Below are positions 1 through 64,000 of a stretch of DNA of 64,000 nucleotides, in pieces; the first letter of the stretch is position 1, and each line of letters opens with the position of its first letter. The position numbers and the translations under genes are program-made. This DNA comes from Halichondria panicea. Taxonomy: Eukaryota > Porifera > Demospongiae > Suberitida > Halichondriidae. The notes beneath the pieces are model-generated. The model was not told the origin of the DNA. It ran no database searches and was given only the letters and a program-made list of their open reading frames with translations. The stretch lies in assembly GCF_963675165.1 (NCBI RefSeq), contig NC_087377.1, positions 17,815,018 to 17,879,017 on the forward strand, written 5' to 3'.

Positions 1-221
1 ACTATTCAGTATTATGTAATCATTATTTTGTGTGGCACTGTCTCCATGCAGAGTTTCAAGTGCAGTAATTTAGCTGTATCTTCATTATCTTGTGCATGTA
101 TGATGTGTTGCCGAAATCAACCATAGTTTTTGCAGTATTAATAATTATACAGAGAACCTAGCTTTACATTGTAATATATTGGTATAATTGTGATTAATGT
201 ATTATGCCCCCTCACCATTAG

Positions 222-3200
222 GTCAACTCATGTTCGGTTTTGGAGAGCTGGACTTCACTAATCCTGAGCCTAACAATATTACCGTCTCTGTCACCAAAAG
301 TGGGGCTAACATCGGTGACCTCGTCATCAATATCACCCCACTGACGTATGCCCAGCTGGAGAGTATGGGAGTGCCGATACCTGCCGGGATTGGGGCGGGG
401 GCCAGACCTGATCCAGCCGAGTGTGAGTTCACACTTTAGTATGTTTAGGGAACTACATGTACACTGCATGTGAGTTATATTGCTTGGAAGCCAGCCTATA
501 TAGCTGTGAAGGGTGTAAATTAGACCAACCGCATATATAATTATGTAGCAGGTAAGTTTGGCGAATGTAGCTATTATGTTTAATTTGACGATCCTAAACT
601 TGCTTTTTTTTCTCGTACTGACAGTTGAGGCGAACGGAAAGCAAGACTTCAGCAACGATGTCATCCAAGTCACGTTCCCTGCCACCACTGCGGTGGACCA
701 GATGGAACAGGCAGTCACCATCTACTTTAGGAACGATGATATTAACGAAGCAACGGAAGGATTCTATCTTCACGCCACCATCGACACTGCCGCTAGTAAC
801 GCGATGGACGTACAGCAAGCCAGTCCCGTACGGAGCGGAGTGACACTCATCAACATCAACGACGATGACAGTGAGTTGATTGGCATCCTCACACATCAAT
901 GACATGCATGCAAGTCATGCACAAACATGCACATGCACAAGCTATTATATGATAATGGAGGGCGCTGCAGATGATGATTTAAAAATATCCTATTATTTTG
1001 CTGGAAGGTATTCAAGTTTTATTGCAAATTTGTGGAAAATGTAGCTATAATTATTATTATTATTGATTCTCAGCACTATAATTAAATAGCAGCTCAATAT
1101 ACTTGTATAATTATGCACATTTGCTTGCTTTGCGCGACCTTAGTGTTCTTGTGTGTACAACATCGTAGTCTGTGTACAGCTTCCCCCTCATCTCCTCTGC
1201 TAGGCACTACCTAGTACTATCTAGTGCATTTATGATCTTATGCATAGTGTATATTTCCCTATAGCTACATTTCCTGGTGATAAGAATGTCAGGAATCTTT
1301 CCTCTGAATCTTTCATTTCCCATTCTTTACAGTTATACGTGTTGCTTTTGAGATGTCTGCCTACACTGTGCGTGAAGATGCTGGTTTGGTTGATGATCTA
1401 CTCTTTGTGATTAAGGAGGACGGACGAGCTTCGGAGCAAACCCTCAGGGTATTGGTAGAGGCGTCAGTTCCAGCACAGGGTCGTGCCATCAGAGGTACAT
1501 CAGTGTGTGTACAGTACCGTATTACTAGAACATTTTGCTGGTGAAAAACCTTTGCGAATGAGCCAAATCAGCAGAAAAGTTGACCCTTTGCAATCTAACT
1601 ATTGCGTTTATGCAGTGTGTGCACAGTATACGTACGCACCCACTATACTATAGGCCCAAATTAGGGGAAGTGCATGTGGGCTATAAATGTATATAGAGTG
1701 ATATACCGTATTACTGGAATGTTTTGCGAACATCATTATTATGCGAACTTTGCAATGGTTGATCAATTCGCAACAATAAAATCGGCAAAACCTAAATTAT
1801 TACTAGTAAATACACACGATCCTACACGATCCTTGCCAGAACGCAATAGTTAGATCGCAAAGGGACAAATTTTCTGCTGATTTGGCTCATTCGCAAAGGT
1901 TTTTCACCCACAAAATATTCTAGTAATACAGTATTTATATTGATGGTCCATAGTTCGTGTTGCAAACGTCTGATTATAGTCGTGCATGGTATAAAATTAT
2001 AGAAATTAATACCTAACTGAAAATTTAAGTCCTTTACAAGCTACGTACATAATTTACTGTTTTTACGTCTAGAATTGCTTATATAGACATGTTGCACGTA
2101 TCTAATTAATGCACATGCTTGTTCTATAATTACAGGTCCAATTAGTTCCGGTCCAATCGATTTCATAATCCCGGCGCTCAGTGATCCGGAAGAAGTCACC
2201 GTTCCCATAGAGTTTGTGTTCGAGGTCGCTGACTCCCGACTCAACATCTCATTCGAAATTATTGAAGATGCTATATTAGAGTTATTTGGGGACCAGATGG
2301 AAAATTTTGTTCTATTGTTGTCCATAGCTACCAATCCCGCTGTGAATCTGCAAGCCGGTGACAATACCAGGGCCACTATCTTCATTATAGATAACGACGG
2401 TATATTGCTAAACTTCTGGATATTACTTTAAAGATTTAAAAACAAATCTTTATCATTATATGTACTTTAATTAACGCATATAGTATTTCATATACCATGC
2501 ATGTAACTGCATGCACATACGTAGCTCGATTCCCTGCTAATGACTAAAGCTAATAAATGGATTGTACTTCATTATTAATTTTTATACGACTAACGATTTT
2601 TCACAGTTGGTAGAATCGGGTGGGAGCAAACCTCGTACAGTATTGTCGAGGGCGATGCACTGCCGTTCCAAGTGCTGGAGGTGTGTGCCCGGATACTTGA
2701 GCCGGCACAGATTGCATCGAATGTGGAGGCAATTATTTTTGCTGACAACGTGGACATTGGCTCTGCTATCAGTGAGTGAGGATGATTACATCATTATTAT
2801 AGCGTAATAATTATTATATCAATTTATCTTTTACGAGTGCAAAAACATTTTGTAATTGTGGTATAATAATCTTTAATTGTTTCTTTATTTCCTCCTTCTC
2901 ACAGGTAATTCGGATTACCTTGATTTAGAGCCGGGAAGTTTCAGTGGAGACGATATATTCATAGTAGACCCTGGCTTCAGGGGGTGTGCCCAGTTAACTG
3001 TTATCGGAGACGTAATGCCTGAGGGGAACGAAACACTGCAGCTACGACTGGTCACTGATATGGGGAACCCAAACATTATTGTCAACGCTAACTTCGTGTT
3101 TGATCCAAACGTGACTGAAGTCATTATCATAAACGATGATGGAGATATACCAAGTATGTGTTTATATATACGATTACTATACAGTGGGCTATTTTCTTAT

Positions 3201-4632
3201 AGTCAAAATATTTGTATTTAGAGCATTAAATCGAAGGCTTTACGTCACCATTCTGAGCTGTACGCAGAACTAATTTCGTACGAAATGTGGTTTATACGAA
3301 AATGTGCACCCAACAAAAATTACCCACTATTATATTTGCATTGTATTTAGTCTATATACTCCTCTCTCACCACAGCTCCTATGCCTAGCCCCTCCCCAAG
3401 TTCCACCCCAAGCCCATCCCCTTCCCCCTCCTCGACAGAACCTCCTCTCCCACCACCCACAGTTGTCATGGTATCACCATCCCCTTGTGAGTACTCATTT
3501 GCTTGTGTGAACATTTTTGTATAATTATACGCAATTATAAATATGTCTAGAGGCTATTGTTGATTGCAGTCCTCCCGCCCCCACACACACAGCGGCCACA
3601 CCCACACCCGACTCCTCAGTTCGTATGGGTGGAGATCCTCACTACAGTATCCTGCTGCCCACGGGCCAGCTCCTCTGTTACTCTGTCCAGGGAGAACACA
3701 ACTTTGCCTTTAATCTCATCAGCAATAAACTACTCCAAATGAACGCTCTGTTTATCGCCGATAGCCGGAGAGAGGAGATTACGTGGATCGGAGAATTAGG
3801 AGTGGTGGTGAAGGAAGGGCCTAAAAAGAAAAGTGGAAATTCGACATCGCTGCGCTTCTGCTCTAAAGAAAAAATGGTATGCGTCGGGGATAAGATTAAG
3901 TTGAATGCTAGCGGTGTGGAGCGGCTGACGTTTAGTAAGGGCAAGTTGTCCATATCCGAGCGAGTGGAACAGGGAGACTTGGAACGGCCCGAGGTTAGGG
4001 TGGAGTTTCCCGATATGGGAATCAGTTTTACGGTTGTGTTTGTGCGTGGAAAGCACTTGGATATGATGTGGAATAAAGTGGAACCAAGTATGGAAAAATC
4101 TCATGGAATGATAGGTAAAACTAGCAAAAATATATAATTATTATTATAGTAGACACTGTTTGGAAAGTTTCTATGATTTATATAGAAGCCCAATGAGCTG
4201 GTTGTAGTGTCCCGAACGTAGTGAGGGTTCTACTAGCCCTGAGGGCTTCTAAATCATGTGGAAGCTTCCTAAACAGTGTCTATACTATATAGTGAAACTC
4301 CTCCATCACTCTCTCCCTTTTCTCTATATTGTTAAAAATTATGCTGTTTCTTTCGGCCTTGTGCAGGTCAATTCTTCCGCCAAGGTGTGAAGATCGACGA
4401 GGCACGACGATTATTGCTCCTCCCTAAGTTGGAGCCGGTGGCGGTGATGAGGAAACCTGTCTGGCACTTTATGGAGAGAGAGTCTCCGGATGAGAAGTTG
4501 TGTTGGGTGGCCATGAACCAAGGTTACCAGGGCAAGGGACTCCTCCAGGGACACTACCTCGACTATCTAGTAGATGACGTCCTCACTGCGGACTTCAAGT
4601 TCAAGAAGTCCAAGAAGAAGAGATCAGCCTAG
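222..4632 (+). CDS. Secreted Calx-beta x3 / ITI heavy-chain C-terminal domain protein (gene 1, 5' partial)
   Basis: Nine exons read in phase: 222-422, 625-870, 1333-1494, 2136-2399, 2607-2771, 2905-3153, 3376-3486, 3593-4114, 4367-4632 (TAG stop), giving 727 residues. The signal-peptide exon, by analogy with gene 2, must lie left of the window. Exon pairs 1+2, 3+4 and 5+6 each build one Calx-beta domain, ending in acidic strands such as INDDD, IDNDG and INDDGD that resemble the Ca2+-binding ends of the family. Exon 7 is a Ser/Pro/Thr-rich linker. Exons 8-9 form a domain opening with GGDPHYSILLP, containing HGMIG/QFFR across the last intron and ending GHYLDYLVDDVL, which matches the C-terminal domain of inter-alpha-trypsin inhibitor heavy chains (ITI_HC_C). 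There is no VIT or VWA domain. The exon 8 acceptor at 3593 was chosen because only it keeps the frame. Family assignment is firm; a role in extracellular matrix or adhesion is inferred. Confidence 0.85.
1706..1930. mobile_element. Short foldback DNA element (family with GTATTACTAGAAT ends), plus an inverted partial copy from 1520
   Basis: The ends read CGTATTACTGGAATGTTTTG and its complement near AATATTCTAGTAATAC. A truncated copy in inverted orientation occupies 1520-1616, so the intron carries a long inverted repeat. Relatives lie at 19314-19500, 50800-51000 and 52488-52692. It has no coding capacity and is probably a MITE. Confidence 0.6.
3218..3304. repeat. Fragment of the TATAGCGGGT-type short repeat family
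   Basis: An intronic stretch with TACGTCACCATTCTGAGCTGTAC and a cgtacgaaat core resembles the repeats at 21050-21160, 45944-46095, 49360-49530, 50301-50472 and 59556-59706. It is degenerate, so membership is tentative. Confidence 0.35.
4147..4288. repeat. Foldback repeat in the last intron of gene 1
   Basis: The arms TAGTAGACACTGTTTGG and CTAAACAGTGTCTATACTA are near-perfect inverse complements, and inner arms (tagaagcc / ggcttcta) continue the hairpin. It lies between the two exons of the ITI-type domain and is probably a MITE. Confidence 0.55.
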
Positions 4633-5114
4633 AGATAGTAACTCAGGACAACAGTTTTTATTACATATTATATCTAGTAGAGACATTTTGTAGAGACAAT
4701 TCTTTAGTTACCATGACATAGATCTATACGTGTACAATCCTTTAATTTGCTGTTCATTTTCACATTTGATAATTATAATTAATATATGATCTTTCTTAGT
4801 TCTGCAATCCATAATCAGTTGGGGTTTTGAATGGAGTGTGGGTTACTATGGTGCCTGTATCCAAGGTGGGGGAGTGCCACTAAATAGATCATGAGGTGTG
4901 TGTAGTTATGAGAAATGGTGCCTTAATCTCAGTACCTACCTGTACCAGTAGCCATGACATTCCACTGTATCCAAGGTGAGAAGCCATGTATGTATAAGCA
5001 AGAGAGGTAAAGAAAGTTCACTCAGAAGTCAGTGCACATCGATATCCAAGTTAATATCTCAGTGTATAATCACAGCTCACTCTAAATTATAGGTAGTGGA
5101 ACCTAGGCTACAAG
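4633..5114 (+). promoter_or_regulatory. Spacer between gene 1 and gene 2, probable gene 2 promoter and 5' leader
   Basis: This 482-bp spacer separates the gene 1 stop from the gene 2 start in head-to-tail order. It should hold the gene 1 3' UTR and the gene 2 promoter. A TATA-like GTATGTATAAGC lies near 4987. No other gene or clear repeat is visible, and the exact transcription start cannot be read. Confidence 0.35.
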
Positions 5115-8084
5115 ATGAAAGCCAGCAATGGTTTGAAGTTATCTTCGTGTGTCTTTGTACTGCTGGTCGGATTGTTAGTCAAGCACACTACAAGTGAGTT
5201 TCATACTGTTGTGGATCGATAGCAATTTTAGTAACATTAAATCACTGTAAAATAATCTATGTACACTGGAACGCCTCTATAACGGATACTTTTGGGAAAG
5301 AATATGTTTTGAGAGGTGGTCATGGACTAAGGTTATCAGGGACTGCTTAATATACAGAGGACCATGTGGCCTTTGTTGAGGGGTTGTTTTGGACCTGGCC
5401 TTTATAATTATCCGCACAGTTGGCCCTCAGGGGTGGCCGTTACGATAAGAGAGGTTTCACTGTATCCCACATCTATTCGATATTCAGCAGTATTAGGTTC
5501 ATGTGGAGACATGCATGCTCAACGTTATTGCAGAGGCAAATTGCTAAATCGAGGCACACGTGTCGTATCTCCTCTGTGTATGGTTAGTGACAGTGACACC
5601 ACCATCGCTGCATGGTTGCTCCCTTATAGAGCACATGCATACAATCCTCTCATGCAGCGGTGACATCACTATATAGTATAGTATGTGCCTCTCGGGTTCT
5701 ATAATCATGGCTACTCTTATCTACTCTTGCTCTTGGTGATTTGTCTGGCTTCACAGCAATGCAAAGCACAATAGACACCATCGCTGCATGATATCGTTGC
5801 TCCCTGATATAAGAACCCATACATGTACACGCAACCTGCTCATGCATGCAGTGACTAGCGGAGACGTAGACAACTGGTACTACAGCTAATGTTCACTTAG
5901 AAACACATTCCATATGTTATAGTCCATAGCTGTTTGCGTGCACTTCATAGCTATTCAGGAATGTTGGTTGAAATTGGTACCATGCATGCGATTGTATCTA
6001 ATATTAATCATCCATTCTTTTCCCCATTTCTGCAGGTCAAGTAGTACTTGGTTTCTCTGAAGAGGATTATGCTGTTGTCGAGGGAAGGAACGCCATGGTA
6101 ACCGTCACCAAGAACAACCAGAATCAGTTTCCCATATCGCTGAGTATTGTCCCGTTGACATACAGTCAGTACCAGGGTATAGTGCCGACTGAGATACAGG
6201 GCATCATCGACACTGTGACACCCACCCCGGCTCAATGTGCGTGATTTAGTTGAATACGGTACACTTCCCCACCACACACACACACCGCCCCCTCCATAAA
6301 CACACCCCGCCCCCTCCACACACACACCACCCCTGATCCCTCCCTATACCCACACACAACCGCCCCCTCCCCATCCACACACACACACACACCACCTCCT
6401 TCCCACACACAACTACCACTCCCTCCCCACCTACACACACACCCTCACAGTTGTTCAGGGGGGCAGGACAGATTTCAGTGATCTGTCTATTCCCATCACC
6501 TTTCCTCCCAGTCTGAGTAGTGATTCTGTCACCGTTGCTGTGGGAGCAAGTGATGACTTCATCAATGAAGCTAGTGAAGGCTTCATCATTATGCTCCGTG
6601 TTGACCAGATTGACCCTGCTGATGGCACGCCCACTTTTGTTCGAGAGGGTGTGGCCTTGATGAGGATCACTGATGATGATGGTAATTAAACTAATTAAGC
6701 AATGAAGCATATAATCTAAGAATTTACAATTACAATTACCCTGTACATGCATGCAACATGACTCCCTTTCACACACCCACCCACACCACCATCCACACAC
6801 ACACACACCCACCCACACATAGCTGTCAGTATTTCGTTCAGTGCGCCATCTTATGATGTGAGTGAGGGTGCTGGTCTCCTTAGCAACCTGGTGTTTATCG
6901 TGAAAGATTTGGAGTCTGAGCAAAACTTAACCGTCATTATCAGTAGACAGATCACTTCAGCAGGAGCGTCATTCGCCACGCCAGGTAAACATGGAGTCTA
7001 AAAAATTAAGTCAAAGATGTTTTAGGTTTAGAGATATTTTTTTGCTGTGTACAGAGGTCCGGAGTTTGCAGAATCTTGGCATTATTAAAAAGCGTTCCTT
7101 ATGATTATGGAACGTGTGTATACACTGTGGTCCATAAAAGGAACGCACAGTGTGTGCTCAAACTATTCACGTGTTGCGAAGATTCTGCAAACTCCGCTCA
7201 TATAATTTAAATTATAATTATAGAATATCGAAATACGCCCACTCATTCTCCACACAGATGTTGACTTTGTCGACATTGTCACGATGAGCTTCACTTTCCT
7301 CCCCGCGGACACCATGCTACCCATTGCCATAGAGATATTGGAGGACACGGAGCCAGAAGCAGACGAAATGTTTACGTTGATAATATCAATTCCCCCAGGT
7401 CAACCCCGGGTCACCCCTGGCACACCTCCCCAGGCTGCCGTGGTGATTGCAGATGATGATGGTGAGTGATAGTAGCCATGACAACACTCAATTTATCGTG
7501 TGCGAACGTACGACTTTTGCATGTGCTAACTATTCCTTAGCAACGTGTAATATTATATTATAGTAATTACATCATTAATGTAAGAGCTGTTTTCACTGTT
7601 CTCGAACTATTGATAACGAGGGGGCGGGGGTTGTACGTAGTTGAACATCTTTTAACTGCCATACTTTAGTTTAGTTGCATTGATCCGATGTCAAGAATTT
7701 ACTGAAAGCTTAGAAAAATACGTACCTTTCAAATGTAAATCCGAAATTTCAGCAGAGCTACAAATTTGTCATTTGTCCCCCTTATACTCATGTCCTATGA
7801 ACTATTCAGAACCCAAAGTATTTATTTTTAATTGTACAGTACTTAGCCCCTCCCATTACCACACCCCCTGCAGGTACGACGCTCGAGGTGGGTTTTCTAC
7901 AAACCACGTACACGGTCATGGAGGGGGAGGACGCTGTCATAACGTTCGGCCTTCTCACAGACCCTACCCTTTTAACGGCAGATGACTTTGCGGTCATTGA
8001 TATTGAAGTAGTCGCGGATACTGCCACTTGTGAGTCTGCATGCACTTACGATATTTGTGTTGTTGATCGGGGAATTTGCCATTT

Positions 8085-8127
<43 letters not shown>

Positions 8128-11100
8128 GCACAGCCTCTGTGGACTACGACAGCTCGGCCGTGGCTGACGGGTTCTACTTTATTGCCGTGGGCGGGGCCAC
8201 CAGCTCGTTCACTATACCCACCACCCTCGATACTGATGTCGAAGGCAGTGAAAGTTTTGTAGTTAGACTAGCTTTCAGTCAGGAGGTGGGCAATGTAGCC
8301 GGAGATTTTGTGGTCAGGGAATCAAACCGTCAAGCTACTGTGATCATTCAAGAGCCCGGAGGAAATGAACGTACGTAAGAGCGTACGTGTTGCCTTGGTA
8401 ACTTTGTCATTGGTCAACAAATTTTCTTTCAGGCAAAATTTAAGTCCCTCGAAAATTGGGAGCTATACGGTGTATGAGTTTACAACATTTTTGCTACATA
8501 CGTACGTTGGATATTGCCAGCATTTTGTCATAGTTACAATGATATCTTTTTGCTTATAATTATATATCAACATTTTGGATAGCATTGCCGTCAGAATTAT
8601 TAATACTACATAGCGTTTCCATGGTTACACAACAATGATCTCCCTCTGATTACAGCCACTGTGCTGGAGCTAACACCGAGTCCATCCCTGGCCGGTATTG
8701 AGGGTGACATCATCACGTTCACATGCGGCCCACCGGAGAACGATCCAATCACTCTATTAGTCAATGGGCTCGCAGATACAACGGTAGCATTCGATGACGC
8801 CACGGGTAACCGCACGTACAGTTTAGGGCCGCTGGATCGCAACATGGAGGGGAACACGTATCAGTGTACAAGTGGGACACGTATGAGCGAGATCACCACC
8901 CTCTCCGTCTACTGTAAGTGGGTGTGGCTAACAGTTGTGATAGTTATGTAAGCACAAAAAACAGCTGAAGTAGAATATGTATTTTTTCTATTAACATCTG
9001 TACGTATAAATGTACATACACTGTATATATAATTATACTGCTGTCGTTGTGTCAATAGCCTTATCTCCGCCCCCACACACACACTCACACCCGCCCACAC
9101 ACACACAGACCCTCCCGTCTTCACTGTGGGTGCATTCTTCGAGGGTAACGAAGGGGATGCTCTGCGTATCAACCTCTCGCTAGACGGGAACCCTCTTCCT
9201 CTGGATAGCTTCTCCTGGACATACGATGGACAGCCTTTGTCTGCGGAAACAGGACGACTTGTATTTGGGGCGGAGTTTATAGAGTTCACGCCCCTTCAAC
9301 GTACAGACAGGGGGCGGTACATGATAACCGGTAGCAACCTTGCCGGCAATGGAAGTGCCTTCTTTGATCTAGAGGTCTACTGTGAGTTACTTCGTTTAAT
9401 TTACAGTATTAATATTTTAATAATGAATATGCATGGAGTGCCCCCTTTGAGAACACTCCCCCCCACCACCGAGTTATTAGGCCGTCAGAATGGAATCCCT
9501 GGACTTGGTATTGACTCTCAATCACTTTACCAAAACTGCACAACAATGCTTAATAATTTTAGCTAGGCACTGGAGTGAACCTTATTCATCTTGTTGTATC
9601 TATATGTATGGACTAGAAGCTTCATACGTATTGCCATACTATTGTTCATACTTACCCCCCCCCCCCTCTCCTGCAGATGTTCCCTCTTACATCGCTGACC
9701 CCGTGTACACTGTCATCGAGGGTCAGCCCGGACAAATACAGCTATCACTGGACGCACGCCCTCTTCCCGGGCCCAGCGAGTTCTCTTGGTCACGTGACGG
9801 TGTCCCCATCTCCTCGTCAGGTCAGGTGACACTCACGTCCGACTCTATAGACTGGAGCAGCGTGAACAGGAGTGATGGGGGAGCGTACATGGTGGTGGCT
9901 ACTAACAGAGCAGGATCTGGAACCGCTTCGTTTCAAGTGGTCGTTATCTGTAAGTAATCTTGTACGTAGCGACGAATAATTATATGAATAGTGAACACTG
10001 CTGTCCTGCGTACATTATATCCTAATTAGTACAGGGGGTGGAGTATAGAACAAATATACTTCCGTACAACACAAAGCGAATCAATTGTATCAGCTGTTTG
10101 AATACGTATTGGTATACTGTTACTAGGGTTGCCATTTGCATAGCTACATCACCAGTAGCTATAATAATTATAGCTATAATAATTATTATGTTGATTTCTG
10201 GAAAGTGACCAACCAGCCTATCACTATATTATTGTTGCTATTAGTAACCCGCCCTCCCACAGATCCTCCCGTGTACACTGTTGACAGTCGTATTGCCGTG
10301 GTTGAGGGGGACCTTGTTCGTATCAACCTGACCCTAGATGCCAACCCAGATCCCACGTCTTTCACATGGACCCGTGACGGTGTCCCCTTCACCCCGCCCC
10401 CGGGGGGGTCTGTGGGGGTCAACTTCATTGACTTTGGGGGGCCTATTAATCGGACTGCTGGGGGTAGCTACACCGTGCAGAGTACCAACGATGCAGGCAC
10501 TGGAAACGCTACTTTTCAACTTGAAATTTTATGTGAGAATAAATACAATAATTATATATCTGCTATCAAAAATCTCATGTGATTGGGGAGTGGCTATCTT
10601 TGAAACGTGTTTACATGTACTTTTATGCATTTTTATTGCAATCACCCATGTCAACTACTTTTTATTAGGAAACTTTATATTGAGAATTGTATTAGCTGTT
10701 TGAATATACTGTTACTACTAGTAACCCGTCCTCCACAGATCCTGCCGATAGTCGTATTGTCGTGGTTGAGGGTAGCCCTATTCTTATCAATCTGGACGCT
10801 AACCCAAATCCCACGTCCTTCTTCTGGACCCGTAACGGTGTCCCCTTCACTCCGCCCCCTGGGGGGTCAGTGGGGCCCAACTTCATTGACTTTGGGGGGC
10901 CTATTAGTCGGAGTGCGGAGGGTACCTACACTGTGCAGAGTACCAGCGATGCAGGCACTGTCAACTCTACTTTTCAACTTGAAGTTATACGTAAGATCAA
11001 AAATCCATCAGTTGTGAATATTTCGGAGATTGGGGAATGGTTATCTTTGAAACGTGTTTCCTTATAATGTTCTCTTTATTGCCGAGTCACCCATGCATGC

Positions 11101-13533
11101 TAACTATACTTTCTATTAGTCCTTGCTTGGTAGCAAACTTGACAATTGTATCAGCTGTTTGAATATATATATACTGTTACTATAGTAACCCGTCCTCCCA
11201 CAGATCCTCCCGTGTACACTGTTGATAGTCGTATTGCCGTGGTTGAGGGGGACCTTGTTCGTATCAACCTGACCCTGGACGCTAACCCAGATCCCACATC
11301 TTTCACTTGGACCCGTGACGGTGTCCCCTTCACCCCACCCCCTGGGGGGTCTGTGGGGGTCAACTTCATTGACTTTGGGGGGCCTATTAATCGGACTGCT
11401 GGGGGTACCTACACCGTGCAGAGTACCAACGATGCAGGCACTGGAAACGCTACTTTTCAACTTGACATCTACTGTGAGAATAAATACAATAATCAACGCT
11501 ACGTACGTCCCTTTTGAGAGTACTAGAGGCGCTCTGTAACTAGAGTTATGATGGACGATTTTAAATTTTGATTTTGACACATCATCTGAATGGCATCTCT
11601 CTAAGCTTTCATAAAATCATAAAATTAACGTTTTTGGACCAACAGAAAACTAAAGTTATGGCCATTTAATGCTCTATGTAACGCTTAGATAAAAGAGTTG
11701 TGTATGTAAAATTCCCACATATTAAGCTGAACTTTGTTTCCATGACAATCTTGTAGATCCGCCTGTGATAACGGTCAACAATACGTTCACTGTATTGGAA
11801 GGGGAAGTGTTTGACCTCACGCTATTAGTGGACTCCCTACCAGTACTCACCGACGACAACGTCACCTGGTTCTTCAACAACCAAGTCATACCCGGAATGA
11901 TGGGCATTTCATTTGGGGCAGATTTTATCCGGATTGACATGGTAACTCGGCTGGACGGTGGGACCTATCGGGTGGAGGGTACCAACGTTGCAGGGACGGG
12001 AGAGGCATCCTTCAGTCTCCAAGTGGTTGGTAAGTAACTTATAGAGCACCTCCCTCTCCGAATGTCATTAATTTAGCTCTTACTTGGATAGGTCCATTAA
12101 TTGGGTGGTGGTTTGTCATAATAATATCAAAAATCCATCAGTTAATTAAAAACTTGTTTTCATACGTGCTATTATTATTGCAGTACCCATACCGACTACT
12201 GTGATCCCTACGGCAACATCCACTCCCACACTGATGTCAACTTCAGTTCCAGTTCTATCAACAACTTCCATGCCAAATCCCACTACCTCAGTTCCGCGCC
12301 CCACGGTCACACCTACGCCAGAGCCACCTGTCACGACCGTCACCGAGCCGCCACAAACCACCGGAGGTATGGGCGGAGACCCTCACTTCAATATACTCCT
12401 GCCCAACCACCAGCAGCTTTGTTTCTCCATACAAGGTGAACACGGCTACTCGTTCAACCTGATCAGCAACAAACTCATTCATATGAACGCTCGTTTCATT
12501 CCGGATCCAAAACGAGAAGAGGTGACTTGGATTGGATCTCTGGGCATCGTCGTAACGTCTAGTACGAAAATGAACGCAACCAGAATTCGTTTTGAAGCCG
12601 AAGACAAGATGATATACATTGGGGAGAAGCTATCTCTGCATGTTAAGAAGATTGATCGACTTACATTCACCAATGGGAAGTTGACGATTTCCGAGGCTCT
12701 TCGCGATAAGAAAGAGAAGCGTTTCCGTGTGCACGTTGAGTTGGTTGATATCGGGTTGTCATTCTGTGTGGATTTTGTGAAGGGGCACTTGGACATGACC
12801 TGGAATAAAGTGGGGAAGCAGCCGGCTAACTCGCACGGCATTATTGGTGAGTGGGTGGGTCCTGTTAACCTCTTTCACAAGGCCTCAGAAAGTGCGGCCT
12901 GGAATCGAGGCTAGGGTCCTGTGTATACGTAGCTATCTTTGATGTCCTATAAGGATTATCCAATTTCTAATCTAAAGGTTATAGCTCTTGAACCTATCAA
13001 ATAATATGTTTAAATTAGTGGTACGTTATTTTTGGGACTGTTTTCATGAAAATATTAGCTATTATAGCCTTGGTGCATGGTTGTATTGGGCTTGGCAATC
13101 ACTTTTAATGTATGATTGTATGTACTGTATTCATTACTTCATAGCAATTCATAAAAGCTAACTACAAAATGTTCCTATATATGATCTAGAGCTAACACTG
13201 CCCCGCCCCCTTATCCCCGCAGGTCAATTTTTCAGGCCTCACATCGAGATCGACGAGGCACGACGATTGTTGCTCCTCCCAACGCTGGAGCCGGTGGCGG
13301 TGATGAGGAAGCCTGTCTGGCACTTTATGGAGAGAGAGTCTCCGGATGAGAAGTTGTGTTGGGTGGCTATGAACCAAGGTTACCAGGGCAAGGGACTCCT
13401 CCAGGGGCACTACCTCGACTACCTAGTAGATGACGTTCTTACCCCTGATTTCAAGTTCAAGCTGCGCAAGCACAAGATGAGAAACTGTTGTAGATTTAGA
13501 GACTTGCAGAGAACACACGTTTTTAACTCATAG
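5115..13533 (+). CDS. Secreted Calx-beta x3 / Ig-like x7 / ITI heavy-chain C-terminal domain protein (gene 2)
   Basis: Sixteen exons give a 1370-residue protein: 5115-5193, 6036-6236, 6451-6681, 6823-6984, 7258-7461, 7874-8029, 8134-8370, 8656-8913, 9109-9381, 9677-9949, 10263-10532, 10739-10990, 11204-11473, 11757-12029, 12184-12846, 13223-13533. Exon 1 encodes a signal peptide (basic start, then SSCVFVLLVGLLV). Exons 2-7 make three Calx-beta domains (ends ITDDD, IADDD). Exon 8 is an Ig domain with a Cys pair (TFTCGPP, TYQCTSG). Exons 9-14 are Ig-like but lack both canonical cysteines. Exon 15 starts with a Thr/Pro-rich linker and then GGDPHFNILLP of the ITI_HC_C-type domain, which exon 16 completes (GQFFRP, GHYLDYLVDDVL). 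Exons 2 and 4 have the same lengths as gene 1 exons 1 and 3 (201 and 162 nt), so genes 1 and 2 are tandem paralogues. No membrane segment is seen; a secreted adhesion or matrix role is inferred. Confidence 0.88.
5264..5462. mobile_element. pogo/Tigger-like MITE in intron 1 of gene 2
   Basis: The left end CACTGGAACGCCTCTATAAC and right end AAGAGAGGTTTCACTG are imperfect inverted repeats of the CAGTG(G/A)AACCTCTATAA type. They are flanked by TA on both sides, the expected target duplication for Tc1/mariner-pogo elements. About 199 bp, non-coding. Confidence 0.55.
7057..7196. repeat. Foldback repeat in gene 2 intron
   Basis: The arms CGGAGTTTGCAGAATCTT and AAGATTCTGCAAACTCCG are perfect inverse complements about 100 bp apart, and inner arms (ggaacg / cgttcc) also pair. 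Probably a small MITE. Confidence 0.6.
10079..11480 (+). repeat. Three tandem intron+exon units carrying near-identical Ig-like exons of gene 2
   Basis: Exons at 10263, 10739 and 11204 start 476 and 465 bp apart. They share both the exon and the preceding intron (for example tgtatcagctgtttgaata followed by gttactat...gtaacccg). The middle exon is 18 nt shorter, having lost a short stretch after its start and a codon later, but stays in phase. This is a recent tandem amplification of a symmetric phase 1-1 exon. Confidence 0.8.
11534..11677. repeat. Interspersed repeat (AAAGTTATGGCC / CTTTCAGAAAATCATAAAAT family)
   Basis: It contains the blocks aagctttcataaaatcataaa and aactaaagttatggcca, shared with 22004-22222, 54656-54955, 55480-55560, 55998-56245 and 58210-58470. 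Several members are palindromic. No coding capacity. Confidence 0.55.
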
Positions 13534-14096
13534 TGTATGTAGAGCTTTATAGAATTTGTATATACCTATGTTTATATTGTACATGTAGAAAGATCAATAA
13601 TTATAGGTTTTGTATTAATTTTATGCAAACTGTGTTATCTTGTGCCATGCACGGTTGTGCGCATGTGCGAGAGCCAGCCACACCCACATGCTGGTGAGTT
13701 ATACATAGACGGGCGTCGCCGCCCTCCTCCAAACCAATCTACAGTTTTGACGCCTCTCAGTCAATCCAGCGTGTGCAAAATTCACACGTGGTAAAGTTAA
13801 GTGGATGTGATCAAAATACTGCAATCTGATTGGAGCCGGTGGAATTCCACCGGCAGAACAATTCCACCGGCAGAACAAAACAGTAGATAAGCTTGGGTCC
13901 CGTTCTCGAGGGCAGTGACACCCGTCTAAGCTATATTATAAGCACCATGGTGGTACCAACAGATCTTCTTTCCTTGACAAAGCAACCAGAGCAGAGCAAA
14001 GCTATTCAGTATTAAAAACTGGAGAGACTCTGAAAGTTCATCCTAGCTATATACAAGTGGAACAACAACTCACCAACATCCTCACAACGTGAACAA
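13470..14096 (+). repeat. Left copy of a duplicated segment: gene 2 tail plus a promoter/leader block
   Basis: It matches 17511-17832. Both contain AGCACAAGATGAGAAA from the last gene 2 exon, the following 3' region, a gcgcatg(t/c)gc(g/a) block with gagccagcca, and the leader actggagagactctgaaagt. This left copy has an extra 228-bp insertion at 13704-13931. It implies a tandem duplication of the gene 2/gene 3 boundary. Confidence 0.75.
13704..13931. mobile_element. MITE with AGACGGG(C/T)GTC inverted termini
   Basis: The ends are catAGACGGGCGTC and GACACCCGTCTaag. The paralogous copy at 17700 reads ggtgagctatataagcacc without this DNA, so it serves as an empty site. A TATA-like duplication flanks the insert. 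Internally it carries a repeated ttccaccggcagaaca block. Non-coding. Confidence 0.65.
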
Positions 14097-15317
14097 GGCC
14101 TCATCTTCAGTGCGGCGTGGGATCGAGGCTAAAAGATTCCCTTCCTCCTACGTTTTTGACTTGTTGCAGTTCACCCATGTAGCGTGTGGGTTTAGCCTCG
14201 ATCCCAGGCCGAGTTTTCGCTTTTATAACGGTTAGGCGAACAACTGGGCCTGGTACTAGTTGTCTGCGCATGCGTCAAATTTTCATTGTATATTTGTGGT
14301 CGGCAAAAATATTTAATAAATCAATAATGGAAATTTGTACACAGAAAATGCACAGAGTGAATACACAAAAGATGCACATAGGGAGCTGCTTCACAAAGGC
14401 CTGGGGAGTTGCCAGTTGTGCTGCAGCACAATTACAGTGACCCAGGGCAACTTCAGGATGATTGAATGCCTTCAAATTACGTTTCAAAAAGATTTAGCAG
14501 GCTGCTGGACTTCTCTGATTCTAGGCCCCAACTCGTAACTCATTGCTTGAGAAAACGTAGATTCTCTTGATGTCTCTGAGCTACACAAGCAACGCTCAAA
14601 TGAGCAGGTCATACTCCAGTCCTGTGTCTGTGAGTATAGGACAATATTAAAAGAAACCAAAGACGGTTAAACCCTTACCTCAAACTGTCCAGTCTCGTCC
14701 GTTAGTATAGCCAAGAGGAGCACTGTTGGGATAGCTGGATATTAGCCATTGCTCCTGTACAGAGAAGTAGACATTTTAAATACGTGTAGATCTATACATA
14801 TTAAATTTCTCGGTTATAGTGTCATTGTCGACGAGCTGATGATGGCAGCACCAAGTTCTCTAGCTCACACTCTTCACTTGATCCATCATATTAATGATGA
14901 AACTATAGTCTACCTACATTCTTGCCAAACATGAACAAGACTTGATAGCATAGCCAGCCATAGGGCCCACACAAAAATATCTGACCTTAACAAGCTTGAC
15001 AAAGCTTTATACCTCTTCCCTTGTTGTTCAGTCTTCAGAATAAGCTTCAGAGAAGAGAGAAGCTTCAGCTAAGAGCCATTCCAATCGATTCCAATAATGA
15101 TAAAACGGGAACTGACTTCTAGTACACGATAGTACACGAATATAAATGTCACGAAAGTGAACGAGAATATCCATTCGTCAGAATCTGACGAACGATTGAC
15201 GCATGGGGCTGTAGGTGGGTGGCCGGGAAACTGGTCACTCACTTTCCTGTAGTCTTTCATTGTGATAGTCAACAGGTCTCCTGTAGTCTTTCATTAGATC
15301 ACAGCCCTTCCTGTAGT
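14097..15317. other. Intergenic repeat mosaic without recognised genes
   Basis: This stretch holds a partial TAGCCTCGATCCCAGGCCGA end near 14193, a block at 14161-14191 (ttgcagttcacccatgtagc) that recurs at 16793, and unique A/T-rich DNA. I see no convincing splice-competent coding exon on either strand. Confidence 0.5.
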
Positions 15318-16578
15318 TAGCGATGTCAGACCGATTTTCATTTTTGCTATTTCTAACTCCTATGTATTACTATCTCTTTTGAACACTCTAGGCAAACCAG
15401 AAAAACTTTACTGCACTGGGTTTTGGTCAAGCGAATGCAGAGATACAGCGTTTTGAAGAACACTAGTCAGGGAAAAATTCGTACAAAATTTACCGCATTT
15501 TAATGTACTTGGGCGGGACTTATGAAATTTGTTGTTAATACCGGAAATGATCTTAAAGTTAGCATATCTGCTGAACCGCTTGGTCCATTCTCTTTTAAAA
15601 AAGTATGAAATGGACACTCAGGACTCGGGAGTTAACATTGTAACCATTTGATATCTATTATTAAGTTTATAATGTTTCTGTAATGTATATCTTTATGATG
15701 TCCCTATAATAGTATGATGTCTCCTGCTTCAGAGAGTTCTTTTGGATTTAAAGTAACCATGCTATCTTTTCAGTATATTGTATCATGTTTCAGAACTCTC
15801 ATCAATGTCCACCTTACGCTTGTATCTGTTTCTTGATGTTTATAAGCAACTTTTCTGTCAATTTCATTTGGTCTAAATAATTCGTTTTTAGTGTGATGTA
15901 GATTTAAGGCCATAGAACTATAAATCTATGATACAACTCTGTTGACAGCTTCTAATTAATACAGTAGATTACTCTTGTCTTTTTTGTGTGCAAATTGAAT
16001 CAGTTCTTGCAATTTAATAGTTTTGGTAGATTACATTGTTGTCCCTGGAATTCTCTCCAATCTTTCTTGTTTCTTTTCAACAGAGGCTTTCAGATTGCTT
16101 CAATAATTACTTTCAGTAACTTCTAGGAACTTCTAAGAAATAAATACAGCTATTGGTACACTTGGCTTGATTTTACTGCATTTCTATTCTCAGCTCCACC
16201 CATCTATCCATGCAATATGTGATTCCGCAAAAAATAAAAGCTTATTGTAGCAACTTTTTGCATAATCTGGAGAGAGTTAGAGATGAAAGACATGCTCACT
16301 TGTGTTTTTGTTCATTTTCATGTTTGGTTGCCAAAATGATGATCACCTTTGAGAAAAAATCACACACAAAACAAGCATCAAATGCTAAAATCATAAAAAA
16401 CTGTTATAAAAATCAAATTCTACGCTATTTTTTACCCTTGGGAACAGCTGTTGTTTGCTAGACTCTTCCAGGGCTTGCGGAAAGCCCTTCTTGTTCACTC
16501 ACTTTCTGGTCCCGTTTTTTACCATTGAATTACTGTACGAAAATACGCCCACGCACTACTTCCGGTCTGACATCTCTA
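15318..16578. mobile_element. Non-autonomous DNA transposon with TAG(C/A)GATGTCAGACCG termini
   Basis: The left end TAGCGATGTCAGACCG and the right end CGGTCTGACATCTCTA are inverse complements with one mismatch in 16. Both sides are flanked by CTGTAGT (15311-15317 and 16579-16585), a 7-bp target duplication lying inside a minisatellite unit. The 1261-bp interior is A/T-rich with no transposase. The termini resemble hAT elements, which normally duplicate 8 bp, so the superfamily is tentative. Confidence 0.75.
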
Positions 16579-17030
16579 CTGTAGTCTTTCATTAGATCAC
16601 AGCCCTCCTGTAGTCTTTCATTGTGACAGTCAACAGCAGCCCTTCCTGTAGTCTTTCATTAGATCACAGCCCTCCTGTAGTCTTTCACTGTGATAGACAA
16701 CAGCCCCGGCTACAGTGGTAGTTTTTTTTTTTTATAAAGAAGTTTATGCCAATAATATAGGGCAAAGGTACACAGAAACTATATAGGGTTGTTGCAGTTC
16801 ACCCATGTAGCGTGTGGGTTATAAACCGGGGCTCCGGAGCTGTAATGGGTGGCCGGGAAACCGGCCATTACATGCCAGCTCACTTTCATGCTGCCTTTCA
16901 TTAGGTAACAGCCCTCCTGTAGTCTTTCATTAGACAACAGCCCTCCTGTAGTCTTTCATTATGATTAGACAACAGCCCTCCTGCTGCCTTTAATTACCTC
17001 CTGCATGCTTGTCTACAGCCCCGGCTACAG
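16579..17030. repeat. Minisatellite (unit tgtagtctttcattagatcacagccctcc), also at 15235-15317
   Basis: About ten imperfect copies of a 25-40 bp unit with the core CTGTAGTCTTTCATTAG and CACAGCCCTCC occur here, and a few lie left of the 15318 transposon, which split the array. A gggtggccgggaaac block is also shared by 15214 and 16846. Confidence 0.7.
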
Positions 17031-17510
17031 TGGTCGTTTTTTTATTTTTTTTATTTTTATCAACATGTACATGTATTGAATATTGTGAGTGACAGAGGCT
17101 GAGATGGATAAGGCAAGGTAATGGAAGCTACATGTATAATTATTCGGAGTTCAGACTGAGATGTTGGAGTCCGCAATGGTGAGATCCACGGAAGCAGTTA
17201 GATGGCCGTTGAAGGATGACTATCTGGCGCCTCTCAGACACATGATAGAAGATCTGAGTAGTGAGAACAAGAATGATATTCTACATCTTAGACAGCCAAT
17301 GGTGGTGCTGTATGGTTGCTTCCATTTGTCCGAGAGCATGCTGGCATGCAGGCGTTTGTAGAAGGCTGCAGCTGCTGGGCCAAGGCCATCTTGTGGTAGT
17401 GAAGACCATGCAGGGGGGTAAAAGAAGAGTGCTCCACTTCTCATATACGCTGGCAGTAGTTCCCTATACTGTCTTTCATTAGGCAGTAGCACATGGGTTA
17501 TTTTTTTAAA

Positions 17511-17832
17511 TTCAAGCACAAGATGAGAAATTGTTGTAGATTTAGAGACTTGCAGAGAACACACGTTTTTAACTCATAGTGTATGGAGCTTAGAATTTGT
17601 GTTTATTGTGTACATGTACATTGTAGAAAGTTTTGTATGCTAACTGTCACAGTTGTGCGCATGCGCATGAGCCAGCCACCACCCACACGCATTGGTGAGC
17701 TATATAAGCACCACTTCCCCCTGAAGCCACAAACCAGAGCAGAGCAGACCTATTATTAAAAACTGGAGAGACTCTGAAAGTTCATCCTAGCTATATACAA
17801 GTGGAACAACAACTCACCAATATCCTCACAAA
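17511..17832 (+). promoter_or_regulatory. Gene 3 promoter and non-coding first exon within the duplicated segment
   Basis: TATATAAG at 17701-17708 is a good TATA box. Downstream, a leader containing ggagagactctgaaagt ends at a donor CACAAA/GTGAGT (exon end 17832). An acceptor CACTATAG at 18560 lies 9 nt before the gene 3 ATG, so a spliced 5' UTR is likely. A TGCGCATGCGCA palindrome at about 17656 upstream fits an NRF1-type site. The front of this block is a duplicated piece of gene 2's last exon. Confidence 0.55.
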
Positions 17833-18569
17833 GTGAGTCAAGATAACTTTAGAACTCTACTGTTTTATATTGTTAATTATGCATGCAATATATTAATTGT
17901 TTGTGGTGTTGCATTGAGCTATGATGGTGACAGTCAACAGAGTGTTGTCTTATGTTATAGATTGTTACTGCATCTTGTTGTACTGTATCATGAATGTTAG
18001 TAAATGCTCTTGTACATACCTGCATGGCATTATTTAGTATGCTGATCATTATTCATTTATAGAAACACTCAATTATTAAAAAGATATACAGACAAAGTAA
18101 GTGCACTGAATAGTAGCTATGGTCGGGAATTGATTCATGAATCGCTGAGCGGTACATAAAATAATAGTCCAATTGCTGTAGTTTCGTAAAATTGCCATTT
18201 ATTATAAATACTACAATTTGGCTGCCTCTGTACTCCCGTGCATGTGTGACATGTTCATGTTGTCTTGCAATTTGTTTTATGTAGTCATTTACTACCTTTT
18301 GGTGACTGTTATCTGTTGTATCTGTTGTATCCATGTGCAGACATCGTACTATTGGAGGCTAGCCAGACAATTAATGTACTGGGCATTCTAATGTGATTAC
18401 CTTCCTGTACACAGTGAGAGCAGTAGTAGCCCTGGGGTCTGTTCTGGTTAGAGTCTTACTCACCACATCCCATAAAAATGACCTATAATTGAATAAAAAG
18501 GAGCCCGTACTCGTGCAGTGGTTGGGCTTGCAAGGTTTGAGCTGTTTTGCCACACTATAGGTAAAAGCA

Positions 18570-21500
18570 ATGGCGACTAGAAGCTGTGCCTCCTTGCAAT
18601 GGTGTCTCTCTGTTCTATGGCTGTCAGTACTTCTTCACAGCAGCACAGGTGGGTCCGATCATCGCGGCATTTTAAATATGTGCCTGCATGTGTGCATGTG
18701 TGTGCATGCATGTTCGTGTGTGTGTGCATGCGTGGCTTCGACTTGGAAATGTCATTGAGTGTGTATGTTTACAAAAGTCGATAACCTAATAGGTCAACAT
18801 TATATTGTTATTAACCTGTATACCCTCTGAACAGCTACACTGAAGCTTGTTGTTACCTATACCAGTTTATACCCCTTTTGCACACACTCATTGCTGCATG
18901 CTTATACCTAGTTTTACACCCCCTGCATGTATACAGCCCACTTATATATGTTGTTGCCTACTTGTTTTACACCCCCTGCATAGCCCACTCAGACTGTTGG
19001 GTATAATGATGTTTTATATCCCCTGTATAGCCACATTCAGTTTGGGGTTTGCTGAGGACGATGTCAGTGTAAAGGAAACAGACAAAATAGTGGAGATCAT
19101 TGTCGCCACTCAGGAGATGGCTAGCGAGTCTGTTACCATGGAGATTGTCCCCATAGATATCGAAAGATTCCGTCAGCTGGGAAAGGAAGTACTGTTTGAC
19201 CAAGAATCTGCCACTTCCGGTAAATTAAATAATTAATTACATATACATTATTATTGTGGTCATGTTACGTTGTACTGTAAGCCTACACATGCACTCCATA
19301 TAATTATATATATATCGTATTACTAGAATGTTTTGCGAACTTTCCAAGCATTTATCACTTTGAAAAAAACCTAAACTACTACTAGTAAATACACACGATC
19401 CTTGCCAGAACGCAATAGTTCGATTGTAAAAGGGTCAAATTTTCTGCTGATTTGGCTCATTTGCAAAGGTTTTCACCAGCAAATTATTCTACTTATACGG
19501 CGTATCTTTGTACTAGTGTTATACCCTCCTTGTAACTTTACATTAATAATTCTACTTGTTTGTACAGATGCAGACTTCAATGCAACAATACAAAGGATCA
19601 CAATTCGCCCAGGGCATCAAGGAGATGTGAAAGTTGAAGTAGAGATTTTTGACGATTCTATTTCAGAAACTGAAGAGATGTTTGCAATTCTCCTTCGAGT
19701 AGTGGAAGGAGGCGATGATGATGGTTCCAACGTTCAGTTGCTGAGGGATACGATGACTGTATTGATTAGGAGGGACAGCACTGATGGTACGTTATGGGGT
19801 GTGGTAGGGGACTAGAAGCACAGCATGGGGTGTAGTAGGGGACTAGAAGACACATGGGGTGTGGGAGACTATATAGACACGATGTGTGTAGTAGGGGACT
19901 ATAGCGATGTGTGTGGCGGGGGACTAAGACATATGGGGTATGGTGGGGGACTAGAAGCACACCGTGTGTTGGCACATGGGGTGTGGTAGGGGACTAGAAG
20001 CACATTGTGTGTGGCACATGGGGTGTGGTAGGGGACTATAGATCGACACATGGTGCGTGGTGGGACAGGGGAGTAATTACATTAGCTATACTGCATAATT
20101 AGTTAATTTACAATGGCCTTATCTCTAGCCCACACTGTGTTTGGCTTCTAATGGCTGTTAGAAAATGTTATCATTCAACCACCCTGAAGCCCCCCACCGT
20201 AACAAATGTCATCCATTCAACCCAAGAAGCCCCCACTATAATCCGTACTTCTCCAAGTATTGTGTATTGTGTGTGGTTAGACAGACTGGGTGGGTGGATG
20301 TAGCACCTAGCTGTTACGGTGATTCTATCCTTTTGCAGCCGAACGTACGGTGGTGAGCTTCAATATGGCTTCTCTGAGGATGTCCGAGGGAGTGGGTGTG
20401 GTCAACAGCACCGTATTTATAGAGTTAGAGGGGGCGGCTCAACCACCGCTGATGGTCGACCTGCAAATGACAACATTTGATGGAGCAAATCGTAAGCGTG
20501 CCTCATTACCGTATAAGCCGGTAGATGTTCGAGGGATAATTTTTCGGGAATTTCAACTAAGATGCATGTTCAACATACAAGCCTGCTAAAAAAAACTGCT
20601 TTTCTCGAAAATATTATGTGCGAAATTTACCAAACATTTATGCCCTGCTATAAGATACTTTTTGTTCACTATTCATTATTACATACAGGAGATGATATCA
20701 TTCTATTTTCCACTACAATCGTCATTCCACCGTCTGCCAGTCGCGTCTCGGTTCCATTTCAAATATCTGATGACCTCATCTACGAGGGTGATGAGAGGCT
20801 GCAGATTTCCCTTTCACGCCCCGCCAACTATTCGCAACTCTATCGCCTTGGTTACCCGAACACCCTATCTCTAACTATTCAAGACAACGACAGTAAGTGA
20901 TGATCTAGATATTCAGTAATCCTAAAAAATAAAGTTATTAAGTGGAGTTAAGTTAGGACCAGGGGGCATCCCCTACTATACTCTTCATGATCAGTGACTA
21001 CACATGTAAAATGTATATTATTATCGTTGGTGATTTAAAATGTTCATACAATTCAGGATAGTTACGTTTAACGTATTGCGGTCGAATAATTTTCGTAGTT
21101 TTAATTTTCGTATGATGCTGTACAATACGAAATGTACAAAAACAACCCGCTATATGGTAGTAGTTGTTCTGCTATAGCTCTGCTTAAGCTTACTACTATA
21201 TATATATAGAACCTTTGGTCCCTTTGTCAACAACACCACCATAATTACATTTGGAATGGATTTCATTGCTATAATTTTATTGCAGTTGCTCATATTGCCA
21301 TGGAGACAGCAAACAACGCTACTACTCTATTGGAAGGAGAGCGTATACAGGTTTGTGTCAGACTGTTAGAACCATCAGAACTGGCCAGCTTCATTGATCT
21401 AAAAATTGTGGAAGAAGCTCCAAGAGTGGTGTCCAGTAAGTGCAGGGCTTCTGTTGTATAGTGTATACTGCACTGATTTAATTATAAACTATTATTATGT

Positions 21501-23338
21501 ATTATAGATCCCACTTGAGTGTATTTAGCAGGGAACTATGAGCTATGATTTGTAGTTCCCAGTAACTGCATGTATAGATTGCTTTTCAGATACCAATTAT
21601 GTTATATTGCTAGCTCAAGTTAGCCAATGAACAGTGGGATCTAAAATAACCATGAATTATTTTGTAGCTGATTTAATGATTTGATTATTAATTTTGCTTC
21701 ATGCAGGTGCTCCTCATGTCAGTGTGTTTGGTGATACACACTTTTACCTGTATGACTCCTACCGTCTTCACTGTCTGACGTTGTGGGCTTCTGAGGATGA
21801 TGTCATCACCCCTTCATGGACTCTGACCTTTCAGCTCGTCCTTGACCCCACGGTATATGACCTGGTCGCAAACACTTCCATCGTATTATCACCCGAGGAG
21901 GTGCAGCTCGTTGTGATGGACAATGATGGTACGTGGGACCATATCAGTACAGTATGTACGTACTTTCAAAATGAAGGGGACCTATAGACTAGCATTAAAA
22001 TAGAGAATTTTTGAATGGCCATAACTTTCGTTTCGTTGGTCCAATAATGTTAATTTTATCGCTTAGAGAGAGGTCTTTCAGATGACGTGTTAAATAATTT
22101 CCTGAAAATAATTATGGAATTATGGCCTGTTTTAAATTTGGGATTTGAGCATACCATCTGAGCAGGCTTCTTCGAAGGTTATAAAATCGTTCAATTTGGA
22201 CTGTCAGAACTCTAGTTCTAGAAAATTAAGTATAGTTAGTATCCCTCACTCTCTCCGCCTGTTTGACCCTTAACCCTTTGACCTTTCTCGTACCCCACCC
22301 CTTGACCCTTGACCCCTGCAGGTATCCCTAATACCCCCTCCGATGTTAAGGCCCAACTGATCAACCAAGGCAAGGATATGCTCGTTATATGGACCGCCAC
22401 GTCCACCCCCTTACAGCCAGTCGAGCAATACGTGGTCGAGGTTGAAGGTCAAACTACGCAAGTTATAAGGCGACAGACAAATATCCATGATGACGATGTC
22501 CGACATCGATACGTCACCACGGATACGGAGATTATCGTACAAGGCATTAAACGTGGCATGGCGTACTCGGTGATTGTATGTGCTGAAAACACTATAGGAC
22601 GTACTTGTGTAGAGCCCGTAATGATAAATGGCAGTGCTTTTGTTGAGGGTCCTCGAACTGGAGGGATACTACTCGGAGGGAGTGGGCGTGGTCTGCCTGT
22701 GTGGGTGTATGTTGTGAGTGGAGTAGTGTTGGTGGTGATGGTGGCTGTACTAGCGTGTCTGTTAGGACTCTGCTTCTGTTATAGAGCTAAGAAGATCAAC
22801 AGCTACTACCCAAGCGAGCAAGGTGAGTGATCTGTCTCTTTAGTATTATATCTAATTCGAATTTCTCTTTAACTTTTTTGCTTTGTTTGCTATTATTTTT
22901 AATAACTATTTGTTATTCTTATCTTGCAGAGAACAAGATGAATAAGGACACAAGTAGTAAAGAAATGTACGTCGTAACCATTATAGTCGCTACATATAGC
23001 TATACCAATTGTTTGTCTATAGCGGGTATATTTCGAGGGTATAAATGTTTGCAGTTCTCTCTGATTAAGCATGTACCGCGAACATTTATACCCACGAATG
23101 CTGCAAAAAGACTGTTATATTCCGCAAAAATTTTCCTAGGGTCATTCCACGAAAGTCCAAATATACCCACTATATGGTAATCAAATGTGTCTATATAGTT
23201 CGATATATTATCTTGTTTTTTTTGTCCCCATGCAGTTACAAAGTAACCCCGTCTAGTGATGGTGGAGACAATAGCACTGCCTCAACTGAGTGGGAACTCA
23301 TTACCAGCAGCAAGGACTTTAAACTTAACATTGTCTGA
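18570..23338 (+). CDS. Single-pass membrane protein: Calx-beta x3, FN3, TM (gene 3)
   Basis: Ten exons give 618 residues: 18570-18648, 19031-19219, 19568-19786, 20339-20491, 20689-20892, 21286-21435, 21707-21928, 22322-22822, 22930-22966, 23236-23338 (TGA). Exon 1 encodes a signal peptide (SLQWCLSVLWLSVLL). Exons 2+3, 4+5 and 6+7 make three divergent Calx-beta domains (SLGFAEDD start; ends IQDNDS and VMDNDG). Exon 8 holds an FN3 domain (PSDVKAQLI, MLVIWTATS, YSVIVCAEN) followed by a TM segment (VWVYVVSGVVLVVMVAVLAC) and a basic stop-transfer RAKK. Exons 9-10 add a short Ser/Thr-rich cytoplasmic tail ending LNIV. Exons of 219, 204 and 501 nt are shared with gene 4, its tandem paralogue. It looks like an adhesion or recognition receptor; ligand and signalling are unknown. 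Confidence 0.87.
19314..19500. mobile_element. Foldback element, GTATTACTAGAAT family, in gene 3 intron
   Basis: It begins CGTATTACTAGAATGTTTTG and carries the acacacgatccttgccagaa and ctgctgatttggctcat blocks shared with the 1706-1930 copy. Confidence 0.6.
19795..20056 (+). repeat. Intronic minisatellite (ggggtgtggtaggggactagaag)
   Basis: About seven imperfect copies of a 30-45 bp unit built on GTGTGGTAGGGGACTA follow directly after the third exon of gene 3. It is confined to the intron. Confidence 0.75.
21050..21160. repeat. Short repeat of the TATAGCGGGT / tacgaaat family in gene 3 intron
   Basis: It carries attcaggatagttacgttt, attgcggtcgaataat and caacccgctatat, the core blocks of the family also found at 46020, 49440, 50380 and 59590. 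Confidence 0.5.
22004..22222. repeat. Palindromic interspersed repeat (GGCCATAACTTT family) in gene 3 intron
   Basis: It opens with gaatggccataactttcg and closes with the inverse-type block gactgtcagaactctagttc, with agagagaggtctttcaga inside. It matches repeats in the KMT2 introns at 56130 and 58210. Confidence 0.55.
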
Positions 23339-23466
23339 ACACTGGCTGAAACTTGTGATCATTTTTATGCTCTTCTCTGTGTCACTTCCATTTATACTGT
23401 ACTGTAGTGTTTTGTTGTATGCATGGTCAGTGAATTTGTGCATGCACGGCAGAACAGAGTGGGGTT

Positions 23467-23571
23467 CTAGCCTCGATCCCAGGCCGAGTTTTCGCTTTTA
23501 TAACGGTAGGCGAACAACTGTTGTTTGCCTAACCGTTATAAAAGCGAAAACTCGGCCTGGGATCGAGGCTA
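23467..23571. mobile_element. hAT-like MITE, TAGCCTCGA family, with 8-bp target duplication
   Basis: A near-perfect palindrome: TAGCCTCGATCCCAGGCCGA at the left and its inverse complement at the right. GTGGGGTT flanks both sides (23459-23466 and 23572-23579). It is 105 bp and lies between genes 3 and 4. Confidence 0.85.
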
Positions 23572-23726
23572 GTGGGGTTCCTAAAGGTCATGTTCTATTA
23601 GAACAAAATCGGCCTGGGAAAGCGCGCATGCACAGCAATGAATGTGATCTGGAAGCTATGCATAAAATTTATAAGTAAATAAATAACAACGACAAGTAGT
23701 CTCTATCACATAAACCAGCTCTTGAA

Positions 23727-26646
23727 ATGGCTATGAGGCTTATCTGCATTGCAGTTGCGTTGCTTGGATACGCTACAGTTGCACGTCTTCAAGGAGGTAA
23801 GTAAGCAATGCGGTTTAGAGCTAGAGAGCTACCGGTATCTAGCTGACCACACTATCTCTTGTTCGCATGTGCAGGTGCCGTCGTTAATGTGCAATTCTCG
23901 GAGAGTGACTATGAACGACACGAGGAGGCAGACTCACTGGCTCTCACTGTGTCCCTAGTGGGACCGAGCATTAATGATAATAATGTAGCATTGCAAGTTA
24001 ATGCATATACACGCCAGCAATTCGTTTCTCGAGGAATCACTTGCAACAATCCTCCTAATTTCTCTGTTGAAATAGCTGATGAAGGAGAAGGTCTATAGTT
24101 CTACTATAGCTACGAATGTGAAGATTATACGTTATTTATTTACTTACAGAAACGGAGCTTGTCAGCAATTTCACCACCTGCTCTGGAGTTCCATCCGCAG
24201 AGCCCGGGACGAAAATCTTATGTTCATTCGATATAGTTCAAGATGGCAGCCTTGAGAGGGACGAGTATTTAGTATTTGTGATGAGGCTAACGAACAATAA
24301 TGGCTATAACGTGAACGTGGGGAGAGACTGTACTATTGGCAGAATTTCTGCCCACGAATCTCTCGCAGGTAAAGCTAAAAATTATATTGTACAAGATGTA
24401 TATTTATACCATTTTTCTGTAGTTTTGACTGAAATAGGCTATCCTTTGGTAATAACGAATAGTGCTGAACTGATTGAGGTCAATGAAGGGTCATCCATCG
24501 TATTCCACATTGAGAAGAGATTCCAGACGGAACTGGACATCACTGTTAAATTTGAGATCAGCAACGACCCACCTGTTAGCAGCAATCCACTTCTGTCAGG
24601 ATCATCACAAAGTAATAGTCTTATCTCTCTGTTATATAACTATACTGGTTCTTTATAATATTATAGATGATGATTTTATTATCAGTCAAGTGATAATTCC
24701 AGCTGGAACAAGTAGTGTAGATATTCCCATGGAGATTGTCGATGATGCGTTGGTTGAAAGAACTGAATATCTTAGTATAATCTTTTTATCCAGAGTTTCT
24801 GGTCTCGATATCGGCAGTGAATTGCCGATAGCTAATAATAGGTTCAACGTCGCTATTCATGATAATGATGGTAAGGCTATAGTACTGTATAGTTCAAAGA
24901 ATGTATACTTCAACTCCTTATTGCAGTTTTGAGAGGTGGTCTTGATACACCAAATGACGTGGTAACTGTAACAGAAGGGAAAAAACTGGTGATATGTGCT
25001 GAAGTTATTGAACTTGATCAAATAAACGTACTGAGGCAGACTGCCCTGGAGCTGAGAGTTGTGGATGGATCAGCAATGAGTATGCGCATGCGTATATTAC
25101 TGTTAGAAAATGGATACATAATACAGCTTATATAGTAACTTTAAAATTCAAATTAATTGTTCGTTAGGTGGGACACACTTCAATTATTTTATGAATGGAG
25201 GAGGCTCTTCTATTATCAACCTGGAGGAGGGACCTGGTTGCATTACCATCTACACCATGGACAATGCACTTGCAGAGGGAAACAAGATGTTGCAGGTGGA
25301 CTTGATTGACAATATTCTGGCGGAACTATCGGACCCAGCTGATGCAGAGAGCTACAGGCAGTTGAACGTGATCGAACCAACTACAGTCACTGTTGTTATT
25401 AGAGATGACGAAGGTATTGGATTATGATAACTAATCAATGAAACAGTGAAATTGTATATGCAGATGATATAATTATGATGATGGTAGCTATAGCCTAATA
25501 TTTAATTATAAAATAGCACGATATTACGATATGGAAGGTAAAGTAGTCATCATGCACATTGCATATTTTGGGGGATGGTTTTCAGGAAGGTATTCAGGAA
25601 GGTATTCATGATCATTATCAACAGCAACTATGTAAACACTTCCTCCTTGCATACATTCCAGGCATTGTTATTCATACATGTAGGCGGCTAACAATTCCCC
25701 TGTCTATTATTTCGATCACATGTATATAATTATATGTTAATGCTTATTGTATTCATTACATCATTGTTTGGTCTCCTCTACGCTGCACATTCCCCTCCCC
25801 TCTCGCTCTGCTATAATTTATTGCTTCATACTGTTTTTTGGCTGCTATAATTATGGGGGTCTATGCATATTTTACTCTCATCCACACACACACATGCAGG
25901 TCCACCTAATCAGCCTAACATCATGATAATAGGAAGCGTACCGAGCATAGGTAGTCAACTGCGTATCACCTGGGAGACAGGAGACGAGGACGGTACTCAT
26001 CCATTTGTCTGTCACTTCGGTATCATAACTGAGCGTTCCAATGATTTGGAGAAAGAGATTTCTTTCGACTTTAACTTGTGCAATATGGACCCTCCGTCTA
26101 CAAGCAAGCAGTTTAACTTCCAAAACTTTGACCCAATCAAGACATATACAGTGGTTGTATGCTCCAAGAATTTGCTTGGACACAATTGCAGTGATCCTGT
26201 TGTAGTCTACGAGCCCGTGCTTTCGCCAGGGCCGGGGTCAGTACTGTACAAAGAGCCTACACTGTCCCCAGGCATTATTGCTGTCATTGTGATTGTAGTA
26301 CTGATAGTTGTATCCTGTTGCCTAGTGCTCGTTCTATTATTGGTATTCTGCCTGTGTTGTAAGGAGACGTTGTATAAAAACTATCGTCCTGAGAAAAGAG
26401 GTAAGTATGCCTCAGTGCATACAATACAATGTTGTGTCTACAAATCTTTTGTTTACTTGTACACATTCAATACTATTGTAGCTCCAGTGTTCCATGAATA
26501 ACATTATGAATGAAATCGTATGAAACTGTATGTACAGTCATGAGTTACTTGTGAATTGTGTTCTTTTTGTACAGAACAAAAGTTTGGAGCTCTAGCTCAC
26601 GGGTAAGATATAAACTTAGCTCTACTTAAGACTCTGTGCACACACG

Positions 26647-26698
<52 letters not shown>

Positions 26699-26892
26699 CA
26701 CACTCCACATACACACACACACACACACCTCACACTCCACACACACACACACACACCTCACACTCCACACACACACACACACCACACACACACACACCTC
26801 ACACTCCACACACACACACACACAGCCATGATGCACGCTATCTGTCAGAAGAATCAGTTGAAGATAAAGCAGAGCCACATGTGTACTCATGA
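23727..26892 (+). CDS. Single-pass membrane protein: Calx-beta x3, FN3, TM (gene 4)
   Basis: Ten exons give 630 residues: 23727-23796, 23875-24090, 24150-24368, 24423-24611, 24667-24870, 24927-25079, 25168-25413, 25900-26400, 26575-26602, 26826-26892 (TGA). Exon 1 is a signal peptide (MRLICIAVALLGYATVA). Exons 2-7 form three Calx-beta domains (starts VNVQFSESDY; ends IHDNDG and IRDDEG). Exon 8 contains an FN3 domain (LRITWETGD, YTVVVCSKN), then the TM segment IIAVIVIVVLIVVSCCLVLV, a Cys-rich juxtamembrane stretch and KETLYKNYRPEKR. The tail ends EPHVYS and has several tyrosines. The donor of exon 2 (GTCTAT) is weak but the frame supports it. The last three exons are copied at 43.6-44.1 kb. 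Probably an adhesion or recognition receptor paired with gene 3. Confidence 0.87.
26650..26825 (+). repeat. Large CA microsatellite ending at a gene 4 splice acceptor
   Basis: Runs of (CA)n broken by cctcacactcca repeat four times and end directly in CACAG at the acceptor of the last gene 4 exon. A shorter version precedes the equivalent exon at 44019. Confidence 0.85.
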
Positions 26893-27192
26893 GCACAGCC
26901 ACTGAACACCACCTATTTGATAAGATGAGCATTCTATAAAGCTTTACACGTATAACCAACTCAAACACATTATTTTTAAAACATCCTTTTTACTTCTTTG
27001 ATAGCAACAGATAACATTTTTTACCCTCTTCTACTTTTATAATTGTTTTTCTTCATTGTGAATTGTTTTTATTGCTCCCAAACGTGTTAGCATTGGGATA
27101 TGGGTAGAGCTGAAACTAAAGTATTGCGCATGCGCATACGAGCCCCACCCCCTTCTAGACATGTGCAGAGTCAAGCCTAAAAGATAACAACA
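26893..27192 (+). promoter_or_regulatory. Gene 4 3' region and EF-hand gene (copy A) promoter
   Basis: TTGCGCATGCGCATACGAGC begins at 27124 and contains the palindrome TGCGCATGCGCA, which fits the NRF1 consensus. The same block precedes the ATGGCAGC start in the copies at about 43503 and 44300. No TATA box is evident. Confidence 0.45.
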
Positions 27193-27412
27193 ATGGCAGC
27201 TAAACGCCCTCATCCGGACGCACTGAAAAGAAGAGACAGCACTATAAAAGTAAGCCTTTAGCCAACTTTATATATAGAGCAAGACTTAACGCGTTGCCTT
27301 ACGTATGCAGCGCTTTCACGGTGATGAGGAGGACGCGTTTGTGGATGGAGTACACTTGTCAGAGGACAGCCTCGCGATGATTACTGATCTATTCAAGGTA
27401 AGGCGCACTATA

Positions 27413-27444
<32 letters not shown>

Positions 27445-27820
27445 ACATGTGACCTATTCATCCTCTCCCCTCAAGTTGATCGATCGAAACAGCGATGGAA
27501 AACTCGACATTTTGGACTTTTCCCTCGACGGAACTTACGCAACCACCCACTTCCAAAAATGGCAGGAACTGCGACATCAGTTTGACCTGAACGGTGACGG
27601 CCAAGTCACGGTTGATGAGGTAAACCACACCCATTTTCTTGCCCCCCCCCCCTATTAATGTATCTCCGTATTATAGTTCCGCGGAGCATTTAAGAAAATG
27701 GTGTTGGCGTTGGGCTGTCAGATTCAACCAGGGAGCTTCAAAGACCTCACTATTGACAAGTGTCTAAGAGAGGTGAGTGAATTATTTCTCATGCATGTCA
27801 CTAAAGTCTATTTGTGTTGA
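27193..27820 (+). CDS. Small EF-hand protein, copy A, lacking the final exon
   Basis: Exons 27193-27249, 27311-27397, 27476-27619 and 27677-27772 splice in frame. Two EF loops are visible: DRNSDGKLDILD and DLNGDGQVTVDE, both with good Ca2+ ligands (the first ends in D rather than E). Its near-twin at 44383-45508 has a fifth exon, but here the DNA switches at about 28186 to a copy of the gene 4 exon 9 region and that exon is absent. Reading on through the donor ends at TGA 27818-27820 after 15 extra codons. The coding sequence differs from copy B by one visible amino-acid change (Lys/Thr at residue 12). It is either truncated by the duplication or expressed with an alternative end. Family beyond EF-hand is not recognised. 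Confidence 0.6.
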
Positions 27821-28185
27821 GTTCGACCCGGAAGTTATGTGGTCGATTATGGCTTCATTTATGTGGTGGACAAGTATGCCTGGGACTTCTACATGGAAAA
27901 TGCTAACTTTTAGCTGGTTTGGAGCTTACCAGCTCTACAGCATAATTATAGATAGAAGCGCTTTTTAACAAGGAATCCAACGGTAATATGACAAAGTTAT
28001 GACAACTTTATGAAGGTCAAACTCAACTCTCCCGTTCTCTCCCAGGGTTCTATCTAGGATTAATTGTTTTGGGGGAGAATACGAATTGATTAAGGGTTGT
28101 TCCGGGATCTTTCCCCACGGAAAACCATTAGCAGAACTAGAGGGGAAGCTCCCCCCCAGCCCCATTGGATAGAACCTGGCCTGCT

Positions 28186-28339
28186 TTCCTGTATGCAAAT
28201 TGTATGAAACTGTATGTACAGTCATGAGTCACTTGTGAATTGTGTTCTTTTTTGTACAGAACGAAAGTTTGGAGCTCACTGGTAAGATATAAATTTTGCT
28301 CTACTAAATACACAATCCAAGACTCTGTACACACACGCG

Positions 28340-28400
<61 letters not shown>
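28186..28400 (+). repeat. Broken copy of gene 4 exon 9 with flanking introns
   Basis: The sequence from tgtatgaaactgtatgtaca through gtacagAACGAAAGTTTGG and a degraded donor region matches 26518-26640, then runs into a (CA)n tract with a cgcgcgcg start. No downstream tail exon follows, so it is a duplication remnant. Confidence 0.7.
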
Positions 28401-28755
28401 TTAAATTTTACTTTTTTATACCAATGAGAGAACATTTTTAACCCGAGGCGCGTGGGCGGCCACGGGTTATAGTAGTCTGTCTGTTTGTCTGTTTGTTACC
28501 CGAGGCGCGCGTGGGCGGCCACGGGTATAGTAGTCCGTTGGTCTGTTTGTTAAACGAGCATGCTGACTATAAAAAGGCGTGCCCAGGACAGCTCCGACCG
28601 GATGCAACGGGAAAATGGCGAAAATGAAAAAATGAATTTGCTTGAGTCTTGCAAAAAGACGCCCTTGACTGTATAATGCACATTCTTTACATTCTTACAG
28701 TCTCCTTTTGATACGCCTTCTTCCGCGCTCTCACGAGATAGTAGACATGACATAA

Positions 28756-29444
28756 ACTAAAAACAAAAAATGGCTGTCAAAGTTTATTTTCAAGAAGTGT
28801 TCTCAACCTCAGAAGAAGCCTACTGGGGTTCCACAGGAGCTTTGGTTCGAGACTGAAGATACCAAGCAGATCTTTGTTGATAGAATTGACAGTGCTAAGC
28901 GTTTAATTTTCTTGCTGCCAGAGGTTCATTGGCCATGGAAAAACATGAAGATTTGGCAAACTGATGTTGTTGTTGAAGAAGGTAAGTAGTCTAGTCTATA
29001 GTATAAAATTAAGTAGTATATAGTATACAGTAATGTGACTTTATCAACCTGCGAGTGCTTTTTAACATTAACATTTCATTTTACATGGATAAAGTAACAA
29101 AGTGAAGTGCTGAAAGTCTGGGACAGGGAACACCTAGTGGGTTCGGGTATCGTCCAAGTACCTCCTGAAGAACTGAAATTGATGTACTAGTATTGTAAGT
29201 TTAAAATATCGCACAAACAACAGCTAGGTGTTGTGGCTGTGGTGAAGGGTGACTAGTGACAAAATGGACGTGTGTTTTTTCCGTTCAATTACTAGTGGGT
29301 CATCATGCTCATAGCCACCATGACATTTGTATAATAACCTTCATACATAGAGTCATTATTAATAACGTTCATCTTTTCTCAGGTCGCTTTGAAGGACTAC
29401 CCTCGCTTGTTGACAGTCATCCTGGCATCAACCTATGTATATAG
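28756..29444 (+). CDS. Possible two-exon small gene of unknown function
   Basis: An open stretch 28756-28981 ends at a good donor (GAAGAAG/GTAAGTAG) and joins in frame to 29383-29444 after acceptor TTTTCTCAG, ending TAG. The first part reads PTGVPQELWFETEDTKQIF and then VHWPWKNMKIWQTD, which is not low-complexity. There is no convincing ATG at the front, so a 5' exon would be missing or the frame is relic transposon sequence. I do not recognise the family. Confidence 0.3.
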
Positions 29445-29753
29445 AAAATGTAAGTCTTACTACTGTATCAAGCAATAATTATATCGTTACCTCTCTGGCC
29501 TCTTTTCTGGAGGAAGACTCACTGCTATAGGGGTTGGTAGTTCTATTATTCATTCCCACGTTATTCCTCCAAAGCATAACATAGACCACATCCCATGTAC
29601 TCGCAACTTTCATCAGGCCTACAAATGTTTATACTACTGACTCGGCTGACCTGTATTTCCAAAACTTACCTATTATTCTCACTAATGTGCCCATGATACC
29701 AGCATAATTCTTCCCCAAAAATTATGCTCAAAATTATGCCAGCACTACCAACC

Positions 29754-30323
29754 CTAGCCTCCTTCACCGGCCTTTGAAAGAAGGCCTGCTATCGACTGCT
29801 TGCGCATGCGCCAAATTATTGGATTTTTTCCCCGTAAATATTCCTATAATACTTGATACATCAGAGAAAATATCCTAAAAGTCATACACAGAGCTATATA
29901 GCTAGCTAGCTAGAGACAGAGCTGTGTAAGTTTGTTGTACTGCTATTTTCTTCTGATAGAATCAGTAGTAGACTTTCACCAAAGTTAGTGTTAAATGGGC
30001 GTGGCCTGTCCATATTGGCTCTTATCAGCCGTCACTCCTTTCAGACGATCGTCATCCACACTGTTGCAGGCTGTGAGTCTTTTGTTAACATAGCAGGCTA
30101 AGGGTAGCTATCAGAGAATGCTATCCGATGGGCTAGAAACCTTCAATCGAACTTACTATCTACTTCCTTCAATCCACTTCCTTTCGTTGTGATGTCATAG
30201 TTTTACTGAGCATAAACGATGTTATCCAAAGCCCCCAGATACCGGGGGGATATTAGCGCATGCGCAAGCAGTCGATACCAGGCCCACTTCCCTAGTGGGA
30301 AGTACGGCCTGGGATCGAGGCTA
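29754..30323. mobile_element. hAT-like element, TAGCCTCGA family, with perfect 8-bp target duplication
   Basis: TACCAACC flanks both sides (29746-29753 and 30324-30331). The ends share CTAGCCTC with inverse GATCGAGGCTA, and long inner arms (gcctg..tatcgactgcttgcgcatgcgc and its inverse at 30257) extend the foldback. The 570-bp interior has no transposase. Confidence 0.85.
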
Positions 30324-31016
30324 TACCAACCCCTACCCGGGAGAGCTCTCACTTGTTTGCACCCCACTCTACAACTCTAAATGATAGCAAAGATTTGTTT
30401 GATATACTGACATTAATTAATGCTGATATAAATTCTTTTCAGAATCAATTTCGTCAACTTTCTACAATGCACAATGGCGTAGTCTCAAGTCTCAATGCCG
30501 TCTATTTATATGCAAGAAAGCAAGGAAAACTCTTTGGAAGAGTTCACTGGAGTAATGCTCACTGTAGCTAACCTGGAGCTGAATAGACATAGCCTTTTAC
30601 TGTACCTACAGACCTACCTGAGCATTATTTATTTGTCAGCCATAATCATAAATTTTTATTTTTGTCTTTTTGATTCTGTTAAAAAAGAAAACCCACCAGG
30701 AATGTATTCCCTTCCCTTCTGTGTATTTTTTTTAGTGTTCACGGTGTGTATGAATGGGTTCTGAGCGCTTTTGCGCAAGAGAAAAAAACAGCTCGTTACT
30801 AAGGCTTGAATGAAATTTTCGGGGTCAAAGGTCGCGTCCTGGGCAGCTCTTTTTATACTCAAAACTCGCTCCGGGATCCGGAAGTTGCTAATCCGGTAAT
30901 TAAAGCCAACATGCTCGTTTAACCCGAGGCGCGTGGGCGGCCACGGGTTATAGTAGTCGTTTGGTTTGTTACCCGAGGCCGTGCCGCGGCCAGCGGGTAT
31001 AGTAGTCTGTTGGTTT

Positions 31017-33000
31017 GTTTGTTTGTTTGTTTGTTTGTGATGGGGTTTTCTACTCACCTGGATGCCATAGCGCTGCGTTTGCAGCATAGATAGCCTTCAC
31101 ACAACAATATCTTGATTTAAATAGTGGCAGATTTTGATGTTAAAGTTTCTTTGTCGAATAAAAGCGAGCAAAAGCTAAACTTGCCCGTTGGCAGCTGCTA
31201 ACTACACGCGGCCTTTATTCGAGATACCCTATGTTACATTGTGATTTTTCCACATGGGTTACTTACAGCTGACGTGATCCTGTACCAGAAACAATGGAAC
31301 AGGGTCACTAAAGTAGAAAGCTAGAATTACTACCTCTGCTGACTAGGTATTTGCAGCTGAAGTGATCCCGTAACATGAATAAGGGCCAAGAAAGTAGAAT
31401 TGTGACTAGTTGTTGTTGACTGACTCTGGATCCTATACTCTAGCCTGGAAGGAGCCATACTTCTCTTAGTCTAAGACTCCAGGCTTCTTTGCTGTGATCC
31501 CAGTCCACAGTGCATGTCTCATGTGACATACTCAATGTTTCAGCATCCCTACAGTCTGGTTTAGTTTTATTGCTCTTGAGTTGCTGTGCTAGTCATACAT
31601 GCTACATGCACTGCATTATCACTCTTCTGGTTTCTTTATTATCATGTCACCAGCCGAGGGTTTGCACTTTAGTGCTCTAGTTTGTTTGTTTGTTTGTTTG
31701 TTTGTTTGTGACAGGTGAATCTACTCACCTGGATGCCACAGCACTGCGTTTACAGCATGGATAGCCTTCATACAACAAGTTATTAATTTTAATAGTGGCA
31801 GAATTTCATGTTAAATCTTCGTTGTCAAATAAAAACGAGCAAAAGCTAAGAAGCTTGTGACTGGGTCTGCTTACCTGGATGCTCTAGCACTGCGTTTACA
31901 GCATGGGTAGCCTCCACACAACAAGTCAGTACTTCTAATAGTGGCAGCTTTCGGTGTTAAAGCTTTGTTGTCTAATAAAAGCGAGCAAAATGTAGCTTGA
32001 ACAGAACTTGCACATGCGTTACTTATAACTGAACTGATCCTGTACCAGGTCCAGAAACAATGGAACAGGGTCACTAAAGTAGAAAGCTGTATATACCAGG
32101 AACAATATTGGAACAGGGTCACTAAAGCAGAAAGCTTGCTTTAGCTGACTGGGATCCATGCAGGACCTGGAGCCATACTTCTCTGAGACTCCATGCTTCT
32201 TTGCTGTGATCCTAATCCACAGTGCATATATTTATAGTACTACTACCTGTTCTTAAATGTTTCAGCATGCCTCCAGTCTGGTTTAGTTTTATTGCTCCTG
32301 AGTTGCTGTGCAAGTCATGCATGATGATGATAACAACATCACTATATGCACTGCATTATATCAGTCTTCTGGTTTCTTTATAATCATGTCACCAGCCGAG
32401 GGTTTGCACTTTAGTGCTCTAGTTTGTTTGTTTGTTTGTTTGTTTGTAACGAGTATATCTACTCACCTGGATGCCATAGCACTGCGTTTGCAGCATAGGT
32501 AGTCTTCACACAACAATATCTTGGTTTAAATAGTGGCAGATTTTGATGTTAAAGCTTCTTTGTCGAGTAAAAGCGAGCAAAAGCTAAGAAGCTTAAACTT
32601 GCCACGTGGCCTTGAGTCAAGGTACGGGATCACTTCAGCTAAAAATATCTAGTCAAGGCTTGATTATGTATTTTCAGCTGAAGTGATCCCGTACCAGGAA
32701 CAATTGAATACGGTCAAGAAAAAGTAGAATTGTGTGACTAAGGTTGTTGACTGACTCTGGATCCTATACGTACTCCAGCCTGGAAGGAGCCATACTTCTC
32801 TTAGTCTAAGACTCCAGGCTTCTTTGCTGTGATCCCAGTCCATGTGCACATTGTTACTTTAGTTTTGAGTTTAGTTTTATTGCTCCTGAGTTGCTGTGCA
32901 AGTCATACATGATAACAACATCACTATATGCACTGCATTATATTTCTGGTTGCTTTTTAATCATGTCACCAGCCGAGGGTTTGCACTTTAGTGCTCTAGT
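31017..33000. repeat. Three tandem ~0.6-0.75 kb repeat units starting with (GTTT)n
   Basis: Units begin near 31017, 31680 and 32423. Each has (GTTTGTTT)n, then ctactcacctggatgccata, gtttgcagcat, aaaagcgagcaaaagctaa and an aacagggtcac block, and ends with tgtcaccagccgagggtttg. An extra partial unit starts near 31863. No coding sequence is supported. Confidence 0.75.
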
Positions 33001-33591
33001 TTAACTGGCTCCCTTTTTTCATTGTTTTTCTTTATTGTTCACTGTTTTTAATTGCTGTCAGTTTTATGGTGTACAGGGTGGACAATGAGGATAGGCTCAA
33101 AGATAGACCTTTAGTCTTCAGACTTCACTATGCTAGGTATTAAAGCCATCGTCTATGATAATATCTCCAGACTTGCATAAAGTAATAAGTCTGCAATGCG
33201 TAGGCATCCTGTGGCTTTGTGTTGCCTGTCAGGCTTCGCCCATCTACTGAAAGCCCACGCATGCCACCGTCACGCGACTTAGCGCGTTCTTTCTTTCTTT
33301 GTTCCTCCAATTCTTACCGTATTTTATCTTATTGACCGTGACAAAGAACAGAAAAAAATAGGAGAGGCTGCGAAGGAGGCTAGGCTATTGTAGTCCTACC
33401 GCATTGCCTCTTTTTGTGATTCTTTTGTTAGCCTCTGTACTTAGACGCACACACCCTGTTTCTGTCTCACCATTCACTTCACTTTATGTTTGTGGACAAG
33501 AATTTAGAATTAGTAACTAAAATATAATTGTTTTTGTAGAGAACATGATACTCAATGCACAACTGCATGTTACATTATAAAGAGACAATAA
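33001..33591. other. Spacer and 3' region of the death-domain kinase gene
   Basis: This stretch has no convincing exon or repeat. It would include the kinase-kelch gene's 3' UTR at its right end. Confidence 0.4.
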
Positions 33592-36500
33592 CTAATTAGC
33601 ACTTATAAAGAAGAAATCAACTGTGTTTATAAAAATAGATGGATCTGTCTGTCCTCCGGCTACAATGATCTCTCCACTAGGAAGTACTGAGCATGTGCAG
33701 TGGTATCGTGCAGTAGGCAGGTATCCCACTTTCACCCACCTCCTAGTGTCAGGCTGGTAGAGGTGGATCGATGAACTTGGATTGCCTCCGTCGTCCTCTC
33801 CACCAACGGATAATAGTGACCTCCCAATACTGAGAGGAGCTGACCACACGAGTGGTACTTCCTGTAAGGTCTGCCAGAGAGTGGGTGTGTCCAGGTTGGA
33901 AAGGGCTTTTGCAATGAGTTCACTGAGGTCGACATAGTGCGCGTGATCCCGCCCTCCCATTAGGTAGAGGGTGTTTCCTATGAGAGTTGATTTCAATACT
34001 GATTGTGGGTTAGGTAGTGACTGAGCAAGGTACCATTTTCTTGATGCCACGACCAACACCTCTACAGAGGAGGTACGTCCTTTATCATCACGCCCACCAG
34101 CTACAATTATGTGGTTGTTGAAGGAGACAGCTGTTGAGGAAGAACGAGCAATTTTCATTAGTGGGTACGGGTGAGTCCATTCTCCTGACTCAAACACTGC
34201 AAGCTGATTCGTACGGTTTTTGTTTCTTATATCAAATCCTCCCACCAGCACTAGTCGATTAGCGAGTGATATCATAGCGAAGTACTTGGCAGTGTACTCT
34301 GGGAGTTCGGTCCATTTATCTTGCTCAAGCTTCATCACTGTACACCTGTCACGATCATTGTCTGCATCACCTCCACCAACATACACCATGTAACTGATAA
34401 CAACACTCTGTACCGAGGTGCTCATCTTCATTGGCATGTCTTTTCCTCTTCTCCATTTCAGAGTGAGTGGAGATCTCAACTCTCTGGGAGGGGGACCCTG
34501 AATAATGAATGAGTGTAATTAGGATAGTGTCTACTAACAAGCGAGTAACAATGAAAGCACCAAAGGTGCTGATGCCTCGGTGGAGATGCCAAAGCTACAT
34601 AACATAAAGCTACTAATAGCTTTTATACACATAATTTTGCTGCATGCAAAAACTCTGAGAGTGGGTAATGATCGACCATGATTGTTGTTAAAAACGATCG
34701 ATGCCAAAAGTTCAAGTCTAAAATTAATGGCTGCATAATGCACCTATCAATGTCAAGCCCCACCCCTGACATACGGGCAGTATAGGGGATTGGGTGGGGA
34801 TTATACATTTTCAATTAATGAATGCCCAATAGGGTGGGGGTTCCTCATGTGCATAATCACCTATCAATCCCTTGTATATATGGCACTGGGGATTAACAGG
34901 GGACTTAGATTTTTTGTCAGCTAATCTAACACATGGCAACTTTATGATGCGCATGCGCAAACATTGGCCCTGCCCTCAAAATTGCTGAGAAAAATGTTGA
35001 TGCAAAAGCCCCTGTCTTGGGGGGAAAGTGAGTGCTAAAAGCAGTATAACCCCCTACTAATGCCCCTATACTGCCCGTATGTCAGGGGTGGGGCTTGACA
35101 TTGATAGGTGCATAATAGCAGAGCCTTGCAGCTCTCTTCTCACTCTTGCAGCTACCAATAGCTATAGCGTTCTAGTGCAGAGCTAACTACTAAGTAGAGT
35201 AGCAACACTCGGTAAACCAGTTTGGCTACGTGCTCTTCTGAAAAGGCTGCAATGGCATTCCAAGTAAGCAAAACTAGGCATAACTCGAGAACGAAGCATT
35301 ATTTTGCAAATCCACGAATTAAAATCCAAGTAAACATGACTAGAAGCCTATAGAAACTCTTACTTGCACCTTGATTCATCCTTGAGCAGCTGTAGCAGTC
35401 TACACAGACACACACACACAGACACAGACACACAAACACACTACCATATACCTCGCTTTCGCATGCGCACCGAGGCATAATAATTGCATGCACACTAAAT
35501 CACTTTCTCTAACAGAACGAGACACAAGCAACAATTTCTGCTATAACTACATAATTATAAGCACACTCAAACGGATGTGTATTTAGCGGCTTAACACATG
35601 AGACAGCATCCATGCATGTTAAGGTACAATATTGTTGCTGTGGGAATCTCATTATCACACTACATGTACGCACCTTCTTGACTGGTTGAGTGCCCTTTGA
35701 CTTGCTCTTTGTTGCCTCCACTGTGTCAGAGTCGCTTGTCAGTGAAGCATCTAAAGTAAAAGTTAAATCTTCAATAAGGAACTTTTTCCAAACAAAATGT
35801 CGGAGTCGTAGACTCCCAAATTATTTGCAGTAAATGTACAACACATGTATTTAATTAACTCACAGATGTCCCTGGCAGATGGTCTCTTCCCCATGTCTTC
35901 TTGCAAGCAACTGTCGATAAGCTTCCTCAACCTGTGTGTGTGAGGGATCTGAGAAACATAGAATGATCGATCTTCCACAGATTTGACCGTCTTCAGCTTG
36001 CGAACAATCTGTACCATAATCACCCCAAGGGAAAAAACATCGACGCTATTATCGTAATTCTCCTTGTCCAATCGAATAGCCTCGAGAGGTAGATACCCCA
36101 TACGGTGACTAACGGCCGTGAGGGTGTGGCTAAACTTGGAGGGATCGTATAGCCGTGACATACCAAAGTCGGAAATTTTTGCGATAGGCACTGGCTGTGT
36201 TAGCTTTAGCAAGACGTTATCGCCACAGAGGTCACGGTGGATAATCTGCTTGCTGTGAATGTAGGCCAGACCACAAGCCATGTCTTTGATGAGGCTAATT
36301 TCACATTCGCTAGTGAGGGACTCTTCATCAAGGCCAGAGAAATAGGATCTCAGATTGCAATCCATCAGCTCAACAACGAGGATTGTACCACCTGATTTGG
36401 GGTGCTTAGCAGTCGCCAAAAACTGAACAACGTTTGGGTGATGGAACGACTTGAGAAAATCACTCTCACGATCAATTGCATCGCTAGCTTCTTCGTTTTT

Positions 36501-37068
36501 ACCGACTGGAATACTTGCCTGCATCTCCATAGCAATGTGATGTAGAAGTTTGATAGCACAAAGATTACCCTTGAAGCTGCCTTTGAAGACTGCTCCAAAT
36601 GCACCACTACCGAGTCGTTCGTCTAAGAAAACAGTTAGATCATCGTTGATCTTCTGGCGGTTTTCGTCAACTAAAGAATAGTGTGTGCATGAGGGTTGAA
36701 AGATAACGTATTAACATGTATAATCATGTATTAATGTGCCATTGGTACTTACTTTGTAATTTTATTCTTTTAGGATTGCTTGCACAAGGATGATCTTTCT
36801 CGATGGTCCTGGCTATGTGAGCTTCACCCACGATGGGACTTGACAAAGCTTTGACAACATCTTCCCAGCTTCTCTCACCACCTTTCAGCCATTCTTTCAA
36901 ACCCTCACGATAGCACTCATCAGGATTATCTCGCCATTTCGTACCAATGCTGTCAATGGTATCCGAGGGTATTTTAAGAACTAGCAAGAAGTTTCTCCAC
37001 TTGGTTCGAGCATCAAATGTAGCTATGTATAGATCTCCTAGATCTGCTATTGTGAGATAGTCAGACAT
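33592..37068 (-). CDS. Death domain - protein kinase - kelch protein
   Basis: Four exons on the minus strand give 701 residues: 37068-36753, 36670-35864, 35750-35674, 34497-33592. Residues ~1-95 form a death domain (LYIATFDARTKWRNFLLVLK, WEDVVKAL). The next ~265 residues are a TKL/IRAK-like kinase with a glycine loop (LGSGAFGAVFKG), CAIK lysine, IIHRDLCGDN catalytic loop and SDFGMSRL; APE is replaced by PLE. It appears catalytically competent. A short Ser/Thr/Lys linker exon leads to five or six kelch repeats (VGGGDADND, LVGGFDIRN, VAGGRDDKG, LMGGRDHA, VGGEDDGG, VAGGQTD). IRAK proteins combine a death domain and kinase; adding kelch blades is unusual. The likely role is a cytoplasmic immune- or stress-type signalling kinase whose kelch propeller binds a partner, which is inference. 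Confidence 0.88.
34739..35112. mobile_element. PIF/Harbinger-like MITE in the kinase gene intron
   Basis: Inverted termini of about 50 bp begin TGCACCTATCAATGTCAAGC and end with the inverse complement. TAA flanks both sides, the typical TWA target duplication of Harbinger elements. 374 bp, non-coding. Confidence 0.75.
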
Positions 37069-37109
37069 CTTCTCTGTAGAGTGTGGAATAAAATAAACAA
37101 TGAAAGTAC

Positions 37110-37319
37110 CTAGCCTCGAGACCAGCCGTTCGTTATCTGAAAGAACGCCTGGTCAGCGTTTTATAGCATCATAATGATATTCATGGGTAATACACCTTGG
37201 GCGGACCTTTGCGGGCAATTACCGGTACGGTCCAAGAAATTCCTGGACCATAGGACAAGTGCTACATTGGAACTTGACCAGGCGTTCTTTCAGATAACGA
37301 ACGGCTGGTCTCGAGGCTA
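37110..37319. mobile_element. hAT-like MITE, TAGCCTCGA family, just upstream of the kinase gene
   Basis: TAGCCTCGAGACCAGCCGTT and its inverse complement bound a 210-bp element. GAAAGTAC flanks both sides (37102-37109 and 37320-37327). It sits about 40 bp upstream of the kinase-kelch start codon, so it may be in the promoter or 5' UTR. Confidence 0.85.
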
Positions 37320-38215
37320 GAAAGTACATGTAATTATGTATAAATAATTGGTGTGTGCAAATTATATCATCAAAACCATGTACCGTAGATCCAGGGCCGG
37401 CGGAACCGGTCAGGTTGGTCAGGCCAAAACCTGACCACTTTTCTTGCGTTCACTTATTTATTTGGTAACGGTCGTTAACATTAAAAATGAAAAATTAATC
37501 AGTTTGGTAATAATCGTTACTCAACGGTGCTGGTAATAGCTAGATACTGTCCTTTTCAAGATACAGGGATTTGAGGAGTTCTTGCAACTATAATGTCGAG
37601 AGCGGAAGTACCTGATCTGGTGTTGTGTTGCTGCTTGCTGTGACTCTGTGACTCTGTGGTGACTCTGTGGTGACTCTGCGGTGACTGACTCGGTGGTGAC
37701 TCTGCCTGTGCCTGTTGTGCTGTACTGTCTTCTCCGTGAGGCTGCAGGTTGGCCAGCTGGCTGACCCAAATCTGGGGTCTCTGCTAGACTTCACTTCCCT
37801 AGTATATCTCTCTGCTATTCTATTCTCTTTGATTCTAGATTCTAGATTCTGTGTATGAGGGTCTGTTCAGGGACCTGCTAATAAGAACCTGGAATTTGGC
37901 TCTACACTATTAAAGATATACTCTATGATATACTCCTGTGATCAGTAACTATATGTTGTATGGTATCCGTAGTATTGGTATTTGGTTCTAATTGTTGTAT
38001 AATTTCATCGCGGTCGTGCCTGTTGTGTGTCTATCCTGTTTGTTTGTCGTGTTTGAGATTATTGTGTGTTTTAATCGTGTGTCTTATACGTGCGGTATTG
38101 GGATTTGGTTGGAGTTGGCCATTACTAAGGCTTTGCTTTGTAGACCAGTGGGTTAAATTTTTGAAGTATTGTCAGACGCCTGCGTTTTCGTTATTGGTAA
38201 TCAGCAATCGCCATA

Positions 38216-39310
38216 ATGGAGACTAAAACGAGGAAATCAAACCGAAACGCATCATCCAACTCTCAACCCCAAGGTGTGGCCTGTAAGTCTAAACAGACCA
38301 AATCCTCTGCCGGTGCAAGTTCCAAAAAGAAACCTATGATTTCGACTGGGAGACCCTCAGTCCCTCCCTCTCTTGAAACTCAGCAGATGGTAAATTGCAG
38401 CTGTGGTTCTACTGTGGAGGAGGGGAGTCTTATGGTGGAATGCGAGGCCTGTCTCAAATGGTCCCACTCACAATGTGTCGGTCTCTCGGAAGCAGATGCC
38501 ACCTCCGTTTGTTTCCGCTGCCACATATGCTCTACTGATACCTCCCCTATCAGCTCTACTGACACCTCCCCTATCAGCAATGCTCACATTTCGTCGCTCA
38601 TGTCAGCAATAGCTGATCTCTCGAACAAGATTTCCAATATGGAAACCTCTCACGGGTTAGAGCTCAAGGCAATCAAGCTTCATGTCATATCGCTGGAGGA
38701 ATCTAATAACAGGCTTGTACAGGAACTCTCTGCCTTAAAAAAAATCGTTGTCCCCAAAAATCACTTGCCTCGCTCCACAAAGCCTCCCAATGGTGGCGCT
38801 GGGCAGCAAGTAAATGGAAGAGCTTCTTCTCAGTTAAGAGGTCCTTCATCATTCAGGATTGTATGGGGGACTAAATTCTCTTGCCCGACTGACTTTGTCA
38901 AAGACGCAGTCCTCTCTCTCCTCCCGGCAGACACTGATATGTCGGTCTCTATAAAAAAGAGCATCAAATTGAATAGTGCAGGGAAAAAGAAATGGTGGCT
39001 CACCATACTAGCGCCTCCTGAGTGTCTTTCGGTAATCGATGAGAAATGGGACTCACTGTCATGCCCCTCACACTGGCGGCTTCTCTCCAGGCTCTCTGAT
39101 CTAGGGCCGCCTTCAGGGAATCCACCCCTCTTAGGGGGAGATGTCCCCAATGAACCAGATGGTCCTCCCTCCCAGAATTCTATCTCTAACCCTCTCGTGC
39201 CTTCGGAAGACAATCCTTTGTCTACTCATGCCACCCCCCAGGATAATCTTTTTTTAGAGGGCAGAGAGCAGTCCACTCCCCCCAACTCAGAGCTGGAGGG
39301 GGTGGACTAA
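38216..39310 (+). CDS. LINE ORF1 with PHD-type zinc finger
   Basis: The 364-residue protein carries a PHD-like Cys/His cluster at about residues 61-105 (CSCGS, CEACLKWSHSQCVG, CFRCHIC), a feature of CR1-group ORF1 proteins. A helical, probably coiled-coil stretch follows (ISSLMSAIADLSNKISNMET), and the C-terminal half is Pro/Ser-rich. ORF1 proteins bind the element RNA and help form the retrotransposition particle. The stop is 14 nt before the ORF2 start, so ORF2 is probably translated by reinitiation or a similar process. Nothing in it is broken. Confidence 0.8.
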   Translation: METKTRKSNRNASSNSQPQGVACKSKQTKSSAGASSKKKPMISTGRPSVPPSLETQQMVNCSCGSTVEEGSLMVECEACLKWSHSQCVGLSEADATSVCFRCHICSTDTSPISSTDTSPISNAHISSLMSAIADLSNKISNMETSHGLELKAIKLHVISLEESNNRLVQELSALKKIVVPKNHLPRSTKPPNGGAGQQVNGRASSQLRGPSSFRIVWGTKFSCPTDFVKDAVLSLLPADTDMSVSIKKSIKLNSAGKKKWWLTILAPPECLSVIDEKWDSLSCPSHWRLLSRLSDLGPPSGNPPLLGGDVPNEPDGPPSQNSISNPLVPSEDNPLSTHATPQDNLFLEGREQSTPPNSELEGVD

Positions 39311-39324
39311 ACCCTAGTCACAAC

Positions 39325-42300
39325 ATGCACACCACTCCATGTAATCAAGTAACCTCAATTCTAAATGTATGCTGCCTTAATATCAGAGGCTTCAAATCAA
39401 ATTCTGATTATCTACGCACTCTATTAATGTCACATGATCTTCTCGCAATATCAGAACACTGGCTTCATGATTACGATTTACATCTGCTCTCATCCTTTTC
39501 AGACAACTTCCTGTGCTTCTCTTCAACCTCCCCCTCTCGGGAAGACCCAGTCTGGTGTCGTCCTAACTTTCTAAGAGGACAGGGCGGTGTGGCTATCCTC
39601 TTCAAGAAATCACTCCAGAACCTCGTCAAAAAACTAGACACATCCCTCTCACACCGTGTAGTGGGGCTGCAATTAAGAACACTCCCTCTCCCTATCTGCT
39701 TCCTAGGTGTCTATCTCCCCTCAAGATCGGGCTGCACGGATACCTTCAGGGAATGCCTTGACTACATTGACTCTCTGATTAATTTACTCGGCTACGACAA
39801 TGAGGTAATAATTCTCGGTGACATCAATGCGGACCCTGGCATCTTTGGGGATCCGAATGAACAGGGCAGGATCCTTCGTCAATACCTCTCTCGCTGGAAT
39901 TTCACCTCTGTCCACTTGTACCTCGGCTCCTCTACTCACTCCCACACATATATCAGCGAGGCTCATAACAGCGAGTCAACCATTGACCATATCCTATGCC
40001 ACTCCCGCTTCTTAGATGCTTTCACCTCCGCTAAAGTTTTGGATGAGTGCCCCTTGAATACCTCTGACCACCTTCCAATCTCGGCTACCATCCAAATCAC
40101 CCTTGCTGCAGCTCCCTCTCTCATGACCACTTCCTCCTCAACTCCCCGTGTGAATTGGTCGAAGCTCTCTAGTTCTGAAATAGAGGAGAGATACACTTCA
40201 CCCCTTGAGACAGCAGTCAATAGTTGGTCATTCCCTCTTGCTCCGGGCTGCTCCTCTCACATTGACTCTTCGATCTCTAACCTGATTCGCTTAATGAATA
40301 ACACGGCATTAAAGGGCCTCCCCCTGAAGAAATACAAAAAACACATTATTCCAGGTTGGTCTATGTACCTCAAATCTGCCCACTCTGAGTCGAAATCAGC
40401 ATTTCGTCACTGGAAATCTGCTGGTAAACCAATGGCCCCGGCAAATCCCCTCAAAGAAATCTATAAGTCAAAGAAATGCCACTTCAGGAAATTGCTCCGC
40501 CAGCATCGTCACTCGCTCAAAGAGCAATATTTACTAAACTTAGACCTGGCCAATAAAGATTCTAAGAAGCTTTTCAGAGAAATCAAAAGATTCTACGCTC
40601 CCTCCACCTCAACTTCCCCTGGCACCATTGTATATAATGATGTTTCGTATTCTGGTGACACCCTCTTAGAAGGCTGGGCCAATTACTTTGAAACACTTGG
40701 TACCCCCTGTCATAGCCCACTATTTGACTCCGACAACCTGCAAAGTGTAAACAATAGGTTTCGTGACCTCCTTGATTCCACCCAGGGTGGAGATATCTTA
40801 CTCACCCAATCTGACATTGCCAACGCTATAGATACTCTCAAACGTGAGAAAGCACCTGGTCCTGATGGCATTGAAACAGAACACTTGTGCTTCTCTGGTC
40901 CGGCAGTTCAGCTTCAGTTGTGCAGAATCTTTAACGCTATGCTTGCTTCCTGCTACATCCCTGATCTGCTTACCCTTGGTCTAGTCATCGCTATTCCAAA
41001 AGGTGCTGACAAGGATCTCAAGAACCCCTCAAATTATAGAGGAATCTCTCTCCTATCTAATGTTGGGAAACTTTTTGAGAAACTTCTTTTAGAGAAGATA
41101 CTGCACCAAGGAGTATCTCTCAGCCCTCTTCAGGGAGGTTTCAGACCTGGTTACAGCTCAATTCACACGTCCTTCATATTTCAAGAAACGGTTCAATCTC
41201 TCAGGGAGTGTGGCAAGAAAGCCTTTGTCGCATTTCTTGATGTGAAGAAGGCCTTTGACACGGTATGGCATAAAGGCCTTTTTGTGAAACTTCAAGAAAA
41301 GGGTATACACCCTAGAATTTGGCACATTCTGGTCCACTGGTACTCTCGTCTGTCGTCCTGCTTTCTTCTCAAAGGGTCTCGCTCAAGAATCTTCCCTATC
41401 TCCCAAGGAGTTCGTCAGGGTGCTATCCTGTCTCCGCTTCTCTACTCAGTTTTTGTTGATGATCTGCTTGCCCAACTACATGACTGTGGCCTAGGTGCAA
41501 TGGTTGGCTCGGTCCACTGTCCCTCCCCAATGTATGCAGACGATCTTGCTCTCATTGCGGACTCACCAGAAGGGTTACAGAAGCTTCTTAATATCGTCTC
41601 TCATTATACGAGTACATGGCGCTATGAAATTAACTCCTCCAAGTCGGCAGTCATGGTATTTGGTGAATCAACAAGATCACGTACCTCTGGACGCCAGTCC
41701 CGTTCCTTCTCTGTTTGTTCGGAAATTATCCAGGAGGTAGATAGTTACAAACACCTTGGTGTCCTTCGCTTAGTGTCTTCTTCTGGCTCCCTCAGAATCT
41801 CGGGACGCTGCTCTGCGGGTAGGAGTGCCTTCTTTGCCCTGAATTCTGTGGGCGCGAGGTTCGGCTGCCTCCACCCAATCACCTCTCACAAGCTTTATTC
41901 CTCACTCTGCCTTCCAATTATGCTCTATGGATCAGAACTCTGGTCCCTAACAAAGAGCGATCTCAACATGTTGGAGAGAACTCACAGGAAACTACTTCGC
42001 ACAATTCAAGGCCTGCCTACAAGATGTCCGTCACTCGCCCTCACCAGCCTTATTGGCTCGTTGGAGATCTCGGCATTGGTGGACTGCAGACAGCTCTGTT
42101 TTATTAACTCTATCGGATGCATGTCTTCAGAAGATCTCCCGAAAAAGATTATGGTAGAAAGACTTCTCGCCGACTCTCCATCAGGTCTCTTAAAAACATG
42201 GTCCACACTAGTCTTATCTCGTTGCTACCCTTCACTCTCGTCTATGATCTCAAACGGGAAAAACAAAGGGTCTTTTAAGACTGCTGCAAAGAAATCTGCA

Positions 42301-42810
42301 TTAGTCACACAATACGTCAAGATGACGGACACATGCACAAATCTCCCTATCTCATCCCTCCCGGCCCTTCTAGGTCGCCCTTCGATGCTATGGTCATGCT
42401 GTCAGCTGGATCGTTCTATGCATGGCCCCTCAAATTTCAGAATCAGGCTCCTAGTGGGCTGTGACGGGCTCGAGCTGGATGCGTCCAGGTTTAGATATCG
42501 CAACAGAGGAAATATCTCTCCCGGTGATGGATCGTGCAAACTATGCAACACTGAAGAAGAATCACCTTCACACTTTTTAGTAAGTTGCCCTGCTCTCTCA
42601 ATGCGCAGACTTGCTCTCCTGCAGGATGCCCCATCCTGCATCAGTGTTCACCTCCCCCACGACCCAAGGGCACTACATGACACCCTCTACAATCTCCTGC
42701 AAGGCCTTGTCTGGCTGAAAGCTGCCCATGCGCAAGAGTGGCTCTTGCTCTTCATCAAAGATCTAAGGCAAACCCGCGCTGATCTCCTTCTCACAAGCAC
42801 ATTGGTTTAA
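39325..42810 (+). CDS. LINE ORF2: AP-type endonuclease and reverse transcriptase
   Basis: The 1161-residue protein starts with an apurinic-type endonuclease (LNIRGF, ISEHWL, ILGDINADP, STIDHIL, SDHLPIS). A reverse transcriptase follows, with KAPGPDGI, AIPKG, NYRGISLLS, the FLDVKKAFD catalytic aspartate motif, QGVRQGAILSPLL and the YADD active site. The C-terminal end has a CKLC..H..C zinc cluster. All key residues are present and the frame is unbroken, so it may be functional. The order endonuclease-RT without RNase H fits the CR1/L2 group. Codon usage is more C-rich than the surrounding intergenic DNA. Confidence 0.92.
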   Translation: MHTTPCNQVTSILNVCCLNIRGFKSNSDYLRTLLMSHDLLAISEHWLHDYDLHLLSSFSDNFLCFSSTSPSREDPVWCRPNFLRGQGGVAILFKKSLQNLVKKLDTSLSHRVVGLQLRTLPLPICFLGVYLPSRSGCTDTFRECLDYIDSLINLLGYDNEVIILGDINADPGIFGDPNEQGRILRQYLSRWNFTSVHLYLGSSTHSHTYISEAHNSESTIDHILCHSRFLDAFTSAKVLDECPLNTSDHLPISATIQITLAAAPSLMTTSSSTPRVNWSKLSSSEIEERYTSPLETAVNSWSFPLAPGCSSHIDSSISNLIRLMNNTALKGLPLKKYKKHIIPGWSMYLKSAHSESKSAFRHWKSAGKPMAPANPLKEIYKSKKCHFRKLLRQHRHSLKEQYLLNLDLANKDSKKLFREIKRFYAPSTSTSPGTIVYNDVSYSGDTLLEGWANYFETLGTPCHSPLFDSDNLQSVNNRFRDLLDSTQGGDILLTQSDIANAIDTLKREKAPGPDGIETEHLCFSGPAVQLQLCRIFNAMLASCYIPDLLTLGLVIAIPKGADKDLKNPSNYRGISLLSNVGKLFEKLLLEKILHQGVSLSPLQGGFRPGYSSIHTSFIFQETVQSLRECGKKAFVAFLDVKKAFDTVWHKGLFVKLQEKGIHPRIWHILVHWYSRLSSCFLLKGSRSRIFPISQGVRQGAILSPLLYSVFVDDLLAQLHDCGLGAMVGSVHCPSPMYADDLALIADSPEGLQKLLNIVSHYTSTWRYEINSSKSAVMVFGESTRSRTSGRQSRSFSVCSEIIQEVDSYKHLGVLRLVSSSGSLRISGRCSAGRSAFFALNSVGARFGCLHPITSHKLYSSLCLPIMLYGSELWSLTKSDLNMLERTHRKLLRTIQGLPTRCPSLALTSLIGSLEISALVDCRQLCFINSIGCMSSEDLPKKIMVERLLADSPSGLLKTWSTLVLSRCYPSLSSMISNGKNKGSFKTAAKKSALVTQYVKMTDTCTNLPISSLPALLGRPSMLWSCCQLDRSMHGPSNFRIRLLVGCDGLELDASRFRYRNRGNISPGDGSCKLCNTEEESPSHFLVSCPALSMRRLALLQDAPSCISVHLPHDPRALHDTLYNLLQGLVWLKAAHAQEWLLLFIKDLRQTRADLLLTSTLV

Positions 42811-42938
42811 AGCTCCACCCTCTTACTGCGTGTTATAATAATACCCATTTTCAATATTCTTTTTCGTCTGCCCAATGGGCTACTCTTCATTATTTGGAGG
42901 CTACAAAGAAGAAGAAGAAGAACAGTTACGTAATTATG

Positions 42939-43373
42939 GTTCATTTCAAACCAATTTTTCTCCAATAAAGCCTTTAGGCCTGTTTATTTTGGGAAAAAAT
43001 CGACCTATACAGGAGGCTTTGCTCTGCATATAATTATCTGCAAGCCTTTGCACCACAGCTAAAGCTATCCTTGAGCCCAATCGTGAGCTACTACTATTAG
43101 TCTGTCACACAAACTGTGTATCCAGCTGGAGCTAGCCTAAGAGAGATTTTACTAAGACTAGTGATACACTTTCAACAGCTTACGGGCAGGCTGGGGCAAG
43201 TAGTAGCTCACAAAACGATTAGAATCTCAAGGATAGCTTCAGCTGACAACCTGCTGTGGTGCAAAGCCTTTATATTTACCAAAGGATCTTAGCTTTCTGA
43301 TGTAAGTCGATGTTTTCCCAGTTTAACAAAAATGAATAGGCTCTATTGGAGAAAAATTGGTTTGGAATGAGCC
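42939..43373. mobile_element. Foldback MITE adjoining the LINE 3' tail
   Basis: The termini GGTTCATTTCAAACCAATTT and AAATTGGTTTGGAATGAGCC are inverse complements with few mismatches over 30 bp. Inner blocks (gcaaagcctttgcacc, ctatccttgag, gtagtagctcac) pair as well, giving a foldback of about 435 bp. Confidence 0.65.
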
Positions 43374-43504
43374 AAAATTCAATCTTGTTACCAAGGTTCA
43401 CGTGACAGGTACTCCCGCTCTTGACATTACAGTTGCAAGAACACCTCAAATCCCTGTAGGTGTCCAGATTGGTCGGGCGATTAAGGATACGTTCCACCAG
43501 GGTC

Positions 43505-43958
43505 TGCGCATGCGCATACGAGCCCCACCCCTTTTAGACAAAGATTGTCTGGCTCACCAACAATAATGGCAGCTACTAAACGCCCTCATCCGGACGCACT
43601 GACAAGAAGAGACATGCTCATAGTTGTATCCTGTTGCCTAGTGCTCGTTCTCTTGTTGATATTCTGCCTGTGTTGTAAAGAGACATTGTATAAAAGCTAC
43701 CGTCCTGAGAAAAGAGGTAAGCATGCCGCAGTGCAATGTTGTGTCTACAAATTTTTTGTTTACTTGCACACATTTAATACTATTGTAGCTCTAGTGTTCC
43801 ATGAATAAAATTATGATTAAAATCGCATGATATACCGGCTGTTACAGTCATGAGTTACTTGTAAAAATTGTGTTCTTTTTGTACAGAACGAAAGTTTGGA
43901 GCTCTAGCTCATGGGTAAGATATAAACTTAGCTCTACTTAAGACTCTATGCACACACG

Positions 43959-43994
<36 letters not shown>

Positions 43995-45370
43995 CACACT
44001 CCACACACACACATACAGCTATGATGCACGCTATCTGTCAGAAGAATCAGTTGAAGATGAAGCAGAGTCACATGTGTACTCATGAGCACAGCCACTAAAC
44101 ACCACGTATTTGTATAAGATGAGCATTCTATAAAGCTTTACACGTAATAATTATTATAAAACCAACTCAATTACTTTTTTGATAGCAACAGAGAACATTT
44201 TTTACCCTTTTACTTTTTTCATTGTTTTTCTTCGTTGTGAAATGTTTTTATTGCTGCCAAACGTGTTAGCATTGGGATATGGGTAGAGCTGAAACTAAAC
44301 TGCGCATGCGCATACGAGCCCCACCCCCTTCTAGACATGTGCAGAGTCAAAGTCTAAAAGATTGTCTGGCTCACCAACAACAATGGCAGCTAAACGCCCT
44401 CATCCGGACGCACTGACAAGAAGAGACAGCACTATAAAGGTAAGCCTTTAGCCAACTATATATATAGAGAGCAAGACTTGACGCGTTGCCTTACGTATGC
44501 AGCGCTTTCACGGTGATGAGGAGGACGCGTTTGTGGATGGAGTACACTTGTCAGAGGACAGCCTCGCGATGATTACTGATCTATTCAAGGTAAGGCGCTC
44601 TATAGCACGTGTGTGTGTGTGTGTGTGTACATGTGACCTATTCATCCTCTCCCCTCAAGTTGATCGATCGAAACAGTGATGGAAAACTCGACATTTTGGA
44701 CTTTTCCCTCGACGGAACTTATGCAACTACCCACTTCCAAAAATGGCAGGAACTGCGACATCAGTTTGACCTGAACGGTGACGGCCAAGTCACGGTTGAT
44801 GAGGTAAACCACACCTATTTTCTCGCCCCCCCCCTAGTAATGTATCTCCGTATTATAGTTCCGCGGAGCATTTAAGAAGATGGTGTTGGCGTTGGGCTGT
44901 CAGATTCAACCAGGGAGCTTCAAAGACCTCACCATTGACAAGTGTCTAAGAGAGGTGAGTGAGTTATTTCTCATGCATGTCACTAAAGTCTATTTGTGTT
45001 GAGTTTGACCCGGAAGTTATGTGGTCGATTATGGCTTCATTTATGTGGTGGACAAGTATGCCTGGGACTTCTACATGGAAAATGCTAACTTTTAGCTGGT
45101 TTGGAGCTTACCAGCTCTACAGCATAATTATAGATAGAAGCACTTTTTAACAAGGAATCCAACGGTATTATGACAAAGTTATGACAACTTTATGAAGGTC
45201 AAACTCAACTCTCCCGTTCTCTCCCAGGGTTCTATCTAGGATTAATTGTTTTGGGGGAGAATACGAATTGATTAAGAGTTGTTCTGGCCGGGATCTTTCC
45301 CCACGGGAAACCATTAGCAGAACTAGAGGGGAAGCTCCCCCCAGCCCCACTGGATAGAACCTGGCCTGCT
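43505..45370 (+). repeat. Second copy of the gene 4 tail + EF-hand block
   Basis: This block is closely similar to about 26300-28185, including introns, microsatellites, the gcgcatgcgcatacgagccc promoter block and intron 4 of the EF-hand gene. The two copies are separated by about 15 kb holding transposons, the kinase gene and the LINE. It shows a segmental duplication with rearranged ends. Confidence 0.85.
43566..44085 (+). CDS. Chimeric small membrane protein: EF-hand gene start fused to gene 4 TM and tail
   Basis: Exons 43566-43716, 43887-43914 and 44019-44085 give an 81-residue frame. The first 16 codons (MAATKRPHPDALTRRD) are the start of the EF-hand gene's first exon. The next codons join directly, in frame, to the middle of the gene 4 TM exon (LIVVSCCLVLVLLL). 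The remaining exons repeat gene 4's cytoplasmic tail and stop. The upstream DNA copies the EF-hand promoter, including TGCGCATGCGCA. The product would be a membrane anchor with a short basic end and the gene 4 tail, without any ectodomain. All splice sites are intact. Expression is not shown by sequence alone. Confidence 0.6.
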
Positions 45371-45508
45371 TTCCCCACTTATGTCTCATTCATGTCCTTA
45401 TACATATATATTTCCTGTCACATCACACCACATCCACAGTTGGAGAAGCACATCAATACACAAGTGCAAGAGCTGTGCAAGCAAGCCTTAAACTGGTACA
45501 GGACATAA
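44383..45508 (+). CDS. Small EF-hand protein, complete copy B
   Basis: Five exons (44383-44439, 44503-44589, 44660-44803, 44859-44954, 45440-45508) give 150 residues. Two EF loops (DRNSDGKLDILD and DLNGDGQVTVDE) follow an N-terminal basic segment and a helix (VHLSEDSLAMITDLFKLID). The last exon adds an amphipathic helix (EKHINTQVQELCKQALNWY). There is no signal peptide, so it is probably a cytosolic Ca2+ sensor. Exons are phase 0. The TAA lies 98 bp from the ITPA stop in convergent orientation. The TGCGCATGCGCA block upstream at about 44303 is a likely promoter element. It cannot be assigned to a named EF-hand family. Confidence 0.8.
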
Positions 45509-45606
45509 TAATAGATAGAAGCATCTTTTTGAACGAAATTATTGGCAAATCAAAATATTTTTTGTATAATAATTAGATGTATATACAAAATACAAAATGA
45601 ATGATT

Positions 45607-47319
45607 TTATGGCACGTCAGTTTTCAATCTTTTAGCCAGTGGTTCCATAAAATGTTCTTTTAGTGCCGTCACTGCTTTGTATCTATGGGAGATGGTGTTT
45701 TTGATGGCTGCCTCCAACTCGGCATAAGTCTTGTCGAATCCGTCTGGCTGGAAGATCGGGTCCCATCCGAAATCACACGGCCCCCTCGCTGGTACGATGA
45801 CGCCCTGAGGACGTGAGAAAGAATAAACATGTTATATCAACTATTAGATATTGAAAGAATAACTAGCAAACTAAATTATCAAAACAACCAAAATATCTGT
45901 GGTGTACACTGTAGTATGATTATGGCCACCGTGGTGCCGTATATATAGCAGGTTATTTTTCGCTGGTGCAAATTTTCGTATGAACTGCTCAATTAAATAT
46001 TATATATCGGTATACAGGTCAGGATAGTGACGTTGAACCTATTGCGGTAGAATAATTTCGTAAATTTCGTATGATGCTCTACAATAGATCTCTGTGGTGG
46101 TGGTAGAATTAGTATGATCATGGCTGTGCATTTAGCAACTAATTAGCAGGTAAATGTACAATACAAGGGCATGTTAGATTAACAAATGATTAGTACCTGT
46201 ACTAATCATTTGCTAATCTAACATGACAAACAAATTCGAATTTGTATACAACAAATTCGAACAATACGGTAACATCTAGTCACCTGTGTTCTACCAGTGA
46301 ACAAGATGACATCATCTCCCGGACCAGGGCTGAATGCAAAGATGCACTGAGCACAGGCTGACTTGTCCGTGTAGGCAGCCAACAGATTGTTTAGCCCTGA
46401 GGGGGGGGGGGGGAATACTATTGTAAGAAAAGAAAAGAAAAATTGGCACAGGTGCTTGTGTAACAATTACTGCAGGCCCTGATAAATTATGCTTTTTTCA
46501 CGTCGTTATGCAAAACTTTATGCAAAACTTAATGTAATGATCTTTACCAATTTCCCAATTATTCTTCAGAGACCTATTATGCTAAAATTATTCCGAGCAT
46601 AATATAATTTATCAGGGCCTAGCTAATGCTTGCTAGAATACAGTCATTACGCACCTTTGTGACCAAGCTTTGTCAGAAACCATTTGCTGTAACGAATAAA
46701 CATACGAAGTCACACTTCAATTTATTGTACAATATTAGAATTGCGTGCCAGATCACATGACCACTCACATGTAAGGTCCGGGCAATCCCTCCAGTGCGGT
46801 ATAGCATAGTGAACTGTCCTCTGTTATCACAGGGCCCTGGATCTAATAAGATCGATATTATTTATTATTTTGGTTCTATTAATGGGATATAGCTCTTACG
46901 TACATTGATAGCTGCCAGCTTGCACTTCTCTCTGGCTATATCCTCCGGCTCTCCCTGTAACTCCGGCACTGCACACACCATCACATATCACACACACGCC
47001 CACACACACACTCACAATCTACATCCTGCACACACACACACAGTCCACATCCTGCACACACACTATCACATATCACATGCATACGCCCACACACTCACAG
47101 TCCACACGCCCACACACTCACAGTCCACATCCTTGCTGACGAGTGTCCACGGAAAATCTTCTCCAATGATTGCCTTTACCTGCAAATAATATTATTATGT
47201 TAACTATAATTTATAGCTAAAAAACAAAAAAGCACTACCAATATTAAATATTATATCACCTCTTCTAGTTTTTTGACATTGCCAGTGACAAAGGTGAGAG
47301 ATGGTTTGCCAGCTGACAT
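45607..47319 (-). CDS. ITPA: Inosine triphosphate pyrophosphatase (ITPA)
   Basis: Seven exons on the minus strand give 199 residues: 47319-47260, 47179-47122, 46968-46904, 46842-46769, 46686-46655, 46396-46284, 45804-45607. The enzyme hydrolyses ITP, dITP and XTP to the monophosphate and pyrophosphate and so cleans the nucleotide pool. Diagnostic motifs are FVTGNVKK at the start, [43 protein letters not shown] and the SHR motif in NTISHRYKA. Length matches animal ITPA (about 195 residues). It is convergent with the EF-hand gene and divergent from RRP1, with 519 bp between the two start codons. The exon 6 donor (GTGACT) is weaker than the others. Confidence 0.95.
45944..46095. repeat. TATAGCGGGT-family short repeat in ITPA intron
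   Basis: It starts tatagcaggttatttttcgc and carries caggatagtgacgttgaacc and attgcggtagaataatttcg, blocks repeated at 49440, 50380 and 59590. Probably a MITE. Confidence 0.55.
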
Positions 47320-47838
47320 CCTCCCAGCCTACACAGGTGGACAATTCATTTGAACACAAATTATGGACTCTCAAAGTAGCTACCAAAACGGCTGAAACTT
47401 GGAAAAGGGATTTGCTTTCATCGGCTAGATTTTGACTATAAATCAACAGAACTTGTATCTAAGCGTATCATTGGAAAGGTCATTATTAGAGCTACAGATA
47501 TATATAAAAAGCAATATTTATAGGGAAAGGGTGTCATAATTATGACCTTGTCTTGCCGCTGCTGCTCGGGTACAGAGGTCACAGAGGTCACAGAGGTCAT
47601 CCAGAGGGTCAGTCGAGGCTTGAGAACAACCTGAGACAAGTGTATGCATTATCATATGCACACATATTAAAGGGAGAAAACAGCAACATACCTTACACAA
47701 CCAATGCAACATGTGGAGAGGGGGGCGTGTCTGCTCAAACCTCCTTCTTTCTTTCATTAGTGCCTCCACTCAGAGGGGGCGTGTCTGCTCAAACTCTTTC
47801 TTTCTTTCATTAGTGCCTCCACCCCACGTGGCAGAGAG
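47320..47838. promoter_or_regulatory. Bidirectional promoter region between ITPA and RRP1
   Basis: The start codons of ITPA and RRP1 face away from each other across 519 bp. A 54-bp unit (gggggcgtgtctgctcaaac...) is tandemly duplicated at 47721 and 47775. An E-box CACGTG lies at 47825-47830, 9 bp before the RRP1 ATG. The ITPA side contains an interspersed repeat of the tggtagctaccaaaacggc family at 47379-47500. Confidence 0.5.
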
Positions 47839-50708
47839 ATGGAAACCAACTCAAAGCTTGAAGAACGTTTTGCGCGATCTCTCGCTAGCAACGACACAAG
47901 GACTAGGAGCAGAACACTCAAGAGACTCACACAGTGGGTCGTTGCGCGATCCTCTATTGAAGACGGTGCGTGAATTAACCTGTAGTAGCTAAAATCTGTT
48001 TATGTGTGTGAGGGGGGAGGGGCTTGTTGCTGTTTTATAGAGTATGTTTTTTATATTGATTGTAGGTTTTATATAATTATGTGTGTGTGGAGGGGAAGGA
48101 CTTGTTGCCGGCTGTATATTGCGTTTTTGTAGCTATCTCAAGAGCCTGTAATTTGTGTTCCGATTGTCCAATTTCAAAACTAATGGATAGCTCTCAGAAT
48201 TACCTTTCCAATGGCGTGCTTAGATACATTTATACATTTATTACAGGTTTTACCGAGTTAGAGTTTCTCAAGTTATGGAAGGGACTGTACACGTGTATGT
48301 GGCACTCGGACAAGCCTCTTGTACAGGTGAGGGTTGCTAGGGAGGGTCGTTCCTGTTGCTAAGGGGAGGGTAATTCTTGTTGCTAAGGGAGGGCCGTTCT
48401 TGTTGTAGGACTAATATAAGCATCCATTAATTTTACTATCAGTAACATCATTAATTTTAGTGGCTCTTGGAACATCGTATTTTACAGTACCGTCACATTA
48501 ACAAACTTCCTTGTGCATCGATAATAATACTATAATTATGACTGCCTGTGTTATACAGGAGGAGTTGGTGGACAGTCTTGCTGGACTACTGGTAATGATG
48601 AGAAGACCTGACGCTGGTAAGAGGTTGTACACACACACACACACGGATCAGAGGAGGTCCGACACGAGTACCTTGATTAGGCTGAAATTGAGTCACATGC
48701 AACAATGACTTTACTGTTGAATTTTGCACATGACCAAGCCTAATCGAGGTACTCGTGTCGTAACCTCTTCTGATCAGGGATGTGCCCACACTGGTCGGTG
48801 GTGGTGGTTGGTACTAACCACCTCCTAGGCCTTCTAGTTTACCACATGGAATAGCTATTGATATGTCCCTCCCTCTCTCTAGCATTGCAGTATTTGAGAA
48901 CATTCTTTACAACGATCGCTCGGGAGTGGCACAGCATCGACAGATTGAGACTCGACAAGTTCTATCTAGTGAGACCACCACACACACACGCCCATGTCCA
49001 CTCCACACACACACCACACCACACACTCCACACACACACACCACACCACACCACACACACTCCACACCCACACCACACCACACCACACACGCCCACTCCA
49101 CACACACCACACCACTACTATAGCACTAGTAGACTATTAACAAATAATTTCATTTACAACAGCTATTGAGGAAAATGCTGGGACAGAGTTTCAAGTTACT
49201 TCAGAACAGTCAGTGGGATGAAGAGTTAGTTCGTAGAGGTTAAAGTTCATATGGTTGACACTACCCCCCCCCCCCAATATATAGAGTAGTACAAGAGTTC
49301 ATATCTATAATCAAGGATGGACCGCTCAACCATGACCTCGGCAAGGTACTAAAAACGTATGCATGATACCGTACAGCGAGTAATTTTCATTGGTGCAAAT
49401 TTTTGTGTGAGTTTAATATTTTGTATTCTAATTATGTGTACAGCTCAGGATAGTGACGTAGAACCTCTATTGCGGTACAGATTTTTGCAGTTTAAATTTT
49501 CTGTACAATACGAACATTTTCACCATTCACAAAAATTATCTGTCATGTGATATTGACCTTAGTCATGTGATACCTTATATAGACGACGCTAGGTGTTCAG
49601 CTACATGTGTTGGAAGTGTACGTGTCGGAGCTGTTGATGTGTTCTCCTGTGGAGGGAGGAGTTGACCTTTTGAACCCTCCACTGGCACTGCTGGCCAACA
49701 CCAGAGAGTAAGCGTGTAGTTACGTATTATTTCACTAAATAATGTTGGTGTTATCAAGGGCGTATAAAAGAAGAGAGGGCAAGCAACTCCACTATCAGTA
49801 CACGTAGCTAGCAGAGTTCAAACGTGGGCGGAGGAATGTGTGCATTTGCATGAAGTGCTAAAAATAGAAATTTCATTTCATGCACAGTCATGCACATTCA
49901 TCCGCCCACGTTTGAACTCTGCTCATATAGGAGTTGCATGCCCTCTCTTCTTTTATACGCCCTTGGTATTATTTTTAATTTTACCGTTTATATTTCCGCC
50001 CACTCAGTACAACTGTTTCCGGCTGTATTGTGAGGAGTGTGCTTGATGTACTGGACACATCCACACTCGACCAGCTACAGGTAAGCCCCGCTATGCCCAC
50101 CCCCCTTGACCCCTATGACTTCTAGCCTCGTACCCCAGTTAACCCCCGAGGCAGTGTCTGATGCTCTGAGAGCTATGGCGATCAATCGCGATACTTTAGG
50201 GAGAAACAGGAAACTACTCTACACGCACTGCAAGAGGTGGGCATCAAAATAATTTTCGACGTTGAATCTAATTAAAGGAATGATCTATTTTAAATACTGT
50301 ATAGCGGGTTATTTTCGTATGGTGGACATTTTTATATTTTCGTAAGCATTAATCCGAAAATAAATTATTCTATTGCAGTAGGTTCTACGTCACTATCCTG
50401 AGCTGTATGGATATTTAGAATACGAAATATTTAATTGGGTAGTTCGTACGAAATTACCCGCTAAACAGTATCTTTGATGTGAATAAGTTGAGAATGCATT
50501 TTATAGCTTTTTGAAAGACCCTATCAAACAATGTTTAAATTAGCGATGTCTTTTGTGGTAATGTTTCGTATACAGGTTCTCGTCTGATGAGTGCCCTCCC
50601 CCTGATAGTGGGTGTGGTCTGCCACAGCCAAAGAGATTCAAACGCAAGAGTAAAGGAAAGATAAAGATAAAGAAAAAGATAAAGAAAAAGATGAAGAAAA
50701 AATTGTAA
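47839..50708 (+). CDS. RRP1: Ribosomal RNA processing protein 1 (RRP1/Nop52) homologue
   Basis: Ten exons give 304 residues: 47839-47965, 48247-48326, 48559-48616, 48883-48968, 49163-49238, 49287-49345, 49583-49707, 50008-50080, 50139-50236, 50576-50708. RRP1 is a nucleolar factor needed for pre-rRNA processing in 60S subunit assembly. The family signature is clear: FARSLASND, LKLWKGLYTCMWHSDKPLVQ, EELVDSL, then IAREWHSIDRLRLDKFYLL. The C-terminus is much shorter than in mammals and ends in a lysine-rich tail (KIKIKKKIKKKMKKK), a likely nucleolar signal. For exon 6 the second of two adjacent AG acceptors (49286) is needed to avoid a stop. Confidence 0.93.
48128..48229. repeat. Interspersed repeat abutting an RRP1 splice acceptor
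   Basis: gagcctgtaatttgtgttcc and cagaattacctttccaatgg belong to a family also at 47379-47500, 53565-53715, 57240-57475 and 62215-62360. Here it ends only 17 bp before the exon 2 acceptor. Confidence 0.55.
49360..49530. repeat. TATAGCGGGT-family short repeat in RRP1 intron
   Basis: It has accgtacagcgagtaatttt, cagctcaggatagtgacgta and attgcggtacag blocks of the family. A second RRP1 intron copy lies at 50301-50472 in inverted orientation. Confidence 0.5.
49755..49965. mobile_element. Foldback MITE in RRP1 intron 7
   Basis: CAAGGGCGTATAAAAGAAGA at the left is matched by TCTTCTTTTATACGCCCTTG at the right, and the arms continue (agagggca..caactcc; gcagagttcaaacgtgggcgg) to give a near-complete hairpin of about 211 bp. 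Confidence 0.7.
50301..50472. repeat. TATAGCGGGT-family short repeat in RRP1 intron 9
   Basis: It opens tatagcgggttattttcgta and closes acgaaattacccgctaaaca, inverse-complementary termini, with the ttctattgcagtaggttcta and gtcactatcctgagctgta core between. Confidence 0.6.
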
Positions 50709-51172
50709 TTCAAATTAACATGAAGTTGAACAATTTTCCACTGCCATTTGTGTTGTCATGGTTTTAATAATAATTATAATAATTATTATTGTAACATAAT
50801 TATTACTAGTATTTGCGAATAAAAAATCGTTTGCAAATGAGCCAAATCATTGACCCTTTGCGATCTAACTATTGCGTTCTGGCAATGGAATGTGTAACAT
50901 TACCGGTACTAGATTAGGTTTTATGTACAGTATACATATATACGATCCTTATTTTTGTGAAATTGATCAACCCTCGTAAACATTCTTCAATGTGTTTAAT
51001 AATGTGTCATGAAAATTAGATATTGGATCAAACAATTATACTTTTAGAATGTCAATTATATTACAGAAATGAACAGAATATAAATGTTGAGTGTGAGTGA
51101 TGAGATAATAAGAAACAAGGTTATATATATTTAGTTACAGTGAAGTGTTAGTATAATTATGTACAGAGAGTT
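50709..51172. other. Convergent spacer between RRP1 and KMT2
   Basis: It contains the 3' UTRs of both genes and a degenerate GTATTACTAGAAT-family foldback at about 50800-51000 (caaatgagccaaatcattga, gatctaactattgcgttct). Confidence 0.5.
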
Positions 51173-60299
<9,127 letters not shown>

Positions 60300-60802
60300 G
60301 GTGAATGGCTAGCGTACTTATAGGGACATTTCACACTCTCGTAGCTACTAGCTATGGATATTTGCAGCCTAGCTAGCTAGCTAATAGTATTCAAAGACAC
60401 AATCATTAGCCGCGAAGTTAATTCCTCCACCTACAACCAGCCTACGAGCCCCGCCCCCTTATGCCATAAGGGGGCGGGCTCATAACCGTCAATAGTTTTA
60501 TGAGCCCTGCCCCCTTATGGTACTGTAGCCTCGAATCCACGCCGATTAAAATGCAATCGGCATGGATTCGAGGCTAGGTGTACTCTGTATCTTTTTGCTA
60601 CTGTACGTACATGTAACCAGTTTGGTTAGCTCAAGGCTATCTTTAGAAGCTGGTGCTTCCCCAAGGTGGTTCTAGCCTGGCCTGGCCCTATAAAGGCAGC
60701 GGTGAGTTTTATTGATCAAACCAAATTAATCGCAAGATTAAAGAATAACTGAGTCAATAGAACATTTATTTATCAATTTATCATCAAGTTCCAATTCCAA
60801 GG
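60300..60802. promoter_or_regulatory. Divergent promoter region between KMT2 and the Ig receptor gene
   Basis: The two start codons face away across 503 bp. A perfect GC-rich palindrome, GAGCCCCGCCCCCTTATG and inverse, spans about 60447-60483, and a third related half follows at 60498. A TAGCCTCGA-family hairpin lies at about 60529-60577. Core promoter elements cannot be placed with certainty. Confidence 0.45.
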
Positions 60803-63800
60803 ATGGCTATGTCAAGTCATAAAATTATTGTATTGGCAATGCTGGTTGCATGCCTTGAGCTAACAAGTAAGCTGCATGCTCAGTAGAATACTAATAGTGA
60901 CAAGTACCAGAGATATCTACTAGTTAAGTAATAATGATCTTTGTTTACTGTTGTCTCTTTGCATCTTTGCAGGCTCTCTGATCACTTCTCGAGCAGTTAA
61001 CTCGTCAGAAGGAGGAGAATACACACTCGAGTGTCAACTGAACGGAGCAGCTGATGCTACCCAAGTCACTTGGACTTATCCAGCACAAGAGGACAGAGTG
61101 ACAATCGTACCGGCTGGCTCTGTTTCTCGACTAACAGTCAGAAATGCTAGGATTGAAGACGCAGGAGACTACGAGTGCAGGCATACAAGTGCTGTAATTG
61201 TGCGATACACTGTGTCTGTCTCAGGTGAGGGTCCATTGTGTATAGCTGTGCATGGCTGGGTAGCAGCTCATATTTGTTGTCATAATTAGATCGTCATAGG
61301 TATTGTAATCTAATAATGTTCTAGCTATCATTAGATAGGCCTTTCAAAGGGCTACAAAATGCATATGTTAGTTGTGAAAAAGCATAATCCTAATTCAAGT
61401 CATGGGCAGTCTAAGATAGCTCTCGAAACGAGCCCATTTCAAACAAATCACTCTTTTTGAGTCTTTAATAATATATATTCTCTCTTTCATATTCAGGTAT
61501 CCCTGCATTTGTGGCCAACCAGGTTACAGCGTTCTCTGTGTATGAAGGAGGAGACCTCGTCTTGCCCTGTCAAGTCCGCCATTGCTCAGGGAACTGTTTT
61601 GTTCATTGGAAAAGAAATACACATTCAGTCGACTCGGTTACAAGTATACAAGGAGTTACCACAACCGAATCTCTTACACTAAGAAACGTACAACAAGCAG
61701 ATTCCGGCTCTTACAAATGTTTTATTTCAAACCCTTTTGAAGAAATGGAATTCACGGTATCAGTTATTCCAGCCAACGAACGAGTTCCAATGCTCAATAA
61801 AATCATCGACAACCAGTATAAAGAATTTAATTACAACCAAGCCCTTGTATTGACTTGCCCACTTCGCTCTGGAGAAAACAGCACTGAGAATCCAATTACT
61901 GTTGCATGGGTCTTTACTAACATACATGACCAACCTCAGTTTGTGAATGGGACCGTGCTGACACTGGAACCAGAGTTCTACAATCGAGGGGAATACAAGT
62001 GTACTGCATCGAATAGTTTTGGACTCGATTCTTTGGATATATTTGTTGAAATTAATGGTGAGTTTCTTTATTAAATTATTCATTAGTATGTGGTGAAGAC
62101 CCTGGGAGATTTAATATGTTTAAGTGCACACGTAGGCAATAGAAATTCCCTACTAATAATTATAGTAGCTTATTTACCGTGAAGCCTGTACAATTCAGTA
62201 TATCCCACAATGTCATATAATTATACCAAATTTCAGCTGTTTTGGTAGCATCTTTGAGAGCCCGTAATTTGTGTTCAGATTGTTCAATTTCAAATGCATT
62301 CAATAGCTCTCAGAATTACCTTTCCAATGGTGGTCTTAGATACAAGTTCTGTGGTTAGTTGAAATATTAGCAATTTCTACAATTTTAGTATCCACACCCT
62401 CACACCCTCACACCCTCACAGCTCCCCCACTCCCGGCCCTTGTCACTCTCCCTGCTATCACCCTCACTGAAGGCAGCCCTAGTGCAACACTGGACTTCAC
62501 GGCCCCCACTTCACCAGTCGCCCTCTCATCTCTGAGGTACCAATGGGACAGACAGAACAACGACGACGAAGAAGAAAACTGGACACCGATACAATACAAC
62601 AGCAAGTACAGCCTCACCCCCAGTGGCCATCTCATGATCAATACCATCATTCTATTGGACGCTGGCTTGTACAGAGTGACTATTTCAAACGTATTCGGTT
62701 CAAGTATTCAAACTCGACAAGTCAGCATCAGTACCAGACCCACGCCGGGTATGCCAGTGGAGATTGGGTTCACTTTCACTCTACCTGAAAGTTATTCATG
62801 CTCACACATACAGGTAAATGATTGTATTAGCTTAGCTTCTGTATAATTATATTATTCATAGAAGTTATGAAAAACCCTGGGGCTGTTTACCCGGCATTGT
62901 TGTTGCATGCAGGTGCTAGTCAGTCGGTCAGTCGGAATAATCCCCATGTTAACTCCCCTCTCAAGCGCTTTGTTTTTGAATTCCAACGACCGAATATAAC
63001 AGTCTTGCCACATGTGTACAGCTTCATAGATCAAATGTTACATCCCATATCCTGAACTAGTATCACTTAGTAGTTTCCTTGCCAACCCAATCCAGTCACA
63101 CTGCATTACCTTAACCAGAATTAATATATCCTTTATAGCCATTGTTTACATCTCTTTTATCTTGTCTTCCTCAGGAAAGCAGTGAGCTGCTGACAATGCA
63201 CCTGAGTGCCTACCTGGACAGCCTGTGTGCCAACACCACCGCCCTGCTTGACTCATGCTCTGATCTAGCCATCCAAGATGTCTCTGTAGAATGTAAGTCT
63301 TCCACTAGACAAGGAGCATTTCGAGGTCGTCTTCGATCTTCATCCACCGCACGACAAATGGCTCAAGTTTTCGAAGAAAATGGTCCAACTAGGCTTAGCC
63401 ATGATATCAGTATTAACCCGTGTGGCGAGGGACAATGCGTACTGCCTACCGAAGCCATTGAATCACTCAGAGATCTTGTTGCCGTGCTGGTCGCTGTTGT
63501 CATGGTGCTCGTAGTTGTCGTCATAGTAACCATCATCATTGTCATCTGCGTGCTCAAACACAAAGGATGCACGAAAAAGTGAGTAAACTCCTGCAAATAT
63601 TATCATGATAATTAGCTAGTGTATTGGATTAAGTTGATTCATTTTTCTGCTAAATATACCCTTCAATGCAATAGCAATAGCGGGTGGAGTGGGAATTTAA
63701 AAACCACTATAATGCATGGGGATAGTCCCTCGTAGCTTTTGTAGTGCTGCCTTTCCTATAACATAGAGCATTTCTATTGCATGACAACCACCGCTGTAGA

Positions 63801-64000
63801 AGCCTTCTTTTTAACCCTCCCGTTTCCTAATTTTAACCTCTGTATTTTTACTTAATTGCAGTTGTCGAGTTTCAAACGTTGAGAATGGACCGGAAATAAA
63901 TCATGGAGTCGGGGATTTGGAGCAAGCTTTCGGTACGAGCAGCACTCCTCCCAACCACTACACTCTCCACCCCCCTCACACCCCTCACACTCTCCACACT
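60803..64000 (+). CDS. Immunoglobulin-superfamily single-pass receptor (3' partial)
   Basis: Exons 60803-60866, 60973-61224, 61497-62057, 62422-62813, 63175-63578 and 63862 to the window end read in phase. Exon 1 is a signal peptide (SSHKIIVLAMLVACLELT). Exon 2 is Ig1 (YTLECQLN, DAGDYECRHT). Exon 3 holds two Ig domains (LVLPCQVRHC..DSGSYKCFISN and LVLTCPLRSG..RGEYKCTASN). Exon 4 holds a fourth Ig-like domain without the usual cysteines (GLYRVTISN). Exon 5 is a Cys-containing juxtamembrane region of unknown fold, then the TM segment LVAVLVAVVMVLVVVVIVTI and a basic stop-transfer (KHKGCTKK). Exon 6 starts the cytoplasmic tail and runs off the window; a donor at about 63934 is possible. Probably a cell-surface adhesion or recognition receptor. 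Confidence 0.85.
62215..62360. repeat. Interspersed repeat in the Ig receptor gene intron
   Basis: tgagagcccgtaatttgtgt, caatagctctcagaattacc and gatacaagttctgtggttag match the family at 47379, 48128, 53565 and 57240. Confidence 0.55.

Follow-up and report, generated by a model that had tools for sequence, protein, structure and literature searches.

It has long been asked how sponge cells are specifically joined and how their giant adhesion proteoglycans are put together, and four neighbouring genes of Halichondria panicea bring the matter up again: do they form a linked set of adhesion ligands and receptors, as an earlier note on this DNA suggested, or do they belong to something wider? The window, i.e. 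the whole stretch analysed here, comprises 64,000 nucleotides (NC_087377.1, positions 17,815,018 to 17,879,017). Judged from sequence, the four genes form a branch of a mosaic family spread across the genome, with a three-Calx front and swapped C-termini, a family which is absent from the earlier note and was added by this analysis. Also new is a GD|PH motif that opens the last domain of the secreted genes, of which that note made no mention.

Gene models and domain content

Four genes (g1–g4) were modelled by hand on the forward strand from candidate splice sites, with GT-AG introns throughout, and the head-to-tail order on one strand that had been described was reproduced. The models are predictions in which some exon borders have alternatives and the g4 donor at 24090 is weak. 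A signal-peptide-like first exon was recognised in all four genes by hydrophobicity or by eye, at 5115-5193 (g2), 18570-18648 (g3) and 23727-23796 (g4), that of g1 lying upstream of the window start at -80 to -11 (L009).

Gene 1 (222-4632, + strand; 751 aa model) encodes Calx-beta domains D1 (222-870; exons 222-422 and 625-870), D2 (1333-2399; exons 1333-1494 and 2136-2399) and D3 (2607-3153; exons 2607-2771 and 2905-3153; two Cys), followed by a P/S/T-rich linker exon (3376-3486) and a GDPH/ITI_HC_C-like domain on exons A (3593-4114; GDPHY at 3631-3645, predicted cut 3636/3637) and B (4367-4632). Gene 2 (5115-13533, +; 1370 aa model) has D1 (6036-6681; exons 6036-6236 and 6451-6681), D2 (6823-7461; exons 6823-6984 and 7258-7461) and D3 (7874-8370; exons 7874-8029 and 8134-8370; without the two Cys), then seven Ig-type exons (8656-8913, 9109-9381, 9677-9949, 10263-10532, 10739-10990, 11204-11473 and 11757-12029), a P/T-rich linker joined to GDPH exon A (12184-12846; GDPHF at 12375-12389, predicted cut 12380/12381) and exon B (13223-13533).

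Gene 3 (18570-23338, +; 618 aa model) consists of D1 (19031-19786; exons 19031-19219 and 19568-19786), D2 (20339-20892; exons 20339-20491 and 20689-20892), D3 (21286-21928; exons 21286-21435 and 21707-21928; two Cys), a 501-nt FN3-like and transmembrane exon (22322-22822) and cytoplasmic tail exons (22930-22966 and 23236-23338). Gene 4 (23727-26400, +; 599 aa model with a provisional tail end) has D1 (23875-24368; exons 23875-24090 and 24150-24368), D2 (24423-24870; exons 24423-24611 and 24667-24870), D3 (24927-25413; exons 24927-25079 and 25168-25413; two Cys) and its own 501-nt FN3-like and transmembrane exon (25900-26400), with one or more possible tail exons at 26401-26892 (+), where a CA microsatellite precedes the stop at 26892 and the splice site is provisional. 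A segmental copy of the end of this transmembrane exon and its 3' flank lies at 43617-45374 (+), matching 26301-26696 at 88.9% and 26759-28189 at 93.0%. As stated before, a transmembrane segment is present in only two of the genes, g1 and g2 being predicted secreted and g3 and g4 predicted membrane-bound.

Pfam Calx-beta (PF03160, curated cut-off 27 bits) scored 46.3 bits in g1, 67.3 in g2 and 47.5 in g3, and 20.0 (E 7e-4) in g4, so that the claim of Calx-beta domains in every gene stood by this measure for all but g4. Three stretches are expected per gene, and individually at E<=1 three were found in g1, two each in g2 and g3 and one in g4; the remaining domains were assigned by exon pairing and paralogy. 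D1 of each gene is placed by gene model and tree, as are g3 D3 and g4 D2; g2 D2, g3 D2 and g4 D3 by gene model and Pfam; g1 D2 and D3 by gene model. By eye, 9/12 window domains have an acidic D-D/N-x end, which we take to be calcium-binding; it is absent from g3 D1, g4 D1 and g2 D3. Calx-beta domains also occur in Na/Ca exchangers, integrin beta-4 and VLGR1; the window domains have family and acidic end in common with Calx-beta domains in general, but form an extracellular three-domain module with position-specific lineages.

The Ig assignment in g2 was firm (Pfam Ig_3, E 2.3e-37, five stretches across the seven exons), and within this region 10225-10552 and 11166-11493 are 94.5% identical. 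Pfam fn3 reached 24.6 bits in g3 against a cut-off of 25 and was not matched in g4, for whose FN3-like exon an AF2 model (pLDDT 65.6) gave four Foldseek PDB matches at E<=0.001, all of them FN3, with TM-scores of 0.33-0.40 by query.

Paralogy and the wider family

Paralogy of the four genes, named beforehand as a refuting test, held, with the ectodomains related as a D1-D2-D3 unit. For 11/12 window domains the best match is the same-position domain of another gene. A tree was built from the 12 window domains and 16 others chosen from many, cut with an HMM made from window domains, with C4_b_D1 excluded and one row trimmed. In it, the D1 domains of g1–g4 fall into one group with those of three other loci (support 98/95). 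Position labels require 5 changes, whereas shuffled labels need 16.0 on average, and 0/200 shuffles came out as low. Within D1, g1 and g2 group with EGF-tailed genes elsewhere (95/91), the placement of g3 and g4 being unsure as their rows have long branches; the long branches of g3 D2 and g4 D2 meet.

Matched exon lengths, which the earlier note had pointed out, were found again exactly (201 and 162 nt in g1 and g2; 219, 204 and 501 nt in g3 and g4). They were dropped as proof of kinship in favour of the domain comparison, since split Calx exons are common genome-wide (among the matches listed) and the 501-nt exons of g3 and g4 are 25% identical with gaps. The phase 1-1 pattern holds at the domain-exon junctions of all four genes but not for the g3 tail exons.

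Elsewhere in the genome, at C1:14.8, C2 and C4, the three-Calx module leads into EGF domains, and at C1:15.42 Mb into FN3-like repeats and a transmembrane segment. On the repetitive frame of L060, Pfam gave odd families and fn3_4 with no stretch passing individually, so the FN3 label for these repeats rests on their likeness to g4. The GDPH ending recurs behind runs of Calx second-half exons, eight of them at C5:1.42 Mb and eleven at C5:1.43 Mb (genes partly modelled), and behind one Calx at C5:1.62 Mb. A cathepsin-like locus (L058) has, by eye, Ser where the active Cys would stand, a weak pointer to a demosponge; the abundance of Calx-beta and the compactness of the genome also fit a sponge. 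One three-Calx front thus appears in a single genome with GDPH, Ig plus GDPH, FN3-TM, FN3 repeats plus TM, and EGF endings, a clear case, as far as predicted genes go, of recognition-module reuse.

The GDPH ending of the secreted genes

D-P-H is present in 9/10 full-length copies of the ending, among which m3/m4 and m9/m10 are near-copies; the exception, m10, has D-S-H and an open exon A. The alignment and profile of the domain (A1) omits near-copies m4 and m10 and partial m11 and m12, and in its eight paralogs, 45-67% identical to g2, D, P and H are invariant. After D|P the domain extends for 247 aa in g1 and 258 aa in g2, and the 45 residues preceding the motif in g1 are 71% P/S/T. For exon B, synonymous divergence between g1 and g2 is far below that of exon A; one exon has apparently been homogenised within two separate clusters.

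The earlier note had called this end ITI_HC_C-type. Likeness was borne out, as 8/8 paralogous domains match the family (PF06668) at E<=10, those of m8 and m9 over nearly the whole model (5-185 and 17-185 of 189); membership was not, with all scores below the cut-off of 27 (g1 13.0, g2 15.4 and five others 14.6-22.1 bits; best E 1.3e-4). No other Pfam family was matched by more than one of the eight domains in the scan at E<=10. At E<=1, ITI_HC_C was found neither in full-length g1 and g2 nor in a six-frame search of the genome. The model begins ~33 residues past GDPH, so the motif is equated with that of ITI by position only. Canonical VWD (PF00094) had 21 genome matches at E<=0.001 and VIT had eight, none of either at GDPH loci, and Pfam found no VIT or VWA in g1 and g2. 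PDB sequence searches with the g2 domain and with A1 gave chance matches (E 0.5 or worse), an NCBIfam scan of the GDPH domains gave five families, each for a single member, and in the prokaryote genomes scanned with A1 patterns were matched at 97 places with no relative among them. An AF2 model of exon A from the two window copies (pLDDT 35.7) was left out of the fold search.

Known systems and a proposed mechanism

ITI heavy chains carry VIT and VWA domains before a pro-domain, which they shed upon ester linkage to chondroitin sulfate, and GD|PH in mucins and FCGBP self-cleaves. The ending of g1 and g2 resembles the ITI C-terminal domain in opening with GDPH, in similar length and in its sub-threshold profile match, but follows Calx-beta and Ig domains in place of a VIT-VWA body. 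It shows the features given for the ITI proteins in PMC7170535 and PMC10880436, namely (G)DPH at the border of a pro-domain of ~240 residues (239 and 244 aa in HC1 and HC2; PMC7170535). PMC10880436 places the GDPH of ITIH3/5/6 within a predicted VWD-like fold and states that cleavage in FCGBP requires the Asp and the His. GDPH-type VWD domains (MUC2, FCGBP, RGMB) likewise belong to extracellular proteins and open with GD|PH, but PF00094 has no match at the GDPH loci.

We consider that there is an even chance that the following account holds. At sequence level all four genes keep the N-terminal D1-D2-D3 module, while the family exchanges C-termini, as the range of endings in this genome shows, the window domain exons being of phase 1. 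In g1 and g2 a predicted secreted ectodomain leads through a P/S/T-rich linker into the GDPH/ITI_HC_C-like domain. Like its counterpart in mucins and FCGBP, the Asp-Pro bond of that domain would undergo autocatalytic cleavage within the secretory pathway. By that analogy we infer self-cleavage of both proteins at GD|PH; more weakly, we infer that the aspartate thereby exposed at the C-terminus of the Calx (and Ig) part might be coupled to a glycan, as in ITI heavy chains. Together, the two steps could yield a calcium-dependent protein-glycan matrix, in keeping with sponge aggregation factors, which are large proteoglycan-like particles with acidic glycans that act together with calcium (PMC7828597). 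Genes 3 and 4 would display the same module on an FN3-like stalk at the plasma membrane, as candidates for retaining the same partners or competing for them.

In its full form, in which a Calx-beta/Ig protein cuts at GD|PH and its C-terminal aspartate passes to an acidic glycan, a sponge matrix built by ITI-type chemistry is decidedly doubtful. If true, it would make the pro-domain a transferable unit that predates the ITI heavy chain body and does not depend on it, and would account for the joining of protein to glycan in particles of the aggregation-factor kind; the covalent link could then be tested at a specific residue.

The readings weighed against this composite account are partly compatible with it. 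One, on the whole somewhat unlikely, is that these are secreted matrix proteins in which GDPH self-cleaves while the halves stay joined, so that cleavage would stabilise the fold and couple no glycan. Conservation of GDPH in the full-length copies agrees with this, as does the cleavage-based stabilisation proposed for FCGBP and described for VWD domains (PMC10880436); the nearest profile, however, is not VWD but ITI_HC_C, the part that ITI heavy chains lose.

Still less likely, the genes may be true demosponge aggregation factors, their GDPH domain being part of a von Willebrand or Wreath region; Grice et al. 2017 are said to have described Calx-beta, von Willebrand and Wreath domains in such factors. 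The many-Calx and one-Calx genes with the same ending on C5 speak for it. AqAF and MAFp3/MAFp4 are Calx-beta-rich proteins of clustered genes, as are those of the window, and form proteoglycan-like, calcium-dependent particles (PMC7828597, PMC10815962). The window genes, by contrast, have only three Calx domains, their family also has Ig, FN3-TM and EGF endings, and GDPH loci lack PF00094 matches.

That GDPH is inherited but inactive and the domain a plain structural cap is improbable, as the invariant D, P and H argue against what the D-S-H copy with an open exon A and the low-confidence model of exon A might suggest.

Secreted and membrane-bound genes as a pair

An equally poor prospect is the linked ligand/receptor or allorecognition locus of the earlier note, in which g1 and g2 would supply ligands and g3 and g4 receptors. 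Several points fit: secreted and membrane genes have a three-Calx ectodomain in common, the gene directly upstream is of FN3-TM type and has weak Ig-like exons, an Ig gene with a transmembrane stretch lies at 60.9-63.6 kb, and several g3 and g4 domains have long branches. The paralogous Calx-beta types of the supposed matched set were upheld, but its secreted and membrane genes are not nearest relatives. Gene 4 matches the FN3-TM genes at C1:15.42 Mb, 2.4 Mb away, better than it matches g3, which leaves a matched ligand/receptor pair unsupported; with the EGF-tailed kin of g1 and g2 D1, it also leaves pairing by local duplication unsupported.

Nor did the other clusters inspected show secreted/membrane linkage. 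At C1:15.42 Mb no GDPH copy was found. Beside the GDPH genes at C5:1.405-1.440 Mb no FN3-TM relative was found by a g3/g4 FN3-TM profile, a weak one of two sequences that failed to pick up even the FN3-TM gene in L009, or by genome searches with the g3 exon or g4. Another frame with a hydrophobic segment was observed in this C5 cluster (L041:2475-4238).

Gene models and domain assignments

Models of g1–g4, the four head-to-tail Calx-beta genes on the plus strand of the window (C1:17,815,018-17,879,017, 260 kb from the end of the 18.14-Mb contig C1; assembly of 131.5 Mb in 39 contigs), were built by hand from genomic sequence alone; alternatives existed for some exon borders, and the tail of g4 is provisional. 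On these models, the g4 tail excepted, introns are GT-AG and junctions between domain exons are all phase 1. The g1 gene (751 aa) has a signal exon (-80..-11), three Calx-beta domains (D1, D2 and D3, each split over two exons), a P/S/T-rich linker (P/S/T make up 71% of the 45 residues preceding the GDPH motif) and a two-exon C-terminal domain. The g2 gene (1370 aa) follows this plan with seven Ig-type exons added between Calx and linker; g3 (618 aa) and g4 (at least 599 aa) each have a signal exon, three Calx-beta domains and one 501-nt exon encoding an FN3-like domain and a transmembrane (TM) helix. The shared exon lengths reported in the earlier note (201/162 and 219/204/501 nt) are exact in these models, and its sequence observation is correct in the main points. 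Equal exon lengths carry little evidential weight, split Calx exons being the norm: matches covering one half of the domain only were the majority of those listed genome-wide (best 150 of 645 candidates).

The genes g1, g2 and g3 exceed the Pfam cut-off for Calx-beta, which g4 does not reach, and Ig was a strong Pfam match in g2. The FN3 assignment to g3 and g4 was recovered in part: g3 fell just below the Pfam threshold and g4 gave no match, and the likeness comes from a structure model of the g4 exon (pLDDT 65.6), all four of whose PDB matches at E<=0.001 are FN3 domains (TM-scores 0.33–0.40).

No ITI_HC_C match was obtained at E<=1 in full-length g1 or g2 or in a six-frame search of the genome. 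When the last domain of eight paralogs was scanned alone at E<=10, ITI_HC_C was matched by all eight, and no other model by more than one. Scores were 13.0 bits for g1, 15.4 for g2 and 22.1 at best (E 1.3e-4), one paralog being bounded only as no higher than this best, and in two paralogs the match spanned positions 5–185 and 17–185 of the 189-position model. The ITI_HC_C-type end proposed for g1 and g2 thus stands as a likeness and not as membership by the Pfam threshold, all scores being below the cut-off of 27 bits; the domain is best described as ITI_HC_C-like.

Paralogy of the four genes

The paralogy of g1–g4, assumed in the earlier note, was tested by domain comparison and a tree, and holds. 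Eleven of the 12 Calx domains had their best between-gene match at the same position (the exception was D1 of g4), and two cysteines occur in D3 of each of g1, g3 and g4. BLASTP matches were collinear for g1–g2 (2e-36, Calx part), g1–g3 (3e-11), g2–g3 (4e-14) and g3–g4 (8e-16), weaker for g1–g4 (1e-6), and not significant for g2 against g4. In a 28-row tree, which has several long branches and whose rows from outside the window were chosen by us, D1 of g1–g4 and of three other loci formed one group (98/95), and D2 and D3 were not single groups. The labels D1, D2, D3 and array required 5 changes on this tree, against a mean of 16.0 when shuffled (as low in 0 of 200 shuffles).

A mosaic family across the genome

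The D1-D2-D3 module was also found at C1:14.81 Mb and C2:7.34 Mb, where all six second-half Calx frames tested matched Calx-beta alone (three above cut-off), and D1-D2 in tandem genes at C4:1.25 Mb; one downstream frame at each of these three loci matched EGF above cut-off. A Calx3 gene with six FN3-like repeats and a TM lies at C1:15.424–15.429 Mb, and another relative, known from a search match and bearing an FN3-TM exon, at C1:15.432–15.436 Mb; the g4 FN3-TM exon is 41% identical to that of the latter and 31% to that of g3. Within C1:15,424,200–15,428,799 the FN3-like repeats, five and part of a sixth, are near-identical and form one 726-codon open frame ending in the TM, suggesting that the repeats of this Calx3 membrane gene expanded recently.

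Full-length copies of the last domain of g1 and g2 (the GDPH domain, exons A and B) number ten: the window has two, C5 four, C14 one (requiring an extra intron, border provisional) and C12 three, in addition to fragments. The domain is preceded by eight Calx second halves at C5:1.42 Mb and by eleven at C5:1.43 Mb; four lie ~4 kb upstream of it at C5:1.41 Mb, one each accompanies the copies of C5:1.62 Mb and C14, and none was found within the stretch examined at the three C12 copies. Given these varied partners, the family has freely joined its front modules to different back modules, and the four-gene cluster is one local combination within it. A separate Calx-beta match (C6:2382998-2383231) lies within an uninterrupted 10,065-codon open frame.

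The GDPH motif and its proposed function

GDPH stands at the start of the last domain in both g1 and g2; its nucleotide pattern occurs twice in the window, where 0.05 occurrences would be expected. All eight aligned copies keep D, P and H. Nine of the ten copies of full length have D-P-H, and the tenth, itself a near-copy of another, has D-S-H. ITI heavy chains HC1 and HC2 are cut at Asp-Pro. The predicted piece after D|P would comprise 247 residues in g1 and 258 in g2. The Pfam ITI_HC_C model starts ~33 residues past the motif, and GDPH was therefore equated with the ITI motif by position. In one study, cleavage of FCGBP was abolished by mutating Asp or His, and the GDPH of ITIH3, ITIH5 and ITIH6 lies between the first and second strands of a sandwich predicted to be VWD-like, though not labelled VWD by UniProt, Pfam or Prosite (PMC10880436). 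Canonical VWD (21 matches) and VIT (8 matches) occur in the genome, none at GDPH loci; the GDPH domain is therefore used apart from both.

The architecture (on the models), paralogy and conserved GDPH motif are established at sequence level; g1 and g2 are predicted to be secreted, and the nine Calx domains with an acidic end would bind calcium. We favour a self-cleaving, possibly glycan-coupling end carried by a mosaic Calx-beta family. Self-cleavage at the predicted GD|PH site is somewhat more likely than not, and coupling of the N-terminal part to glycan is possible but rather unlikely. Sponge aggregation factors resemble proteoglycans, with acidic glycan making up half or more of them, and depend on calcium (PMC7828597); a protein–glycan linker domain is therefore plausible, not proven. 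A search of the open literature, which did not reach the principal paper on aggregation factors, returned eight papers, and in none does Calx-beta occur together with any of GDPH, ITI_HC_C and inter-alpha-trypsin.

The earlier note had proposed that the cluster, with its matched secreted and membrane-bound proteins, could be a linked ligand/receptor-like adhesion or allorecognition locus. The common Calx x3 module speaks for such pairing, but the argument is weakened, as no comparison makes g1 and g2 sisters of g3 and g4; that the membrane homologs are partners of the secreted members appears improbable. The self-cleaving end is preferred as the more useful hypothesis.

Apparent homogenisation of exon B

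Between g1 and g2, synonymous sites were saturated in GDPH exon A (pS 0.80) and far less diverged in exon B (pS 0.30; Fisher p 1.2e-9), whose central 45 codons had 0/109 non-synonymous differences and pS 0.16. Nine pairs of copies were compared for both exons, m3–m6 being copies on C5 and m8–m10 copies on the C12 side. The contrast was strong in g1-g2 and m3-m5 (0.83 vs 0.27), weak in m3-m6 (0.77, 0.58) and absent or slight in four between-cluster or C12 pairs (g1-m3, g2-m3, g1-m6, m9-m8); in near-copies it was reversed (m3-m4, 0.06 vs 0.17) or negligible (m9-m10). The g1/g2 DNA similarity begins 4 bases before exon B and ends 11 bases short of its end. The simplest reading is that gene conversion has acted on exon B inside each cluster; silent-site selection may instead lie behind its low divergence. 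A remnant of the g2 3' end lies ~4 kb downstream of g2 (17505-17630; last 25 residues 96%, 127 aligned bases 87%).

Other features near the genes

Directly upstream of g1 (C1:17,805,991-17,814,339) lies a gene, seen as open frames, with fn3 (28.2 bits) and a TM; of its Ig-like exons, with weak (E 0.017) or no Pfam match, one matches the g2 Ig exons (45 bits). Its tail has several tyrosines, one within VIYDTV, which we take to resemble an ITIM. Positions 13-738 of the same upstream stretch (L009) hold a tandem minisatellite whose translation is a 12-residue repeat; copies at a spacing of 72 bases are ~98% alike. At 60924-63582 (+) of the window, a hydrophobic stretch comes after Ig-type exons (Ig_3, 37.7 and 60.4 bits), which suggests another Ig receptor-like gene. 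A segmental copy of the g4 TM exon end and 3' flank (43617-45374, 89–93% identical) includes the EF-hand frame of 27290-27658. Also in the window are two neighbouring frames at 35763-37152 (-), one matching protein kinase (7.3e-37) and the other, weakly, the Death domain (E 0.062), and, by eye, a kelch-like frame (33592-34518, -), a 1187-aa LINE-type frame of endonuclease/reverse transcriptase appearance (39247-42810) and PHD-, SET- and CXXC-like frames resembling an MLL/KMT2-type gene (52000-60000, -).
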